NCBI RefSeq assembly: GCF_002261345.1
Contig: NZ_NEVT01000007.1
Location: 124,001 to 188,000 of the forward strand
DNA from: Bordetella genomosp. 2
GTDB lineage: Bacteria > Pseudomonadota > Gammaproteobacteria > Burkholderiales > Burkholderiaceae_B
Reading direction: 5' to 3'
DNA length: 64,000 nt
Shown here piece after piece: positions 1 to 64,000 of this stretch. The position numbers and the translations under genes are program-made. Under the pieces are notes generated by a model. That model was not told the origin of the DNA and did no database searches. It saw nothing but the letters and a program-made list of their open reading frames with translations. How positions within the stretch are numbered: the stretch's first letter is position 1; each line of letters begins with the position of its first letter.

Positions 1-2
1 CC

Positions 3-569
3 ACCCCGCTGCGCTATGACAAGCACCACCTGGTGCCGTGGGGCGAATACGTGCCGCCCGGCTTCCGCTGGTTCGTCGACATGCTGAACATCCCGCTGGG
101 CGACTTTGATGCCGGCGCAACCCGCCAGCCGCCGTTCCAGGTGGCCGGCCAGTACGTGGCCTTCAATATCTGCTACGAAGACCTGTTCGGCATCGAGCTG
201 CTGCCGGCGCTGCACCCCGGCCCCGGCGGCGAGCCGGGCGCGACCATCCTGGCCAACGTCAGCAACCTGGGCTGGTTCGGCAATACCTGGGCGCTGCGCC
301 AGCATTTGCAGATTGCCCGGCTGCGCACCCTGGAAACGGCGCGCCCCATGCTGGCCGCCACCAACACCGGCATCACCGCCGCCATCGACGCGCGCGGCCG
401 CGTCGCCGCGCAATTGCCGGCGCACCAAGCCGGCATCCTGCCGGTCTCGGTACAGGGCATGACCGGCCTGACGCCCTACGCGCGCTTTGGCGACACCCCG
501 GTGCTGGCGCTGGTCGCCATGGCGCTGGTCGCCGCCGCCGCCCTGGGCCGCCGCAAGCCCGGCCGTTGA
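3..569 (+). CDS. lnt: Apolipoprotein N-acyltransferase, C-terminal part
   Basis: Partial gene, 5' end outside the window. Lnt transfers the third acyl chain onto the N-terminal cysteine of lipoproteins at the periplasmic face of the inner membrane. The visible 188 codons hold the end of the nitrilase-like domain: the [17 protein letters not shown] segment with the catalytic lysine and neighbouring glutamate, and [10 protein letters not shown] with the nucleophilic cysteine. A final hydrophobic stretch ([16 protein letters not shown]) is the last membrane helix, ending in a basic tail. The first codons read TPLRYDK, so the frame is open at the window edge. Identity is firm because motif order and the C-terminal helix match Lnt rather than soluble nitrilases. 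Confidence 0.93.
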
Positions 570-599
570 AGCGCAGGCTGGCCGGGAGTACATTTTTTT
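558..599 (+). terminator. Probable Rho-independent terminator of lnt
   Basis: CCCGGCC at 558-564 pairs with GGCCGGG at 580-586, and a run of seven T follows at 593-599. The stem overlaps the lnt stop codon. The T run starts six bases after the stem, further than ideal, so the call is moderate. Confidence 0.5.
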
Positions 600-627
600 G
601 GATTTTGCTGATTTTTCTTCGCCCAAC

Positions 628-656
628 TTGCACACCAAAAAAAACTCGTGCATAAT
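628..656 (+). promoter_or_regulatory. Sigma-70 promoter of the tRNA operon
   Basis: TTGCAC (628-633) and CATAAT (651-656) are separated by exactly 17 bases in an AT-rich patch that stands out from the GC-rich surroundings. It lies about 80 bases before the first tRNA, with no other gene between, so it very likely drives the three tRNAs. Confidence 0.7.
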
Positions 657-736
657 CTCGTTTCTTCGCCAACGGCACTAAATAAAACCTGCAGCGACAG
701 CGTAAAAACTGAAGTTTGCAGGCGGTTTTAGGAAAC

Positions 737-812
<76 letters not shown>

Positions 813-853
813 GTCGAAAGCGAAGTGGTAGTAAAGCAGTACAGTAAGTCCAA

Positions 854-929
854 GTCCCCTTCGTCTAGAGGCCTAGGACATCACCCTTTCACGGTGAGTA
901 CAGGGGTTCGAATCCCCTAGGGGACGCCA
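854..929 (+). tRNA. tRNA-Glu, anticodon TTC
   Basis: A 76-nt cloverleaf. Acceptor stem GTCCCCT/AGGGGAC, anticodon stem TCACC/GGTGA with loop CTTTCAC (anticodon TTC), T arm GGTTCGAATCC, and encoded CCA. It lies 41 bases after tRNA-Ala with no promoter between. Confidence 0.95.
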
Positions 930-957
930 GTCTACCTGGCATGTAGTACACCGCTGC

Positions 958-1034
958 GGAGCGGTAGTTCAGTTGGTTAGAATACCGGCCTGTCACGCCG
1001 GGGGTCGCGGGTTCGAGCCCCGTCCGCTCCGCCA
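958..1034 (+). tRNA. tRNA-Asp, anticodon GTC
   Basis: A 77-nt cloverleaf. Acceptor stem GGAGCGG/CCGCTCC, anticodon GTC inside CCTGTCACG, T arm GGTTCGAGCC, and encoded CCA. Last gene of the Ala-Glu-Asp tRNA operon; a strong terminator follows seven bases later. Confidence 0.95.
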
Positions 1035-1041
1035 CCAATTC

Positions 1042-1080
1042 AAAGGGCCAGCGCGCTTCACGCCGCTGGCCCTTTCCCTT
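1042..1080 (+). terminator. Rho-independent terminator of the tRNA operon
   Basis: AAAGGGCCAGCG (1042-1053) and CGCTGGCCCTTT (1064-1075) form a perfect 12-bp stem with a 10-base loop, followed by the pyrimidine-rich CCCTTTTCC. Position directly after tRNA-Asp supports the call. Confidence 0.8.
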
Positions 1081-1261
1081 TTCCGGAAGCGGCATCTTCA
1101 TGATACGGCCGCCACGCGCGGGGCCGCTCGGATGACGCGACAGCGGGAGGCAACCCCAATTGCGCCGCTCGCGGGGTGCTGCCTAGAATGCCATGCCCCC
1201 GCGGTAACCCACCAAAGCGACAACCATCCGCACGGGGTCTGTCATCCCAGGGGAGAATCGC

Positions 1262-2230
1262 TTGAGTCGAGGCCTGAGCTTCCGGCATGTGGAGGTCATC
1301 CGCGCAGTTGTGCTCACCGGCACGGCCACCGGCGCCGCGGCGCAACTGCACGTTACGCAGCCCGCCGTCAGCAATGTGCTGAAAGACGCCGAGGAACGCC
1401 TGGGTTTCGTCCTGTTCGAACGGGCCGGCGGGCGCCTCATCCCTACGGAAAAAGCAAAGCTGCTGGTCGCCGAAATCGAACGCGCGTTCACCGGCCTGGA
1501 CACCATCAATGAAGTGGCGGCGCTGCTCGGCCACAACGAAAACCGGCGGCTGCACATCGTTACCACCCCCTCTTTTGGAGCCGCGGTATTGCCGCGCGTC
1601 ATCCAGCAGTTCCGCGCACGGTATCCCAACGTGCGCATGTCGCTGTCTTCGCGGGCATCGAACTTGGTGCAATCCATGGTCGTATCGCAGAAGGCGGATA
1701 TCGGTTTCGGGTTGGAAGTTCCCGCCATCCCGGGAGTCCGGCAAGAAGGCATCCTGCGCACGCCCCTGCACTGCATCGTGGCGCACGACCATCCGTTGGC
1801 CGGCCGCGACCGGGTCGATGCGCTCGACCTGCACCGCTATGACATGGTCAGTTTCTCGCACTTGAGTGAAGGCACGGAAGACCAGATATCGTGTCTGTTC
1901 GACCGGGCCCCCTCGCCGCCCGAATCGATTGTCGACTGCGCGACATCCATCACAGTCTGCGCCCTGGTCGAAAGCGGCGTCGGCTTTGCGCTGTCGCATT
2001 CCCTGGTGCTGCACCTGTTCCGGCATGCCGCACTGCGCGCGCTGGCCTTCTCGCCCGAGACCCATCTTGGCATTTGCGCCTACCGGGCCGATTGCAGCCA
2101 GTATCCGGCCGCGGAACTTGACTACCTGGTCGAGCTGGCGCGCGAGGAATCACGCGCCATCGATGTGGATTTTCACCGGCGCATGCAAGCCGCAAATGAC
2201 CGGCCCGAGCCAGGCCGCGCCAGCCGTTAG
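1262..2230 (+). CDS. LysR-family transcriptional regulator
   Basis: 322 aa DNA-binding regulator. An N-terminal winged helix-turn-helix (about residues 5-65, with GAAAQLHVTQPAVSNVLKDAE and LGFVLFER) is followed by a periplasmic-binding-like effector domain starting near IVTTPSFGAAVLPRVI. The start is a TTG at 1262 chosen because GGGGAGA precedes it at normal spacing and the HTH begins directly after. Its stop codon overlaps the stop of the convergent RidA gene. LysR proteins usually control neighbours; the best candidate target is the amine/amino-acid uptake and oxidation operon on the opposite strand, but its promoter is 5 kb away, so the link is inferred. Confidence 0.85.
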   Translation: MSRGLSFRHVEVIRAVVLTGTATGAAAQLHVTQPAVSNVLKDAEERLGFVLFERAGGRLIPTEKAKLLVAEIERAFTGLDTINEVAALLGHNENRRLHIVTTPSFGAAVLPRVIQQFRARYPNVRMSLSSRASNLVQSMVVSQKADIGFGLEVPAIPGVRQEGILRTPLHCIVAHDHPLAGRDRVDALDLHRYDMVSFSHLSEGTEDQISCLFDRAPSPPESIVDCATSITVCALVESGVGFALSHSLVLHLFRHAALRALAFSPETHLGICAYRADCSQYPAAELDYLVELAREESRAIDVDFHRRMQAANDRPEPGRASR

Positions 2231-2610
2231 CCGAGCATCGCGTGCGCCACCATTTCAATGCGCATGCCCGGGGCCAGTAGTTCTTTCACCACCACCGTGG
2301 CGCGATTGGGATAAGGCGGGGTGAAAAATTCGGCGTAGACGCGGTTCATGACGGGCGCGTCGGCGCCGTCGACCAGGTAGATCAGCACCTGCGCCACATT
2401 CGCCATCGAACCGCCTGCCGCTTCCACGGTCTGCTTCAAGTTGGACAACGCCTGGCGGGCCTGCGCTTCGATATCGCCCGCCACGATTTCCCCCGTGGCG
2501 GGATTCTTGGGCACCTGCGCCGTATAGAGGATGCGGCTGCCGGCAGCCACGACCGCGCCCGAGATCGGGCCCTTGGATTTAGCGATACCGGTATCGACGA
2601 CTTCGATCAT
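2227..2610 (-). CDS. RidA-family (YjgF/YER057c/UK114) enamine/imine deaminase
   Basis: 127 aa. RidA proteins hydrolyse reactive enamine and imine intermediates, such as those released by amino-acid oxidases, to ketoacids. The sequence has the family core: GAVVAAGSRILYTAQVP, TGEIVAGDIEAQARQALSNLK, VLIYLVD and the signature PPYPNRATVVV with the substrate-binding arginine. The start at 2610 was chosen over an upstream in-frame ATG because GGAG precedes it and the fold begins there. It is the last gene of the operon that begins with an FAD amine/amino-acid oxidase, whose imine product it would detoxify. The stop overlaps the convergent LysR stop. Confidence 0.85.
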   Translation of the reverse strand: MIEVVDTGIAKSKGPISGAVVAAGSRILYTAQVPKNPATGEIVAGDIEAQARQALSNLKQTVEAAGGSMANVAQVLIYLVDGADAPVMNRVYAEFFTPPYPNRATVVVKELLAPGMRIEMVAHAMLG

Positions 2611-2671
2611 GAGAACTCCAGGTACAGTGGGGGAGAAAAAGGCGCCCTGCGCACGGGGCGGCACGCCGCGG

Positions 2672-3454
2672 TCAGAGCCGGCGCGCGCGCATTCGTCGCA
2701 GGCTGGCGTCCAAGGCCAGGAACAGGACCGTTGCCATGATGAGTAGCGCGCTGACAGCGGCGATGATGGGTTCGGCGTCCATCAACAGGCTGTTCCAGAT
2801 GCGCACTTGCAGGGTCTCGGCGGACAAGCCCGCCAGGAACATGGCTATGATCAGCTCGTCGAACGAGGTGAGAAAGCTGAACAGCACGGCCGACACCACG
2901 CCCGGCAACGCCAGGGGAATCACCACGCGACGGAATGTGGTCCAGCGGCTCGCGCCCATGCTGTAGGCGGCGCGCTCGACGTTTTCATCCACGCTCTGCA
3001 GCGCCGACACCAGGATCAGCACTACGATGGGCAGGCCGATGACGGCATGGGCGACGCTGATCCATGGACGCACCCCGATCAACCCCAGCTTGCTCGACAG
3101 GAAGTACAGTGCGATGGCACTGATGACGTGGGGAATGATGAGCGGCAACAAGATGAACGACAGCGCCAGCTTCTTCGCCTTGAACTTGCCGCGCACCAGC
3201 GCATAGGCCGCCAGGAAGCCCACGCTGGTGGCGATCAGGCACGCGCCCAGCCCGATGACCAGGCTGTTGTACAGGGCATCGCGCCAGCGGCTGTCGCCGA
3301 AGAAGTTCTCGTACCAGCGCAGCGAGAACGAACGCGGGGGGAACTGCAGCAGCGCGTCGCCGCTGAACGACAGCACCATCACGATGAAGATGGGGGAAAT
3401 CAGGACGACGCACAACAGTGCGGTAAACGAATTGACCCAGGGGAGTGCTTTCAT
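2672..3454 (-). CDS. ABC transporter permease (PotC-like)
   Basis: 260 aa inner-membrane permease of the spermidine/putrescine type (BPD_transp_1). It has about six hydrophobic helices and the EAA loop (AAYSMGASRWTTFRRVVIPLALPG) that docks onto the ATPase. The start MKALPW at 3454 places a membrane helix right at the N-terminus, as in PotC; the open frame continues upstream only as a shadow of the previous gene. It lies 8 bases after its partner permease gene. The whole set resembles the Pot/Ydc class of importers for polyamines or related cations; the substrate cannot be read from the sequence. Confidence 0.85.
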   Translation of the reverse strand: MKALPWVNSFTALLCVVLISPIFIVMVLSFSGDALLQFPPRSFSLRWYENFFGDSRWRDALYNSLVIGLGACLIATSVGFLAAYALVRGKFKAKKLALSFILLPLIIPHVISAIALYFLSSKLGLIGVRPWISVAHAVIGLPIVVLILVSALQSVDENVERAAYSMGASRWTTFRRVVIPLALPGVVSAVLFSFLTSFDELIIAMFLAGLSAETLQVRIWNSLLMDAEPIIAAVSALLIMATVLFLALDASLRRMRARRL

Positions 3455-3462
3455 GCGGCGCC

Positions 3463-4338
3463 TCAGTGCTTGCCCATCATGCGGTCGATCTGGGTGTAGC
3501 GGCAATAGATCACATACAACAGCATGGTGATCACCAGCAGCACCAGCGAAAGCACGGCCGCCAGGCCCCAGTTCAGGTTCGTCTCGATCTCGCGCTGGAT
3601 CAGCATGGCGATCATCATGTCCTGCGCGCCGCCCATCAACGCGGGGGTAATGAAGAATCCGATAGCCAGGATGTAGACGATCAGGCAGCCCGAGATGACG
3701 CCCGGCATGCTGAGCGGCAGGAATACGCGCCAGAACGTGAACAGCCCGGACGCGCCCATGCCGCTGGCAGCGCGCAACAAGTTGGTGTCGATGCTTTTCA
3801 TGGCCGCATACAGGGTCAGCACCAGGTAGGGAAGCAGGACGTAGACCATGCCGATCAGTACGCCGGTGCGGTTGTACATGAGGCCGACGGGCGCGTCCGC
3901 CAGGCCCGTGCTCATCAATAGCTGGTTGACGAGGCCGTTGCGCCCGAGGATGACCATCCAGGAATAGGTGCGCACCACTACCGAGGTGAAGTACGGCACG
4001 ATCACGCAGATAAAGATGAGCGCCGCCGCGCCGCGCGAGACATGGCACAGGCTGTAGGCAATGGGATAGGCGCACAGCAGCGCCAGCAGCGTGACCGCCG
4101 CCGATATCCAGACTGTGTTCCAGATGACCTGCAGCATGACGGGCGACAGCACCAGGGCGCTCACCTGCTGGAGAAAGCCCTCCTCGACATCGGCGAAGGT
4201 CTGGAAAAAGAACCAGAGCATGGGACCGATATGCACGAGCAGCAACATCAGCAGCAGCGGCATGAGCATGCCGCTGGCTCCGTCCAGGCGCGGACGCGCG
4301 GCGGGCCTGGGGCGGGCGAGCAACAGGGCGTCAGCCAT
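3463..4338 (-). CDS. ABC transporter permease (PotB-like)
   Basis: 291 aa inner-membrane permease. A long first helix (LMPLLLMLLLVHIGPMLWFFF) and five or more further segments are visible, with the EAA loop near AASGMGASGLFTFWRVFLPL. The start MADALLL at 4338 overlaps the end of the ATPase gene by 8 bases, which suggests translational coupling. Together with the downstream PotC-like permease it forms the membrane channel of the importer. Confidence 0.85.
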   Translation of the reverse strand: MADALLLARPRPAARPRLDGASGMLMPLLLMLLLVHIGPMLWFFFQTFADVEEGFLQQVSALVLSPVMLQVIWNTVWISAAVTLLALLCAYPIAYSLCHVSRGAAALIFICVIVPYFTSVVVRTYSWMVILGRNGLVNQLLMSTGLADAPVGLMYNRTGVLIGMVYVLLPYLVLTLYAAMKSIDTNLLRAASGMGASGLFTFWRVFLPLSMPGVISGCLIVYILAIGFFITPALMGGAQDMMIAMLIQREIETNLNWGLAAVLSLVLLVITMLLYVIYCRYTQIDRMMGKH

Positions 4339-5356
4339 TTGCCAATATCCTCGTATCGGCGGGGCGCCATTGCGCCGCGACCTCCGCCCCCATGTCGAAC
4401 GGCGGGGCATCGCCCGAGTTGGGCGCGTCCACGGTCAGGCGATGGCCGGACCGGGTCTCGACGCTGTAGCGCACGATATGCCCCAGGAACGAGGCGCGCG
4501 TCACCAGGCCCGGTACACTGATCATGCCAGCGCTGGCCGGGCCGCGGGCCGCTTGCAGGCGGACTCGCTCGGGCCGCACGAACACTGCGGTGTCGCGGTG
4601 ATGCTCGTACCCTGGAACCGCCTGCGCCGGCAACAGGTTTGCCTCGCCCAGGAACTTGGCCACGAAGCAACTATTGGGGTCTTCATAGACCTGGCGCGCG
4701 CTGCCCATCTGGGCGATGCGCCCCCGGTCCATGATCGCGATGCAGTCGGACATGTTCATCGCCTCCTCCTGGTCGTGCGTCACGTAGACAACGGTCATGC
4801 CCAGGCGCTGCTGGATTTCCTTGATCTCGACTTGCATGCGGTAGCGCAGGTTCTTGTCGAGCGCGCCAAGCGGCTCGTCCATGAGCACTACGCCGGGTTC
4901 GAAGGCGATGGCCCGCGCCAGGGCCACCCGCTGCTGCTGGCCGCCCGACAATTGCCGGGGCCGGCGCGACGCCAAGGCCGACAGTTGCACCACGTCCAGC
5001 GCCCAACGGACCTTGTCGCGGATCTCGGCGGGCTTGCACCGGCGGACCTGCAGCGGGAACGCCACGTTCTGTTCCACGCTGAGGTGCGGAAACAAGGCGT
5101 AGTTCTGGAACACCATGCCCAGGCCTCGCTGCTGCGGAGTCTGTCCGGTGATATCCCGCCCGTCCAGCAGCAGCCGCCCGTCGTCGGGAGCGGCGAAGCC
5201 CGCGATCATCATGAGCGTGGTGGTCTTGCCGGAGCCGCTCGGACCGAGCAGCGAAAAGAAGCTGCCGGCCGGAATGGCGGCCGATATCCGATCCACCACG
5301 GCCTGCCCGGCGTATCTCTTGGTCAGTCCCTCCAGGACGATGCCGGCGCCTTTCAT
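4331..5356 (-). CDS. ABC transporter ATP-binding protein (PotA-like)
   Basis: 341 aa cytoplasmic ATPase powering the adjoining importer. Walker A GPSGSGKT (about residues 38-45), Q-loop (VFQNYALFPHL), signature LSGGQ (136-140), Walker B LMDEP (158-162) and the H-loop (YVTHDQEEA) are all intact. The C-terminal 100 residues match a TOBE regulatory domain (AVFVRPERVRL onwards). The start at 5356 gives an ATGA overlap with the upstream binding-protein stop; another ATG five codons upstream is possible but less well placed. Confidence 0.9.
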   Translation of the reverse strand: MKGAGIVLEGLTKRYAGQAVVDRISAAIPAGSFFSLLGPSGSGKTTTLMMIAGFAAPDDGRLLLDGRDITGQTPQQRGLGMVFQNYALFPHLSVEQNVAFPLQVRRCKPAEIRDKVRWALDVVQLSALASRRPRQLSGGQQQRVALARAIAFEPGVVLMDEPLGALDKNLRYRMQVEIKEIQQRLGMTVVYVTHDQEEAMNMSDCIAIMDRGRIAQMGSARQVYEDPNSCFVAKFLGEANLLPAQAVPGYEHHRDTAVFVRPERVRLQAARGPASAGMISVPGLVTRASFLGHIVRYSVETRSGHRLTVDAPNSGDAPPFDMGAEVAAQWRPADTRILANG

Positions 5357-6432
5357 CGGCTCAACACCCATTTGGACCAGGCCGCGCTGACCTTGCCGCG
5401 GTTGTCTTCCCACCATTGGGCATCGAGGATGAAGCCGTTCCTGGCGGTGCGCTCGCCGCCCGGGATCTGGGCCCGGCGTTCGGCGCTGAGGTTCTTGTAA
5501 GCCGTCTTGGTGACCGGCCCGCCCTTGTAGCGCTCGAAATAGCGCTGCTGGACATCCTTGCTGAGGCAATAGTCCACCAGTTTCTTGGCGCCTTCCACAT
5601 TCGGGCCATCCTTGAGGATCGAATAGGCCTGCACGTGTACGCAATGCTGGTTCCAGCTGGCCGCCACCGGCGCGCCGGCCTCGGCCGCAGCAATCAGGCG
5701 CGGACTCCAGATCGACCCCAGCACGGCCTGCTTGCTGCTCAACATCTGGGCGGACAACGAGCCGGTATCCCAGAACTTCGGAATGGCGGGCCGCACGCGC
5801 GACAGCGAGTCAAAGGCGCGTTCGATATCGAGGGGATAGAGCTTGTCCAATGCCACGCCGTCCGCCAACAACGCAAACTCGAGGTCGGGCGTTCCTACGC
5901 TCATGTCGGCCAGCATGCGTGGGCCGGGGAAGGCCTGGGCGTCCCAGAACTCGGCCCAGCTCTGCGGCTCCTTGCCGGCGGCGTAGGCTTCGGTGTTGTA
6001 GCCCATGACGACGCCATAGATAAAATTCCCGACTATGTACTCGTACTTGTAGTTTTCGTCGATGTCATCGGGATCGGTGTACTTGAATTCGCGGTATGGA
6101 ATGGGCAGCAACGCGCCGGCGCGCTGGAAGGCCATGAGTTGTGGCACAGTGATGTCCACGATGTCGAGCTCCATGTTGCCCGACTTCAGCATGGTCATCA
6201 GTTTGGCGCCGGTGGTGGCCACGGGCACCACCTCGATGCCAGTCTCCTTGCGGAACGGCTCATATATCGTTTCACGGCGGATGTCGTCGTAAACGCCGCC
6301 GGGCGAGCGGATGATCACGCGCCCGGCCGCGTCGGCGCGGGGAATCCAGATATGCGGCATGACCATTGACGCGCCAGCCAGTTGCAACACGCGGCGACGG
6401 GAGACGACCTGCTTGTCGGGAATAGATGTCAT
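5353..6432 (-). CDS. ABC transporter substrate-binding protein (PotD/PotF-like), Tat-exported
   Basis: 359 aa periplasmic binding protein. The N-terminus has a twin-arginine signal (SRRRVLQLAGA, residues 14-24) instead of an ordinary Sec signal, then a mature domain of the spermidine/putrescine type (IIRSPGGVYDDIRRETIYEPFRKETGIEV; LDIVDITVPQLMAFQRAG). The start MTSIPDK at 6432 lies 13 bases after the oxidase stop, so it belongs to the same operon. The ligand is probably a polyamine, amino acid or other amine, inferred from the neighbours only. Confidence 0.85.
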   Translation of the reverse strand: MTSIPDKQVVSRRRVLQLAGASMVMPHIWIPRADAAGRVIIRSPGGVYDDIRRETIYEPFRKETGIEVVPVATTGAKLMTMLKSGNMELDIVDITVPQLMAFQRAGALLPIPYREFKYTDPDDIDENYKYEYIVGNFIYGVVMGYNTEAYAAGKEPQSWAEFWDAQAFPGPRMLADMSVGTPDLEFALLADGVALDKLYPLDIERAFDSLSRVRPAIPKFWDTGSLSAQMLSSKQAVLGSIWSPRLIAAAEAGAPVAASWNQHCVHVQAYSILKDGPNVEGAKKLVDYCLSKDVQQRYFERYKGGPVTKTAYKNLSAERRAQIPGGERTARNGFILDAQWWEDNRGKVSAAWSKWVLSR

Positions 6433-6445
6433 GGCGGACCTCGGT

Positions 6446-7681
6446 TCAGGAGAAGCGTTCCAGGCGATAGGGGGCTGGGTCGATGAACGGCTGGACGCCG
6501 GCGACCAATTCGGCGACCAGGCGGCCGCTAACGGCGCCCGCGGTGACGCCGGTATGGCCGTGGCCGCAAGCGATGTACACCCCCGGATGGCGGGCGGAGG
6601 CGCCCAGCACCGGCAAAGTGTCGGGCGTGGAAGGGCGGTATCCCATCCACATCTTGTACTCGCCGACCTCCAGGCGCGGCAGCAGCCGCCTGGCATTCTT
6701 GATCAGCGCTTCGGCGCGGCGCGGCTCGGGCGGATTGTGCAGGCCAGCGATCTCGACCGTGCCGGCAATGCGCAGGCCCGTCTCCATGGCGCATGCTCCG
6801 AAGCCGCGCCCCTTGTGCAGCACGGGATACGGCACCTGGATGTTGGCCGACGCAATTTGTACGTGATAGCCGCGCTCGGTTTCCAGCGGAAAGCCCAGGC
6901 CCAGGGGCCCCAGCAATTCCAGCGACCAGGCCCCCGCGGCTACCACGAGCTTGTCGAAGCAATGGTCGCCGCGGTTGGTCAGCAGGCGGTAGCGGCTGCC
7001 CTCGGGCACGATGCGCGCCGCCTTCTCGTGCACGATACTCCCGCCCGCTTCGGCAAATATGCCGGCGATGGTTTCCGTCAGGCGCAGAGGATTGATGGTA
7101 TTGCCGTTTTGCGGCAGGTACAGGGCGCGGCTGATATCGTGCGTCAATTCAGGCACCATCTCGCGCAGCCGCGCCGGCGACAGGATCTCGGCGGGAATAC
7201 CCAGCTCCTCGCGTATGGCCGCGCCGATCCGCTCTGACGCGGATGGCGTGGGACTGTCCCATACATGGATCTGCCCGATTGTCTGAATAAGGCTGCTGAA
7301 GTGGGCCGCCCCAAGCAACCGGCGGTACTCGTCCAGCGCATGGCGGTGCAATTGCCACAGTCCCTGGGACGAACGTTTCACCTGCCCGGCGGCGCCCGCG
7401 CGCACCCAGCGCAGCAGCCAGGGCAGCGCCGCGGGCAGGTAGCGGGGATTTATGAACAACGGTCCCTCCGGGTCGCGCAGCCACCGCGGCACATTGCGCA
7501 GCATGCCAGGCATGGCCATCGGCATGGCCGCCGCGACGCTGACCATGCCGGCATTGCCATAGCTGGTGCAGTTGCCCGGTGGAAGCGCGTCGAAGACGGT
7601 CGTTGCCAGCCCCATGCGCTGCAAATTGGCCGCCGTGCTCAAGCCAATAATGCCCGCCCCCACTACTGCGACAGACGTCAT
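6446..7681 (-). CDS. FAD-dependent amino-acid/amine oxidoreductase (DadA/DAO family)
   Basis: 411 aa. The N-terminus carries the FAD dinucleotide fold (VAVVGAGIIGLSTAANL, residues 4-20) and the C-terminus the second flavin-contact region (YIACGHGHTGVTAGAVSGRLVAELV), the layout of D-amino-acid dehydrogenase DadA and glycine/sarcosine oxidases. It should oxidise an amine or D-amino acid to an imine, which RidA at the operon end would hydrolyse. The ATG at 7681 is preceded by a GGGGAAAG ribosome site. First gene of a six-gene operon running to 2227. Confidence 0.85.
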   Translation of the reverse strand: MTSVAVVGAGIIGLSTAANLQRMGLATTVFDALPPGNCTSYGNAGMVSVAAAMPMAMPGMLRNVPRWLRDPEGPLFINPRYLPAALPWLLRWVRAGAAGQVKRSSQGLWQLHRHALDEYRRLLGAAHFSSLIQTIGQIHVWDSPTPSASERIGAAIREELGIPAEILSPARLREMVPELTHDISRALYLPQNGNTINPLRLTETIAGIFAEAGGSIVHEKAARIVPEGSRYRLLTNRGDHCFDKLVVAAGAWSLELLGPLGLGFPLETERGYHVQIASANIQVPYPVLHKGRGFGACAMETGLRIAGTVEIAGLHNPPEPRRAEALIKNARRLLPRLEVGEYKMWMGYRPSTPDTLPVLGASARHPGVYIACGHGHTGVTAGAVSGRLVAELVAGVQPFIDPAPYRLERFS

Positions 7682-7981
7682 CTTTCTTTCCCCTTGTCCA
7701 CGCTGGGCGCCTGCACGCGCCCCGCGGAGATGTCCATCAATTGTCGGAATGAGATGTTCGCGGACGATGGTACCGGCGCGGCGCGCGGGTGCCTAATCAG
7801 TTTTTCTGATGCGCGATAGCGAGAGGTAATAGGCGCTTGCGCGCGGCATGGCGAAGGTCCGCGCGCACGGCGCGCATGCGCCACTGCACATAGCTGCTCG
7901 TGACGCTACGGACCATGGGCCCATCCGAGACCCACCTCCAGCCAATCGTTCTCGCGCAAATCCGGCGCCGCGCCGGTCGCG
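7682..7981 (-). promoter_or_regulatory. Intergenic region upstream of the oxidase/ABC operon
   Basis: About 300 bases without a convincing gene. It lies downstream of the RpiR gene and upstream of the oxidase operon, so it should hold that operon's promoter. A small inverted repeat ATCAG-TTTTT-CTGAT at 7796-7810 is the only notable structure and could be an operator. No clear -35/-10 pair could be assigned. Confidence 0.35.
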
Positions 7982-8863
7982 TTATGACCTGGGGCGATCC
8001 TTCAGGTACACCGCGAACTCGCGCAACTGCCCTTCGCTTTTCTCGATTTCTTCCAGGCTGGCATTGCCGCCGCTGGCCACTAGCAAAGCCACCAGGGTCT
8101 GGGCAATCGACAAGGCCGGCACCACGGACGGAAACAGCGAGGGCGTGGCGTTGCCGGCCACGATCAGCGCGGCGGCCTGCGCGGCGATGGGCGACACGGC
8201 GCTGTCGGTAACGCTGACGATGCGCAGGCCGCGCGCGCGGGCAAAGCTCACCGCCGACACCGCATCGCGCGCATAGGGTTCATAGCTGAACACCAGCAGG
8301 GCGTCGTCCGGCCCGGCGCGGCGCAGGTCGTCGGCGAAGGTGCCGGCGATGCCCGACAACAGCGTGGTGTTGTGCTGGAACATGCCGCAGGCGTAATGGA
8401 AATAGAACGCCGCCGGGAACAGGCTGCGCAGGCCCGCCACGTAGATGTGGCGCGCGGCGGCCAAGACATCGGTGGCGGCGCGAATGGCATCGAGCGTTGC
8501 GGGCTGCAGCATGGACATCAGGTTGCCGCTGTCGGCCTGCACCAGTTCGCGCACCAGGCTTTCGGTCTTGTCGCGCGCGCCGCGCCGCTGCAACGCGGTG
8601 GCGCGTTGCGCGAACGACCCGGCGTCTTGCGCCAGCCAATCGCGGTAGACGGCGCGCATGGCCTCGTAGCCGTCGAACCCCAGCTGGCGCGCCAGGCGGT
8701 GCATGGCGCTGGACTGCAGCCCGGCCTCGGCGGCGACGGCGCGCATGGAATGCAGCGCGATGGCCTTGGGATTGTCGATGGCGTAGCGCGCGGCGCGCTG
8801 CAAAGTGGGGGGCAGGCTCGGGTACTGCTCCTCGATGAGTTTGTCGACCGCGCGCTTGTCCAT
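7982..8863 (-). CDS. MurR/RpiR-family transcriptional regulator with SIS domain
   Basis: 293 aa. N-terminal RpiR helix-turn-helix (residues about 1-80, with AIALHSMRAVAAEAGLQSS and RLARQLGFDGYEAMR) and a C-terminal SIS sugar-phosphate-binding fold (IYVAGLRSLFPAAFYFHYAC; ALLVFSYEPYARD; IVSVTDSAVSPIA). Such proteins are ligand-responsive repressors or activators. It follows the aminotransferase gene by 28 bases on the same strand, probably co-transcribed, and is the likely regulator of the aminotransferase/nitrilase divergon. RpiR members in this type of context often sense amino-acid or amine metabolites rather than sugars; that is inference here. Confidence 0.87.
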   Translation of the reverse strand: MDKRAVDKLIEEQYPSLPPTLQRAARYAIDNPKAIALHSMRAVAAEAGLQSSAMHRLARQLGFDGYEAMRAVYRDWLAQDAGSFAQRATALQRRGARDKTESLVRELVQADSGNLMSMLQPATLDAIRAATDVLAAARHIYVAGLRSLFPAAFYFHYACGMFQHNTTLLSGIAGTFADDLRRAGPDDALLVFSYEPYARDAVSAVSFARARGLRIVSVTDSAVSPIAAQAAALIVAGNATPSLFPSVVPALSIAQTLVALLVASGGNASLEEIEKSEGQLREFAVYLKDRPRS

Positions 8864-8891
8864 CGGGGTTCCTGTGTTGCCGGTGAGGCAG

Positions 8892-10223
8892 CTATTTTAC
8901 GGTGGCGATCGCGGCGTCCACGGCCTCGCCCAGCGCCTCGACCGCCGCATCCAGTTCGGCGCGCGTCGTCAGGTACGGCGGCGCCAACAGCACGTGGTCG
9001 CCGCGTTCGCCGTCGATCGTGCCGCCGCCGGGGTAGCACAGCAGGCCGCGCGCCAGGGCCTGCTGCTTGATGCGCGCATGCAACTGCAAGGCCGGGTCGA
9101 AGGCGGTATCGGCATCGCGCCGCGCCACCAGCTCGATCGCCTGGAACAGGCCGCGCCCCCGGATATCGCCGACATGCGGATGCTCGGCGAAGCGCGCGCG
9201 CAGTTGCGCCTGCAGATACTCGCCCAATTGCGCCGACTGCCGGACCAGCCCATCGCGCGCCACGATCTGCTGCACCGCCAGCGCCCCCGCGCAGGCCACG
9301 GGGTGTCCCACATAGGTGTGGCCGTGCTGGAAGGCGCCCGAGCCGCCGACGATGGCCTCAACGACCTTGTCATGCGCCATCACCGCGGCGATCGGCTGAT
9401 AGCCGCCGCCCAGGCCCTTGGCCAGGCATAGCAGATCGGGCACCACGGCTTCGCGCTCGAACGCATGGTACGAGCCGGTACGCCCCAGGCCCGACATGAC
9501 TTCGTCGAGGATCAGCAGCACGCCATGGCGATCGCACACGGCGCGGATCTTGCGGAAGTAGCCCGGCACGGCGCAGACCGCGCCCGCCGTCGCGCCCACC
9601 ACGGTTTCGGCAATAAAGGCGCTGACCGTGTCCGGCCCCAGCGCCAGGATGGTCTGCTCCAGCTCGTCGGCCAGCCGGGTGCCATAGGCATCGTCCGATT
9701 CGCCCGGCAAGCGGTAATGGCGGGCGAAGCACGGCGATACATGGTGACTGTCCGGCAGCAGCGGCTGGTACAAGGCCTTGCGGCCGCGATGCCCGCCAAT
9801 GGCCAGCGCGCCCAGCGTATTGCCGTGGTAGCTCTGCAGGCGCGCGATATGGTGGCGGCGCCCCGGCGCGCCGCGCTCCACATGGAATTGGCGCGCCATT
9901 TTCAAGGCGGTTTCCACCGCTTCGGAACCGCTGGACAAGAAGTACACGTGCGCCAGCCCGGCCGGCGAGCGCTGCGCCAGTACGTCGGCCAGGCGCTCGG
10001 CCGGCTCGGACGTGAAGAAGCTGGTGTGCGCGTATTCCAGCTGGCGGATCTGCGCGATGACGGCTTCGGTCACCTCGGGATGGGCATGCCCCAGGCACGA
10101 CACCGCCGCGCCGCCGGAACCGTCGTAATAGCGCCGCCCGGCGCCGTCGAACAGGAAACTGCCCTCGCCGCGCACGGCCAGCGCCGGCGGTTTACGAGGG
10201 GTGCGATGAAAAATGTGGGTCAT
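8892..10223 (-). CDS. Class III pyridoxal-phosphate aminotransferase
   Basis: 443 aa. Hallmarks of the omega-amino-acid:pyruvate family: FLSSGSEAVETALKMAR (about 95-111), SYHGNTLGAL, the cofactor aspartate in LLILDEVMSGLGRTG (D240), and the Schiff-base lysine in LLCLAKGLGGGYQPI (K269). The C-terminus HVLLAPPYLTT is typical of the group. It transfers an amino group from an omega-amine or beta-amino acid to a ketoacid. Divergent from a nitrilase-type amidase, which fits a pathway degrading an N-carbamoyl or amide compound to a free amine that is then transaminated. The exact substrate is unknown. Confidence 0.87.
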   Translation of the reverse strand: MTHIFHRTPRKPPALAVRGEGSFLFDGAGRRYYDGSGGAAVSCLGHAHPEVTEAVIAQIRQLEYAHTSFFTSEPAERLADVLAQRSPAGLAHVYFLSSGSEAVETALKMARQFHVERGAPGRRHHIARLQSYHGNTLGALAIGGHRGRKALYQPLLPDSHHVSPCFARHYRLPGESDDAYGTRLADELEQTILALGPDTVSAFIAETVVGATAGAVCAVPGYFRKIRAVCDRHGVLLILDEVMSGLGRTGSYHAFEREAVVPDLLCLAKGLGGGYQPIAAVMAHDKVVEAIVGGSGAFQHGHTYVGHPVACAGALAVQQIVARDGLVRQSAQLGEYLQAQLRARFAEHPHVGDIRGRGLFQAIELVARRDADTAFDPALQLHARIKQQALARGLLCYPGGGTIDGERGDHVLLAPPYLTTRAELDAAVEALGEAVDAAIATVK

Positions 10224-10267
10224 GGGAGCAGGAACGGGGACCGGTTGACTCGGCCGCCCGAAAAGTG

Positions 10268-10305
10268 GATCATATGATTCATACTATCAGAAAATAGATC
10301 ATATG
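10268..10305. promoter_or_regulatory. Paired operator-like sites in the aminotransferase/nitrilase divergent promoter
   Basis: The nonamer GATCATATG occurs twice, at 10268-10276 and 10297-10305, 29 bases apart (about three helical turns). The first is embedded in the perfect palindrome ATCATATGAT (10269-10278). The spacing and position between divergent genes suggest binding of a dimeric regulator, most simply the RpiR protein encoded just downstream of the aminotransferase. Confidence 0.5.
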
Positions 10306-10368
10306 TTCACTTCCCTGCCTTCCCCCCCAGGACCAGGCAGGCGACCGATCCCGCACAGGAGCATGGCC

Positions 10369-11187
10369 ATGAGAATCGCGTGTGTGCAGATGCGCAGCAC
10401 TGAAGACCTGCAGGGCAACCTGGCCCAGGCCGCCGCCTATATCGAGCAGGCGGCCGGCCAGGGCGCCGAGCTGGTCGTGCTGCCGGAATTCTTCAACACC
10501 ATCTTCTTTGCCCAGTACCAGGACAGCAAGTACCACGCGCTGGCCGAAACCGATGCCGGGCCCAGTATCAGCGCCATGCGCGAGGCCGCCCAGCGCCACG
10601 GCATCGCCGTGGTCGCCACCATTTACGAGAAAGTGGAAGCCGGCCTGTATTTCGATACCGCCATGCACATCGACCCGGCGGGCGAGATCGTCTTCAAATA
10701 CCGCAAGGTGCATCCGGCGGCCGTGCACAGCCTGGAGAAAATCTACTTCCGCTATGGCACGCGCTTCGACACCTACAAGCTGGCCGACTGGCGCGTCGGC
10801 ATCGGCATCTGCTATGACATGGGTTTTCCGGAAACCGCCCGCTGCCTGGCGGTGAACGGCGCCGAACTGCTGCTCGCGCCCTATGCCACCTCGCGCGTGA
10901 ACATGTTCCAGGAGGTGCTGCGCACACGCGCCTTCGAGAACGGCTGCTTCCTGGCGGCGGCCAACAAAGTGGGCCGCGAGGGCGATTGGCACATGGGCGG
11001 CGGCAGCCTGATCGTGGCGCCGGACGGCACGGTGCTGCAAAGCGCCGACACGGCCAGCAACGCCCTGCTGGTGGCCGACATCGACCGGGCGCACGTCGAA
11101 CAGGCGCGCATTGCCTACCCGTCGCGACGCGACCGGCGCCCGGACCTCTACAGCAGCCTGGCGCGCGAAGTCGATGCCGCGTTGTAG
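10369..11187 (+). CDS. Nitrilase-superfamily amidohydrolase (carbon-nitrogen hydrolase)
   Basis: 272 aa from the chosen start. The catalytic triad is clear: Glu40 in VVLPEFFN, Lys113 in KYRKVHP, and Cys148 in GIGICYDMGFPE. These enzymes hydrolyse amides, nitriles or N-carbamoyl compounds in the cytoplasm; the closest feel is the N-carbamoylputrescine or N-carbamyl-D-amino-acid amidase branch. The ATG at 10369 (MRIACVQM) is preferred because AGGAG lies seven bases upstream and the fold begins here; in-frame ATGs at 10363 and 10303 are alternatives. It leads an operon with a Bug binding protein and a (broken) M81 peptidase. Confidence 0.87.
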   Translation: MRIACVQMRSTEDLQGNLAQAAAYIEQAAGQGAELVVLPEFFNTIFFAQYQDSKYHALAETDAGPSISAMREAAQRHGIAVVATIYEKVEAGLYFDTAMHIDPAGEIVFKYRKVHPAAVHSLEKIYFRYGTRFDTYKLADWRVGIGICYDMGFPETARCLAVNGAELLLAPYATSRVNMFQEVLRTRAFENGCFLAAANKVGREGDWHMGGGSLIVAPDGTVLQSADTASNALLVADIDRAHVEQARIAYPSRRDRRPDLYSSLAREVDAAL

Positions 11188-11236
11188 CCAGCTTTTCTTC
11201 CATTACGCACGACACCAACACAAGGGGCAGCCCACC

Positions 11237-12229
11237 ATGCGCAAGCACACACCACCGGTCCGCCGGGCTTTCAAGAATCTTGTCCTGCCGCTGCTGGCGG
11301 CCGCGCTGGCGCTGCCGGCCGCCGCGGCCGGCGACTGGCCTTCCAAGCCGATCCAGCTGATCGTGCCGTTCGCCGCGGGCGGCACCACCGACCTGCTGGC
11401 GCGCCTGGTGGCCGACGGCCTGTCCAAGGGCCTGAAGCAGAACGTCATCGTCGAGAACAAGCCGGGCGCCGGCGCCAACATCGGCGCGGCCGAAGTGGCG
11501 CGCGCCGCGCCGGATGGCTACACGTTGCTGATGGGCACGCCCGGCCCGCTGGCCATCAACCCATACGTGTATCCCAAGATGCCGTTCGACCCGGCCAAGG
11601 ACTTCGCCGCCGTGTCCTATGTGGCCGACGTGCCCAACGTCATCCTGGCCAATCCGGCCACCGGCCTGAAGAACATTCCCGACCTGCTGGCGCAGGCCCG
11701 GGCCAGGCCCGGCCAGCTCAACTGGGGTTCGCCGGGCGTGGGCAGCACCGGGCACATCCAGCTGGAACTGCTGAAGCAGTTGGCGGGCGTGGATATCGCC
11801 CACGTGCCCTATAAAGGCGCATCGCAGGCCTCGGCCGACCTGATTGCCGGCCATATCCAGCTGGCGGGCGACAACGTGCCCACTGCCCTGGAGAACATCC
11901 GGGCCGGCAAGCTGGTGGCGCTGGGCGTGGCCAGCAATGACGCACTGGAAGTCCTGCCCGGCGTGCGCCCGGTGCGCGAAGCCGTGCCCGGCTACCTGCT
12001 GCCGTCCTGGTTCGTGATCGTGGCGCCGGCCGGCACGCCGCAGCCCATCGTCGATAAAATCGCCGCGGTGATCGACGCCTACGAGAAAGAGCCCGCCACC
12101 ATCGAGAAATTCCGCGCCCTGGGCGCGGTGCCGGTGGGCGGACCGGCCGAACGCCTGGCCAAGCACTTGAAAGCCGAGCAGGCGCGCTACGGCGAAGTCT
12201 TGAAGAACATCCCGGGGAATGCCCAATGA
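11237..12229 (+). CDS. Bug-family tripartite-tricarboxylate substrate-binding protein
   Basis: 330 aa periplasmic solute receptor. It has a Sec signal peptide (hydrophobic LVLPLLAAALALPAAAAG, cleaved near residue 35) and the TctC/Bug fold: PIQLIVPFAAGGTTDLLARL, VENKPGAGANIGAAEVARAAPDGYTLL and HVPYKGASQASADLIAGH. The start MRKHTPPV at 11237 sits 49 bases after the nitrilase stop. No TctA/TctB membrane genes are nearby, the usual situation for the greatly expanded Bug family in Bordetella-type genomes. The ligand is unknown; context suggests an amide or amine acid. Confidence 0.9.
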   Translation: MRKHTPPVRRAFKNLVLPLLAAALALPAAAAGDWPSKPIQLIVPFAAGGTTDLLARLVADGLSKGLKQNVIVENKPGAGANIGAAEVARAAPDGYTLLMGTPGPLAINPYVYPKMPFDPAKDFAAVSYVADVPNVILANPATGLKNIPDLLAQARARPGQLNWGSPGVGSTGHIQLELLKQLAGVDIAHVPYKGASQASADLIAGHIQLAGDNVPTALENIRAGKLVALGVASNDALEVLPGVRPVREAVPGYLLPSWFVIVAPAGTPQPIVDKIAAVIDAYEKEPATIEKFRALGAVPVGGPAERLAKHLKAEQARYGEVLKNIPGNAQ

Positions 12230-13724
12230 AGCGTAAACGCCTGGCGGTGGCGCGGCTCTGGTTCGAAGGCAATGCCTTCGGGCCGGTGCCGGCCGGCATG
12301 ACCCAGTTCGAGCAATATGAATGGCAGTCGGGGCCCGCCGTGCTGCCGGCCATGCGCGGCACCGCCACCGAGCTGGGCGCGGTGGCCCGCTTTGCCGACA
12401 CCCGCCCGGATTGGGACGTGACGGTGCTGCGCTGCGCGGCGGCCCTGCCGGCCGGCCCCATCGACGACGCCGTCATGCAACGCTATATGCGCGACGTGCA
12501 GGAAGGCCTGCGGGCCGGCATGGCGCAAGGCGGCTGGGACGCCGTCTACCTTTCGCTGCATGGCGCGGCCATCACCGCTACCTGCGAAACGCCGGAACTG
12601 GAGGTGGCGCGCATGGTCCGCCGCCTGCTCCCCGACGTGCCGCTGGGCGCCAGCTTCGACCTGCACGGCAATATGCCCCCGGCCTGGGCCGAGGTCCTCG
12701 ACATCGCCTCGGTGTACCGCACCCATCCCCACGTGGATATGGACGAGACCGCCGAACGCGTGCTGCAGGGCCTGCTGCGCATGGCCGATGACGGGCTGCG
12801 TACGCGGCGGGTGCTGCTCAACGAAGGGATCGTCCTGCCCAGCATCAACATGCGCACCGCGCCCGGCGGCCCGATGCACGCATTGGAACAGGCCGCCCGC
12901 GACGCCACCGTGGGGCCGGTGCTGGATGTGTCCGTGTTCGGCGGCTTTCCCTATGCGGATACCGCCGCGACGGGGGCGGCGGTCTTCGTGGTCAGCGATG
13001 CAGCCGGCGATCCCGATGGCCAGGCGGCGCGCGCCGCGGCCGAGCAAGTCATGGCCGCCATCCGGCAACGGGCGGAAGACTTCCGCATGCGCCTGCCGTC
13101 GCCCGCCGCGGCGTTGGCCAGCGCCCTGGCCAGCGCCAAGCCGGGCCTGATCGCCGTCACCGACTCGGGCGACAATCCGCTGTCGGGCGGCGGCGGCGAC
13201 ACGCCCGGCCTGTTTCGCGCCGTCATGGACGCGCAGCCGCAGGTGGCCACGCTGTTCGCCAGCTTCGCCGACCCGGCCACGGTGCAGGCCGCGCGGCAGG
13301 CCGGCGTGGGCCAGCAAATCGAAGCGACGCTGGGCGGCCGCAACGGCCCGCAGTTTGGCGCCGGCGTACCGGTGCGCGCCACCGTGGAACGCCTCACCGA
13401 TGGCGTATTCCTGAATAGCGGTCCGATGCAGACCGGGGTGGAGCGACGCTGCGGCCCGAGCGCGGTGCTGCGCATCCAGGGCCTGCCGTCGCTGCGCGTG
13501 ATTGTCACCGAGCGCGTGGTGGCGGCCGACGACCCGGCTTTCTATGCCCTGCATGGCATCGACCCGGCAACGCTGCGGCTGCTGTGCGTAAAAGCCAAGA
13601 ACCATTTCCGCGCCGCGTTCGCGCAACGCTGCGCCGAGATCATCGATTGCGACGTTCCGGGCCCGCCTGCCTGGATTTGTCGCAGTTGCCGTTCAAGAAT
13701 CGTCATATCCCGGTGGGATATTGA
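12226..13724 (+). pseudogene. M81-family (MlrC-like) metallopeptidase with a C-terminal frameshift
   Basis: MlrC-like zinc amidohydrolase/peptidase. Family blocks are intact through residue 478: RLWFEGNAF, VYLSLHGAAIT, GASFDLHGNMP, YRTHPHVDMDETAERV, TDSGDNPLSGGGGDT and the near-terminal KAKNHFRAAFAQRCAEIIDCDVPG. At 13660-13665 the reading frame breaks. In the +2 frame from 13665 the sequence continues as ACLDLSQLPFKNRHIPVGY and stops at 13722-13724, just as the family should end (about 498 residues). One C missing from the run GGCCC (13660-13664) explains it. As sequenced, translation would run on in the wrong frame to 14013, over the end of the convergent LysR gene. The ATG overlaps the Bug stop (ATGA). 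The deletion may be real or a sequencing error. Confidence 0.85.
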
Positions 13725-13793
13725 TCCGGGCCTGCCCCGCCCGTTTTGCCGACGCACGATGGCGAGGGGTAGTGGGCGCGTGCCGGCACTCCC

Positions 13794-14687
13794 TCAGCCG
13801 GCCGCCAGCACCGCGTCCACCACCCGGTGCACGGCGCGCACGGCCGCGTCGGCGGCGCGATTGGGATGCGTCACGAGGTTGATGGTGCGCGTGATGGGCG
13901 GATCGGCGATCGGAGTGAGCGCCAGCTCGCCGCGCCGGATCTCGTCGCCGACCGAATGCACGGACAGGATACTCTGGCCCTTGCCGGCCGACACCAGCTT
14001 CTTGATCGCATAGGTGGAGTCCACGTCGAGCAGGACTTTGGGCGCCTTGCCCAGGTGGTCGGCGAAGGTCTTTTCTATCATCAGCCGCAGCGTCTGCGGG
14101 AACGCCGGCAGGATGAGCTCCAGGTCGATGAGATCCGCCAGCGAGACGGTCGGGGCCAGGCGCCGCTTGAATGCCGGGTCGGAGACCAGGTAGAGGTCCT
14201 CGCGGCCCAGGCTGTGCACGGCCAGCGGCGTGTCGGTGGGCACGTCGTAGACCACCGCCAGGTCGATGCGGCCGGCCTGCGTCCATTCGAGCAGGGTGCC
14301 GCTCATGTGTTCGGTCAGGGCCAGCCGGATGTTCGGATAGGCCTGGGTGACCCGCTCCAGCACCGACACGCAGAACTTGGTGTTGACGGCGGTGGACATG
14401 CCCAGCGTGACATTGCCGAAGGGATTGGTGTCCGACGACTTGAGATCATCGTGGACCGAATCCACCCGCCGCAGGATTTCCAGCGCGTGTTCCTTGAGAT
14501 AGTGCCCGGCGGGGGTGAGTTCGATGCCGCGCGGCAGCCGCTTGAACAGCACCTGGCCCAGTTCTTCTTCGAGCTGGCGCAGGCGCTGCGAGATGGCCGG
14601 CTGCGCCACGTGGATCTGCGCGGCGGCGCCGGAAATGCTGCCGCAGCGGATGATGGCCAGGAAATACCGTAGTTGGGTGAGCGTCAT
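13794..14687 (-). CDS. LysR-family transcriptional regulator
   Basis: 297 aa. N-terminal winged helix-turn-helix (MTLTQLRYFLAII..SGAAAQIHVAQPAISQRLRQLEEELGQVLFKR, split here by two residues) and a LysR effector-binding domain from about residue 92 (VTLGMSTAVNTKFCVSVLERV). The start MTLTQL at 14687 is the usual LysR N-terminus; the frame opens upstream without function. Divergent from the Bug-CaiB-CitE operon across 135 bases carrying a strong inverted repeat, so it most likely controls that operon and itself. Its NAC/CbbR-like N-terminus (LRYFLAI, GSISGAAA) is ordinary for the family. Confidence 0.87.
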   Translation of the reverse strand: MTLTQLRYFLAIIRCGSISGAAAQIHVAQPAISQRLRQLEEELGQVLFKRLPRGIELTPAGHYLKEHALEILRRVDSVHDDLKSSDTNPFGNVTLGMSTAVNTKFCVSVLERVTQAYPNIRLALTEHMSGTLLEWTQAGRIDLAVVYDVPTDTPLAVHSLGREDLYLVSDPAFKRRLAPTVSLADLIDLELILPAFPQTLRLMIEKTFADHLGKAPKVLLDVDSTYAIKKLVSAGKGQSILSVHSVGDEIRRGELALTPIADPPITRTINLVTHPNRAADAAVRAVHRVVDAVLAAG

Positions 14688-14724
14688 GACATTGCACCGC
14701 CGTCCGGCGTGGCGCCGCGCGCAA

Positions 14725-14744
14725 ACATACATGAATATGTATGT
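14725..14744. promoter_or_regulatory. Inverted-repeat operator for the divergent LysR/Bug promoters
   Basis: ACATACAT-GAAT-ATGTATGT is a perfect inverted repeat of 8-base arms around a 4-base centre, in the AT-rich stretch between the LysR gene and the Bug operon. It contains several T-N11-A arrangements typical of LysR sites. It lies 38 bases from the LysR start and about 80 from the Bug start, as expected for an autoregulatory activation site. Confidence 0.6.
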
Positions 14745-14822
14745 AGACCATATTTTTATACTATTTTACCTATGTCAACTTTGAGTGAAGAATAGGCCCA
14801 AACCATTCCAAGGAGACACCCC

Positions 14823-15794
14823 ATGTCGTTCAAGAAACTGGCGGCCGGCCTGGCCGCCGCCGCGAGCTTCAGCCTGGCACCCGCGGGCGCGCACGCCGCC
14901 TATCCCGACAAACCCGTCACCGTGGTGGTGCCGCAAGCCCCCGGCGGCACCAACGACATCGTCGCGCGCATCGTTGCCGAGCAGCTGGCGCAGCAGCTCG
15001 GCCAGCCCTTCGTGGTGCAGAACAAGCCGGGCGCCGGCGGCAATATCGGCACCGCCCAGGTGGCGCGCGAGGCGGCCGACGGCTATACGGTGCTGTTCAC
15101 CATCAGCAGCGCCCAGGCGATCAACCCGGCCATCTACAAGGACCCCGGCTTCGATCCGGTGCAGGACTTCGCGCCGGTGGCGGCGGTCGGCTCGGTGCCC
15201 AACGTGCTGTGCGTGCATCCGTCGTTTCCAGCCGGCACGCTCAAGGAATTCATCGAGCTGGTCAAGGCCAACCCCGGCAAGTACCAATATGCCTCGGCCG
15301 GCAACGGCACGCTGAACCACCTGCTGGGCGCCATGCTCGACGAGAAAGGCGGCCTGAAACTGCAGCACATTCCATACCGCGGCGTGGCCCCGGGCATGAC
15401 CGACGTGCTGGGCGGCCAGGTGCCGATCATCTTCGCCAGCCTGCCTTCGGCGATGGCCAACATCCAGTCCGGCAAGCTGCGCGCGCTGGGCGTGAGCACG
15501 CGGGAGCGCAACCCCGCCCTGCCCGACGTGCCGGCCATCGGCGAGCAGATTCCCGGCTACGGCGGCGAGCTGTGGATCGCCATGTATGTGCCGAAGGGCA
15601 CGCCCAAGGCGACCGTCGACGCGCTCTACCAGGCTACCCGCAAGGCCCTGGCCAGCGACGACATCAAGCAGAAGTTCGCCGAACTGGGCGTGCAGACCCT
15701 CAACGACGATCCGGCGCAACTCGCGCGGCGCCTGGAAGAAGACCTCGCCCTGTGGGCGAACATCGTCAAGACCTCCGGCGCGCAGATCAACTGA
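14823..15794 (+). CDS. Bug-family tripartite-tricarboxylate substrate-binding protein
   Basis: 323 aa. Signal peptide ([20 protein letters not shown], cleavage near residue 26) then the TctC fold: [69 protein letters not shown] and [24 protein letters not shown] precedes the ATG. Directly followed (1 base) by a CaiB-type CoA transferase and a CitE-like lyase, so the ligand may be a C4-C5 di- or hydroxy-acid such as malate, citramalate or itaconate; that is inference from the enzymes. Confidence 0.9.
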
Positions 15795-15795
15795 T

Positions 15796-16968
15796 ATGAA
15801 AGCATGCGATCCCGGGCTGCAGGGCCCGCTCAAGGACGTACGGGTGGTGGACCTGTCGCGCCTGGTGGCCGGCAATATGCTGTCGCTGTTCCTGGCCGAT
15901 TTCGGGGCCGACGTCATCAAGGTGGAACGGCCCGGCAAGGGCGACGACCTGCGCCATTGGCGCGAGGGCGGCCAGCCGGTCTACTGGAAGGTCTATGGCC
16001 GCAACAAGCGCTCGCTGGAGCTGGACATCAAGTCCGAGCAGGGCCTGGCCCAGCTCAAGAAGCTGATCAAGACCTCGCAGGTGCTGATCGAGAATTTCGT
16101 GCCGGGCGGACTGGAGAAGATGGGCCTGGCGCCGGAGGTACTGCATGCCCTCAATCCCGCGCTGGTGATCGCGCGCGTGTCGGGCTGGGGCCAGACCGGC
16201 CCCTACAGCGGCAAGCCGGGCTTCGGCACGCTGGTCGAGGCCATGTCCGGCTACGCCTACCTGAACGGCTTTCCCGACAAGCCGCCGGCCCTGCCGCCGC
16301 TGGCGATGGCCGACATGATCGCCGGCATCTACGGCGCGGCCGGCGTGCTGACGGCCCTGCGCTCGGCCGAGCGGACCGGCGCGGGCCAGGTGGTGGACCT
16401 GTCGCTGTTCGAGCCGATCTTCTCGCTGATCTCGTCCGAGGCCGCCAAGTTCCAGGCCACCGGCACGCCCACCCTGCGCTCGGGCAACCAGTCGGCCCAC
16501 ACCGCGCCGCGCAATGTGTACGTGTGCCGGGACGGCAAGCACATCGCCATGTCGGGCTCCATGCAGTCGATGGCCATGCGCATCTTCGACACCATCGGCC
16601 GGCCCGAGCTGAAGACCGACCCGCGCTTCGAGAACAACGACGCGCGCGTGCAGAACAAGGACCTGCTGGACGGCATCATCCAGGACTTCGTCGCGCAGCG
16701 CGGCCAGGAAGAGAACCTGGCGCTGTTCGAGCAGGCCGGCGTTACCGCCGGGCCGGTGTATTCGGTGGCCGACCTCATCGGCCACCCCTACGTCACCGGC
16801 CGCGAGGCCATCGTCGAGCTGGCGGACGCCGACATGGGCAGCGTGCCCATGCACAACATCATCCCGCGCCTGTCGTCCAGCCCCGGCGGCTTCCGCCGCC
16901 CGGCCCCCGCCCTGGGCGAGCACACCGCCGACATCCTGGCCGAACTCGAACGCGTCGCGCTGAACTGA
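15796..16968 (+). CDS. CaiB/BaiF (class III) CoA-transferase
   Basis: 390 aa. Class III CoA-transferase fold: LKDVRVVDLSRLVAGNMLSLFLADFGADVIKVERPGKGDDLRHW (two adjoining segments), GRNKRSLELDIKSEQG, LIENFVPGGLEKMGL and a C-terminal RRPAPALGEHTADILAEL. These enzymes move CoA between carboxylic acids. The position that carries the catalytic aspartate in formyl-CoA transferase reads GFGTLVEAMSG here, with Gly144 in its place, so activity or mechanism may differ. The start at 15796 is one base after the Bug stop. Pairing with a CitE-like lyase suggests a transferase-then-lyase route as in itaconate/citramalate or malate breakdown. Confidence 0.88.
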   Translation: MKACDPGLQGPLKDVRVVDLSRLVAGNMLSLFLADFGADVIKVERPGKGDDLRHWREGGQPVYWKVYGRNKRSLELDIKSEQGLAQLKKLIKTSQVLIENFVPGGLEKMGLAPEVLHALNPALVIARVSGWGQTGPYSGKPGFGTLVEAMSGYAYLNGFPDKPPALPPLAMADMIAGIYGAAGVLTALRSAERTGAGQVVDLSLFEPIFSLISSEAAKFQATGTPTLRSGNQSAHTAPRNVYVCRDGKHIAMSGSMQSMAMRIFDTIGRPELKTDPRFENNDARVQNKDLLDGIIQDFVAQRGQEENLALFEQAGVTAGPVYSVADLIGHPYVTGREAIVELADADMGSVPMHNIIPRLSSSPGGFRRPAPALGEHTADILAELERVALN

Positions 16969-16978
16969 AGGACTCCCC

Positions 16979-17854
16979 ATGAGCCAAGTCTTTGCATGGC
17001 GATCGATGCTGTTCGTGCCGATCGTCAACGACCGCTTCATCCAGAGCGCGCTGAAGCAGCCCGCCGACGCCATCCAGCTGGACCTGGAAGACAGCGTGGC
17101 GCTGGACCAGAAAGCCCTGGCGCGCGAGCGCGTGGCGGAGGTCGCCGGCTTGTGCGCCGGTCACGGCAAGGACGTGATCGTGCGGGTGAACCGGCCCTGG
17201 CGGCACCTGCTGCGCGATATCGAGGCCAGCGTCGGCCCGCACGTCAAGGCGCTGACGCTGCCCAAGGTGCCCAACGCCGCCTTCGTGCAGTCGGTGGCCG
17301 AGATCGTCGACGAGCTGGAGCGCGAACGCGGCATGGCGCCGGGCGCCACGCGCCTGATCGTCATGGTCGAGGACGCCGAAGGGCTGCATCACATGCACGA
17401 CATCGCGGCGGCGCATGCGCGCGTCTGCGGCATGATCGTCGGCGCCGAGGACCTGGCGGTGTCCATGCAGATGGCGGTCACCCCCGACACGCTGTATGTG
17501 CCCAACGTCATGGCGGTGGCCGCCTGCCGGCGCGCCGGCATCGCCCCCATCGGCTTCGTGGGTTCGGTGGCCGATTTCGCCGACCGCGAGGCGTTCCGGC
17601 AGACGGTCGAGCGCGGCGCGGCGCTGGGGTTCGAAGGAGCATTCTGCATTCATCCGGCCCAGGTGCCCATCGCCAACGCCGCCTTCGCCCCCAGCGCGGC
17701 CGCCGTGGCGCGGGCGCGCGCGCTGATCGCCGCTTTCAAGGAAGAAGAAGCCAGGGGCCGCTCGGCCTGCACGTTCGAAGGCCGGATGGTGGACGCGCCG
17801 GTAGTCAAGCAGGCGCAGCGGGTAGTGGCGAAGGGCGAGGCGTTCGGGATTTGA
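16979..17854 (+). CDS. HpcH/HpaI-CitE family acyl-CoA lyase
   Basis: 291 aa. CitE-type TIM barrel: MLFVPIVNDRFIQSAL, the substrate/metal site IQLDLEDSVA, VIVRVNRPWR with the conserved arginine, IVMVEDAEGLHHMHDIA, GMIVGAEDLAVSM and a C-terminal GAFCIHPAQVPIANAAF. Family members cleave citryl-, citramalyl- or malyl-CoA. Ten bases after the CaiB gene, so together they could convert a hydroxy-dicarboxylate to its CoA ester and split it. Candidate names are (S)-citramalyl-CoA or malyl-CoA lyase; the sequence alone does not decide. Confidence 0.85.
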   Translation: MSQVFAWRSMLFVPIVNDRFIQSALKQPADAIQLDLEDSVALDQKALARERVAEVAGLCAGHGKDVIVRVNRPWRHLLRDIEASVGPHVKALTLPKVPNAAFVQSVAEIVDELERERGMAPGATRLIVMVEDAEGLHHMHDIAAAHARVCGMIVGAEDLAVSMQMAVTPDTLYVPNVMAVAACRRAGIAPIGFVGSVADFADREAFRQTVERGAALGFEGAFCIHPAQVPIANAAFAPSAAAVARARALIAAFKEEEARGRSACTFEGRMVDAPVVKQAQRVVAKGEAFGI

Positions 17855-17887
17855 GCGGGACGGCCGGACCGCGCGTCGGCCGCCCGC
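17855..17887 (+). terminator. Hairpin after the Bug-CaiB-CitE operon
   Basis: GCGGG-A-CGGCCG (17855-17866) pairs with CGGCCG-CCCGC (17877-17887) with one bulged A and a 10-base loop, immediately after the lyase stop codon. There is no T tract, so it may only stall polymerase or act with Rho. Confidence 0.35.
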
Positions 17888-17994
17888 GCCAGCGGGCTGG
17901 GCCGTCACGGCGGCAAATCAGGCTCGACAATGACGCGGCGCAACTGCCGCCCCCGGCAGCCGGGTTTACAGTCTGCCCGGCATTAATTAACATT

Positions 17995-18013
17995 AATAAT
18001 TATTCTCATAATT
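17995..18013 (+). promoter_or_regulatory. Fur box upstream of the PepSY/TonB iron operon
   Basis: AATAATTATTCTCATAATT matches 13 of 19 positions of the classical Fur consensus and sits in a strikingly AT-rich 60-base patch (17978-18026) just before the first small membrane gene. The downstream genes (PepSY protein, TonB receptor) are typical Fur targets, so iron-dependent repression is likely. Confidence 0.65.
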
Positions 18014-18027
18014 AATCACAATACTGT

Positions 18028-18312
18028 ATGGCATCCCCGCTGTTCAGCCTGCTGTTGCTGGCGCTCGCCAGCATCCTGGCCAACCTGTCGACGCAACGAG
18101 CCTCGCCGCGCGTCCCCGCCGCGCTGGGCTGGCCGCTGGTCCTGGCGCTGGCCGCCGGCGCGACGGTCTTGCTGGCCGGCAATCTGAGCCTGGCGGTAGC
18201 CATATCGGTCACGCTGCTGTACTTGATGACGGGCATTCCGCTGGTGTCCGCCCTGCTCGGCTATCGCAACCGCTCGCGCGCCCGCCCGCGTCTAGCACGC
18301 CATGAAAGCTGA
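18028..18312 (+). CDS. Small inner-membrane protein of the iron-uptake operon
   Basis: 94 aa with two or three hydrophobic segments (FSLLLLALASILANL; LGWPLVLALAAGATVLLAG; LAVAISVTLLYLMTGIPLV) and a basic tail. I do not recognise a named family with certainty. Small membrane proteins of this size commonly precede PepSY-domain proteins in siderophore operons. The ATG at 18028 lies 14 bases after the Fur box and has no strong ribosome site. The end overlaps the next small gene by 11 bases, which supports coupled expression. Confidence 0.6.
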   Translation: MASPLFSLLLLALASILANLSTQRASPRVPAALGWPLVLALAAGATVLLAGNLSLAVAISVTLLYLMTGIPLVSALLGYRNRSRARPRLARHES

Positions 18313-18610
18313 TCCGCCCCGGCGCCGGCGCGCCCGGGCCGAGCCGGTTGCCGAGCCGATGCTGCTGCACCACGGCCTGGTGGGCGCCGTGCTGGGCCTG
18401 CCGCTGGCCTTGCTGCTGAGCGGCTGCCTGAATCTCATGCTCGGCCTCGGCCAGGATCCGGCGCAGTACCAGCTCGTCATGTGGAGCGTCCCGCCGGTGT
18501 GGGTGGCGGTGATCTCGCTGTCGTTCCTGGCGCCCGACCGCAAGTCGTGCTGGCTATGGCTGTTGCTGGCCAACGCGGCCGCGGCCCTGGTGCTGTACGC
18601 AACCAGGTAG
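18302..18610 (+). CDS. Small inner-membrane iron-uptake-associated protein
   Basis: 102 aa. A basic N-terminus (RRRRARAE) is followed by three hydrophobic segments (GAVLGLPLALLLSGCLNLMLGLG; WSVPPVWVAVISLSFLA; SCWLWLLLANAAAALVLYA). It resembles the short membrane proteins (DUF3649-like or iron-transporter-like entries) encoded beside PepSY proteins, but the assignment is from memory of context, not of motifs. Overlap with the preceding gene and a 9-base gap to the PepSY gene place it in the Fur-controlled operon. Confidence 0.6.
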   Translation: MKADPPRRRRARAEPVAEPMLLHHGLVGAVLGLPLALLLSGCLNLMLGLGQDPAQYQLVMWSVPPVWVAVISLSFLAPDRKSCWLWLLLANAAAALVLYATR

Positions 18611-18619
18611 GAAGCGCGC

Positions 18620-20245
18620 ATGGCCATCGACAGCGGCATTGTCCGCAAATACAAGATCGTGCACACCTGGACCGGCATCGTGTCCAGCGTGGTGCTGTTC
18701 ATCGCGTTCTACGCCGGCGCGCTGGCGATGTTCAAGCCGGAGATCACGCAATGGACGCAGGCGGCCAGCAAATTGCCGGCCGGCGGCGCCAACATCGACG
18801 CGCTGGCGGCCGCCTTCTTCGCTGAAGAGCCGCGCGCGCCGGGCCGCGCCTACCTGGCGCTGCCCGGCCGCGAGGACCCGACGGCCCGCATCTACTATTC
18901 GCGCGAGGGCGGCCACTGGACGGCCTATCTCGACCCCGCCGGGCAACTGCGCCATGTCGGCGGCGCCGCCGCCGGCGCCGACCTGCGCAGCGGCCGCACC
19001 GCCGGGGACTTCGTCGACGACGTGCACCGCACCGGCGGGCTGCCGATGGACCAGGACAGTTCCGAGCTCATCATCGGCATCGTCAGCCTGGTGTACGCAG
19101 TAGCGCTGGTATCCGGGGTGGTGGCCCTGCTGCCCTCGCTGGTGAAGGACCTGTTCCTGCTGCGCATCAGCCACAACGTCAGGCGCATGTGGCTGGATGC
19201 GCACAACGTGCTGGGCATCAGCAGCCTGCCGTTCCATATCGTCATGGCGCTGACGGCGGCGGTGTTCGGGCTGCATGAATGGATCTTCGAGGCCCAGGCC
19301 AAGGTGATCTATCCGCCCGGCAAGGATCCCTACGCCGCCGCCCTGACGGACGCCGGGCCGCCACAGGCGGGCCAGGCCATGCGCGAACTGCCGCCTTCGG
19401 AACTGCTCGCCCGGCTGCGGCAAGCCGCCCCCGCCTTCGAACCGAAGGCGCTGAACTATTCGATCGGCCGCGACGGCCAGAAGAAGCCCGAAGTGTGGGT
19501 GGCCGGCGCCGACGACCGGCATTTCCTGCGCGACGGCCATGTCGGCTATGCCATTGTCGACGTCTTTTCCGGGCAGGTGACCGGCACGACTTACCTGCCG
19601 GGGCACCAGACCGCCATGGCGGCCACGCTGAGCAGTTTCTTCGGGCTGCACTTCGGCAATTACGGCGGGCTGCCGGTCCGCATCCTGTATGTAGTGCTGG
19701 GCGTGCTGGGCGCCCTGCTGTTCTATTCCGGCAATCTGCTGTGGATCGAGGCCCGCCTGAAGAAGGAGCGTCCCGGCCTGCCGGCGGCGGCGCAGCCGCG
19801 CCATGTGCGCTGGCTGGCCGCGCTGACCGTCGGTGCCTGCCTGGGCTGCGTGGCGGGGGTGCCGGCCGGCATCCTGGCGGCGCGCTGGCTGGCCGATGCG
19901 CCGGCGGCGCAAGCGGGGACCGCGGCCTATGCCTACTACGCCGTGTTCTGCGCTTATCTCGGCGCGGCGTTCGGACTGGGCGCCGCGCGCGCCGCGGCGG
20001 GCCTGCTGCTGGCCGCCGCCGCGCTCTGCGCGCTGGTGCCGCTGTCCAGCGCCCTGTCCGCGCTGGCGGCCGCATCGGCCACGGCGTACCTGCCCGCTTA
20101 TTTCTACATCGACAGTTTCTTCGCCATCGCGGCCGGCCTGCTGTGCTACCTGGCATACCGCGCGCGCCGGCGCTATCGGCAAGGGCCGCGCCTCTTTCCC
20201 GCCGCGGCCGCCCGTTGCCATCCTTGCTCCGTCCCTCCGACATGA
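18620..20245 (+). CDS. PepSY-associated transmembrane protein (siderophore/iron utilisation)
   Basis: 541 aa. Typical PepSY_TM layout: an N-terminal helix (KIVHTWTGIVSSVVLFIAFYAGALAM split by few residues), a periplasmic domain, a helix SLVYAVALVSGVVALLPSL, the HNVLGISSLPFHIVMALTA segment with conserved histidines, a second periplasmic domain, a helix YVVLGVLGALLFYSGNLLW, and extra C-terminal helices. Family members (FoxB/PiuB/FegB-like) are thought to reduce or release iron from ferri-siderophores at the inner membrane. The stop overlaps the TonB-receptor start (ATGA). Confidence 0.82.
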   Translation: MAIDSGIVRKYKIVHTWTGIVSSVVLFIAFYAGALAMFKPEITQWTQAASKLPAGGANIDALAAAFFAEEPRAPGRAYLALPGREDPTARIYYSREGGHWTAYLDPAGQLRHVGGAAAGADLRSGRTAGDFVDDVHRTGGLPMDQDSSELIIGIVSLVYAVALVSGVVALLPSLVKDLFLLRISHNVRRMWLDAHNVLGISSLPFHIVMALTAAVFGLHEWIFEAQAKVIYPPGKDPYAAALTDAGPPQAGQAMRELPPSELLARLRQAAPAFEPKALNYSIGRDGQKKPEVWVAGADDRHFLRDGHVGYAIVDVFSGQVTGTTYLPGHQTAMAATLSSFFGLHFGNYGGLPVRILYVVLGVLGALLFYSGNLLWIEARLKKERPGLPAAAQPRHVRWLAALTVGACLGCVAGVPAGILAARWLADAPAAQAGTAAYAYYAVFCAYLGAAFGLGAARAAAGLLLAAAALCALVPLSSALSALAAASATAYLPAYFYIDSFFAIAAGLLCYLAYRARRRYRQGPRLFPAAAARCHPCSVPPT

Positions 20246-22365
20246 AAACCATCGCGATCGCGCGCCGCATGGCGCCCTCGGCCTGCGCCTGCCTGCTCAC
20301 CACCCTCGCCGTCCCCGCCCAGACGATGGCGCAAGCCGCCACCACCCTGGCGCCGATCACGGTGCAAGGCCTGGCCGACCCCGAGGCGCTGCCGCCGGCC
20401 GCGCCCGGCGGCCAGGTGGCGACCGGCTCGCGGCTGGGCATTCTGGGCAACCAGGACGTGATGGACACCCCGTTCAACACCACCTCGTACACCTCGGAGC
20501 TGATCCAGGACCAGCAGGCCCGCACGGTCGGCGAAGTGCTGCTCAACGATCCGTCGGTGCGCACCACCACCAATGCCGGCCACATGTACGAGCACTTCAC
20601 CATCCGCGGCTTGCGGGTAGACGGCTCCGACATGGCGTTCAACGGGCTGTTCGGCGTCATGCCGTTCGCCCACGTGCCGATCGAGTTCGTCGAGCGCGTC
20701 GAGGTGCTGCGCGGCCCGAGCACCATGCTGACGGGCATGGGGCCGGCCTCCAGCCTGGGCGGCATGATCAACCTGGTGCCCAAGCGGGCCGGCTCCCGGC
20801 CGATCACCGAGCTGACCACTTCGTACATCAGCAAGGGCTACGGCCAGGCGCACGTGGATATCGGCCGGCGCTTCGGCGACGAGGAACGGCTGGGCATACG
20901 CTTCAACGGCGTCTACGGCAATGGCGAGACCGGCGTGTCGGACCAGCGCAAGGGCCGCGAACTGGGCGCGCTGGGCCTGGATTACGTGGGCGACGGCTGG
21001 CGCCTGTCGCTGGACGCCTACAGCAGCCGCGAGGACATCGAGAACGGCAGCCCCGCCATGTACGAAATGGCGCAGCTGGGCAGGCTGGTGACGCCGCCCA
21101 ATAATTCGTCCAACCTGTTCCGCGGCACCAGCGGCGTGCAGCGGGACTATGGCTTCGCGTTGCGCGGCGAGCTCGACCTGACCGACAACCTGACTGCCTA
21201 CGCGGCATTCGGCGGCTCGAACTCGCGCGGCCGCGGCCTCATGTTCGGCACGCGCACGGTGGTAACCGGCGAGGACGGCTCGGCGATCGGCTACGTGTAC
21301 AACGTCGATTCGAGCGAACAGAGCCGGGTCGGCGAAGTCGGCCTGCGCGGCCGGTTCCAGACGGGCGCCATCTCGCATGCAGTGACGCTGGCGGGCAACG
21401 TGGCGAGCTATGAGCAGGATGTCTACAACCGGGCCAACACCGGCTATCCGCAGAACATCTACGATCCGGTCAAGCCGGTGTTCCCGGATAGCCCGGTGCG
21501 CATGGGCGGCGCCGGCTACGACAATCTGATGAGCTCGGTGGCGCTGGCCGACACACTGGGCTTCGCGCAGGACAAGGTGCTGCTGACACTGGGCGGGCGC
21601 TATCAGCGGGTCCGGCAGTCGCGCAATACCGATTACGACGAATCCAAGGTCACGCCCATAGCGGCCATCGTGGTCAAGCCCTGGGGCGAGGATACGTCGC
21701 TGTATGCCAACTACATCGAAGGGCTGCAACCCGGCCAGACGGTCGGCCTGGGCTACCTGAACGAGGGCGAGACCTTCAAGCCGACCAAGTCGAAGCAGCT
21801 CGAATTCGGCGTGAAACTGCGGCGCGGCGATTTCCTCCACACGTTCAGCGCCTTCCAGATCGACAGGAGTTTTCTCGGCAGCATCGCCGAAGCCGGCGGC
21901 AACCGCCTGGCCACCGGCAAGCAGCGCAACCGCGGGCTCGAATGGACGGTCAGCGGACAGTTGACGCGCACGCTCACGGTGCTGGGCGGCGTGTCGTACC
22001 TGACTTCCGAGCAGCGCTCGGCGGCAGGCAATAACGAGGGCAACGAAGTGTTCGGTTCGCCGAACTGGCTGGCGAACCTGGGCGTGGAATGGGCCACGCC
22101 CGTGCAGGGGCTGAGCGTGAACGGCCGCGTGACCTATACCGGCCCGCAATGGCTGGATTCGCGCAACGAGGTGCGCATGCCTTCGTGGACGCGGGTGGAC
22201 GTGGGCGCCAAGTACGCCACGCGCGTGTCCGGCACGCCGGTCACCTTCTACGCCAACGTCGACAACCTGTTCGACCGCGACTACTGGGACGGCACGTTCT
22301 CCGACGGCTTTGCCACCTTGTCGCCCCAGCGCACGCTGCGCCTGGGGGCGACGATTTCGTTCTGA
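20242..22365 (+). CDS. TonB-dependent siderophore receptor
   Basis: 707 aa outer-membrane transporter. Signal peptide to about residue 31 (ACLLTTLAVPAQTMAQA), then a TonB-box/plug region (TTLAPITVQG; ARTVGEVLLNDPSVRTTT; FTIRGLRVDGSDMAFNGLFG; VERVEVLRGPSTMLTGMGPASSLGG) and a 22-strand barrel ending in the aromatic terminus LRLGATISF. NVDNLFDRDYWDG is the usual TonB C-terminal block. The start at 20242 makes an ATGA overlap with the PepSY gene. It imports a ferric siderophore with TonB-ExbBD; the ligand is not evident, although the linked PepSY protein favours a hydroxamate- or coprogen-type siderophore. Bordetella names such receptors Bfr; I cannot say which. Confidence 0.9.
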   Translation: MKTIAIARRMAPSACACLLTTLAVPAQTMAQAATTLAPITVQGLADPEALPPAAPGGQVATGSRLGILGNQDVMDTPFNTTSYTSELIQDQQARTVGEVLLNDPSVRTTTNAGHMYEHFTIRGLRVDGSDMAFNGLFGVMPFAHVPIEFVERVEVLRGPSTMLTGMGPASSLGGMINLVPKRAGSRPITELTTSYISKGYGQAHVDIGRRFGDEERLGIRFNGVYGNGETGVSDQRKGRELGALGLDYVGDGWRLSLDAYSSREDIENGSPAMYEMAQLGRLVTPPNNSSNLFRGTSGVQRDYGFALRGELDLTDNLTAYAAFGGSNSRGRGLMFGTRTVVTGEDGSAIGYVYNVDSSEQSRVGEVGLRGRFQTGAISHAVTLAGNVASYEQDVYNRANTGYPQNIYDPVKPVFPDSPVRMGGAGYDNLMSSVALADTLGFAQDKVLLTLGGRYQRVRQSRNTDYDESKVTPIAAIVVKPWGEDTSLYANYIEGLQPGQTVGLGYLNEGETFKPTKSKQLEFGVKLRRGDFLHTFSAFQIDRSFLGSIAEAGGNRLATGKQRNRGLEWTVSGQLTRTLTVLGGVSYLTSEQRSAAGNNEGNEVFGSPNWLANLGVEWATPVQGLSVNGRVTYTGPQWLDSRNEVRMPSWTRVDVGAKYATRVSGTPVTFYANVDNLFDRDYWDGTFSDGFATLSPQRTLRLGATISF

Positions 22366-22386
22366 GCAGGGGCGGCGGGCAACATC

Positions 22387-22415
22387 GCGCCGCGGCCGGC
22401 GGCCCGGCGCAGTTT
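22387..22415 (+). terminator. Terminator of the iron-uptake operon
   Basis: GCGCCG-C-GGCC (22387-22397), loop GGC, then GGCC-CGGCGC (22401-22410): ten base pairs with one bulge, followed by AGTTTTA. It lies 22 bases after the TonB-receptor stop. Confidence 0.55.
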
Positions 22416-22490
22416 TACAAAACGATACAAAAAATCCATGCATTGCGCTGGACGGAGATGGCGTCGCATTACCGACAGAGACATGCCAAT

Positions 22491-22533
22491 GCGCGGCCAT
22501 TTGCGTCCAAATCATCTCAACGCGCGGCCATTT
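22491..22533 (+). repeat. Direct repeat upstream of bioB
   Basis: GCGCGGCCATTT occurs at 22491-22502 and 22522-22533, 31 bases apart, about 110 bases before bioB. Three helical turns of spacing would suit a regulator binding the same DNA face. It does not match the BioR or BirA operators I know. The 276 bases before bioB hold no other gene. Confidence 0.4.
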
Positions 22534-22641
22534 TGCCGTCTTGTCGCGCCATTGCGCGCACGATGCCGGCGTTCTTACGATCCGCCCCATTGGCCTGCCC
22601 CGGTTTCGCCGCGGCGCCATGACGATCCACCGGAGAACGCC

Positions 22642-23670
22642 ATGCACACCTCGACCATTCCCGTGTCCGACATCGCCAGGCCGGCCGCCCCCGCGCCGCA
22701 GGCCTGGCGCGCCGACGACATCCTGGCCCTGTACGAACTGCCGTTCATGGACCTGCTGTACCGGGCCCAGCAGACGCACCGGCAGCATTTCGACGCTAAT
22801 GCGATCCAGTTGTCCAGCCTGCTGTCCATCAAGACCGGCGGCTGCCCGGAAGACTGCGCCTACTGCCCGCAGTCGGCGCACTACGACACCGGCCTGGCGG
22901 CCGACAAGCTGATGCCGCTGGACGAGGTGCTGCAGGCGGCCCGCGCCGCGCAGGCGGGCGGCGCGCAGCGCTTCTGCATGGGCGCGGCCTGGCGCAGCCC
23001 CAAGCCGCACCACCTGGAGCAGGTGGCCGAGATGATCAGCGCGGTCAAGGCGCTGGGCCTGGAAACCTGCGTCACGCTGGGCATGCTGCGCGAAGGCCAG
23101 GCCGAGCAACTGAAAGCGGCCGGCCTGGACTACTACAACCACAACCTGGATACCTCGCCCGAGTTCTATGGGCAGATCATTTCCACCCGCACTTACCAGG
23201 ACCGCCTGGACACGCTGGAACGCGTGCGCGACGCCGGCCTGAGCGTGTGCTGCGGCGGGATCGTGGGCATGGGCGAGTCGCGCCGCGAGCGCGCCGGCCT
23301 GATCGCGCAACTGGCCAGCCTGGACCCTTATCCCGAGTCGGTGCCGATCAACAACCTGGTGCAGGTCGAGGGCACGCCGCTGGCCGGCACGGAGCCGCTG
23401 GACCCGTTCGAGTTCGTGCGCACCATCGCGGTCGCCCGCATCGCCATGCCGCGCGCGCGGGTGCGGCTGTCGGCCGGCCGCGAAGCCATGAGCGACAGCC
23501 TGCAGGCGCTGTGCTTCCTGGCCGGAGCCAATTCGCTGTTCTGCGGCGACGTGCTGCTGACCACGGCCAACCCGCAGGTGGCGGCCGACCAGCAACTGCT
23601 GGCGCGCCTGGGCATGCATGCCGAGGGCCTGCCGCCGCCATCGCCCGGGAGCGCCGCCGCATGTTCGTGA
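22642..23670 (+). CDS. bioB: Biotin synthase
   Basis: 342 aa radical-SAM enzyme that inserts sulfur into dethiobiotin, the last step of biotin synthesis. The 4Fe-4S site C68-x3-C72-x2-C75 lies in [21 protein letters not shown]; other BioB blocks are [66 protein letters not shown] and [17 protein letters not shown]. The second-cluster residues are therefore present. The start MHTSTIP at 22642 follows CGGAGAA; the open frame upstream is not BioB-like. The other bio genes are not in this window. The end overlaps an EamA transporter gene by 10 bases. Confidence 0.95.
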
Positions 23671-24524
23671 CGCCGGGATTGCTGTACCTGCTGGCCAGCG
23701 TGGCTTTCAGCGTGACCGTGGCGGTGCTGCTGAAGCTGGCGCGACGCCACGACATCGATGTCCGGCAGGCCATCGCCGCCAACTACGCCGTCACGGCGGC
23801 ACTGACCTGGCTGATGCTGAACCCGTCGACCAAGCAGCTCGCGTCGGCGGGACAGGCTTGGGGCCTGCTGTTGGCGCTGGGCCTGCTGCTGCCCAGCGGC
23901 TTCATGGCGATGGCGCAGTCGGTGCGCCATGCCGGCATCGTGCGCAGCGACGCGGCGCAGCGCCTGTCGCTGTTCCTGCCGCTGCTGGCGGCTTTCGTCC
24001 TGTTCGGCGAGCCGCTCACGCTGCGCAAGGCCGGCGCCATGGCGCTGGCTTTCACCGCGCTGTTCTGCGTGCTGCGGCGGCGCGCGCCGGCGGCCGCCAC
24101 CTCGGCCGACGGCCGCGCCTGGCTGTGGCCGCTGGGCGTTTGGCTGGCGTACGGAGTAGTGGATGTGCTGTTCAAGCAGGTCGCCAAGACCGGCGCGGCG
24201 TTCCCGGGCGCGCTGCTGATCGCCTTCGCGCTGTCGGGCGTCTTCATGACCGGCTACCTGCTGCTGCGACGCACCGAGTGGCAGGTGCGCCACCTGCTGG
24301 CCGGCGTGGCGCTGGGCGCGGCCAACTTCGGCAACATCGTGACCTACATCCGCGCCCACCAGGCGCTGCCCAACAATCCCGCGCTGGTGTTCTCGACCAT
24401 GAACATGGGGGTGATCGCCGTGGGCACCGTGGTGGGGGCGCTGGTGTTCCGGGAGAGGCTCAGCGGCTTGAACCTGCTGGGACTGGTGTTGGCGGGGGCG
24501 GCCATCTTGATGATGATGCCATGA
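23661..24524 (+). CDS. EamA/DMT-family inner-membrane transporter
   Basis: 287 aa with about ten hydrophobic helices and no large soluble part, the size and layout of drug/metabolite (EamA) transporters. Repeated-half structure is visible: [21 protein letters not shown] at the start and [19 protein letters not shown] at the second half; the end [36 protein letters not shown] is the classic EamA closing block. It overlaps bioB, so expression is coupled; a role in movement of biotin or a precursor is possible but unproved. Confidence 0.82.
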
Positions 24525-24555
24525 AGGTCATGTGGGGTTGACGGATTCTATTGGC

Positions 24556-24717
24556 GTCGGGGCGGATGGGCGGGGCCGGCGGGGCTTCCGTGGCCGTCCG
24601 GGCGCCCAGCGCGCCCGGCACCGCATCGCTCGCCTCGTCCGGCCCCTCCGGGCCTCCCTACGGCATCCGCTCGCTCGGCCCCGAGGCGCCCCGCCGGCCC
24701 CGCCCATCCGCCCCGAC
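24556..24717 (+). repeat. Unit A1 long hairpin
   Basis: The 30-base arm at 24556-24585 (starting GTCGGGGCGGATGGGCGGGG) is perfectly complementary to 24688-24717. The 102-base loop contains a nested perfect hairpin CCGGGCGC-CCAGC-GCGCCCGG (24598-24618) and the sequence GCTCGGCCCCGAGG shared with the other units. Confidence 0.9.
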
Positions 24718-24813
24718 TCGCAACAACGCCAAACCGCCACGCCGCTGCCACCAATACCGTTCTTGCGCTTCGTCGGCCGCGCCTGGGGGGGGAGAAAAAC
24801 ATCTTGCAGGGCC

Positions 24814-24848
24814 GCGTTTTCAAGCCGCCCTGCGCGGCTTGAAAACGC
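24814..24848 (+). repeat. Unit A1 short hairpin
   Basis: GCGTTTTCAAGCCGC, loop CCTGC, GCGGCTTGAAAACGC: a perfect 15-bp stem. No T tract follows. The outer GCG and inner GCCGC are shared with other units, while the middle seven bases are specific to this copy and matched in the opposite arm. Confidence 0.9.
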
Positions 24849-25046
24849 ATTCGGGCGGGATGCGGGGTGGGTGGGTTTTCATGGACGTTGCCAAGCCCTA
24901 CCAGCCAGGCCGGTAATGGTGCGATGTGCAGATGTTGGCGCGCGTTGTCGTTATCGGGCGTCCGGAAGCTTCCAACGCTCATCGTGCAACATACGAATCA
25001 CGACCCCGTCCTTCGACACCAGCCTTTCGCCCGCCACCGGCCGAAA

Positions 25047-25081
25047 GCGTGTTCCAGCCGCGCAGGGCGGCTGGAACACGC
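25047..25081 (-). repeat. Unit A2 short hairpin
   Basis: GCGTGTTCCAGCCGC, loop GCAGG, GCGGCTGGAACACGC: a perfect 15-bp stem, differing from A1 at two stem positions with both strands changed together. Followed by CGGCCCTGCAAGATG, the complement of the patch before the A1 hairpin. Confidence 0.9.
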
Positions 25082-25178
25082 GGCCCTGCAAGATGCTTTT
25101 CTTCTCCTCGCCGCGGCCGACGAAGCCTACGAGCCCATATCGTGCCGGCGGCGTATCGAGGTTGGTCAGGTGCGAGTC

Positions 25179-25323
25179 GGGCCGTGGCGCCGGGGTGGCA
25201 GGGCGCCTCGGGGCCGAGCGAGGGAAACCGAAGGAGCGTAGCGACGAGGTTGACGAAGCGGTGCCGGGCGCTGAGGGCGCCCGGACGGCCACGGAAGCCC
25301 CGCCGCCCCCGGCGCCACGGCCC
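25179..25323 (-). repeat. Unit A2 long hairpin
   Basis: The 17-base arm GGGCCGTGGCGCCGGGG (25179-25195) pairs perfectly with 25307-25323, and pairing continues imperfectly inward. The loop carries the best-conserved core (GAGGGAAACCGAAGGAGCG and GACGAGGTTGACGAAGCGG) and the nested hairpin CCGGGCGC-TGAGG-GCGCCCGG. Confidence 0.85.
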
Positions 25324-25374
25324 AACGCCAATAGAAAGAACAGAGAACGACACCCTCCAGGCAGCCCGCGCCGA

Positions 25375-26733
25375 TCAGGTACCCGTCCGCACCTCGCCCG
25401 CCTCCGGCTCCGCCCCGGTGCTGGCGGCATCGGCGGCCACTTCCGGCCCCTGCACCACGCCCGGCTCGGGCGAAGCCATCTCCATGGTGACATCGATCTC
25501 CGGATCCACCCGCGGGTCGAGCGCCGCCGCGGCGGGCGAGCTCTGCAGGTTGTCGGGCAGCGGCACGAAATGCACCGGCGCCTCGTCCACCTGGTGCGCG
25601 CCCGTCACGCGGGCCGGCCGCACCTGCCATACCAGGACCAGCGCGCACACCGATACGAATACGTAGTACATGCTCGGCCCCGCCGCCGACATCAGCAGGC
25701 CGGCCACCATGGGCCCCAGGCACGCCCCCACCCCGTAGGTCATCAGCAGGATGGCGCTCAGGCCGACGCGGCGCTCGGGCTCGACGTGGTCGTTGGCGAA
25801 TGCCGCGCCGAGCGGATACAGCGTGAACTGGAGCACGCCGAATACGCATGACAACAGCACCAGCAGCCAGTACGGCAAGGTGAACCAGCCCCACATGGCC
25901 ACCGGCAGCAAGGCCAGCAGCAAGGCGTTGAAACGGATCAGGCCGGCGCGGTTGATGCGGTCGGACAGCCAGCCCATCGGCCATTGCGACAGCAGGCCGG
26001 CGGTCACGCCCGCGGCCACGAAGATGGCCGATTGCGAAGTCGTCATGCCGTACTTGGCGGCGTAGACGGGCGCCAGGCCGTAGAACGCGCCCGACAGGTT
26101 GCCGGCCACGAACAGCACCGTCAGCGACAGCGGCACGCGCTGGCGGAAGAAATGCAGGTCCAGCGGCGCCGGCAGCGGCGTGGGCGGGTGCGAGCGCGCC
26201 GTCACCGCGATCGGCACCAGGCACAGCACCAGGCAGGCCGCCACCAGGGTCAGCGGCCCCTGGTCGAGCGAGGCGTAGGCGGTCAGCACCAGTTGCCCCA
26301 GCACCGTGCCCAGGCCCGACACGACCATGTAGACCGAAAACACGCGGCCGCGCTGGTGGTTCTCGGTCTGCTCATTGAGCCAGCTCTCGATCACCATGAG
26401 TTCGGTCACCATGACGATGCCCGACACCAGGCGGAACAGCAGCCAGACCGGCATGTAGTCGACCAGCATCTGGGCCAGGATCATGCTGGTGGAAATGGCG
26501 GCGCACGCGACGAAGGCGCGGATGTGGCCGACGCGGATGATCAGCTTGTGGCCCAGGCGCGCGCCGCACACCAGGCCCAGGTAGTAGCCGGCGATCAGCG
26601 CGCCGATCCAGATTTCGCTGACCGATTCGGCGGTCAGCCGCAGCCCCATGTAGGTATTGAACAGGCCGGTGCCTATCAGCATCAGCAACGTCGCCAGGTA
26701 CAGCGACGAAAACGAGGAAATGGTGGATAGCAT
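25375..26733 (-). CDS. Major facilitator superfamily transporter (YcaD-like)
   Basis: 452 aa. Twelve hydrophobic helices with MFS signatures: GYYLGLVCGARLGHKLIIRVGH (split by the loop after helix 2), ESWLNEQTENHQRGRVFSVYMV after helix 4, and GWLSDRINRAGLI in the second half. The ESWLN motif is typical of the YcaD/TubC group. A Pro/Ala/Glu-rich cytoplasmic tail of about 60 residues follows the last helix. The start MLSTISS at 26733 was chosen because the first helix begins there; the frame upstream is a shadow of the peroxiredoxin gene. The substrate is unknown. Confidence 0.82.
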   Translation of the reverse strand: MLSTISSFSSLYLATLLMLIGTGLFNTYMGLRLTAESVSEIWIGALIAGYYLGLVCGARLGHKLIIRVGHIRAFVACAAISTSMILAQMLVDYMPVWLLFRLVSGIVMVTELMVIESWLNEQTENHQRGRVFSVYMVVSGLGTVLGQLVLTAYASLDQGPLTLVAACLVLCLVPIAVTARSHPPTPLPAPLDLHFFRQRVPLSLTVLFVAGNLSGAFYGLAPVYAAKYGMTTSQSAIFVAAGVTAGLLSQWPMGWLSDRINRAGLIRFNALLLALLPVAMWGWFTLPYWLLVLLSCVFGVLQFTLYPLGAAFANDHVEPERRVGLSAILLMTYGVGACLGPMVAGLLMSAAGPSMYYVFVSVCALVLVWQVRPARVTGAHQVDEAPVHFVPLPDNLQSSPAAAALDPRVDPEIDVTMEMASPEPGVVQGPEVAADAASTGAEPEAGEVRTGT

Positions 26734-26810
26734 GGGTGCGGGGAACGCCGCTCGCGTGGGCGGCGCCGCGGGCGCTGCGCGCACCCGCGGCGTACGGCAA
26801 CAACAATAGA

Positions 26811-27314
26811 CTAGATCTGCGACAGCATGGTGGCGGCGTCGCTGACTTCGAACTTGCCATGCGCCTCGATGTTCAGTTTCTTGACCACGCCGTCTTCGAG
26901 CAGGGCCGAATAGCGTTGCGAACGCACCCCCATGCCGCGCGCGTCCAGGTCGAGCTCGAGGCCCAGCGCGCGGGTCCAGTGCGCCGAGCCGTCGGCCAGC
27001 ATGCGCACCTTGCCGGCGGCCTTCTGCTCGCGGCCCCAGGCGCCCATCACGAAGGCGTCGTTGACGGCCACGCACCAGATCTCGTCCACGCCCTTGTCCT
27101 TCAGGGCCTGGGCCTGCTCGACGTAGCCGGGCAGGTGCTTGGCCGAGCAGGTGGGCGTGAAGGCGCCCGGCACGGCGAACAGGGCGATGGTCTTGCCCTT
27201 GACCAGGTCGGCGACCTGGAAGGCATTGGGGCCGAGCGCGCAGCCGTCGGCCTCGGTGTCGAAGAATTCTGTCAGGGTGCCGTCGGGCACGCGGTCGCCC
27301 ACTTTGATGGTCAT
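26811..27314 (-). CDS. Peroxiredoxin of the Prx5 (AhpE/Type II) class
   Basis: 167 aa thiol peroxidase that reduces peroxides. The peroxidatic cysteine is C56 in FAVPGAFTPTCSAKHLPGY, the standard Prx5 motif; other family blocks are CVAVNDAFVMGAWG and DARGMGVRSQRYSALLEDG. The start at 27314 (MTIKVGDRVP) has a good GGAGAGG ribosome site; an ATG six codons earlier is less likely. Divergent from a small secreted protein. Regulation is not visible. Confidence 0.9.
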   Translation of the reverse strand: MTIKVGDRVPDGTLTEFFDTEADGCALGPNAFQVADLVKGKTIALFAVPGAFTPTCSAKHLPGYVEQAQALKDKGVDEIWCVAVNDAFVMGAWGREQKAAGKVRMLADGSAHWTRALGLELDLDARGMGVRSQRYSALLEDGVVKKLNIEAHGKFEVSDAATMLSQI

Positions 27315-27503
27315 GTACCTCTCCATGTACAAGCAGAAAACGGGCGGGAATCGCCCGGCAAACCCTCATCATAGTGCCAAGTCGGACGGTTGCGGTGACG
27401 GCCGCCCGGCTGGGCGCCGGCGGGAAAGAAACACGCACAGTCTGATACGACTCCACACCGCGGCGGGGGTGCCGGCGCGGCAGGGCCTTGCCATAATGGA
27501 GCC

Positions 27504-27917
27504 ATGCGCATCCTGCTGACCACCGCCGCCGGGCTGGCCCTGGGCTGGGCCGCCCTGCCCGCCCTGGCGCAGAACCAGGCGGAATTCGATCAACTCGTGA
27601 CCACGGCCGGCGCCACCAACGGCGCCGCGCAGGCCTGCGGCGCCGCGGCGCCCGACCTGGCGCGGCACCAGGCCACGGCGCGCGCCAACCTGCAGCGCTA
27701 CGCGGCCGAGTTCGGCTATTCGGCGGCGCAATTCGACCCGCTGTTCCAGAAGGGGCGCGGCGAAGGCCAGAAAATGATGACCGACATGCGCGAGTCCGGC
27801 GTGGACGGCTGCGCCGGCATGCTGGGCAGTTTCCAGCATGAGCGCGACATCGGCTACGACGAGATGAAGGGCGCCATCGCCGAAGTCACCGACGGGCTGC
27901 CCGAGCCCAGGAAATAG
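27504..27917 (+). CDS. Small secreted protein of unknown function
   Basis: 137 aa. A clear Sec signal peptide (MRILLTTAAGLALGWAALPALA, cleavage after residue 22) precedes a mostly helical, polar mature part with two cysteines (in QACGAAAP and VDGCAGML) that could form a disulfide. I recognise no family. It ends 37 bases before the convergent stop of the DUF748 gene; the short gap holds a GC hairpin (GGCCGGCG/CGCCGGCC, 27917-27945) that may terminate transcription from either side. Confidence 0.7.
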   Translation: MRILLTTAAGLALGWAALPALAQNQAEFDQLVTTAGATNGAAQACGAAAPDLARHQATARANLQRYAAEFGYSAAQFDPLFQKGRGEGQKMMTDMRESGVDGCAGMLGSFQHERDIGYDEMKGAIAEVTDGLPEPRK

Positions 27918-27954
27918 GCCGGCGACGCGGCAAGCGCCGCCGGCCTGGCGCGCG

Positions 27955-30900
27955 TCATTGCAGCGCGAAGTCCACCCGCGACGGCGCGGCATCGCCCTCG
28001 CCCGCCGCGCCGTCTAGCTCCGGCGCCACGATGAAGATCCGGTCGGCCGGCCCGCTTTCCTGCAGCTTTTCGTACACCGCCTGGGCGCGTGCCTCGGCGA
28101 GCTGCCGCAGGTCGTCGTCGCCCACCGGCGCGGCCTCGCGCAGCAGCGCTTCCATTTGCTCGGGCGGGATCGATTTGGCGAAGCCGATGAAATTGCGCGG
28201 CTTGTTCTCGATGTCGGTGTCGTCGTAGACCTCTTCGAGGTATTCCGCCCGCTCGGCGTCGGTCAACGTGACGCCGGCCGGGTCGGGCTGCTTGCCGCGG
28301 CCGCCGCTGTCGGCCGCCTTGGCCTTGCGGATCTGCAGATCGACCCAGGCCTGCCGCAGGCCTTCCGTGTCGGTGGCCGGATCGGCGCGGCCGATGATGT
28401 CGAGCTTGAGGCCCGGGCGGTCGTTCAGGGCCTTGGCCAGGGTGGCGATGCGTTCGTCGGCCTCGGCGGCAAGCACCGCGCTGCCCGGCTCGAAGTTGAT
28501 ATAGGACAGCTCCTCGCCACCGCCGAAGGCCGACGCCAGCAGCGAGAACGGCGACGTGACCGCCTTCACGACCAGGTTGACCAGCACCCGCACGATGATG
28601 CCGCCCACCGAGAATTGCGGGTCGTCCAGCGAACCGGAGATCGGCAGGTTGATATCGATATTGCCGCGGCTGTCCTTGAGCAGCGCCACCGCCAGCATGA
28701 CGGGCAGGTCGGTGGCGTCGGGGCTGTTGGTCTTGTCGCCGAAGGTGAGCTGGTTGAGCACCACGTGGTTGCTGGCCTGCAGGGCGCGGTCTTTCAGCTT
28801 GTATTCGAGGTCCAGCGACAGCTTGCCGCGCTTGATCGGATAGCCGACGTACTTGGCCGAATAGGTGGTGAAGCGCGGCAGGTCGACGCCCTTGGCGGAC
28901 GCCTTCAGGTCGAGCGACAGGTATTCGGCGAACGGCTGCACGCTGCCGCTGATGGACAGCGGCGCGGTGCCGTAGACCCGCCCGGTGACCTTGACATTGG
29001 CCGGCTTGGGACTACGCGACGACACCGCGGACAGGCCGCCCTCGATGCGCGAGAGCTCGGCCGTGTAGTTCGGCTTGACGAAGCGGTCGGTGAAGGTCAT
29101 GCGGCCGCTCTTGAGCGTGACGCTGGCGATGGAGATGTCGGGCAGTTCGCCCGATTTGTCCGGCTGGCGCGGCGCGCGGCCGCGCGTCTGGGTGTCCTGG
29201 GTGATGGACCCGCCGGCCTGGCCCGGCTCGGCCACCAGGTCCATCACGTTCAGCCGGCCCTCGGCGCTGAGCAGGATGCGGCCGTAGAAATCGTCCAGCG
29301 TGATGTCGCCCAGGTTGGCGGCGAACTTCGCGCCGTCCATCGACACCTGCATGCCTTCCAGGCCGAGGCGCTTCCATTTGAGGAAGTCGTCGCGGTTGAC
29401 GCGGTCGGCGAGGTCGAGGCCGGTGACGTCCACGGCGCCCTGCCAGCTGGCCTTCATGGGCGCGCGGCCGGCGGCGGCGGCGAACGCGGCCTGGCCGCGC
29501 GCGCCCACCGTGACGGCGCGCACCGTGGCGTTCAGGCTGGAGGCCACATACGGCGCCAGCGAGGCCAGGTCCAGTTCCGCCAGGTCGACCTGGGTCTGCA
29601 GCGCCAGCGGCTGCGGGGTGAGCGTGCCCTTCAGGGCGAGCCGGCCATTGCCCTGGATGCCGGAGGCGTCCAGCGTGAAGGGCGTCGGCGTCGCGTCGAG
29701 CGCGAGGCGGTCGGCCGCCAGGGTGAGCTGGTCCAGGGCCAGCGCGACGGCGGGCTTGACCGATTCGTCGCGCACTGACAGTTTCGACAGGTCGGCCTTG
29801 ACGCCGGTCGCCCATACCTGCGTCGCGCCGTCTTTCTCGGCCACGTTGACGCGCGCCTGCAGGCCCAGCAGGCCATCGAGCAGTTGAATGGGCGCCTGGC
29901 TGCGCACCGCCGGGGCGAACGGCGCCAGCGCGAGGTGGCCGGCCCGCAGGTCCAGGTCGAGCGCCAGCGGGTTGAGCATCAGCGGCCCCTTGGCGCGGAT
30001 CCAGCCGCCGTCGGCGGGGTTGTCCATGGTGAGCCAGAGATGGATCGGCCGGTCCGGCGGCTGGGGGAACTGCACGTTCTCGACCGTGACCACCATGCCC
30101 GCCAGGGCGTAGTCGAGTTGCGTCGCGGCGTCGCGCAGGCGCAGGCCGAAATCGTTGATGTTGATGGCGTCGACGGAAATGCGCCAGCCGTCCGGGGCGG
30201 GGGCGGGCTGGCCGGCGTCGGCCGGCTGGGGCGCGGCCGGGGCAGCCGGCTTGGCCGCATCGGTGTGCGCCTCCGGCGCGACGGGATCGGGTTCGGCGGC
30301 GGGCGCCGGCGCGGCCACCGGCGTGGGCTTGGGCGCCGGCGCGGGCTTGGAGGCCGGCTGGCCGCCGCCCAGGGCCTGCAGCTTGTTGATGATCTCCAGC
30401 CAGTTCACCCGCTGGCTGGCGTCGCGCCGCGTGTGCGCCTGCGGCGACCAGAGCTCGACCTGTCCCACCGCCAGGCGGCGCTCGACCAGGTCGAAGGCGA
30501 TGCGGCGCACGTCCAGCGTGCTCCAGGCGAGCAGGGGCTCGCCGGAGGTTTCGCGCACGTCCAGCTGGCGCAGGCCGAGGTCGCCCACCACCTTGATGCG
30601 CGGCGCGGCATCGCGCGGCTGCTCGAACACGACCTGCAGGTCGGAATCGAGCAGCGCCCGCTCGACCTTGACCGGCAGCGGCGCGGGCCAGGCGTCGGCC
30701 CATTTTTCCAGTTCCAGGCCCTGGAACGCCACGTTCAGCGTCGAGGCCGGCACCACGTCGAACGGCCGCGCCACGCCGGTGAGGTCGAACGGGCTGCCGT
30801 TGATACGCAGGTGCACGCGCGGCTGCACGTCGATGTCGGTGGCATAGCCGAAGGTCGAGATGAAGGGCACGCCCAGCGCGATCTCGTCGACCTGCTGCTT

Positions 30901-31440
30901 GCGGCCGGTGACCCGGTCGTCCAGGCTGATGGAGCCTTCCTCGAGCACCAGGTTGTTGAGCGAGAAGCGAGGCAAGCCTTCGTCTTCGGCGTCCGGCGGC
31001 GGCCCCGGGCGGGCCGCCGCCATGTCCGCCAGCTTCTGCTGGATGTCGGAGAAATTGAAGCGGGTCACGTCTTCGCGCACCAGCGCGATGCGCGGGCGCT
31101 GCACGCGCAGCGAGTCGACCACCGGCGCGAACCAGAACAGCGACATCCAGGAAGCGCTGACATCGACCTGGCCGATGTCCAGCAGCGGCGCGGCCCCGCC
31201 GGGCTGCGCCACGGAGAGATCATGGGCGCGCACGGTGAGCGTGAAGGGATTGAAGCTGATGTCGCCCACCTGCACCTGGCGGCCCAGCAGGCCGGCCACG
31301 TCTTCGGTGAGCGCGCTGCGCAGCACCTTGGGAACTTGCCAGGCGGCGATGCCGCAGAGGATCAGGATGACGGCCAGTGTAGCCAGTAGGATTTTTCCGA
31401 TTCGCCGGGTAAACCTCAACCTGGGCATCCTGAGGGGCAT
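27955..31440 (-). CDS. Giant DUF748/AsmA-like envelope protein
   Basis: 1161 aa. A single N-terminal membrane anchor (about residues 16-34, ILLATLAVILILCG) is followed by a long periplasmic region built of repeated beta-rich AsmA/DUF748-type segments (VSASWMSLFWFAPVVDSLRVQRPRI is typical), broken near residues 360-420 by an Ala/Pro-rich linker. The C-terminus has an OmpA-like patch (INFEPGSAVLAAEADERIATLAKAL). Large AsmA-like proteins bridge inner and outer membranes and are linked to phospholipid transport. The start at 31440 was chosen for its AGGAG site at eight bases; 31428 is an alternative. Confidence 0.82.
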   Translation of the reverse strand: MPLRMPRLRFTRRIGKILLATLAVILILCGIAAWQVPKVLRSALTEDVAGLLGRQVQVGDISFNPFTLTVRAHDLSVAQPGGAAPLLDIGQVDVSASWMSLFWFAPVVDSLRVQRPRIALVREDVTRFNFSDIQQKLADMAAARPGPPPDAEDEGLPRFSLNNLVLEEGSISLDDRVTGRKQQVDEIALGVPFISTFGYATDIDVQPRVHLRINGSPFDLTGVARPFDVVPASTLNVAFQGLELEKWADAWPAPLPVKVERALLDSDLQVVFEQPRDAAPRIKVVGDLGLRQLDVRETSGEPLLAWSTLDVRRIAFDLVERRLAVGQVELWSPQAHTRRDASQRVNWLEIINKLQALGGGQPASKPAPAPKPTPVAAPAPAAEPDPVAPEAHTDAAKPAAPAAPQPADAGQPAPAPDGWRISVDAININDFGLRLRDAATQLDYALAGMVVTVENVQFPQPPDRPIHLWLTMDNPADGGWIRAKGPLMLNPLALDLDLRAGHLALAPFAPAVRSQAPIQLLDGLLGLQARVNVAEKDGATQVWATGVKADLSKLSVRDESVKPAVALALDQLTLAADRLALDATPTPFTLDASGIQGNGRLALKGTLTPQPLALQTQVDLAELDLASLAPYVASSLNATVRAVTVGARGQAAFAAAAGRAPMKASWQGAVDVTGLDLADRVNRDDFLKWKRLGLEGMQVSMDGAKFAANLGDITLDDFYGRILLSAEGRLNVMDLVAEPGQAGGSITQDTQTRGRAPRQPDKSGELPDISIASVTLKSGRMTFTDRFVKPNYTAELSRIEGGLSAVSSRSPKPANVKVTGRVYGTAPLSISGSVQPFAEYLSLDLKASAKGVDLPRFTTYSAKYVGYPIKRGKLSLDLEYKLKDRALQASNHVVLNQLTFGDKTNSPDATDLPVMLAVALLKDSRGNIDINLPISGSLDDPQFSVGGIIVRVLVNLVVKAVTSPFSLLASAFGGGEELSYINFEPGSAVLAAEADERIATLAKALNDRPGLKLDIIGRADPATDTEGLRQAWVDLQIRKAKAADSGGRGKQPDPAGVTLTDAERAEYLEEVYDDTDIENKPRNFIGFAKSIPPEQMEALLREAAPVGDDDLRQLAEARAQAVYEKLQESGPADRIFIVAPELDGAAGEGDAAPSRVDFALQ

Positions 31441-31569
31441 GCGTGATCTCCTGGTACGGGCACGGGGATTATCGCGCCCCCGGCAGAGCTCGTCTATCAT
31501 AGGGCGTGGGCGCGACGGTCCCCGCCCGAAACCGTCCCGCATTTTCAATCGTTAACATTTTTTCTGCCC

Positions 31570-32058
31570 ATGTCTTCCCCTTCTCCCACGCTCAGCCACC
31601 TGGACGAGTCCGGCCAGATCCGCATGGTCGATGTCGGCGCCAAGACCGACACCGACCGTGTCGCCATCGCGCGCGGCAGCGTGCGCATGAACGCCCAGGC
31701 CTATGCCCTGCTCACGCAGCCCGGCCAGGGCAAGGGCGAAGTGCTCAACACCGCGCGCGTGGCGGCCGTGCTGGCGGCCAAGCGCTGCGCCGAGCTCATC
31801 CCGCTGTGCCACAGCCTGCCGCTGGCCTTCGTGGGCGTGGAATTCAACCTGCACGACGCCGCCCACACCGTCGAGGTGCGCGCGACCTGCCGCACGCACT
31901 ACAAGACCGGCGTCGAAATGGAAGCCATGACAGCCTGCAGCGTGGCGGCCCTGACCATCTACGACATGTGCAAGGCCGCCGACAAGGGCATCGTGATCGA
32001 ACAGGTACGCCTTGAATACAAGGCAGGAGGTAAAAGCGGTGAGTGGCGCAACGATTAA
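31570..32058 (+). CDS. moaC: Cyclic pyranopterin monophosphate synthase
   Basis: 162 aa. MoaC acts with MoaA to make cyclic pyranopterin monophosphate, the first molybdenum-cofactor intermediate. Family blocks: LSHLDESGQIRMVDVGAKTDT, NTARVAAVLAAKRCAELIPLCHSLPL and GVEMEAMTACSVAALTIYDMCKA with the catalytic lysine/aspartate region KAADKGI. Length is normal. First gene of a moaC-moaD-moaE-moeA operon; its end overlaps moaD by 20 bases. Divergent from the DUF748 gene across 129 bases. Confidence 0.95.
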   Translation: MSSPSPTLSHLDESGQIRMVDVGAKTDTDRVAIARGSVRMNAQAYALLTQPGQGKGEVLNTARVAAVLAAKRCAELIPLCHSLPLAFVGVEFNLHDAAHTVEVRATCRTHYKTGVEMEAMTACSVAALTIYDMCKAADKGIVIEQVRLEYKAGGKSGEWRND

Positions 32059-32290
32059 CCTGCTGTATTTCGCGCGCGTCGCCGAGCTGGTCGGCAAGCG
32101 CGCCGAAGCCTGGCCGCTGCCCGAACAGGCCACCGGCGCCGAACTGCTCGCCGCGCTGCAGGCGCGCTACCCGCAGCTCGAGCCCGCCGCGCGCCTGAAG
32201 CTGGCCATCAACCAGACCCATGCCAAGCCGTCGGCGCCGATCCGGCCGGGCGACGAAGTGGCCATCTTCGAGCCGGTCACCGGAGGCTGA
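32039..32290 (+). CDS. moaD: Molybdopterin synthase small (sulfur-carrier) subunit
   Basis: 83 aa ubiquitin-like sulfur carrier ending in the essential Gly-Gly (EPVTGG), which is thiocarboxylated and donates sulfur to MoaE. The start is a GTG at 32039, preceded by a strong AGGAGG eight bases upstream inside moaC, and gives VSGATINLLYFARVAELVG, the usual MoaD N-terminus. The ORF upstream of this in the same frame is not MoaD. It lies 3 bases before moaE. Confidence 0.93.
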   Translation: MSGATINLLYFARVAELVGKRAEAWPLPEQATGAELLAALQARYPQLEPAARLKLAINQTHAKPSAPIRPGDEVAIFEPVTGG

Positions 32291-32293
32291 GCC

Positions 32294-32767
32294 ATGATCA
32301 CCGTCCAGGAAGCCGATTTCGACGGCGCGGCCCTGCTGGCCGCCCTGCGCGAACAGGCCGGCGCCGAGGCGGGCGCCATCGTGTCCTTCACCGGCTACGT
32401 GCGCGACTTCGCCCCGGACCAGGCCACCGACACGCTGTTTCTCGAACACTATCCGGGCATGTGCGAGCGCGAGCTGCACGAAATCGCCGACACGGCGCGC
32501 CAGCGCTGGAACTTGGCCGGCACCGTCATCGCCCATCGCGTGGGCGCCCTGCCGCGCGGCGCGCAGATCGTCTTCGTGGCGGCCGCCAGCGCGCACCGCG
32601 GCGACGCCTTCCGCGGCTGCGAATACATGATCGACGCCCTCAAGACCCGCGCGCCCTTCTGGAAACGCGAAACCCTCGCCGGCGGCCGCAGCTTCTGGGT
32701 CGAACAGCGCGAGGCCGACGACGCGCGCACCCGTTCCTGGGACGCCGGCGGCACGCCGCGCGACTGA
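32294..32767 (+). CDS. moaE: Molybdopterin synthase catalytic subunit
   Basis: 157 aa. Dimerises and, charged by MoaD, converts cyclic pyranopterin monophosphate to molybdopterin. Signature segments: AIVSFTGYVRDF, LEHYPGMCERELHEI, VIAHRVGALPRGAQIVFVAAASAHR and the catalytic block LKTRAPFWKRE with two lysines. Length and order are normal, and the gene follows moaD by 3 bases. Confidence 0.95.
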   Translation: MITVQEADFDGAALLAALREQAGAEAGAIVSFTGYVRDFAPDQATDTLFLEHYPGMCERELHEIADTARQRWNLAGTVIAHRVGALPRGAQIVFVAAASAHRGDAFRGCEYMIDALKTRAPFWKRETLAGGRSFWVEQREADDARTRSWDAGGTPRD

Positions 32768-32788
32768 CCACCCGTCCATCCGAACCCA

Positions 32789-34006
32789 ATGAACAACGAT
32801 CTGCTCGACTTCGACCGCGCCCAGGCGCTGCTGGCGCAGGCCGCCGCTCCCCTCGACCGCCGCCAACTGGTAGCCCTGGCCGACGCCGCCGGGCGCGTGC
32901 TGGCCAACGGCCTGTCGGCCACGCTCGACCTGCCGCCGGCCGACAACAGCGCCATGGACGGCTACGCGATCCGCCACGCCGACTACCAGCCGGGCGCCAG
33001 CCTGCCCGTGCAGCAGCGCAGCTACGCGGGCGAGATGCCGCAGCCGCTGCTGCCCGGCCAGGCCACGCGCCTGTTCACCGGCAGCCTCATCCCGGAAGGC
33101 GCCGATACGGTGGTCATGCAGGAACACGCCCGCGAATCGGACGGCCACGTGCAGATCCTCGAAGCGCCCGCGCCCGGCCAGTTCGTGCGCAAGCGCGGCA
33201 TGGACACCACCGCCGGCCAGCCGCTGCTGGCGGCCGGCACCCTGCTCGAAGCCGCGCACATCGCGCTGCTGGCGTCGCAGGGCCTGACCCACGTGCAGGT
33301 CTATGACCGCCTGCGGGTCGGCATCCTGACCACCGGCGATGAACTGGTCGCGCCCGGCGCCGAGCGCGCCGCGCAGCAGATCTACAACTGCAACGGCCCG
33401 ATGCTGGCCGCGCTGGTGCAAAAGACCGGCGCCCACACGGCGCACGTCCTGCACGCGCGCGACAACGAGGCCGACCTGCGCGCCGCCCTGACGACCATGC
33501 TGGCCGACTGCGACCTGGTGCTCAGCATCGGCGGCGTGTCGGTGGGCGAGAAGGACCTGGTCAAGCCCGTGCTGGAATCGCTGGGCGGCAAGCTGGCGCT
33601 CTGGAAGGTGCGCATGAAGCCCGGCAAGCCGGTGGCGCTGGCGCATATCGGCGGCAAGCCGGTGGTGTGCCTGCCCGGCAATCCCGTGTCGGTGTACGCC
33701 GTGTACGCCATGCTGGTGTCGCCCCTGGTGCGCCGCATGCAGGGCCGCGCGACGCTGTTCCCGCCGGTGGGCGCGGCCGCGCTGCGCACCGAGCGCCCGC
33801 GCCAGGACAACCGCGAGGAATTCCTGCGCGTGCAATGGCGCCAGCAACCGGGCGGCGCGCCCGAACTGGTGCCCTACCCCAACCAGGATTCGTCCGTGAT
33901 CAGTTCCATGCCGTGGGCCACGGGGCTGGCGCGCATGCCGGCCGGGCGGGAAGTGCGCGACGGCGACGTGGTGGCCTATTACGACGTGGCGCACTGGCTC
34001 GCCTGA
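32789..34006 (+). CDS. moeA: Molybdopterin molybdenumtransferase
   Basis: 405 aa. MoeA inserts molybdenum into adenylylated molybdopterin. Domain order matches: DNSAMDGYAIR (about 52-62), FTGSLIPEGADTVVMQE, the Mo-binding fold VGILTTGDELV and YNCNGPMLAALVQKTGA, SIGGVSVGEKDLVKPVLE, MKPGKPVALAHIGGKPVVCLPGNPVSVY (in two adjoining parts) and a C-terminal beta-barrel domain. It ends the mo operon, 17 bases from the convergent thiol-dioxygenase stop. Confidence 0.94.
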   Translation: MNNDLLDFDRAQALLAQAAAPLDRRQLVALADAAGRVLANGLSATLDLPPADNSAMDGYAIRHADYQPGASLPVQQRSYAGEMPQPLLPGQATRLFTGSLIPEGADTVVMQEHARESDGHVQILEAPAPGQFVRKRGMDTTAGQPLLAAGTLLEAAHIALLASQGLTHVQVYDRLRVGILTTGDELVAPGAERAAQQIYNCNGPMLAALVQKTGAHTAHVLHARDNEADLRAALTTMLADCDLVLSIGGVSVGEKDLVKPVLESLGGKLALWKVRMKPGKPVALAHIGGKPVVCLPGNPVSVYAVYAMLVSPLVRRMQGRATLFPPVGAAALRTERPRQDNREEFLRVQWRQQPGGAPELVPYPNQDSSVISSMPWATGLARMPAGREVRDGDVVAYYDVAHWLA

Positions 34007-34023
34007 AGGCGGCCCGGCGGCGC

Positions 34024-34644
34024 CTACCGGCCCTGGCCGGCCAGCCCCCGGCGCACCTCGGCCGAGCGATCCCACACGTTCGGCAGCGCAGCGTTCGAAT
34101 AGCCCGACACGAACGGCTTGGCCTGGCCGGTGTCCGGGTCATAGACATGCCGCGCGATGGCGCCGATGTTGCCGCCGTACAGGTGCACGCTGATCGACAC
34201 CGCATCGGCATGGGCATTCCACACGCGGTGGATGTCGCCGGCGGCGGGCGACAGCACTTCGATCTGGCCCGGCTGCAACGCCACCGGCGGCCCCTCCGGT
34301 GCATAGCCGGGCGCGGCGGCCCGGTAGCGCTGGCTCCACTCGCTGCCGCGCAGCATCGCCACGTAGCCCCATACGGTGTGGTCGTGCACCGGCGTGGCCT
34401 GCCCCGGCCCCCACACGAAGCTCACCAGGCTGAAGCGCTCCAGCGGATCGCAATGCAGCAGGTACTGCTGGTAGTGCTCGGGATGCGGCACGGCGCAGGC
34501 CTCGGGCAGCCAGTCGTCGTGCGCCACCAGCGCCGCCAGCTCGGCCTGCAGCGCCGGCCCGGCCATGCCGGCGGCGCCGTGCCGGTCGGCCAGGCGGGTG
34601 GCGCTGACGATGAAATCGCGCAAGCGTTCCGGACCGGTCGCCAT
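34024..34644 (-). CDS. Cysteine-dioxygenase-family cupin (thiol dioxygenase)
   Basis: 206 aa non-heme iron cupin that oxidises a thiol to a sulfinic acid. Iron ligands H87, H89 (PVHDHTVWGYVAML) and H139 (GDIHRVWN) are present, as is the S152-H154-Y156 triad (SVHLYGG). The cysteine that crosslinks to tyrosine in animal enzymes is absent, as usual in bacteria. The substrate could be cysteine or 3-mercaptopropionate; the HDHxxWG pattern fits both. The start at 34644 overlaps the stop of the acrylyl-CoA-reductase-like gene by one base (TGATG), so the two are one operon. Confidence 0.83.
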   Translation of the reverse strand: MATGPERLRDFIVSATRLADRHGAAGMAGPALQAELAALVAHDDWLPEACAVPHPEHYQQYLLHCDPLERFSLVSFVWGPGQATPVHDHTVWGYVAMLRGSEWSQRYRAAAPGYAPEGPPVALQPGQIEVLSPAAGDIHRVWNAHADAVSISVHLYGGNIGAIARHVYDPDTGQAKPFVSGYSNAALPNVWDRSAEVRRGLAGQGR

Positions 34645-35636
34645 CAGGATTCCTCCACCCGCACCAGCACGCGGCCGTGCGGCAGCTTGCCGGCCAGCAG
34701 CGGCGCGGCGTAGTCGATGGCTTGCGCCAGCGGGACTTCCTCGGCCATGGCGTCGATGCGTTCGCCCGGCAGGCTCGCGGCCAGGTCGTCCCAGGCGGCC
34801 TGGCGCTGCGCCATGGGAGCATAGACGCTGTCGACGCCGGCCAGCGTCACGCCGCGCAGGATGAACGGCGCGACCGAGGCCGGCAGGTCCATGCCCTGCG
34901 CCAGGCCGCAGGCCGCGACCACGCCGCCGTAGCGCGTGGCGGCGCAGGCGTTGGCCAGCGTGTGGCTGCCCACGCTGTCGACCACGGCGGCCCAGGTTTC
35001 TTTCTGCAGGGGCTTGCCGGGCTCGGACAGCTGCGCGCGCTCGATGATGCGCTGCGCGCCCAGGTCCTTGAGCCGCTGGTGCGCGTCGGCGCGCCCGGTG
35101 CTGGCCACCACTTCGTAGCCGCGCCGCGCCAGCAGGGCGATGGCGGTGCTGCCCACGCCGCCGTTGGCGCCGGTGACCAGCACCGGCCCGCTGTCCGGAC
35201 GGATGCCCAGAGCCTCGAGCCGGCGCACGCACAGCATGGCGGTGTAGCCGGCCGTGCCCAGCATCATGCAGCGGCGCGGCGTCAGGCCCTGCGGCACATG
35301 CTGCAGCCATTCGGCGGGCACCCGCGCATAGCCGGCCAGCCCGCCCCAGCGTGTCTCGCCCAGGCCCCAGCCGTTGAGCAGCACCGCATCGCCCGGCGCG
35401 AAACCGGGATCGTCGGACTGCTCCACCACGCCGGCGAAGTCGATGCCCGGCACCATCGGGAACTGCCGCACCACCGGCGCCTTGCCGGTGATCGCCAGGG
35501 CGTCCTTGTAGTTCAGCGTGGAATACTGCACGCGCACGGTGACCGCGCCGTCCGGCAACTGCCCGGGTTCGACGCGGGCCAGTCCGGCGTGCGTGGTCTT
35601 GTCCTGCTGCGTCAGCATCAGCGCCGCAAAGCTCAT
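34644..35636 (-). CDS. acuI: Zinc-independent quinone/acrylyl-CoA oxidoreductase (YhdH/AcuI group)
   Basis: 330 aa medium-chain dehydrogenase/reductase. VRVQYSTLNYKDALAITGKAPVVR, FPMVPGIDFAGVV, LNGWGLGETRWGGLAGYARV and the Rossmann VLVTGANGGVGSTAIALLARRGYEVVASTGR (each in short consecutive parts) are near-diagnostic for the YhdH/AcuI group, which reduces acrylyl-CoA to propionyl-CoA with NADPH. GGAG precedes the ATG. Coupled to a thiol dioxygenase; if that enzyme uses 3-mercaptopropionate, an acrylyl-type C3 intermediate would link both. The symbol is by group membership. Confidence 0.82.
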   Translation of the reverse strand: MSFAALMLTQQDKTTHAGLARVEPGQLPDGAVTVRVQYSTLNYKDALAITGKAPVVRQFPMVPGIDFAGVVEQSDDPGFAPGDAVLLNGWGLGETRWGGLAGYARVPAEWLQHVPQGLTPRRCMMLGTAGYTAMLCVRRLEALGIRPDSGPVLVTGANGGVGSTAIALLARRGYEVVASTGRADAHQRLKDLGAQRIIERAQLSEPGKPLQKETWAAVVDSVGSHTLANACAATRYGGVVAACGLAQGMDLPASVAPFILRGVTLAGVDSVYAPMAQRQAAWDDLAASLPGERIDAMAEEVPLAQAIDYAAPLLAGKLPHGRVLVRVEES

Positions 35637-35737
35637 TGCTAGCTCCTCATGGGTTGCCGCGCGCGGCGACGGGCATCGCGGATGCCCGTCGCCGGCGGGA
35701 TCGATTCAAGATGGCCGCTTGAATGCAAGCATAGCCC

Positions 35738-36484
35738 TCAACGGCCGGCGAAGCGCGGGTCGCGCTTGTCGCGGAAGCTGGCCAGGCCTTCCTGGTAGTC
35801 GGCGCTGCGGAACACGCGCTCGGTCTCGCGCCAGGCCAGGCCGGCCGTTTCCACCGGGCTTTGCGGCACGGTGGCGGCGGCGAAACGCTTGAGCATCGCC
35901 ATCACCAGCGGAGCGTTGGCGGCCAGCCGGCGCGCCAGCTTCATGGCCTCTTCCAGGTGCGCGCCGGGCTCGGCCAGGCGGTTGACCAGGCCGACCTCAT
36001 AGGCGCGCTGCGCGTCCAGTACCTCGCCCAGCAGCATCAGTTCCATCGCCACTTTGTGCGGGATGCGCGCGGCCAGCGAGGCGATCATGCCGCCGGCGAA
36101 GCCGAGCTTGGGTTCCGGATAGGTAAAGCGCGCGTCGCGGGTGGCGACGCACAAGTCGCACATGGCCACCAGCACCAGCGCGCCGCCCACGCACCAGCCG
36201 CTGACCGCGGCGATCAGCGGCTTGTCCAGCGCCACGCCGACATTCGGGGTGAAGCTGCGATAGTCGGGCGGGCTCTGGGCGTCGCGGTCGCGCCCCGACG
36301 AGAAGGCCCGGCTGCCCGCCGCGGTCAGGATGCCGACGCGGTCGTCGGGACTGTCGTTCAGCCGCATCCATGCCGCGGCCAGGCCGGCCTCGACCTCGGG
36401 GCCGATGGCATTGAGCCGTTCGGGACGGTTGATGGTGATGACGGCGATGCCGTCCCGCGATTCGTACGTCACCGCATCGCTCAT
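35738..36484 (-). CDS. Enoyl-CoA hydratase/isomerase family protein
   Basis: 248 aa crotonase-fold enzyme. Blocks: IAVITINRPERLNAI, FSSGRDRDA (oxyanion region), KPLIAAVSGWCVGGALVLVAMCDL and FTYPEPKLGFAGG. The second catalytic glutamate (YPEPKLG) is present but the first, usually in GGGCEL, reads GGALVL, so a plain hydratase reaction is uncertain. The ATG at 36484 overlaps the stop of the AMP-ligase gene (ATGA). It forms an operon with the ligase and a Bug protein. Confidence 0.84.
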   Translation of the reverse strand: MSDAVTYESRDGIAVITINRPERLNAIGPEVEAGLAAAWMRLNDSPDDRVGILTAAGSRAFSSGRDRDAQSPPDYRSFTPNVGVALDKPLIAAVSGWCVGGALVLVAMCDLCVATRDARFTYPEPKLGFAGGMIASLAARIPHKVAMELMLLGEVLDAQRAYEVGLVNRLAEPGAHLEEAMKLARRLAANAPLVMAMLKRFAAATVPQSPVETAGLAWRETERVFRSADYQEGLASFRDKRDPRFAGR

Positions 36485-37992
36485 AGCAGGTCTCCTATCT
36501 GTTGCAGTAACTGGGGTTTCAGGACTTTGCCGTTGGGCGCCACCGGCAGCGCCGGCACGAACAGGATGCGCCCGGGCCGCTTGTAGGGCGACAGCCGCTC
36601 GGCCAGGTGGGCCCGCAGCGCGGCTTCCTGCGGCTGGCGGCCGGGGGCCGGCTCGACCACCGCGACGATTTCTTCGTTGCCGGCCACCGCGTGACCGAAC
36701 ACGGCCGACAACTGCACGTCGGCATGACTGTTGAGAGCCTGCTCCACCTCCAGCGGCGAGACGTTGAAACCGGACCGGATGATCAAATCCTTGGCGCGGC
36801 CGACGATCTCGATGCGTCCGTCCGGCAGGCGGCGCGCCAGGTCCTGGCTGTTGAACCAGCCGTCCGGCCGCAGCACCGCGGCGGTCTGCCCGGGCGCGCG
36901 GAAATAGCCCAGCATCACGTTCGGCCCGCGCAGCCACAGTTCGCCTTCTGCGCCGTCGGGCACCTCGCGCCCCTCGGCGTCGCAGATGCGCACGCTCATG
37001 CCGGGGGTGGGCGGCCCCACCGCAGTGCCGGGATCGGGGTCTTCGAGGCGGGTCCAGCAGGTTCCGGAGGCCTCCGTCAGGCCGTAGCCGTTGTGCAGCG
37101 GCAGCCCGAACAGGGCGCGCGCTTGCGCGCGCAGCGTCGGATCCAGCGGCGCGCCCCCCGCGGCGATGAAGCGCAGCGCCGGCGCGGCGGCCCCGTCCGG
37201 GGCGGCCTGCACCAGGCGCGCGAACATGGCGGGCGCGCCCTGCAGGATGCTGATGCGCTCGCGCGCCAGCGCATCCAGGCAGCGGCGCGGCTCGAAGCGC
37301 GCCACCAGCCGGATGTGCGCGCCCGACGACAGCGTGCCGAGCAGGCCGGACGACAGCCCCATCACGTGCGTGATGGGCAGCACGCCGTACACCCGGTCCG
37401 CGGGGGTGACCTGGCGCAGCGTGCGCATCAGGCCGCCGATGTGCAGCAAGTTGGCGTGGCTCAGCATCACGCCCTTGGGCGTGCCGGTGCTGCCGGTGGT
37501 GTAGATCAGGGTGGCGACCTGCCGCGCGGCGTCGGCCTGCACGGGTTCGGCGGCACTGGCCGGATCGGCCGCGCCCACCGCCACCGCCCCGAACGGGGTG
37601 GCGTGCGCGGCGGCGCCATGGCGGCGGGCATGGGCGGCCGCGTCCGGCGAGGTGTCCAGCGCATACAGCAGGCGGCGCGGCTGCGCCAGGCGCGCCACCG
37701 TGTCGACCTCCAGCGGCGCGCGGCGGGCATTCTCGAGCACCGCCCACAGGTCGAGCCGGCCCGCCGCCAGGATGAGCGCGGCCAGCGTCGCGCCGTTCTC
37801 GCCCACCAGCATGACGCGCTCGCCGGGCGCGAGGCCGAGCCCGCGCAGGAACGCCTCGGCCTCGTCCACGCGCTGCGCCAGCTCCGCGTACGTCCAGTCG
37901 ACATGCGCATCGGACAACGCCGGCTGCCGCGGCGCGCGGCGCGCCCAATCGGCCAGGCAATCGGCCAGCCGGCGCGGCGCGGGCGCGCTCAT
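36481..37992 (-). CDS. AMP-forming acyl-CoA synthetase/ligase
   Basis: 503 aa ANL-superfamily enzyme. ATP-binding loop LIYTTGSTGTPKGVMLSHANLL, A5 motif YGLTEASG, A7 GWFNSQDLARR, A8 IVGRAKDLIIRSGFNVSPLEVE and the catalytic lysine near the end (PVAPNGKVLKP) are all intact. It activates an unidentified carboxylic acid to its CoA ester for the adjoining enoyl-CoA hydratase-like enzyme. The start at 37992 overlaps the Bug-gene stop (ATGA). Confidence 0.88.
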   Translation of the reverse strand: MSAPAPRRLADCLADWARRAPRQPALSDAHVDWTYAELAQRVDEAEAFLRGLGLAPGERVMLVGENGATLAALILAAGRLDLWAVLENARRAPLEVDTVARLAQPRRLLYALDTSPDAAAHARRHGAAAHATPFGAVAVGAADPASAAEPVQADAARQVATLIYTTGSTGTPKGVMLSHANLLHIGGLMRTLRQVTPADRVYGVLPITHVMGLSSGLLGTLSSGAHIRLVARFEPRRCLDALARERISILQGAPAMFARLVQAAPDGAAAPALRFIAAGGAPLDPTLRAQARALFGLPLHNGYGLTEASGTCWTRLEDPDPGTAVGPPTPGMSVRICDAEGREVPDGAEGELWLRGPNVMLGYFRAPGQTAAVLRPDGWFNSQDLARRLPDGRIEIVGRAKDLIIRSGFNVSPLEVEQALNSHADVQLSAVFGHAVAGNEEIVAVVEPAPGRQPQEAALRAHLAERLSPYKRPGRILFVPALPVAPNGKVLKPQLLQQIGDLL

Positions 37993-38960
37993 TGCGGCTC
38001 CACCTTCATTTCGCGGGTCAGCTTCTGCCAGCGCTGCATTTCCGCCTCTACATACGCGCCGAAGGCCTGCGGGGTCGAGCCGGCGGGCTCGGCGCCCAGC
38101 GTGGTGAGCGTCTTGCGCACCCCCTCGGTCTGCAGCATGGCATTGATGTCGGCGCTGACCCGCTCGAGAATCGGCTGGGGCGTGCCGGCCGGCGCCCACA
38201 CGCCGTACCAGGCGGTCACGTCGTAGCCCGGCAGGCTCTCGCCGATGGCCGGCACGTCGGGCAGGTAGCTGGACCGCTTGGGCGTGGTCACGCCCAGCAC
38301 GCGCACCTGGCCCGCCGCGATATACGGCAGCGCCTCGTTGGCGAAGAACATGGTGGACTGCCCGCCGATCACCGACTGGATCGCCTGGGTGCCGCCCTTG
38401 AACGGCACGTTGACGATCTGCGCGCCGGACAGCACCTTGAACAGCTCGCACGACAGATACGGCGACGAACCCACGCCCGACGTCGAGCAGCTCAGCGATT
38501 CGGGCTCGCGCTTGGCCAGCGTGATCAGTTCGCCGAGCGTGCGCGCGGGCACCTTGGGCCCGACGGCCAGGTAGTTGGGCACCGACGTCACCTGCGCGAC
38601 CGGCGCCAGGTCCTTGCGCAGGTCATACAACGGCTCTTTATAGAAGAAGTTGTTGAGCACATTCGAGATGCTGCCGAGCAGGAAGGTGTAGCCGTCGGGC
38701 TCGGCGCGGGCGACGAATTGCGAGCCCAGCATGCTGCCGGCGCCGGGCTTGTTCTCCACCACCACCGTCTGCTTGAGGCTTTCGGTCAGGCGCGCGGCGA
38801 TCATGCGCCCCAGGGTGTCGGATGCGCCGCCGGCGGTGTACGGCACGATCATGCGGATCGGCTTGTCCTCGGGCCAGGCCGCCTGCGCGGCGAGCGGCGC
38901 CAGTCCCAGCAACAAGAGCGATGACAACAGGCCGCGGCCGCGGCGCGCAAGATGATTCAT
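37989..38960 (-). CDS. Bug-family tripartite-tricarboxylate substrate-binding protein
   Basis: 323 aa. Signal peptide (LLSSLLLLGLAPLAAQA, cleaved near residue 27), then PIRMIVPYTAGGASDTLGRMIA, VENKPGAGSMLGSQFVARAEPDGYTFLLG, NVPFKGGTQAIQSVIGGQ and DVPAIGESLPGYDVTAWYG. First gene of the Bug-ligase-hydratase operon, so its ligand is probably the acid activated by that ligase. No TctA/TctB genes nearby. Confidence 0.9.
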   Translation of the reverse strand: MNHLARRGRGLLSSLLLLGLAPLAAQAAWPEDKPIRMIVPYTAGGASDTLGRMIAARLTESLKQTVVVENKPGAGSMLGSQFVARAEPDGYTFLLGSISNVLNNFFYKEPLYDLRKDLAPVAQVTSVPNYLAVGPKVPARTLGELITLAKREPESLSCSTSGVGSSPYLSCELFKVLSGAQIVNVPFKGGTQAIQSVIGGQSTMFFANEALPYIAAGQVRVLGVTTPKRSSYLPDVPAIGESLPGYDVTAWYGVWAPAGTPQPILERVSADINAMLQTEGVRKTLTTLGAEPAGSTPQAFGAYVEAEMQRWQKLTREMKVEPQ

Positions 38961-39025
38961 GGTTGTCTCCTCCGCCTGCGTTCATGCGCAGGCGTGTGGT
39001 TGTCGGAAAGGCGGGCGGCGCCCGC

Positions 39026-39367
39026 TCAGCGCTGGAACTGGCCGAAGGCTTCCAGGGCGCGCACCGAATACACATAAGCGGCGCCGGCATTGAGCGCCAC
39101 CGCGGTGCCCAGCGCCTCGGCGACTTCCTCGGCGGTGGCGCCGGCCTGCTGCGCCGCCGCCGCGTGCGAGGAAATGCAGCCGTCGCAGCGCGTGGTCACC
39201 GCCACGGCCAGCGCGATCAGTTCGCGGGTCTTGGCGTCGAGCGCCTGGCCCTTGCCGAGCGCCTCGTTGAGGCCGCGATACGCGCCGACCACCGGCGGAT
39301 TGGCCTCGGCGAACGCGCCGGCGGCCTTGCGCAGGTTGGTCAGCGTGTCGGTCCAGTTATTCATCAT
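39026..39367 (-). CDS. Carboxymuconolactone-decarboxylase/AhpD-like protein
   Basis: 113 aa. The CMD fold is shown by KTRELIALAVAVTTRCDGCISSHAAAAQQAGATAEEV with the CxxC (CDGC) and nearby histidine that in AhpD carry alkylhydroperoxidase activity. It therefore looks like the AhpD branch rather than a true decarboxylase. It lies between a Bug gene and an enolase-superfamily gene on the same strand, possibly in one transcript. An ATG one codon later (39364) is an alternative start. Confidence 0.85.
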   Translation of the reverse strand: MMNNWTDTLTNLRKAAGAFAEANPPVVGAYRGLNEALGKGQALDAKTRELIALAVAVTTRCDGCISSHAAAAQQAGATAEEVAEALGTAVALNAGAAYVYSVRALEAFGQFQR

Positions 39368-39422
39368 GGTGCTTGTCTCCTTGGGTACGGGGGATGAAGG
39401 CGGGCCGCGGCCCGCCGCGGGT

Positions 39423-40625
39423 TCAATGGCGCGGGCGCGGCTGGATCAGGCCGCCGCCGGCCTTGGGCGGATGCGCGCGCAGCGCCTCCTCGATCGGGTC
39501 GGTGCCCCAGCCGGGCCGGTCCGGCACCAGCAAGTGGCCGTCGCGGTATTCGGGCGCATGCGTGAACAGCTCGTCGTCCCAGGCGAGCCGGTCGATGTCG
39601 GTTTCCATGATGCGGAAGTTGGGCACCGCGCAGGCAAAATGCGCGTTCATGAAGGTGCACAGGTGGCCATAGAAGTTGTGCGGCGCCACGTTGACCTCGT
39701 GCGTCTCGGCCAGGTCGGCGATCTTCATCGACTGCCACACGCCGTTCCACACCGCGTCCACGATGGCCACGTCGACCGCGTTGCCGCGCAGGAACGGCAG
39801 GAACTCGCGGGTGCCGAACAGCGTCTCGCAGGAACTCACCGGATGGGGGCTGTGCTGGCGGATGTAGGCCAGGGCGTCGGGGCTGTAGCTGTCGATCTCG
39901 ACCCAGAACAGGTCGTGGTCGGCGATGGCCCGCAACAGCTTGAGATAGCCCTCGGTCTTGGCGTTGAAGTTCAGGTCCAGCAGGATGTCCATGTCGGGGC
40001 CGGCGCCGTCGCGCAGTGCCTCGAGGTTGTCGCGCAGGTTGCGGATCAGCCGGCGCTCGACGTTCAGCTCGGGGTAGAACGGCGCCGCGAAGCCCGGCCG
40101 CCAGGCATGCGCGGGGCCGTCGTCGAACAGGAACAGGTTGGTCTTGAGGGCGCTGAAGCCGCGCTCGCGCGCCTCGGCGCCCATGGCCTTGACGCCGTCC
40201 AGGCCGGTGACGGGCGGGCCGAAGTACTTGGGATGGTTGATCCGCCACGCCGGGCAATGCGACCAGTACACGCGCAGCCGGTCGCGCAGCTTGCCCCCCA
40301 GCAGCTCGTAGCACGGCACGCCGAGCGCCTTGGCGCGCACATCCAGCAAGGCGTTCTCGAGCGCGCCGATGCCCTCGCCCACCACCCCGCCGGCCGCCGG
40401 GCGGGTCCGGCTGTACGCCTCGGCATAGAAGCGCTGCGGGCCGGGCACGGGCTGGCCGACCAGGCCCTGCGCCAACTGCGCGATGACGGCGCTCACGCCC
40501 GGCGAGCCGAACCCTTCGTCGTATTCGCTCCAGCCGACGATGCCCGCGTCGGTCTCGATCTTCAGGAAGTGATAGTTGCGCCAGCCCGCGTCGCACGCGA
40601 GGGTTTCGACATTGACGATCTTCAC
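39423..40625 (-). CDS. Mandelate-racemase/enolase-superfamily enzyme (sugar-acid dehydratase-like)
   Basis: 400 aa. Capping domain then TIM barrel of the enolase superfamily. Metal ligands: the aspartate in MDILLDLNFN, and glutamates in FWVEIDSYSP and SSCETLFGTREF; a histidine in VAPHNFYGHL is the probable general base. The N-terminus (VETLACDAGWRNYHFLKIETDAGIVGWSE, in short parts) resembles galactonate/gluconate-type dehydratases. Divergent regulation is suggested by IclR-type operator copies upstream, matching those in front of the next Bug gene, so it probably belongs to the same regulon. The substrate is unknown. Confidence 0.83.
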   Translation of the reverse strand: MKIVNVETLACDAGWRNYHFLKIETDAGIVGWSEYDEGFGSPGVSAVIAQLAQGLVGQPVPGPQRFYAEAYSRTRPAAGGVVGEGIGALENALLDVRAKALGVPCYELLGGKLRDRLRVYWSHCPAWRINHPKYFGPPVTGLDGVKAMGAEARERGFSALKTNLFLFDDGPAHAWRPGFAAPFYPELNVERRLIRNLRDNLEALRDGAGPDMDILLDLNFNAKTEGYLKLLRAIADHDLFWVEIDSYSPDALAYIRQHSPHPVSSCETLFGTREFLPFLRGNAVDVAIVDAVWNGVWQSMKIADLAETHEVNVAPHNFYGHLCTFMNAHFACAVPNFRIMETDIDRLAWDDELFTHAPEYRDGHLLVPDRPGWGTDPIEEALRAHPPKAGGGLIQPRPRH

Positions 40626-40639
40626 GCAGTCTCCTTATT

Positions 40640-40745
40640 TCCCAAAATTTAGGACTTATATCTTTTTATTCAGGACTTAAATTCATACTACGCGCAAAAT
40701 CCGCGTCGTTCAACCTTTTGGATATTGCGTCCTGTTATTTGGGAT
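40640..40745. promoter_or_regulatory. IclR-type operator copies before the enolase-superfamily gene
   Basis: Two degenerate palindromes, TCCCAAAATTTAGGAC (40640-40655) and GTCCTGTTATTTGGGAT (40729-40745), resemble the perfect ATCCCAA-TTT-TTGGGAT at 42766. A direct repeat AGGACTTA (40651-, 40672-) lies next to the first. AT-rich stretch 40640-40740 should hold the promoter of the gene starting at 40625. Confidence 0.5.
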
Positions 40746-40763
40746 TAACGAGCGCTTGCATGG

Positions 40764-40835
40764 TGGGTGTCGGACACCCATGCGAAAACAGGCCAGACGG
40801 CCAAGGTGCCAGACACCCTGTGGGTGTCTGGCACC
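40764..40835. repeat. Pair of GGTGTC/GACACC hairpins
   Basis: TGGGTGTC-G-GACACCCA (40764-40780) and the perfect 14-bp hairpin GGTGCCAGACACCC-TGT-GGGTGTCTGGCACC (40805-40835), both followed by ATGCGAA. A single half, GGGTGTCTGGCACC, recurs at 46593-46606 inside locus C. They look like members of a short dispersed repeat; located after the IclR gene they may also terminate its transcript. Confidence 0.6.
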
Positions 40836-40852
40836 TATGCGAAGAGGAGAGG

Positions 40853-40872
40853 CGCCATGCGCGCGCATGGCG
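40853..40872. repeat. Perfect 20-bp palindrome downstream of the IclR gene
   Basis: CGCCATGCGCGCGCATGGCG is perfectly self-complementary, 48 bases after the IclR stop. Its core GCGCATGGCG also occurs in the arm of repeat unit C1 (46431-46440). Function unknown; a terminator role is possible but no T tract is present. Confidence 0.5.
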
Positions 40873-40919
40873 GGGCAAGAAAAGCAGAAGGCCGCGCGCG
40901 GCTGGCGCGGCGGCCGGCG

Positions 40920-41696
40920 TCAGGCCGTGCCGGCTGGCGTGGCGTAGGGGCCGGAGTAGCCCAGCTGCCGCGAGATGGCCTCGGCGGCTTCGAGGATGAG
41001 CGGGACATACTGGGCCATCTTGACCGAGGTCAGGCGGTCCAGCGGGCCGGAGATGCCGAGCGCCGCCACCGGCCGCTCCAGGCCGCTGAAAATCGGCGCG
41101 GCCACGCCGCCGATGCCGTCGCGCCATTCGCCCCGGTTGATGGCGTAGCCGGCGCGCGCGACCTCGGCCAGTTCCTGCTTGAGCACGTCTTCCGTGGCGC
41201 GCGTGGTCTGGGTGTGCGAATGCAGCTGGCTCTTGTAGTGCGAGATGTAGTCGAGCTGCTGGAACGCCAGCAGGGCCTTGCCGGTGGCCACGGCATAGGC
41301 CGGCGCGCGGCCGCCGATCACCGAATAGGCGCGGATGGGCTGCGGGCTGTCGATCTTGTCGATGTAGACCACGTCCAGCCCGTCGAGCACCGACAGGTGC
41401 ACGGTCTCGCCGGTCTGGATCGCCAGGGCGCGCATGAAGGGCGGCGCGTAGCTGCGGACATCCATGTTCGACAGCTGCCGCGCGCCCAGCTCGAACATCT
41501 TCAGCGTGCTGCGATAGCTGCCCGTGTCCTGGTCGCGCACCACGTAGCCGGCATGGGCCAGCGTCTGCAGGGTCCGGTGGGTGTTGCTGCGCGACAGCCC
41601 GCACACCTTGGCGATCTCGTCCAGCGTATGCGCCCGGCCGTCGAGCTTGCTGACGGTCTCGAGCACCATCAATCCCTTCAGTAGAGTCTTGTCCAT
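40920..41696 (-). CDS. IclR-family transcriptional regulator
   Basis: 258 aa. N-terminal winged helix (LLKGLMVLETVSKLDG; AKVCGLSRSNTHRTLQTLAHAGYV) and the C-terminal IclR effector domain (TVHLSVLDGLDVVYIDKIDS; YAVATGKALLAFQ; GGVAAPIFSG). It lies between an enolase-superfamily gene and a Bug gene, both preceded by matching palindromes, and is the obvious controller of this whole acyl-CoA cluster. It is followed by the GGTGTC hairpins. Confidence 0.88.
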   Translation of the reverse strand: MDKTLLKGLMVLETVSKLDGRAHTLDEIAKVCGLSRSNTHRTLQTLAHAGYVVRDQDTGSYRSTLKMFELGARQLSNMDVRSYAPPFMRALAIQTGETVHLSVLDGLDVVYIDKIDSPQPIRAYSVIGGRAPAYAVATGKALLAFQQLDYISHYKSQLHSHTQTTRATEDVLKQELAEVARAGYAINRGEWRDGIGGVAAPIFSGLERPVAALGISGPLDRLTSVKMAQYVPLILEAAEAISRQLGYSGPYATPAGTA

Positions 41697-41764
41697 GTAC
41701 GGTTACCAGATTGCCACGCACGCCATTGTATGCGCTGCCCCCCGGGCATCCCGGCCGCTTGCGG

Positions 41765-42745
<981 letters not shown>

Positions 42746-42765
42746 GTCAGTCTCCTTTGAGGGTT

Positions 42766-42782
42766 ATCCCAATTTTTGGGAT
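42766..42782. promoter_or_regulatory. Perfect IclR-type operator between the Bug and CaiB genes
   Basis: ATCCCAA-TTT-TTGGGAT, perfect 7-base arms with a 3-base centre, in the AT-rich region between divergent Bug and CaiB genes. The half sequence TTTGGGAT and the flank TTTAAATTC also occur before the enolase-superfamily gene, linking both to the IclR regulator. Confidence 0.65.
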
Positions 42783-42872
42783 TTAAATTCTATTATTTGA
42801 TTTTTTATAGGCTCCCATATAACATTTCAGGCGTCAATCGCATTCGGCCGGGGACGGCCCACAGGAGCACAA

Positions 42873-44033
42873 ATGAAGCAGGAATCCACCCTGGCGGGTG
42901 TACGGGTCATCGAAATCTGCAATGTGGCGGCCGGGCCGTTCTGCGGCCTGCTGCTGGCCGACATGGGGGCCGACGTGGTCAAGATCGAACCCCCCGGCAC
43001 GGGCGACACCCTGCGCAGCTGGGCGCCCATCACCGATGGCTACAGCGAGAATTTCGCCTCGCTGAACCGCAACAAGCGCTCGGTGGCCCTGAACCTGAAG
43101 GACGAGGCCGACCGCCAGGTGGCGGCCGACCTGATCGCGCATGCCGACGTGCTGATCGAAAACAACCGGCCCGGCGTCATGGACCGGCTCGGCCTGGGCT
43201 ACCAGGCCATGTCGGCGCGCAACCCCAGGCTGGTCTATTGCTCCATCTCGGCCTACGGGCAGAGCGGCCCGCGCAGCCAGGAAGGCGGCTTCGACCTGAC
43301 CCTGCAGGCCATGAGCGGCCTCATGAGCGTCACCGGCGAGCCGGACGGCGCCCCGGTCAAGTGCGGCGTGCCGGTCTGCGATTTCACTGCCGGGCTGTAC
43401 GGCGCCTTCTCGGTGGCGGCCGCGCTGCGCGCCGTGCAGGCGGGCCAGCCGGGCACGCACATCGATGTCTCGATGCTCGGCGCCACGCTGGGCATCGCCG
43501 CGCTGCAGACTTCCCAGTACTTCGGCATGGGGGTGGATCCGGTCAAGCTGGGCTCGGCGCACCCGCGCAATGCCCCCTACCAGGTGTTCCGCTGCCAGGG
43601 CGGCTATTTCGGCATGGCGGCCGGCAACGACTCGCTCTGGAAGGCCGTGTGCCAGGTGGTCGGCCGCCCGGAACTGTTCGACGACGAACGCTATGCCAGC
43701 ACCACCGCGCGCGCCACCCACCAGGAAAGCCTGCGCGACACCCTGGAAGAGATCTTCGCCGGCGCGGACGCCGACACCTGGCTGGCGCGCTTTCGCGAGG
43801 CCGGCGTGCCGTGCGCGCCCATCAACCGCTATTCCGACGTGCTGGGCGACCCGCAGGTCGAGCACATGCAATGGGTGCAGGACCTGACGCTGCCCAACGG
43901 CGCGCAGACCAGGACCTTCGTCTCGCCCATCCGCTTCGACGCGCGCACCGCTGGCGTGGCGCGCCGCCCGCCCGGGCTGGGCGAGCACAACGCGGAAGTG
44001 CTGGCCGAATTGCGCGCCCGGGTGGAGCAATGA
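42873..44033 (+). CDS. CaiB/BaiF (class III) CoA-transferase
   Basis: 386 aa. LAGVRVIEICNVAAGPFCGLLLADMGADVVKIEPP (in two parts), SLNRNKRSVALNLKDE, LIENNRPGVMDRLGL and the catalytic region GGFDLTLQAMSGLMSVTG with Asp141 at the expected position, unlike the other CaiB protein in this window. C-terminus RRPPGLGEHNAEVL is standard. It starts a five-gene run (CaiB, crotonase-like, two CoA-transferase-family subunits, AMP-ligase). The stop overlaps the next start (ATGA). Confidence 0.9.
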   Translation: MKQESTLAGVRVIEICNVAAGPFCGLLLADMGADVVKIEPPGTGDTLRSWAPITDGYSENFASLNRNKRSVALNLKDEADRQVAADLIAHADVLIENNRPGVMDRLGLGYQAMSARNPRLVYCSISAYGQSGPRSQEGGFDLTLQAMSGLMSVTGEPDGAPVKCGVPVCDFTAGLYGAFSVAAALRAVQAGQPGTHIDVSMLGATLGIAALQTSQYFGMGVDPVKLGSAHPRNAPYQVFRCQGGYFGMAAGNDSLWKAVCQVVGRPELFDDERYASTTARATHQESLRDTLEEIFAGADADTWLARFREAGVPCAPINRYSDVLGDPQVEHMQWVQDLTLPNGAQTRTFVSPIRFDARTAGVARRPPGLGEHNAEVLAELRARVEQ

Positions 44034-44761
44034 CGGCCATGACCGACACCGTGCTCGCCATCGACAAGTCGCCGCAAGCCTGGACCTACACGCTCAACCG
44101 GCCCGACAAGCGCAACGCGCTGTCGGCCGAGCTGGTCGAGGCGCTGATCGAAGGCGTCGACGCCGCACATGCGGAACAGATCCCCCTGCTGGTATTCCGC
44201 GGGGCGGGCAAGAACTTCAGCGCCGGGTTCGACTTCACCGGCTATGAAGCGCAAAGCGAGGGCGACCTGCTGTTGCGCATGGTGCGCATCGAGACCTTGC
44301 TGCAACGCGTGGCCGGCTCGCCCAGCCTGACCCTGGCGCTGGCCCATGGCCGCAATTTCGGCGCCGGGGTCGACCTGGTCGCCGCCTGCAAGCTGCGCCT
44401 GTGCACGCCCGACGCCAGCTTCCGCATGCCCGGCCTGAAGTTCGGGCTGGTGCTGGGCACCCGGCGCTTCCGCAATATGGTGGGCGCCGACAATGCGCTG
44501 TCCATCCTGGGCAGCGCGCGCAGCTTCGACGCCGAGGAAGCCGCCCGCATCGGCTTCGTGCAAGGGCTCGCGGCCGACGCCGACTGGCCGGCCCAGGTGC
44601 AGCAAGCGGCCGACACCGCCACGGCGCTCGACGCGCCGACGCGCGCCAGCCTCTACCAAGCACTCGACACCAATGCGCCCGACGCCGATCTGGCGGCGCT
44701 GGTCCGGTCGGCATCGCGGCCGGGGTTCAAGGCGCGCATACGGCAATACCTGGACGGCTGA
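44030..44761 (+). CDS. Enoyl-CoA hydratase/isomerase family protein, atypical active site
   Basis: 243 aa crotonase fold: WTYTLNRPDKRNALSAELV, FRGAGKNFSAGFDFTGYE and LAHGRNFGAGVDLVAACKLRL. The second catalytic glutamate normally found in F..PE..LG reads FRMPGLKFG, so a glycine takes its place; the first glutamate is also missing. It may be an isomerase, hydrolase or decarboxylase of the superfamily rather than a hydratase. The ATG at 44030 overlaps the CaiB stop; an ATG three codons later is possible. Confidence 0.82.
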   Translation: MTAMTDTVLAIDKSPQAWTYTLNRPDKRNALSAELVEALIEGVDAAHAEQIPLLVFRGAGKNFSAGFDFTGYEAQSEGDLLLRMVRIETLLQRVAGSPSLTLALAHGRNFGAGVDLVAACKLRLCTPDASFRMPGLKFGLVLGTRRFRNMVGADNALSILGSARSFDAEEAARIGFVQGLAADADWPAQVQQAADTATALDAPTRASLYQALDTNAPDADLAALVRSASRPGFKARIRQYLDG

Positions 44762-44794
44762 CCCAGCCCGCCCGGCCACGGAGGAGGAACATTC

Positions 44795-45622
44795 ATGTCA
44801 TCCGGATTCAACCAGCAAGACAAGCAGGTGGCGCTGGCCGACCTGGCCGCGCTGATACCCGACGGCGCCTCGGTCGCGCTGGGCGGCAGCTTCCTGCATC
44901 GCGGGCCGTTCGCGTTCGTGCGCGAACTGGTGCGGCAGAACAAGGCGCGCCTGGAAATCATCAAGCAGTCGCCCGGCTACGACATCGATCTGTTGTGCCG
45001 CGCCGGCGTCGCGGCGCGCGCGCGCACCGGCATCGTCGCCATGGAAGGCAACTTCGGCCTGGCGCCCTATTACCGGAAGGCGGTCGAGACGGGCAAGCTG
45101 GAACTGGAAGAACACGCCTGCGCCACCCTGACCGCCGGCCTGCGGGCCGCCGCCTACGGGGTGCCGTTCCAGCCCTGCGCGGGGGTCGAGGGCAGCCAGC
45201 TGATCGACATCAACGGCTGGCAGCGCCTAGAAGACCCTTATGGCACGGGCAAGTCGGCCTGGGTGATCCCGGCGGTGCAGCCGGATTTCGCCGTGATCCA
45301 CGCCAATGAAGTGGATCGCCGCGGCAATGTGCGGGTGCTGGGCACTTCGCACTGGGACCGCATCATGAGCCGCGCCGCGCGCAGCGTGCTGGTGGTGGCC
45401 GAGCGCGTGGTCGACAGCGAGGTGTTCGAGCGCCAGCCCGAGGTCACGCTGGTTCCGTATTTCATGGTGCAGGCCTACGCGGTGGTGCCGCGCGGCGCGT
45501 GGCCGGGCTCGTGCTGGCCGGAGTATGAAATCGATTATGCAGCGGTGGAGCATTACCTGGATCCCGCCGCGCTGCAGGCGCACCTGGACGCCGCGCCCGA
45601 AGCCTCGCAGGAGCACGCATGA
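44795..45622 (+). CDS. GctA/IpdA-like CoA-transferase family subunit alpha
   Basis: 275 aa. LADLAALIPDGASVALGGSFLHRGPFAFVRELVRQ is the class I CoA-transferase opening (glutaconate type A subunit); further blocks are AATLTAGLRAAAYGVPFQP-like and DFAVIHANEVDRRGNVRVLGTSHWD. It pairs with the overlapping downstream subunit. As the partner lacks the catalytic glutamate, the pair may instead be a ring-opening hydrolase like IpdAB. GGAGGA precedes the ATG. Confidence 0.82.
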   Translation: MSSGFNQQDKQVALADLAALIPDGASVALGGSFLHRGPFAFVRELVRQNKARLEIIKQSPGYDIDLLCRAGVAARARTGIVAMEGNFGLAPYYRKAVETGKLELEEHACATLTAGLRAAAYGVPFQPCAGVEGSQLIDINGWQRLEDPYGTGKSAWVIPAVQPDFAVIHANEVDRRGNVRVLGTSHWDRIMSRAARSVLVVAERVVDSEVFERQPEVTLVPYFMVQAYAVVPRGAWPGSCWPEYEIDYAAVEHYLDPAALQAHLDAAPEASQEHA

Positions 45623-46353
45623 GCACGCACTGGTCGCCCTTCTCGTACATCGTCACCAACCTGGCCCGCTTCATCCGCCCGGACGAGATCACTTTCAGCG
45701 GCGTGAATTCGACCCTGCCGATGCTGGCCTGCCTGCTGGCCAAGCGGGCCTATGACTGGGATTTCATCTACATCAATGTCGCCGGCGGGGTGGACCCGCG
45801 GCCCTCCAAGGTGCCGCTGTCCAGTTCGGACCCGGTGCTGGCGGAACACAGTGCGTCGATTTTCGATAACGAGGATTTCTACGACCTGTGCTGCCGCGGC
45901 CGCATGGACCTGACGTTCCTGGGCGCCGCGCAGATCGATGGCGCGGGCAACGCCAACAATTCCTGCATCGGCGACTGGCACCAGCCGAAGGTGCGGCTGC
46001 CGGGCGGCGGCGGCGGCGCGGTGATGCTGCCCACCGCCAAGCGGGCCTGCACCTGGCGCACCGAGCACTCGCGCCGCACGTTCGTGGAACAGCTGCATTT
46101 CCGCACCTCGTGGGGCGGCTTCCACGGCGTGGCCACGCCGATCGCGGTGTTCGTCAAGCGCGACGGCCGGCTGGCCCTGCAATCGTGGCACCCGGAATCG
46201 AGCTTGCGGGAAGTCCAGGAACGCACCGGTTTCAGCTTCGATCACACCGGCGCCGCGCCGACCGAACCGCCCACCGAGCGCGAAGCCCGCGCCCTGACCG
46301 AACTGGACCCGGACGGCACGTTCGAGCGCGATGCCGCAGTGACGCTACGGTAA
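45619..46353 (+). CDS. GctB/IpdB-like CoA-transferase family subunit beta
   Basis: 244 aa. Beta-subunit fold: SGVNSTLPMLACLLAKRAYD, DLTFLGAAQIDGAGNANNSCIGDW and RLPGGGGGAVMLPTAKR. In true class I CoA transferases the strand after the first helix carries a catalytic glutamate (Y-E-S-G type); here it reads IYINVAGG, with asparagine in its place. That loss is the mark of IpdAB-type CoA-dependent hydrolases. The ATG overlaps the alpha stop (ATGA). The stop is followed by repeat locus C. Confidence 0.82.
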   Translation: MSTHWSPFSYIVTNLARFIRPDEITFSGVNSTLPMLACLLAKRAYDWDFIYINVAGGVDPRPSKVPLSSSDPVLAEHSASIFDNEDFYDLCCRGRMDLTFLGAAQIDGAGNANNSCIGDWHQPKVRLPGGGGGAVMLPTAKRACTWRTEHSRRTFVEQLHFRTSWGGFHGVATPIAVFVKRDGRLALQSWHPESSLREVQERTGFSFDHTGAAPTEPPTEREARALTELDPDGTFERDAAVTLR

Positions 46354-46426
46354 GGGGGGTGGGCCCCGGGGCTTGAGATGAGGGGGGGCATCGGTGGAGG
46401 AGACAGTGGGGTTGGGTTCTTCAGGC

Positions 46427-46556
46427 GCCCGCGCATGGCGGCGGGACCCGGGCGGCCACGTCGCTCGGCTCGGGCGCGCCACCAGGCGCCCTCGGCCCCC
46501 TGCGGGGGCTGCCCTCGCTCCAACTGGCCGCCCGGGTCCCGCCGCCATGCGCGGGC
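46427..46556 (+). repeat. Structured repeat locus C, unit C1
   Basis: A 32-base arm (46427-46458, beginning GCCCGCGCATGGCGGCGGGA) is perfectly complementary to 46525-46556. The 66-base loop (46459-46524, CGTCGCTCGGCTCGGGCGCG at its start) is the exact reverse complement of the C2 loop apart from one base. Loop sequence differs from loci A and B, so C is a second subfamily. Confidence 0.9.
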
Positions 46557-46695
46557 TCGCGATGTCTCGGGTTCATACCCCGTGCCTTGTGCGGGTGTCT
46601 GGCACCTGCTTGCGGGGCAACGCCCGGGGCCTCATGCAGGTGTACCTACGTCCGCCATCGCCGACGGCTCGGCCTCGCGCATGCCGTTGCCGTGA
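46557..46695. other. Centre of repeat locus C
   Basis: 139 bases between the two inverted units. They include one half of the GGTGTC-type hairpin (GGGTGTCTGGCACC, 46593-46606). No gene is evident; the short open frames lack ribosome sites. Confidence 0.5.
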
Positions 46696-46830
46696 GTCCT
46701 GGCCGGGGCTGGGCGGTGCGGGCCGGCCAGTTGGAGCGAGGGCAGCCCCCGCAGGGGGGCCGAGGGCGCCTGGTGGCGCGCCCGAGCCGAGCGACGTGGC
46801 CGGCCCGCCCCGCCCTGCCCCGGCCAGGAC
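46696..46830 (-). repeat. Structured repeat locus C, unit C2
   Basis: A 34-base arm at 46696-46729 (starting GTCCTGGCCGGGGCTGGGCG) pairs with 46797-46830 with two mismatches. Arms share nothing with C1 except the TGGCC next to the loop, yet the 67-base loop is essentially identical to that of C1 in inverted orientation. About 100 bases of C-rich DNA separate it from the next gene. Confidence 0.88.
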
Positions 46831-46932
46831 GCCCGACGAACACCGCACTCCGCACGAAACGCCCCCCCCCACGAACCCAGACACGAAACAATCCCCCGCT
46901 GCCGCCTAAGTAAACAAAGAGAGGAACCCGCC

Positions 46933-48420
46933 ATGCCCCTCCCCCCCACCCTGTGCGCGGCCTACCCGGACCTGTGGCGCAGCCAAGCCTGGGCGAACCG
47001 CCCCGCGCTGATCGACGCGCGCGGCGAGACGACGCTTTCGTATGGGCAGTTGCATGACGCGGTGGCCGCGATGGCGGGCCGGCTGCGGCAGGCGGGGGTG
47101 GCGCCGCGCCAGCGCCTGGCCATCGCCATGGAGCGCACGCCGGCCGGCGTGACCGCCATACTCGGCGCCATGGCCGCCGGCGCCTGCCCCTGCCCGCTGG
47201 AACCGCGCCTGACGCGCGACGAAATCCTGGCCCGGCTCGCCACCGCCGGCATCGGCATCGTGCTGGCCGACCGCGCCAACCGCGCCGCCTATGCCGGCAT
47301 GCCCGGCATCCGGCTGCTCGACGCCGACGCGCTGGAACCGGCCGCGCCCTTCTGGAACCCGGACATCGCCGCCGACGACCCCGGCCTGCTGCTGTTCACC
47401 TCCGGCAGCACCGGCCGCCCCAAGGGCGTGCTGCAAAGCCACCGCGGCCTGCTCAACAACGCGCGCGGCATCATCCCCGCCACCGGCCTCACCGAGGCCG
47501 ACAAACTGCTGCACGTCATGCCGCTGTATCACACCAACGGCCTGAACAACCAGCTCTTCAGCCCCCTGCTGGCCGGCGCGTGCATCGTGCTGGGCGACCG
47601 GTTCCGCGCCCAGGACATGCCCGCGCTGATGGACCTGCACCGCCCCACCCTCATCACCGGCGTGCCCACCATGTACTCGCGCATGCTCGACCACCCCTGC
47701 ACGCCGGCCAGCCTGGCCGCCCTGCGCTTCGCGCGCTGCGGCTCGGCGCCCATCACGCGCGAGCTGCATGCCCGCATCGAAGCCATGCTGGGCTGCCCGC
47801 TGATCGTCTCGTACGGCTTGTCCGAAGCCACCTGCACCTCCACCATCAACCCGCCCGGACAGCGCAGGATCGGTTCCATCGGCCTGCCCCTGCCCCGCCA
47901 GCGGGTCTTCCTGCGCGGCCCCGAAGGCCGGGAAATCGCTAGCGCGGACATGGATGGAGAAATCTGCATCGCCGGCGACAGCCTGATGCTGGGCTACGTC
48001 GGCGCCGCGGCCGACGGCGTGCTGGAGCGGGCGCCCGCCGTGCTGCGCACCGGCGACCTGGGACGCCGCGACGCCGACGGCTATTTCTATATCACCGGCC
48101 GGCTGAAAGACGTGATCATCCGCGGCGGGGAGAACATTTCCCCCATGCTGATCGAGCAGGCGCTGTGCGCCAGCCCGGCGGTCCACAGCTGCTGCGTGGT
48201 GGGCAGACCCGACGCCGACCTGGGCGAAGTGCCCGTGGCGTTCGTGGTGCCGGCGCCCGGGGCGCGCGCCGGCGCGGCCGACCTCAAGGCGCTGGTGGCG
48301 GACCGGCTGTCGCGCATCCACCAGCTCGAGGACGTGATATTCGTGCAGGCGCTGCCCGAGAACTCGGTGGGCAAGGTCGACCGCAAGGCGCTGGCGCGGG
48401 CGCTCGCCGCGCCAGCCTGA
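46933..48420 (+). CDS. AMP-forming acyl-CoA synthetase/ligase
   Basis: 495 aa ANL enzyme. ATP loop LLLFTSGSTGRPKGVLQSHRGLL, A5 SYGLSEATCTS, A7 LRTGDLGRRDADGYFYITGR, A8 LKDVIIRGGENISPMLIEQAL and the catalytic lysine in PENSVGKVDRKAL. It probably activates the acid handled by the CaiB/crotonase/IpdAB-like genes upstream, but repeat locus C (about 580 bases) separates it from them. AGAGAGGAA lies before the ATG. Convergent with moaA, 8 bases away. Confidence 0.88.
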   Translation: MPLPPTLCAAYPDLWRSQAWANRPALIDARGETTLSYGQLHDAVAAMAGRLRQAGVAPRQRLAIAMERTPAGVTAILGAMAAGACPCPLEPRLTRDEILARLATAGIGIVLADRANRAAYAGMPGIRLLDADALEPAAPFWNPDIAADDPGLLLFTSGSTGRPKGVLQSHRGLLNNARGIIPATGLTEADKLLHVMPLYHTNGLNNQLFSPLLAGACIVLGDRFRAQDMPALMDLHRPTLITGVPTMYSRMLDHPCTPASLAALRFARCGSAPITRELHARIEAMLGCPLIVSYGLSEATCTSTINPPGQRRIGSIGLPLPRQRVFLRGPEGREIASADMDGEICIAGDSLMLGYVGAAADGVLERAPAVLRTGDLGRRDADGYFYITGRLKDVIIRGGENISPMLIEQALCASPAVHSCCVVGRPDADLGEVPVAFVVPAPGARAGAADLKALVADRLSRIHQLEDVIFVQALPENSVGKVDRKALARALAAPA

Positions 48421-48428
48421 GGCGCGGC

Positions 48429-49529
<1,101 letters not shown>

Positions 49530-49550
49530 GCAGACATCATATCGCGCAAA

Positions 49551-50645
49551 TCACTGCCATGTGGTTCGGCCAAACGCCTCCTGCAGCGTCTGGAGCCGGC
49601 CGGTGTCGGTGGCATCGTAGCCCGCCAGCTGGCTGACGTAGGACAGGTATTCCCGGCCGCGCATGATGCCGAGCAAATCCTGCATGGCCGGCGTATCCAG
49701 CGAAGCGCGGCGGATGGCGAAGAAATAGCGCTCGCGCACCAGCGGGATGAAATCCAGGCCGAAGCGCGAGGCGGCCGTCTCGACGCCCACCCCGGTGTCG
49801 GCCATGCCGCTGGCGATGTGGGCGGCGATGGCCATGTGGGTGAATTCATTGGTCTCGTAGCCCTGCACGGCGCCGGTCGACACGCCCGCCTGCTCCAGCA
49901 TGAGCCCCACCAGATAGCGGGTGCTGGAACCGATCTGCCGGTTCACGAACCGCACGTCGGGGCGCGCCAGGTCGGCCATGCCCTGGATGCGCTTGGGATT
50001 GCCCGCCACCACGAACAAGCCGGTATTGCGCACCGCGAGATGGATCAGCAGGTAGTCGTCGGGCGCCAGCCATTGCGCGTAGCGCGCCATGATGGGCGCC
50101 TCGAACGGCCCGCTGGGCACCTGGAAGCCGGCCAGGTCGCACTCGTGGCGCTCCAGCGAAGCGAGCGCCTCGATGGCGGTGCGGTAGCGCAGCTCCAGCC
50201 CCGGCTGGCGGCCGCTCATGTGCTGCATCAGGGACTCCACCGCGAAGCCGTGGCTGGCATGCAGCCGCAGGTGCGGAACGGCCTCGGGCAGCAGCTTTTC
50301 GAGCTCTTCCTGCAATTCGGAGGCCAGGCTCTCCAGGGTCGGCATCAGGCGCGCCTCGATGCGGCGGTTGGCCCACAGCAGGCGCTGGGCGAACGGCGAC
50401 AGTTCGGTGCCCTGGCGCCTCCGGGTGATCAGCAGTTGCGTGCCGAACAGGTCTTCGAAGCGGCGCAATACCCCCCAGGCATGGCGGTACGACAGGCCGC
50501 AGGCGCGGCAGGCGCCCGCGATATTGCCGGTGGCGTCGATGGCCGACAGCAGCGACAGCATGTCTTGCAGCGGCTGGCCGGGCTCGCCGGCGGCGCCTTC
50601 CAGGAGCCATTGCGGCTGCAGCCCGATGCGGAATTTATATGTCAT
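49551..50645 (-). CDS. ModE/LysR-type HTH regulator with periplasmic-binding-like sensor domain
   Basis: 364 aa. The N-terminus is a ModE/LysR-like winged helix (LQDMLSLLSAIDATGNIAGACRACGLSYRHAWGVLRRFEDLFGTQLL, read in short parts), and the rest (about 125-340) is a substrate-binding-protein fold (HLRLHASHGFAVESLMQ; LIHLAVRNTGLFVVAGNPKRIQG; FVNRQIGSSTRYLVGLMLEQAG). Such fusions occur beside molybdo-enzymes and probably sense molybdate or the enzyme's substrate. Divergent from the fds operon across 160 bases that hold a perfect 20-base palindrome. The start at 50645 places the HTH at the usual distance. Confidence 0.83.
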   Translation of the reverse strand: MTYKFRIGLQPQWLLEGAAGEPGQPLQDMLSLLSAIDATGNIAGACRACGLSYRHAWGVLRRFEDLFGTQLLITRRRQGTELSPFAQRLLWANRRIEARLMPTLESLASELQEELEKLLPEAVPHLRLHASHGFAVESLMQHMSGRQPGLELRYRTAIEALASLERHECDLAGFQVPSGPFEAPIMARYAQWLAPDDYLLIHLAVRNTGLFVVAGNPKRIQGMADLARPDVRFVNRQIGSSTRYLVGLMLEQAGVSTGAVQGYETNEFTHMAIAAHIASGMADTGVGVETAASRFGLDFIPLVRERYFFAIRRASLDTPAMQDLLGIMRGREYLSYVSQLAGYDATDTGRLQTLQEAFGRTTWQ

Positions 50646-50733
50646 TAATTTCTTATTGAACCTGGTCAGATTGGCGTTTAGAGTACGCTGATCCAGCGAA
50701 GCCCGGCATATTTATATGTTTTATAAAACATAT
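50634..50733. promoter_or_regulatory. fds/regulator divergent promoter with perfect palindrome
   Basis: ATATGTTTTATAAAACATAT (50714-50733) is a perfect 20-base palindrome. The nonamer TTTATATGT occurs at 50711-50719 as part of it and again at 50634-50642 over the regulator's start codon. A forward promoter TTGAAC-N17-TAGAGT (50656-50684) can be drawn between them. The arrangement suits repression of both genes by the HTH protein. Confidence 0.6.
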
Positions 50734-50805
50734 TATCAAGCCCGCCGGGGCGCCACAAGAACGCCATGCGCCCTGCCCACGGCAGGCCGCCACCAGGAGA
50801 CCGCC

Positions 50806-51360
50806 ATGCCGATTTCCCCGGCCGAACAAAACCCGCCCGGCAGCGCCCGCGGCGGGCCGCCGGCCGTGCCGGCGCGCCAGTCCGGCCCGGCCGCCGTGGC
50901 CGCGCGCGCCGCGGCGCGCCTGCGCGACCAGCCCGGCGCCCTGCTGCCCATCCTGCATGCCGTGCAGGATGAACTGGGCTGTATCCCGGCCGACGCGGTG
51001 CCCGCCATCGCCGAGGCCCTGAACCTGTCGCGCGCCGAAGTCCATGGCGTGATTACCTTCTACCCGCATTTCCGCGCCGAGCCGGCCGGCCGGCATGTGC
51101 TGGCAGTGTGCCGCGCCGAGTCCTGCCAGGCGATGGGCGGCGACGGCCTGGCCGATCATGCGCGCCGGGCGCTCGGCTGCGACTTCCACGGCACCACCGC
51201 CGACGGCGAGTTCACGCTGGAACCGGTCTATTGCCTGGGCCTGTGCGCCCAGTCGCCGGCGGTGATGCTCGACGGCCAGCCGCACGCGCGCGTCACGCCA
51301 GACAAGCTGGGCCGGCTGCTGGCGCGCGCCGCGCAGGGCGACGCGGAGACCCGGCCATGA
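50806..51360 (+). CDS. fdsG: NAD-dependent formate dehydrogenase gamma subunit
   Basis: 184 aa NuoE-like subunit carrying a 2Fe-2S cluster. Ligands: CRAESC (C-x4-C) and VYCLGLCA (C-x3-C). The rest, [21 protein letters not shown] and [14 protein letters not shown], is typical NuoE. It passes electrons with FdsB from FdsA to NAD. The start MPISPAEQ at 50806 has CAGGAG upstream; an earlier in-frame ATG is not used by the family. It overlaps fdsB by 4 bases (ATGA). Confidence 0.93.
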
Positions 51361-52925
51361 ACGCGCCGGTCACCGTCTACCTGCCGCGCGACGCGGCCGC
51401 GCTGGCCATGGATGCCGACGCCGTGGCGCGCGCCATCGAGCACGAAGCCGCCCGGCGCGGCCAGCCAGTGCGCCTCGTGCGCAACGGCTCGCGCGGCCTG
51501 CTGTGGCTGGAACCGCTGGCCGAAGTCGCCACGCCGGCCGGCCGCATCGCCTACGGGCCGGTGCAGCCCGACGACGTGGCCGGCCTGTTCGAGGCCGGCT
51601 GGCTGCAGGGCGGCGCGCACCGCTTGCGCCAGGGGCCGACCGAGGACATCCCCTACCTGAAGCGGCAGCAGCGCCTGACCTTCGCGCGGGTCGGCGTCAC
51701 CGACCCGCTCTGCACCGACGACTACCTGGCGCACAGCGGGCTGCAGGGCCTGCGGCGCGCGCTGGCCATGACGCCGCAGCAGATCGTCGACGAGGTCATC
51801 GAATCGGGCCTGCGCGGGCGCGGCGGCGCGGCCTTTCCCACCGGCATCAAGTGGAAGACCGTGCTGACCACGCCGGCGCCCCGCAAATACATTGTCTGCA
51901 ATGCCGACGAAGGCGATTCCGGCACGTTCTCCGACCGCCTGCTGATGGAAGGCGACCCCTACGTGCTGATCGAGGGCATGGCGATCGCCGGCCTGGCCGT
52001 GGGCGCCGCCTACGGCTACATCTATGTGCGCTCGGAGTATCCGCACGCCATCGCCGCGCTGGAGCAGGCCATCGAGCGGGCGCGCCGCGCCGGCTGGCTG
52101 GGCGACGACATCCAGGGCAGCGGCCGGCGCTTCGACCTGGAAGTGCGCAAGGGCGCCGGAGCCTATATCTGCGGCGAAGAAACCTCGCTGCTCGAAAGCC
52201 TGGAGGGCAAGCGCGGCGTGGTGCGCGCCAAGCCGCCGCTGCCGGCCATCGCCGGCCTGTTCGGGCAGCCCACTGTCATCAACAACGTCATCTCGCTGGC
52301 GTCGGTGCCCATCATCCTGGCGCGCGGCGCGGCCTACTACCGCGACTACGGCATGGGGCGCTCGCACGGCACCCTGCCGTTCCAGCTGGCCGGCAACCTC
52401 AAGCGCGGCGGCCTGGTGGAAGCGGCCTTCGGCGTCACGTTGCGCGAACTGCTGTACGACTACGGCGGCGGCAGCGCCTCCGGGCGGCCGCTGCGCGCGG
52501 TGCAAGTGGGAGGCCCGCTGGGCGCCTACCTGCCCGAATCGCAATGGGACGTGCCGCTGGACTACGAAGCCTACGCCGCCATCTCGGCCATGATCGGCCA
52601 CGGCGGCATCGTGGCGTTCGACGACACGGTCGACATGGCGCGCATGGCGCGCTACGCGATGGAGTTCTGCGCGGTCGAATCGTGCGGCAAGTGCACGCCG
52701 TGCCGCATCGGCGCGGTGCGCGGGGTCGAGACCCTGGACAAGATCGCCGCGCGCGGCCCGCAGCACGAGCAGCAGGTGCACCTGCTGCGCGACCTGTGCG
52801 ACACCATGCTGGGCGGATCGCTGTGCGCCCTGGGCGGCATGACGCCCTACCCGGTGCTGTCGGCACTGGACCATTTCCCAGAAGACTTCGGGGTGGCCGC
52901 GCGCGCGGCCGCACACCCGGCCTGA
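51357..52925 (+). CDS. fdsB: NAD-dependent formate dehydrogenase beta subunit
   Basis: 522 aa NuoF-like subunit where NAD is reduced. The N-terminal 110 residues form a thioredoxin-like NuoE-like domain; then [17 protein letters not shown] (NADH/FMN site), [35 protein letters not shown] and the 4Fe-4S ligands [12 protein letters not shown] with a later cysteine in GSLCALGG. The soluble Fds complex lets the cell couple formate oxidation to NADH. Ends 17 bases before fdsA. Confidence 0.94.
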
Positions 52926-52942
52926 CCACCACGAGGCCAGCC

Positions 52943-55819
52943 ATGCTCGAAACCGTCATCAAGCGCGACCGCGACCTGGGCACTCCCGCCCGCGTGGCGG
53001 ACACGCTCGTCACCCTGACCATCGACGGCCAGCCGGTCACGGTGCCGGCAGGCACCTCCGTGATGCGCGCCGCGGCCGAAGCCGGCATCAACATCCCCAA
53101 GCCGTGCGCCACCGACAGCCTCGAGCCGTTCGGCTCGTGCCGCCTGTGCCTGGTGCAGATCGACGGGCGGCGCGGCTATCCCGCGTCGTGCACCACGCCG
53201 GCCGAGGACGGCATGGTGGTCTACACCGAGACGCCCAAGCTGCACGAGCTGCGGCGCGGCGTCATGGAGCTGTATATCTCCGACCACCCGCTCGACTGCC
53301 TGACCTGTCCGGCCAATGGCGATTGCGAGCTGCAGGACATGGCCGGCGTGGTGGGGCTGCGCGCGGTGCGCTACGGCCACGACGGCGCCAACCACCGGCA
53401 CGACCGCACCGACGACTCGAACCCGTATTTCTCGTACGACCCGTCCAAGTGCATCGTCTGCAACCGCTGCGTGCGGGCCTGCGAGGAAACCCAGGGCACG
53501 TTCGCCCTGACCATCTCCGGCAAGGGCTTCGCCTCGCGCGTGGCGGCCGGGCAGGACCAGCCGTTCCTGGACAGCGAGTGCGTGTCCTGCGGCGCCTGCG
53601 TGCAGGCCTGCCCGACCTCGACCCTGCAGGAAAAGACCGTCATCATGATGGGCCAGGCCGAGCATTCGGTGATCACCACGTGCGCGTACTGCGGCGTCGG
53701 CTGCGGCTTCAAGGCCGAAATGAAGGGCCAGGAAGTGGTGCGCATGGTGCCCTGGAAAGACGGCCAGGCCAACCGCGGGCACGCCTGTGTGAAAGGCCGC
53801 TTCGCCTGGGGCTACGCCACCCACAAGGAACGCGTGCTCAAGCCGATGATCCGCGCGCGCATCACCGACCCGTGGCGCGAAGTCTCGTGGCAGGAAGCGA
53901 TCGACTACGCGGCCGCCGAATTCCGCCGCATCCAGGCCAAGCACGGCCGCGACGCGGTCGGCGGCATCACGTCCTCGCGCTGCACCAACGAGGAAACCTG
54001 GCTGGTGCAGAAACTGGTGCGCGCCGCCTTCGGCACCAATAACGTCGACACCTGCGCGCGCGTCTGCCATTCGCCCACCGGCTATGGCCTGAAGCAGACG
54101 CTGGGCGAATCGGCCGGCACGCAGACCTTCGATTCGGTCATGCACACCGACGTGGTGATCCTGATGGGGGCCAACCCCAGCAGCGCGCATCCGGTGTTCG
54201 CCTCGCGCCTGAAGCGCCGGCTGCGCCAGGGCGCGCGGCTGATCGTCATCGACCCGCGCCGCACCGAGCTGGTCAGCTCGCCGCACGTCAAGGCCGCGTT
54301 CCACCTGCCGGTGCGCCCCGGCACCAACGTGGCGCTGCTGACCGCCATGGCGCACGTGATCGTGACGGAAGGGCTGGTCGACGAGGACTTCGTCGCGCGC
54401 CGCTGCGAAACCAAGGCCTTCGAGCAGTGGCGCGAGTTCGTCGCGCGGCCCGAGCACGCGCCCGAGGCCACCGAGGCGGTCACGGGCGTGCCGGCCGCGG
54501 ATGTGCGCGGCGCGGCGCGCCTGTACGCCACCGGCGGCAACGGCTCGATCTACTACGGGCTGGGCGTCACCGAGCACAGCCAGGGATCCACCGCGGTGAT
54601 GGCCATCGCCAACCTGGCCATGGCCACCGGCAACATCGGCCGCGAAGGCGTAGGCGTCAACCCGCTGCGCGGCCAGAACAACGTACAGGGCTCGTGCGAC
54701 ATGGGCTCGTTTCCGCACGAGCTGCCGGGCTACCGGCATATCTCGGACGACGCCGTGCGCGGCGCCTTCGAGGCCGACTGGGGCGTCACCCTGCAGCCCG
54801 AGCCCGGGCTGCGCATCCCCAACATGTTCGAGGCGGCGCTGGCCGGCAGCTTCAAGGGCCTGTACTGCCAGGGCGAGGACATCGTGCAGTCCGATCCCAA
54901 TACGCAGCACGTGGCGGCCGCGCTGGCGGCCATGGAATGCATCGTGGTCCAGGACCTGTTCCTGAACGAGACCGCCAAGTACGCGCACGTGTTCCTGCCG
55001 GGCTCGTCGTTCCTGGAAAAGGACGGCACCTTCACCAACGCCGAGCGCCGCATCTCGCGCGTGCGCAAGGTCATGGAGCCCAGGAACGGCCTGTCCGACT
55101 GGCAGGTGACCGCGGCGCTGTCGAACGCGCTGGGCTACCCCATGGACTACCGCCACCCCAGCGAGATCATGGACGAGATCGCCCGCCTGACGCCGACCTT
55201 CGCCGGCGTCACCTACGAAAAGCTGGACCGGCTCGGCAGCCTGCAATGGCCGTGCAACGACGTCGCGCCGGACGGCACGCCGATCATGCATATCGACGAA
55301 TTCGTACGCGGCAAGGGCAAGTTCATGATCACCAAGTACGTGCCCTCGGACGAACGCAGCACCCGCGAATTCCCGCTGCTGCTGACCACCGGCCGCATCC
55401 TGTCGCAGTACAACGTCGGCGCGCAGACGCGCCGCACCGCCAACGTGGCCTGGCACAGCGAGGACGTGCTCGAGATCCATCCGCAGGACGCCGAGGACCG
55501 CGGCATCGCCGAAGGCGATTGGGTCGGCGTGCACAGCCGGGCGGGCCAGACGGTGCTGCGCGCCACGCTGACCGACCGGGTGCAGCCCGGCGTGGTCTAC
55601 ACCACGTTCCACTTCCCCGAATCGGGCGCCAACGTGGTCACCACCGACAGCTCCGACTGGGCCACCAACTGCCCGGAATACAAGGTGACGGCGGTGCAGG
55701 TGATGCGCGTGACGCAGCCCTCGGAATGGCAGCGCCAGTGGTCGCGCTTTTCGGACATCCAGCACAAGCTGCTGCGCGAGCGGGCCCGCGAGGCCGAGGC
55801 CGCGCTGAGCGGCAAGTGA
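52943..55819 (+). CDS. fdsA: NAD-dependent formate dehydrogenase alpha (molybdenum catalytic) subunit
   Basis: 958 aa. N-terminal 2Fe-2S (C55, C66, C69, C83), then His/Cys cluster (HPLDCLTCPANGDC), two ferredoxin 4Fe-4S sets (CIVCNRCVRAC; CVSCGACVQAC), the Mo-domain 4Fe-4S (CAYCGVGC..C) and bis-MGD molybdenum domains. The active-site ligand is cysteine, not selenocysteine: C375 in RVCHSPTG, followed by the conserved histidine. Oxidises formate to CO2 in the cytoplasm. Starts at 52943 (MLETVIKRD). Needs the Moco genes nearby and FdhD for sulfuration. Confidence 0.96.
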   Translation: MLETVIKRDRDLGTPARVADTLVTLTIDGQPVTVPAGTSVMRAAAEAGINIPKPCATDSLEPFGSCRLCLVQIDGRRGYPASCTTPAEDGMVVYTETPKLHELRRGVMELYISDHPLDCLTCPANGDCELQDMAGVVGLRAVRYGHDGANHRHDRTDDSNPYFSYDPSKCIVCNRCVRACEETQGTFALTISGKGFASRVAAGQDQPFLDSECVSCGACVQACPTSTLQEKTVIMMGQAEHSVITTCAYCGVGCGFKAEMKGQEVVRMVPWKDGQANRGHACVKGRFAWGYATHKERVLKPMIRARITDPWREVSWQEAIDYAAAEFRRIQAKHGRDAVGGITSSRCTNEETWLVQKLVRAAFGTNNVDTCARVCHSPTGYGLKQTLGESAGTQTFDSVMHTDVVILMGANPSSAHPVFASRLKRRLRQGARLIVIDPRRTELVSSPHVKAAFHLPVRPGTNVALLTAMAHVIVTEGLVDEDFVARRCETKAFEQWREFVARPEHAPEATEAVTGVPAADVRGAARLYATGGNGSIYYGLGVTEHSQGSTAVMAIANLAMATGNIGREGVGVNPLRGQNNVQGSCDMGSFPHELPGYRHISDDAVRGAFEADWGVTLQPEPGLRIPNMFEAALAGSFKGLYCQGEDIVQSDPNTQHVAAALAAMECIVVQDLFLNETAKYAHVFLPGSSFLEKDGTFTNAERRISRVRKVMEPRNGLSDWQVTAALSNALGYPMDYRHPSEIMDEIARLTPTFAGVTYEKLDRLGSLQWPCNDVAPDGTPIMHIDEFVRGKGKFMITKYVPSDERSTREFPLLLTTGRILSQYNVGAQTRRTANVAWHSEDVLEIHPQDAEDRGIAEGDWVGVHSRAGQTVLRATLTDRVQPGVVYTTFHFPESGANVVTTDSSDWATNCPEYKVTAVQVMRVTQPSEWQRQWSRFSDIQHKLLRERAREAEAALSGK

Positions 55820-55833
55820 GCCGAGCGCGCCCC

Positions 55834-56670
55834 ATGGACGACCGCCTGTACCGCCGCCCGCCCGCCGGACGCGCCGATTGCGCCGAAGCGGCGGTGCTGC
55901 GCGTGCGCGGCGGCGCCCCCGACGCCGCCACCCAGACCGACCGGGTCGCCGAGGAAACCCCGGTGGCGCTGGAATACAACGGCATCAGCCACGCCACCAT
56001 GCTGGCCTCGCCGGCCGACCTGGAAGATTTCGCGCTGGGCTTCTCGCTGACCGAAGGCATCGTCGACCGGCCGGCCGACGTGCGCGGCATCGAGGTGGCG
56101 CCGCAGTTCAACGGCATCGTGGTGCAGATGGAGATCTCCAGCGCCTGCGCCGCGCGCCTCAAGGCGCGCCGCCGCGCCATGGCGGGCCGCACCGGCTGCG
56201 GCCTGTGCGGCGTCGAGACGCTGCCCGAAGTGCTGCGCCAGCTGCCGCCCGTGCCGGACGCCGCCGCCGTGCCGCTTGCCGCGGTGCTGGGCGCCATGCG
56301 GGCGATGCGCGGCAGCCAGGCGCTGCACGACCTCACCGGCGCCACTCACGCCGCGGCCTGGGCCGACGCCGGCGGCCAGGTGCGCCTGGTGCGCGAGGAC
56401 GTGGGCCGCCACAATGCGCTGGACAAGCTGATCGGCGCGCTGGCCCGCCAGGACGTCGACGCGCGCGCCGGCCTGGTCCTGGTATCCAGCCGCGCCAGCT
56501 ACGAGATGGTGCAGAAATGCGCCGCCGCCGGCATCGGCATCCTGGCGGCGGTATCCGCGCCCACCGCGCTGGCCATCCGCGTGGCGCAGCACACCAATGT
56601 CGCGCTGCTGGGCTTCGTGCGCAACGCCGACGCCGCCATCTATGCGCATGCCGAACGCATCCTATCCTGA
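55834..56670 (+). CDS. fdhD: Formate dehydrogenase accessory sulfurtransferase FdhD/FdsC
   Basis: 278 aa. FdhD transfers sulfur onto the molybdenum site of FdsA. Motif TGCGLCGVE (C122, C125) carries the sulfur; other blocks are EETPVALEYNGISH, EDFALGFSLTEGIV, VREDVGRHNALDKLIG and SSRASYEMVQKCAAAGI. The ATG at 55834 is 14 bases after fdsA. In Fds operons this gene is called fdsC; both names apply. Confidence 0.93.
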   Translation: MDDRLYRRPPAGRADCAEAAVLRVRGGAPDAATQTDRVAEETPVALEYNGISHATMLASPADLEDFALGFSLTEGIVDRPADVRGIEVAPQFNGIVVQMEISSACAARLKARRRAMAGRTGCGLCGVETLPEVLRQLPPVPDAAAVPLAAVLGAMRAMRGSQALHDLTGATHAAAWADAGGQVRLVREDVGRHNALDKLIGALARQDVDARAGLVLVSSRASYEMVQKCAAAGIGILAAVSAPTALAIRVAQHTNVALLGFVRNADAAIYAHAERILS

Positions 56671-56676
56671 ACGCCC

Positions 56677-56928
56677 ATGGACATCGCCAACCTGATCCGC
56701 ATGGCCAATCGCATCGGCGATTTCTTCGACGCCCTGCCCGACCGCGAAGAAGCGATCGAAGGCGTGGCCGGCCACATCCACAAGTTCTGGGAGCCCCGCA
56801 TGCGCCGCGCGCTGCTGGATTTCCTCAGCCAGCACGCCGACGGACAGGCGGGCGAGGTGCGCCTGTCCGGGCTGGTGCTGGAAGCCGTCACCCGCCACCG
56901 CGCGCGGCTCGCGCCCCGCGCCGCCTGA
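56677..56928 (+). CDS. fdsD: Formate dehydrogenase delta subunit
   Basis: 83 aa. NLIRMANRIGDFFDALPDREEAIEGVAGHIHKFWEPRMR (read in parts) matches the small FdsD protein, an assembly/stability subunit of soluble NAD-dependent formate dehydrogenases. Its place 6 bases after fdhD, in order fdsGBA-fdhD-fdsD, is the usual one. Last gene of the operon. Confidence 0.92.
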   Translation: MDIANLIRMANRIGDFFDALPDREEAIEGVAGHIHKFWEPRMRRALLDFLSQHADGQAGEVRLSGLVLEAVTRHRARLAPRAA

Positions 56929-57062
56929 GGGCGGGCGCCGGCCGGCGCGCCTGCACGGCGTCAAATGGCCCCGGGCGGGCGAAGCCGCGCCACGGCCGGC
57001 GCCGGACCCGCGCGGCACGGGAACTGCTACATTGGCGGGCCAGCCGTCCCAATGCCGCCCGC

Positions 57063-58193
57063 ATGTCCATCCCGCCCACCGTCCACTGGATCGAATCCGG
57101 CCAACCCCGTTCCGCGCTCTGGCGCTCAGAAAGCGCCGCGCCGCCGCCCGCCCGCATCCAGGTCGCCGACGACCGGCTGCGCGCCGACGCGGCCTACCGG
57201 CTGATCTGCGAAGGCACCGCGCTGCTGTGGCGCGGCGACTTCCACAACGCCCGCCAGTTGCTGCAGGCCCTGGCGCGGCGCATCGACAAGAAGCCGCGCA
57301 AGCCGGCCGACAATGCCCTGGACGCCTTCAACCGCCACCGCCAGGCGCAGTCGCAGCGCGCGCGCCTGCTGGGCAGCCTGCTGCTGTCGTTCGACGCCGA
57401 CCACGGGCTGGACCTGCGGCGCGCGCCGGACGTGCGGCAAGCCTGCCTGCAGGCCTACGGCCCGGCCGCCGGTCCGTACCTGGCATCGCTGCGCGAACTG
57501 CAGGGCGTGGTCGGCGCGCACGAGTGGCGCAGGAAAGGCGTGCCCATCCCGGCGCTGGGCGGCGCGCGCATCCATCCGCACTATGGCGTCTTCTCGCCGG
57601 TGCGCGGCGAATACCTGGACCTGGCGGCGCGCGCGCCGCTGCCGGGCGGCCAGGCCGCGCTGGCCTACGACATCGGCACCGGCACCGGCGTACTGGCCGC
57701 CGTGCTGGCGCGCCGCGGCGTCGAGCGCGTGGTCGCCACCGACCAGGGCCCGCGCGCCCTCGCCTGCGCGCGCGACAACCTCGACCGGCTGGGCCTGGGC
57801 GCGCGCGTCGAGGTCGTGCAGGCGGATCTCTTCCCGTCCGGCCAGGCGCCCCTGGTCGTCTGCAATCCGCCCTGGCTGCCGGCCCGGCCCAGCTCGCCGG
57901 TGGAGCATGCGGTCTACGACCCCGACAGCCGCATGCTGCGCGGCTTCCTGCAAGGGCTGGCGCCGCACCTGGCGCCGCGGGGCGAAGGCTGGCTGATCCT
58001 GTCGGACCTGGCCGTGCACCTGGGCCTGCGCCAGGCCGACGAAGTGCCGGCCCTGATCGCCCGGCACGGCCTGCGCGTGCTCGACCGGCTGGATGCGCGC
58101 CCGGTGCATCCGCGCGCCTCCGACCCGGACGACCCGCTGCACGCGGCGCGCGCGGCCGAGATCACGTCGCTGTGGCGGCTGGCCGCCGCCTGA
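57063..58193 (+). CDS. Class I SAM-dependent methyltransferase (NPPW type)
   Basis: 376 aa. The C-terminal half has the Rossmann methyltransferase site (LAYDIGTGTGVLAAVLARRG) and the amide-methylation motif CNPPWLP; the N-terminal 170 residues are a helical substrate-binding domain. NPPW is shared with PrmC-like N5-glutamine and 23S/16S base methyltransferases; the long N-terminus points away from classical PrmC, so the target is unknown. The start at 57063 gives MSIPPTVHW; there is no strong ribosome site. Follows fdsD by 134 bases and seems unrelated to it. Confidence 0.75.
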   Translation: MSIPPTVHWIESGQPRSALWRSESAAPPPARIQVADDRLRADAAYRLICEGTALLWRGDFHNARQLLQALARRIDKKPRKPADNALDAFNRHRQAQSQRARLLGSLLLSFDADHGLDLRRAPDVRQACLQAYGPAAGPYLASLRELQGVVGAHEWRRKGVPIPALGGARIHPHYGVFSPVRGEYLDLAARAPLPGGQAALAYDIGTGTGVLAAVLARRGVERVVATDQGPRALACARDNLDRLGLGARVEVVQADLFPSGQAPLVVCNPPWLPARPSSPVEHAVYDPDSRMLRGFLQGLAPHLAPRGEGWLILSDLAVHLGLRQADEVPALIARHGLRVLDRLDARPVHPRASDPDDPLHAARAAEITSLWRLAAA

Positions 58194-58329
58194 GCCGGCG
58201 CCCGCACAACCTCGCTGTCATGTTGGCCGCCGTCGCGGCGCGCCGTCACAGTCATGTCCTGTTGCATTCATCGCGGCGTCATCTGCGTCGTCAATCATTC
58301 CGCTTCCTTTTCCCATGGCACGCGGAACG

Positions 58330-60246
58330 ATGAAAACCTGGCAGAAAAACACGAGCGCCCTGCTGTTCGGCTCCCTGGCGCTGCTGGCCGGCTGCGGCAG
58401 CGGCAGCGATGACGACGACGATGCTCCCCCGCCATCGCCGCCGGCGGCGAGCCGGCCGATGGAGTTGACCATCCTGCACATCAACGACCATCACTCCAAC
58501 CTGGATGCCAAGTCCCGGACCTTGCAGCTCAAGAACGCCGCCGGCGCCGCCACGGCGGTGAGCGTGGACGCCGGGGGCTTCCCGCGCGTGACGGCCGCCA
58601 TCGAGGAGCTGGCGGGACAGTCGGCCAATGTACTCAAGCTGCACGCCGGCGATGCCATGACCGGCACGCTGTATTTCAACCGCGCGGGCGAACCCGGCGA
58701 AGCCGACGCGGCCCTGATGAATACGGTGTGCTTCGACGCGATGACACTGGGCAACCACGAGTTCGACAAAGGCGACAGCGGCCTGCACCGCTTCATCGAA
58801 CTGCTGCATGCCGGCGCCTGCCAGACGCCGCTCTTGAGCGCCAACGTCAGCTTTGGCGCCGACTCGCCGCTGAACCCCTCGCGCGCGCCGGGACTGGTGC
58901 AGCCGTCGATCGTCGTGCAGCGCGACGGCCAGCCGATCGGCCTGGTCGGCCTGACCATCGCCAACAAGACGCAGCAGTCGTCCAGCCCCGATCCCGGCAC
59001 CGTGTTCTCGGACGAGACCGCCGCCGCCCAGGAGCAGATCAACGCGCTGCGCGCCCAGGGCGTGAACAAGATCATCGTCATGAGCCACATCGGCTATGGC
59101 TACGACAAGCAGGTGATCGCCGGATTGAGCGGCGTGGACGTGGTGGTGGGCGGCGATTCGCATACCCTGCTGGGCCCCGACACCATGTCCGCCTATGGCG
59201 TGGGCACGCCGAGCGGCGCCTATCCGACCGAACTGACCGACAAGGACGGCAAGCGGGTCTGCCTGGTGCAAGCCAGGGAATACTCGCAAGTGGTGGGCGA
59301 GCTGAAGGTCAGCTTCGACGCCAACGGCGACGTCACCGCCTGCGCGGGCACGCCGCACGTGCTGATCGGCGACGCGCTCGAAGTCGGCGGCACCGCCCCC
59401 AACCCGGCCGACGAGGCCGCCATGCGGGCCGACATCGCCGCCAGCGGCTTCCTGCGCGTGCAGGCCCCGGACCCGGAGGCCACCGCGGTGCTGCAGCCGT
59501 ACAAGGACAAGGTCGACGCCTACAGCCAGAGCGTGGTGGCCTCGGTGCCCGAGGAACTGTGCTCGCGCCGCGTGCCCGGCGGCCCCGGCTCGGTGGATTA
59601 CGGCCGCTCCAGCGCGGCATGCAACGCGCTGGGCAGCGTCAGCGTGCGGGGCGGCGACATCCAGCAACTGGTGGCGCAAGCCTATGTGGAAGTGGCCAAC
59701 GCCCTGTACGGCGGCGCCGACATTTCGCTGCAGAGCGGCGGCGGCGTGCGCATCCCGCTGGAAGGCGAGGTGACCGCGGCCCGGGTGATCGAAGTGGTGC
59801 CGTTCGGCAACATGCTGTGGCGCCTGGACGTGACCGGCGCCGAGGTCAAGAGCATGCTGGAAGACGGCCTGCAGGCGGTCTACGGCCCGGGCGGCAGCAC
59901 CGGCCCGTACCCGTACACCGGCGGCCTGCGCTTCGACGTGAACAGCCTGCAGACCCAGGGCAACCGCGTGTCCAACGTGGAAGTGCGCGACGCCGCCACC
60001 GGCGCGTGGCAGCCGCTGGATCCGGCCCGCACCTACAAGCTGTTCGTGCTGAGCTTCAACGCCACCGGCGGCGACGGCTACAAGACCCTGGCCAACGTGC
60101 CCGCCGAACGCCGCCAGGACATCGGCGTGCTCGACGCCGACGTGCTGCAGACGTACATCGACATGCAGGCCAAGGACGCGAGCGGCTTGCCGGTGCTGCG
60201 GAAACTGCCGGTGGAGTTGTATAGCACCAAGAGCTATATCGAGTAG
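58330..60246 (+). CDS. 5'-nucleotidase/UshA-like lipoprotein
   Basis: 638 aa. A lipobox (LLAGC, Cys22) makes it a lipoprotein; an Asp-rich tract DDDDD and Pro-rich linker follow. The metallophosphoesterase domain shows LTILHINDHHSN, LHAGDAMTGTLYF, TLGNHEFDKG, VMSHIGYGYD and GGDSHTLLG; the 5'-nucleotidase C-terminal domain shows LQSGGGVRIPLEGEVT and VPFGNMLW. It should hydrolyse nucleotides or related phosphoesters at the outer membrane or periplasm, releasing phosphate and nucleoside. ATG 58330 is preferred over 58315 because GCGGAA precedes it and the signal begins there. Confidence 0.88.
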   Translation: MKTWQKNTSALLFGSLALLAGCGSGSDDDDDAPPPSPPAASRPMELTILHINDHHSNLDAKSRTLQLKNAAGAATAVSVDAGGFPRVTAAIEELAGQSANVLKLHAGDAMTGTLYFNRAGEPGEADAALMNTVCFDAMTLGNHEFDKGDSGLHRFIELLHAGACQTPLLSANVSFGADSPLNPSRAPGLVQPSIVVQRDGQPIGLVGLTIANKTQQSSSPDPGTVFSDETAAAQEQINALRAQGVNKIIVMSHIGYGYDKQVIAGLSGVDVVVGGDSHTLLGPDTMSAYGVGTPSGAYPTELTDKDGKRVCLVQAREYSQVVGELKVSFDANGDVTACAGTPHVLIGDALEVGGTAPNPADEAAMRADIAASGFLRVQAPDPEATAVLQPYKDKVDAYSQSVVASVPEELCSRRVPGGPGSVDYGRSSAACNALGSVSVRGGDIQQLVAQAYVEVANALYGGADISLQSGGGVRIPLEGEVTAARVIEVVPFGNMLWRLDVTGAEVKSMLEDGLQAVYGPGGSTGPYPYTGGLRFDVNSLQTQGNRVSNVEVRDAATGAWQPLDPARTYKLFVLSFNATGGDGYKTLANVPAERRQDIGVLDADVLQTYIDMQAKDASGLPVLRKLPVELYSTKSYIE

Positions 60247-60287
60247 GGGCGCGGTGGTGCCACGGCGGCGGTGAAAGTTCTTCTGGC

Positions 60288-60571
60288 GTCGGGGCCTGGT
60301 CCGGGGAGCGGCCGGGCTTCCGGGGCCGTCCGGGCGCCCTGCGCGCCCGGCGCCGCTTCGTCAACCTCGTCAGCCTGCGGCTTCCTTCGGTTTCCCTCGC
60401 TCGGCCCCGAGGCGCCCGGCCGCTCCCCGGACCAGGCCCCGACTCGCGCCAATGCCGATTCCACCATCGACGGGACGGTTGGGGTTCTTGAGCTTCGTGG
60501 GTGGCGCTGGGGAGGGAAGAAAAATCGTGCAGTGCCGCGAATCCGGGCCGCCCTGCGCGGCCCGGATTCGC
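60288..60571 (+). repeat. Structured repeat locus B, unit B1
   Basis: Long hairpin: the arm at 60288-60317 (starting GTCGGGGCCTGGTCCGGGGA) is perfectly complementary to 60414-60443 over 30 bases; the loop carries the nested CCGGGCGC-CCTGC-GCGCCCGG hairpin and the conserved core in reverse (CCTTCGGTTTCCCTCGC). After 93 bases comes the short hairpin GCGAATCCGGGCCGC-CCTGC-GCGGCCCGGATTCGC (60537-60571), perfect over 15 bp. Same orientation and spacing as A1. Confidence 0.9.
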
Positions 60572-60752
60572 ATTCAGGCTCGGAATGGCGGGGGGCGGAT
60601 CGGGTTTGTGTTGTTGTTGTGGCGGAGTATCGGCGCTCCCTCCGATATTGTCTGCGAGCCTTATCGGTGGCATCCGCAATACGCGGCGCATCGAACAGTT
60701 GGGTCAAGATCCACACACGCACTCAGCCCTCTCCCCGCGCCACCGCACGAAT
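60572..60752. other. Centre of repeat locus B
   Basis: 181 bases between B1 and B2, including a GTTGTTGTTGT tract (60609-60619). No similarity to the centre of locus A beyond the first few bases, and no gene. Confidence 0.5.
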
Positions 60753-61036
60753 GCGTCTGCAAGCCGCGCAGGGCGGCTTGCAGACGCGGCCCCGCAAGAC
60801 GTTCTTCTTGTCCCCCGACGCCGCGACGAAGGGCCAAGCACGCGGTCGGCCCCGGCGGCGTGGCGGGTTGCAACCGATGCGAGTCGTGGCGGGAGGCGGA
60901 GAGCCGGCGGGGCGCCTCGGGGCCGAGCGAGGGAAACCGAAGGAGCGTAGCGACGAGGTTGACGAAGCGGCGCCGGGCGCGCAGGGCGCCCGGACGGCCC
61001 CGGAAGCCCCGCCGGCTCTCCGCCTCCCGCCACGAC
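60753..61036 (-). repeat. Structured repeat locus B, unit B2
   Basis: Short hairpin GCGTCTGCAAGCCGC-GCAGG-GCGGCTTGCAGACGC (60753-60787), perfect 15 bp; then 95 bases; then a long hairpin whose 31-base arm at 60883-60913 (GTCGTGGCGGGAGGCGGAGA at its start) is perfectly complementary to 61006-61036. The 92-base loop matches A2 closely (GAGGGAAACCGAAGGAGCG; GACGAGGTTGACGAAGCGG; nested CCGGGCGC-GCAGG-GCGCCCGG). It ends 33 bases before the LysR stop. Confidence 0.9.
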
Positions 61037-61069
61037 GCCATGAGAAAACCCACCCTCCACGGCCCAAAG

Positions 61070-61978
61070 TCACTGCCACCCACACGCATGGATCATGAAT
61101 TGCCGCGCCGCTTCGGCCGGCCTGGCCAGCGCCGCGCGCGGATGCCAGATCAAGCCCGCTTCCATGGGCGGCACAGCATCGGCGATCGGCACTGCCTCGA
61201 TCTTCTTGCCCTCCAGCGACCACGGCCGGTACACCATGTCCGATAGCACGGTCACCCCGAAGCCGTGCGCTACCAGGCCGCGCAAGGCTTCCATCGAACG
61301 AGTGCGGAAAGCGATGTCGGGCCGCAGGCCGTGCCGTTGCCAGTACGCCAGCGTGGAGCGCTCGCCCTCGTCCATCTCCAGCAGGATGTACGGGCATGCC
61401 GCGATGTCCGCCAGGGTGGGCACCGGCCGCGCCAGCAGCGGGTGCCCGGCCGCCGCCCACAACTGGCGCCGCGAGCGCACCAGCACGTGGTGGCCGAAGC
61501 GGGCACGCCTGTCCATGTTGGACACCAGGGCCACGCCCAGCTCCACCTCGCCGCTGGCCACGGCGGCTTCGATGGCCGGGCGGTCCATGTCGACCAGGTC
61601 CAGCACCACGTCCGGATAGCGCTTGCGGAAACGCGCCAGCAGTTCGGGCAGGAAATAGCCCAGCACCGTATACGACGCCGCAATACGCACCGAGCCGCGC
61701 AGCGCGTAGCGCTGGAAGCCGGGCTCGCGCAGGGCGTCGTCGAGCGTGTCCAGCACTTCGCGGGCGCGCTGGTGGAAATTGTGGCCCTCCGGCGTCAGGG
61801 TGACGCCGTGCGGATGGCGGTCGAACAGCCGCACGCCCAATTGCCCTTCCAGCGCCAGGATGGCGTTGGTGACCGCCGACTGGGACACGTGCTCGTCGGT
61901 GGCGGCCATCGACAGGCGGCCTGTGCGGGCCGCCGCGACGAAGTAGCGCAACTGGCGCAGCGTGACATCCTTGGACAT
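61070..61978 (-). CDS. LysR-family transcriptional regulator
   Basis: 302 aa. Winged helix at residues 5-65 (LRQLRYFVAAARTGRLSMAATDEHVSQSAVTNAI, in parts; LGVRLFDRHPHGVTLTPEG) and an effector domain starting near GSVRIAASYTVLGYFLPELL. Divergent from the indolepyruvate ferredoxin oxidoreductase gene across 102 bases, so probably its regulator. The start ATG (61976-61978) lies inside an inverted repeat. Confidence 0.87.
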   Translation of the reverse strand: MSKDVTLRQLRYFVAAARTGRLSMAATDEHVSQSAVTNAILALEGQLGVRLFDRHPHGVTLTPEGHNFHQRAREVLDTLDDALREPGFQRYALRGSVRIAASYTVLGYFLPELLARFRKRYPDVVLDLVDMDRPAIEAAVASGEVELGVALVSNMDRRARFGHHVLVRSRRQLWAAAGHPLLARPVPTLADIAACPYILLEMDEGERSTLAYWQRHGLRPDIAFRTRSMEALRGLVAHGFGVTVLSDMVYRPWSLEGKKIEAVPIADAVPPMEAGLIWHPRAALARPAEAARQFMIHACGWQ

Positions 61979-62011
61979 ATATTTTCCACATACCTGCTAG
62001 CTGAATATATG
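61976..62011. promoter_or_regulatory. Divergent LysR / oxidoreductase control region
   Basis: CATATATT (61976-61983) is repeated in inverted form as AATATATG (62004-62011), 20 bases apart, in an AT-rich stretch otherwise unlike the GC-rich flanks. It could be the LysR binding site; one arm overlaps the regulator's own start codon, which would suit autorepression. Confidence 0.4.
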
Positions 62012-62080
62012 AATATACGATAACCAGGCGGCTCTCTACACTGCCGGAAAAAACACTCATCCGGCCACGAGGAGACACGC

Positions 62081-64000
62081 ATGAACGCCCCCTTCCCCGC
62101 CGGCGCGGCCGGCCTGCCCGCCCCCGCCCTGGACGACAAATACACCCTGGACACCGGCCGCATCTACCTGAGCGGCACCCAGGCGCTGGTCAAACTGCCG
62201 CTGCTGCAGCGGTCGCGCGACCGCCTGGCCGGACTCAATACCGCCGGCTACATATCGGGCTACCGGGGTTCGCCCCTGGGCGGCCTGGACCTGGCGCTGT
62301 GGAAAGCCAAGCACCACTTGCAGGCGCACGACGTGGTGTTCCAGCCGGGCCTGAACGAGGACCTGGCCGCCACCGCGGTCTGGGGCACCCAGCAGCTCAA
62401 CCTGTTCCCCGGCGCCACGCGCGACGGCGTATTCGGCATGTGGTACGGCAAGGGGCCCGGCGTGGACCGCTCCATCGACGTGCTCAAGCACGCCAATTCG
62501 GCCGGCACCGCGCCCCACGGCGGCGTGCTGCTGCTGGCCGGCGACGACCATGCGGCCAAATCCTCGTCGGTGGCGCACCAGTCGGAGCACGTGCTGATCG
62601 CCAGCGGCATTCCGGTGCTGTACCCCTCGAACGTCCAGGAATACCTGGACTACGGGCTGCACGGCTGGGCCATGAGCCGCTACACCGGCTTGTGGGTGGC
62701 CATGAAGTGCGTGACCGACGTGGTCGAATCGAGCGCCTCGGTGGAAGTCGACCCCGCGCGCGTGCGCGTGGTCCTGCCGGACGAGCCGCTGCCCGATGGC
62801 GGCCTGAACATCCGCTGGCCGGATACGCCGCTGGCCCAGGAAGCGCGGCTGCTGGACCACAAGTGGTATGCGGCGCTGGCCTACGTGCGCGCCAACCGGC
62901 TGAACCGGGTGGTGCTGGACAGCCCGACGGCGCATTTCGGCATCATGACGGCGGGCAAGGCCTACCTGGACGTGCGCCAGGCGCTCAACGACCTGGGCCT
63001 GGACGAGGCGGCCTGCCGGGCGGCGGGCATCCGGCTCATGAAGGTGGGCTGCATCTGGCCGCTCGACGCGCAGGACGCGCGCGCCTTCGCCACCGGCCTG
63101 AAGGAAATCCTGGTCGTCGAGGAAAAACGCCAGATCCTCGAATATGCCCTCAAGGAAGAGCTCTACAACTGGCGCGACGATGTGCGGCCGCGCGTGTACG
63201 GCAAATTCGACGAGCGCGACAACGGCGGCGGCGAATGGTCCACCCCTCGCGGCGGCTGGCTGCTGCCGGCGCGCCATGAACTGTCGCCCGCGCTGATCGC
63301 GCGCGCCATCGCGGCGCGGCTCGACAAGGCCGGCCTGCCGGCGGCGCTGCGCGCCCGCATCGCGGCGCGCCTGGCGGTGATCGACGCGAAAGAACGCGAG
63401 GCGGCGCGGCCGGTCCTGACCGAGGAGCGCAAGCCGTGGTTCTGCTCCGGATGCCCGCACAACACTTCCACGCGGGTGCCGGAAGGCTCGCGCGCGGTGG
63501 CGGGCATCGGCTGCCACTACATGGCGATGTGGATGGACCGCAATACCGACACCTTCAGCCAGATGGGCGGCGAAGGCGTGGCCTGGCTGGGCCAGAAGGA
63601 CTTCACCACGGAACGCCACATCTTCGCCAACCTGGGCGACGGCACCTACTTCCATTCGGGCCTGCTGGCGATCCGCGCGGCAGTGGCGGCGCGCGCGCCC
63701 ATCACCTACAAGATCCTCTACAACGACGCGGTGGCCATGACGGGCGGCCAGCCGGTGGACGGGGTGCTGACCGTGCCGCAGATCGCCGCGCAGGTGCGGG
63801 CCGAAGGCGTGGCGCGGGTCGTCGTGGTGACCGACGAGCCGGACAAGTACGCGCGCGGGCCGGCCCTGCCCGCCGGCGTGGCTGTCCATCACCGCAGCGC
63901 GCTCGACGCGGTGCAGCGCGAACTGCGCGAGATCGCGGCCACCACCGTGCTCATCTACGACCAGACCTGTGCCACCGAGAAGCGCCGTCGCCGCAAGCGC
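62081..64000 (+). CDS. Indolepyruvate ferredoxin oxidoreductase, N-terminal part
   Basis: Partial: 640 codons open to the window end; full-length members are about 1150-1190 aa. A thiamine-diphosphate enzyme that oxidatively decarboxylates aryl-pyruvates from aromatic amino-acid breakdown to aryl-acetyl-CoA. Blocks: TGRIYLSGTQALVKLPLLQ, YISGYRGSPLGGLDLALWK, HGGVLLLAGDDHAAKSSSVAHQ, ILVVEEKRQILEYALKEELYN, FCSGCPHNTSTRVPEGSRAVAGIGCHYM (in parts) and the TPP site NLGDGTYFHSGLLAIRAAV plus YNDAVAMTGGQPVDG. The start MNAPFPAG at 62081 has GAGGAGA upstream. Bacterial one-chain fusion type; the C-terminal gamma domain lies beyond the window. Confidence 0.9.
   Translation, partial: MNAPFPAGAAGLPAPALDDKYTLDTGRIYLSGTQALVKLPLLQRSRDRLAGLNTAGYISGYRGSPLGGLDLALWKAKHHLQAHDVVFQPGLNEDLAATAVWGTQQLNLFPGATRDGVFGMWYGKGPGVDRSIDVLKHANSAGTAPHGGVLLLAGDDHAAKSSSVAHQSEHVLIASGIPVLYPSNVQEYLDYGLHGWAMSRYTGLWVAMKCVTDVVESSASVEVDPARVRVVLPDEPLPDGGLNIRWPDTPLAQEARLLDHKWYAALAYVRANRLNRVVLDSPTAHFGIMTAGKAYLDVRQALNDLGLDEAACRAAGIRLMKVGCIWPLDAQDARAFATGLKEILVVEEKRQILEYALKEELYNWRDDVRPRVYGKFDERDNGGGEWSTPRGGWLLPARHELSPALIARAIAARLDKAGLPAALRARIAARLAVIDAKEREAARPVLTEERKPWFCSGCPHNTSTRVPEGSRAVAGIGCHYMAMWMDRNTDTFSQMGGEGVAWLGQKDFTTERHIFANLGDGTYFHSGLLAIRAAVAARAPITYKILYNDAVAMTGGQPVDGVLTVPQIAAQVRAEGVARVVVVTDEPDKYARGPALPAGVAVHHRSALDAVQRELREIAATTVLIYDQTCATEKRRRRKR

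Follow-up and report, generated by a model that had tools for sequence, protein, structure and literature searches.

According to the accessible excerpts of the respective papers, REPINs and BIMEs are extragenic, hairpin-forming inverted doublets which occur in many copies and combine conserved ends with a variable spacer (PMC3116915, PMC8266576), and REP sequences are defined by a length of 20-50 nt and a preceding tetranucleotide, mostly GTAG (PMC8266576). CGTC-tagged REPs, as described in the excerpts of PMC3733652, are mostly arranged as inverted dimers, are often located downstream of genes, lack a dedicated transposase and have stems of 8-9 bp, loops of 4-5 nt, an unpaired tag and a tail that is mostly CCA. 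In Bordetella, the accessible descriptions of Bor-1 (93-117 bp; PMC2267715) and BRE (about 90 bp; PMC3110155) also refer to dispersed repeats that are structured or intergenic. The examples of quasi-palindrome template switching in the excerpts of the two papers (PMC8794818, PMC7202029) come from rRNA, microRNA and reporter genes and not from dispersed bacterial repeats.

Here we describe two families of repeats, U and V, in a window of 64 kb, which is the whole stretch of DNA analysed (Bordetella genomosp. 2, GCF_002261345.1, NZ_NEVT01000007.1, positions 124,001-188,000, forward strand). They are small dispersed repeats across Bordetella-type genomes; comparisons between species were based on one genome per species. 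No published description of them was found among the matches listed in the openly accessible literature. They fit best as oversized REPIN/BIME-like repeats, sharing with REPINs and BIMEs the inverted doublets, the extragenic location, the high copy number and the formation of hairpins; all 11 V composites for which both ends could be located and the two U composites of the window are convergent pairs. However, in U and V the foot and the loop are conserved and the stem of 30-34 bp between them is variable, and with such stems, units of 130-165 nt and a 5' tag near GTTCTTCTGGC they fall outside the REP definition. With the CGTC-tagged REPs they share the letters CGTC at the foot, the mostly inverted dimers, the frequent position downstream of genes and the lack of a dedicated transposase, whereas the GTC pairs with GAC inside the 30-bp stem, which places them outside that definition as well. 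By their descriptions, with which U and V were compared, Bor-1 and BRE are shorter. The hairpins may also resemble integron attC sites, which possess RYYYAAC/GTTRRRY ends and an integrase.

A Y1_Tnp gene is present in six of the nine genomes. In a comparison of 101 unit contexts with the six Y1_Tnp loci no U or V hairpins flanking the RAYT were found, the matches being GGTGTC-type repeats beside the units or only 18-44 nt long; the repeats that flank these six loci belong to a different type. Reading of the listed ORFs and the sequence between a U pair spaced by 2 kb (L211), the interior boxes of which we take to be parS, revealed no recognisable transposase, and no target-site duplications could be made out with certainty by eye.

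Hairpins and composites of the two families

All six inverted repeats of the preliminary description are present at their positions in the window sequence. When inverted repeats were required to be perfect over 20 bp or more, with loops of up to 400 nt, six groups were obtained, four of them corresponding to the stems of U1 (30 bp), V1 (32 bp), U3 (30 bp) and U4 (31 bp) and the remaining two (48 and 35 bp) to pairings of V1 with V2; the stems of U2 and V2 contain fewer than 20 perfect bp under the same rule. The six hairpins are real and above chance, the window containing 157 inverted repeats at 14 bp compared to 0-4 in each of 20 simulated 64-kb sequences. Instead of one conserved loop, as had been proposed, they represent two loop families, U (24556, 25176, 60288 and 60883) and V (46427 and 46691), which have only the foot in common (5' near TTCTTNNGGC, 3' near TCGCA). 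The hairpins form the ends of composites of about 430-790 bp, in each of which two of them are arranged as a convergent pair.

The first U composite (24546..25336) consists of two convergent half-elements and is flanked by convergent genes. Its plus-strand half carries the outer hairpin H1 of U1 (24556..24717), with a perfect 30-bp stem and a structured loop of 102 nt, and an inner hairpin H2 (24814..24848) with a 13-bp stem, a private arm and the loop GCCCTGCGC. The minus-strand half carries the inner hairpin (25047..25081) and the outer hairpin (25176..25326) of U2, the stem of the latter being imperfect due to wobble, an indel and mismatches. The second U composite (60277..61047), flanked by the 3' ends of a 5'-nucleotidase-like and a LysR-like gene, is similarly built from U3 on the plus strand (H1, 60288..60443, perfect 30-bp stem; H2, 60537..60571) and U4 on the minus strand (H2, 60753..60787; H1, 60883..61036, perfect 31-bp stem). 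In the V composite (46416..46841), located between codirectional genes, the L-type end V1 (46427..46556, plus strand) has a perfect stem of 32 bp and the R-type end V2 (about 46691/46696..46830, minus strand) two mismatches in 34 pairs. Perfect pairing of the arms was therefore confirmed for four of the hairpins, while U2 and V2 are imperfect. The 13-bp hairpin with private arms occurs in every U unit of the window and had been overlooked in the preliminary description. Stem lengths are nearly constant (about 30 bp in H1, 13 bp in H2).

Concerted change of the arms

Units were detected at 101 places and 86 stems were parsed, the 15 unparsed ones including the four U units of the window. At least 29 V ends were identified in the own genome, and 15 L-type and 14 R-type ends were aligned. 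Both-side changes were found at 28 of 66 pairs, and the 946 pair-cells comprised 79 both-side changes, a single plus-strand wobble and 25 unpaired cells, with 7 A.C; the covariation score was reached by none of 500 shuffles in both V alignments. The arms are about five times as variable as the nearly fixed loops, and the 38 additional Watson-Crick pair types include 21 transitions and 17 double transversions. In the RNA control, 5S rRNA (usable sequence from 19 of 30 loci), 551 cells contained 18 both-side changes and 49 wobbles, with five transition and two transversion pair types. The difference between V and 5S in both-side changes versus wobble (Fisher p of about 1e-22, or 2e-17 when the 7 A.C are counted as minus-strand wobble) serves only as a guide, because the cells share ancestry, and 5S was compared between species and V between paralogs. 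RNase P aligned too poorly to serve as a control (mean identity of 54%, 13 usable pairs) and was dropped.

In one relative (G005) nine R-type stems occur in four variants, each with 30 of 30 positions paired, and all five pairs at which they differ are double transversions. Between orthologs, 13 both-side Watson-Crick changes, six of them transversions, were found among 183 pairs in six of seven stems (A-H1L being out of register, with a 3' arm of 32 nt in L201), and joint change of the arms exceeds the expectation under independence. One ortholog has three paired changes within 4 bp, and two blocks of dinucleotides were also observed. Jumps of both arms to Watson-Crick states without wobble intermediates, as expected from template switching, are seen in V and in the R-type stems of G005, but between orthologs one-sided changes are no rarer than both-side ones. 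According to the accessible part of PMC8794818, intrastrand template switching predicts a G+T-type asymmetry of the 5' arm; a G+T-rich 5' arm was found in all 51 U and in 22 of 28 V parsed stems. The likeness to quasi-palindrome template switching as excerpted (PMC8794818, PMC7202029) would extend to copying that raises the complementarity of the arms, to both-side changes and to a 5' arm biased towards G-C and T-A, although tract footprints in U and V are weak.

The arm-to-arm copying proposed in the preliminary description gains support from these co-changes, double transversions and the scarcity of wobble in V, but between orthologs changes on one side are as common or commoner. One-sided changes outnumber both-side changes by 17 to 13 in the six ortholog stems, by 29 to 21 with four gapped stems added and by 7 to 1 in the gapped stem G-H1R. 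The wider set comprised 16 comparisons, of which ten were counted (D-H1L, D-H1R, C-H1R, C-H1L, B-H1L, A-H1L, A-H1R, E-H1L, E-H1R and G-H1R) and six, involving G006, L006, L192, L003-H1L and L206, were omitted due to uncertain arm orthology or alignment. In G005, six one-sided mismatches were detected in four of 32 stems (L211, L213, L291 and L301), a recurrent C-T at the foot lying outside the stem. Half of the V R-type copies (7/14) retain an inherited C-T mismatch, so that correction would not be very efficient. In V, the paired changes show no clustering into tracts (neighbours: V-L 0 versus 0.27 expected; V-R 7 versus 4.6, p = 0.11). The L-type arms of G005 are more conserved than their spacers, which suggests constraint as well. 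Partial pairs, which selection on structure alone had been argued to leave, do exist: 101 of 2460 positions are non-Watson-Crick in 79 stems, i.e. the parsed set without seven rows (two of L099 and one of L120 as duplicates; L111, L198, L208 and L219 as poorly aligned).

We assign a probability of roughly 0.55 to the reading that U and V are REPIN/BIME-like dispersed composites with inherited arms, which are kept paired by arm-to-arm templated correction together with a hairpin of fixed length. The elements would resemble oversized REPINs or BIMEs with two facing, non-coding, hairpin-bearing halves, and the near-constant stem lengths suggest that a fixed stem length is needed. On the DNA itself, a base change in one arm would often be copied to, or wiped out by, its counterpart, the most probable mechanism being quasi-palindrome template switching at the replication fork. 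With such copying the arms would drift by jumps from one Watson-Crick state to another, including double transversions.

Alternatively, the element may be a structured RNA (3' UTR or antisense transcript) with its pairing maintained by selection alone, i.e. by compensatory evolution, which we consider possible but clearly less probable. The near-constant stem lengths, the common one-sided ortholog changes and the same-strand stop codon preceding the U tag in 56 of 69 scored units are in accordance with it. The predicted folding of one half-element is strong (z of about -7.9 for the plus strand as DNA and likewise for the minus strand as RNA), and plus-strand A.C, equivalent to minus-strand wobble, exceeds G.T by 23 to 8 in the 79 stems, which could reflect tolerance of wobble on a minus-strand RNA. 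However, wobble in V is almost nil compared to 5S, the double transversions in V and in the R-type stems of G005 offer no G-U route, and the elements appear dispensable since orthologous sites lack them. Furthermore, the only Rfam matches at gathering score in the window were three tRNAs, none at the elements. At H1 and H2 of the two U composites no intrinsic terminator was found in a scan for loops of 3-8 nt, which covers H1 and the 9-nt loop of H2 poorly, and by reading no T run follows immediately 3' of either hairpin.

Gene conversion among copies, swapping entire hairpins with both arms together, would agree with the near-identical loops of the V copies and with the presence of all four combinations of the variants in V-L columns 16 and 18. 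It seems improbable since it predicts arms as uniform as the loops, while the V arms are far more variable, and the ortholog changes are single pairs within arms otherwise kept; the source of new paired states would also be left unaccounted for.

Arms and empty sites

Movement of the element itself might rewrite the arms if it moved as single-stranded DNA via an enzyme and hairpin-primed synthesis rebuilt one arm from the other at each move, a scenario we regard as highly improbable.

The arms of the U units in the own genome are private to each copy and look unrelated, as had been claimed for all units. The V arms, in contrast, are shared, with variants, among L-type or among R-type ends, and in the own genome each of the 11 V composites for which both ends are known pairs one L-type with one R-type arm set. 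In G005, 12 U copies with L-type stems at 12 places have one identical arm sequence. Two of the three composites have orthologous empty sites: in six relatives the corresponding intergenic region lacks the first U composite, and three relatives lack the V composite. The preliminary description had suggested comparing the arm with one flank of such sites: neither arm is present there, the matches being short (10-18 nt, E of at least 0.007) and at chance level. A search for the syntenic site of the second U composite in relatives found none. Judging from these comparisons, the arms are an inherited component of the element and not copies of the surrounding host DNA. The initially proposed model, in which a loop inserts and the host flank is duplicated in inverted orientation, and in accordance with which the U arms of the own genome look unrelated, is thus refuted for the copies examined by the shared and end-specific arms and the armless empty sites, the conserved feet furthermore lying outside the arms.

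How paired stems exchange both bases without a broken intermediate is an old question that has been much studied in rRNA. With their many copies, their stems of 30 bp, their near-identical paralogs and orthologous sites both with and without the element, the U and V repeats would allow arm-to-arm copying to be measured in a bacterium instead of being inferred. They constitute a class of structured repeats, family U of which is mostly located directly behind stop codons.

Layout, position and spread of the hairpin elements

In a protein search, from which very near records may be absent, the closest relative of Bordetella genomosp. 2 (GCF_002261345.1; 5.02 Mb, nine contigs) among the matches listed was Bordetella petrii MY10 with 85% identity in the best segment. 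An inverted-repeat search and reading of the sequence confirmed the six hairpins of the preliminary description. They form three convergent pairs, two with a loop of family U (24546..25336 with U1 at 24556 and U2 at 25176; 60277..61047 with U3 at 60288 and U4 at 60883) and one with a loop of family V (46416..46841 with V1 at 46427 and V2 in the region of 46691). Perfect stems of 30-32 bp occur in four of the six hairpins, and simulated sequences gave at most four matches even at 14 bp. The feet alone, a 5' tag near GTTCTTCTGGC and a 3' tail near TCGCA, are common to both families. The U half-element of about 300 bp comprises the tag, the outer hairpin H1 (stem of about 30 bp), the tail, a box near TTCTTCTGCTTCGTGGGC, an A-rich stretch and the inner hairpin H2, which has a stem of 13 bp with private outer 10 bp and a loop near GCCCTGCGC. 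In the relative G005 (locus L210, about 560-720) a further, third family was observed, whose foot is of the same kind (CGTC ... GGACTCACAG) and whose loop differs.

Of the 69 scored U units (72 in total, two not scorable and one with too little flank), 56 have the tag 3' of a stop codon that ends an ORF on the same strand, as do 17/29 V units; these counts include a few duplicates and depend on a crude ORF rule. The distance is 3-159 nt with a single exception of 531 nt; in the window it is 20 (U1), 37 (U2), 30 (U3), 22 (U4) and 62 nt (V1), and V2 faces a gene start. Matches to the U query occur in at least 13 of 250 genomes of the bacterial family, nine of the own genus (all nine examined) and four of one other genus, which is a lower bound since two candidates were scored per genome. 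One intergenic site (L182, L193, L202) holds a V element in the own genome and a U composite in two relatives, so that gaps of this kind seem to serve repeatedly as landing places.

No intrinsic terminator was detected at the hairpins by a scan that covers such hairpins poorly, and none matched an Rfam family. The predicted fold of one half-element is strong on both strands; on the minus strand of 60277-60585 the tag is modelled to pair with the stretch adjoining H2, which would close most of the half-element.

Concerted changes in the arms

Filled orthologous sites are present in several relatives. Among the 183 pairs of six equal-length orthologous stems, 13 were changed on both sides and remained Watson-Crick (six transversions), one was changed on both sides without pairing and 17 were changed on one side, compared with about three both-side changes, mostly unpaired, expected under independence. 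Including four gapped stems, the counts are 21 both-side versus 29 one-sided, with G-H1R as the least favourable stem (one versus seven). Between L189 and L205 three pairs changed inside four positions.

The alignment of V ends from the own genome comprised 15 copies of the L type and 14 of the R type, the two ends of the composite. Both-side changes affect 11/32 pairs in V-L and 17/34 in V-R (40 and 39 cells), accompanied by one and no plus-strand wobble cells and by 15 and 10 unpaired cells, respectively; the covariation score of both was reached by 0/500 shuffles. The extra pair types comprise 21 transitions and 17 transversions, and arm diversity (0.14-0.16) is about five times higher than that of the loop (0.03). 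The R-type variants of G005 differ at five pairs, all double transversions, with 9/9 stems fully paired; the same comparison gave six one-sided mismatches in 4/32 stems. Concerted change of the arms is supported by both-side changes above independence in orthologs and V ends; between orthologs, changes on one side only are no rarer than these.

Copying, selection and inheritance of the arms

In 5S rRNA of the same bacterial family 49 wobble cells stand against 18 both-side cells, in V one against 79 (seven against 79 if the minus strand is folded), where 5S is compared across species and V across paralogs, and cells share ancestry. Double transversions have no route through G-U. Of the parsed stems, 51/51 in U and 22/28 in V have a 5' arm rich in G+T. 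Due to this scarcity of wobble, the double transversions and the G+T-rich 5' arm we consider copying from arm to arm at the DNA level more likely than selection alone. Intrastrand template switching has been described as predicting an excess of G-C and U-A (PMC8794818). However, the frequent one-sided changes between orthologs, one mismatch common to 7/14 V-R copies and the lack of clustering of paired changes in V speak against copying as what keeps the arms paired, and near-constant stem lengths together with the conserved L arms of G005 indicate constraint. Copying and selection probably act jointly. Non-Watson-Crick positions number 101/2460 in 79 stems; with shared cases collapsed, A.C exceeds G.T on the plus strand (23 versus 8, p = 0.011), suggesting that wobble, if tolerated, is so on the minus strand.

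All 11 V composites of the own genome with both ends found combine one L and one R end, which differ in their arms and have nearly identical loops. In G005, 12 L-type U copies carry identical 30-nt arms with different spacers, and nine R-type ends represent four related variants. Six relatives lack the element where the own genome has the first U composite (24546..25336), and several of them have other repeats there; in L124 and L126 the place is taken by a repeat (CCACCCCCGAAGCGCTACGCGCTT...) that may be the published BRE. At the V site the aligned gene parts are 8, 18 and 36 bp apart in three relatives; for the third composite (60277..61047) no syntenic site was found in relatives. Within the nine empty-site loci the window's arms gave short matches only (10-18 nt, E at least 0.007). 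The suggestion that the loop inserts and makes inverted copies of host flank is ruled out for the copies examined, since the arms are end-specific, recur across copies, travel with the element and are missing from the empty sites of two of the three composites.

Relation to known repeats

The layout of U and V is that of REPINs and BIMEs, for which spacer stems that pair and vary are already documented (PMC3116915); U and V differ from these in size and tag and in that no associated transposase was detected. The sole Y1 transposase gene found in the own genome is flanked by another repeat, GGTGTCTGACACC, which also occurs within many U and V composites. In L149 (G000:C8:92268-92594) a RAYT-like Y1 transposase gene is ringed by GGTGTCAGACACC/GGTGTCTGACACC repeats, and repeats of this type are nested in the U and V composites of L189, L190, L205 and L133. 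A Y1 transposase gene in G004 (L144) occupies the intergenic site of U composites in G003 and G001 (L195, L203), and in three other genomes (L145, L147, L148) the neighbour of the Y1 transposase gene is a relative of a U composite's neighbour in G005 (L216). This coincidence may reflect either a landing-site preference or a lost link. Several TTTCACGTGAAAC-like boxes, presumably parS, lie between U halves 2 kb apart (L211, 1120-1960).

On present evidence U and V do not represent a new mobile behaviour; they are a variant, itself new, of an already known repeat type and are well suited as a natural system for testing how the arms of palindromes stay matched.
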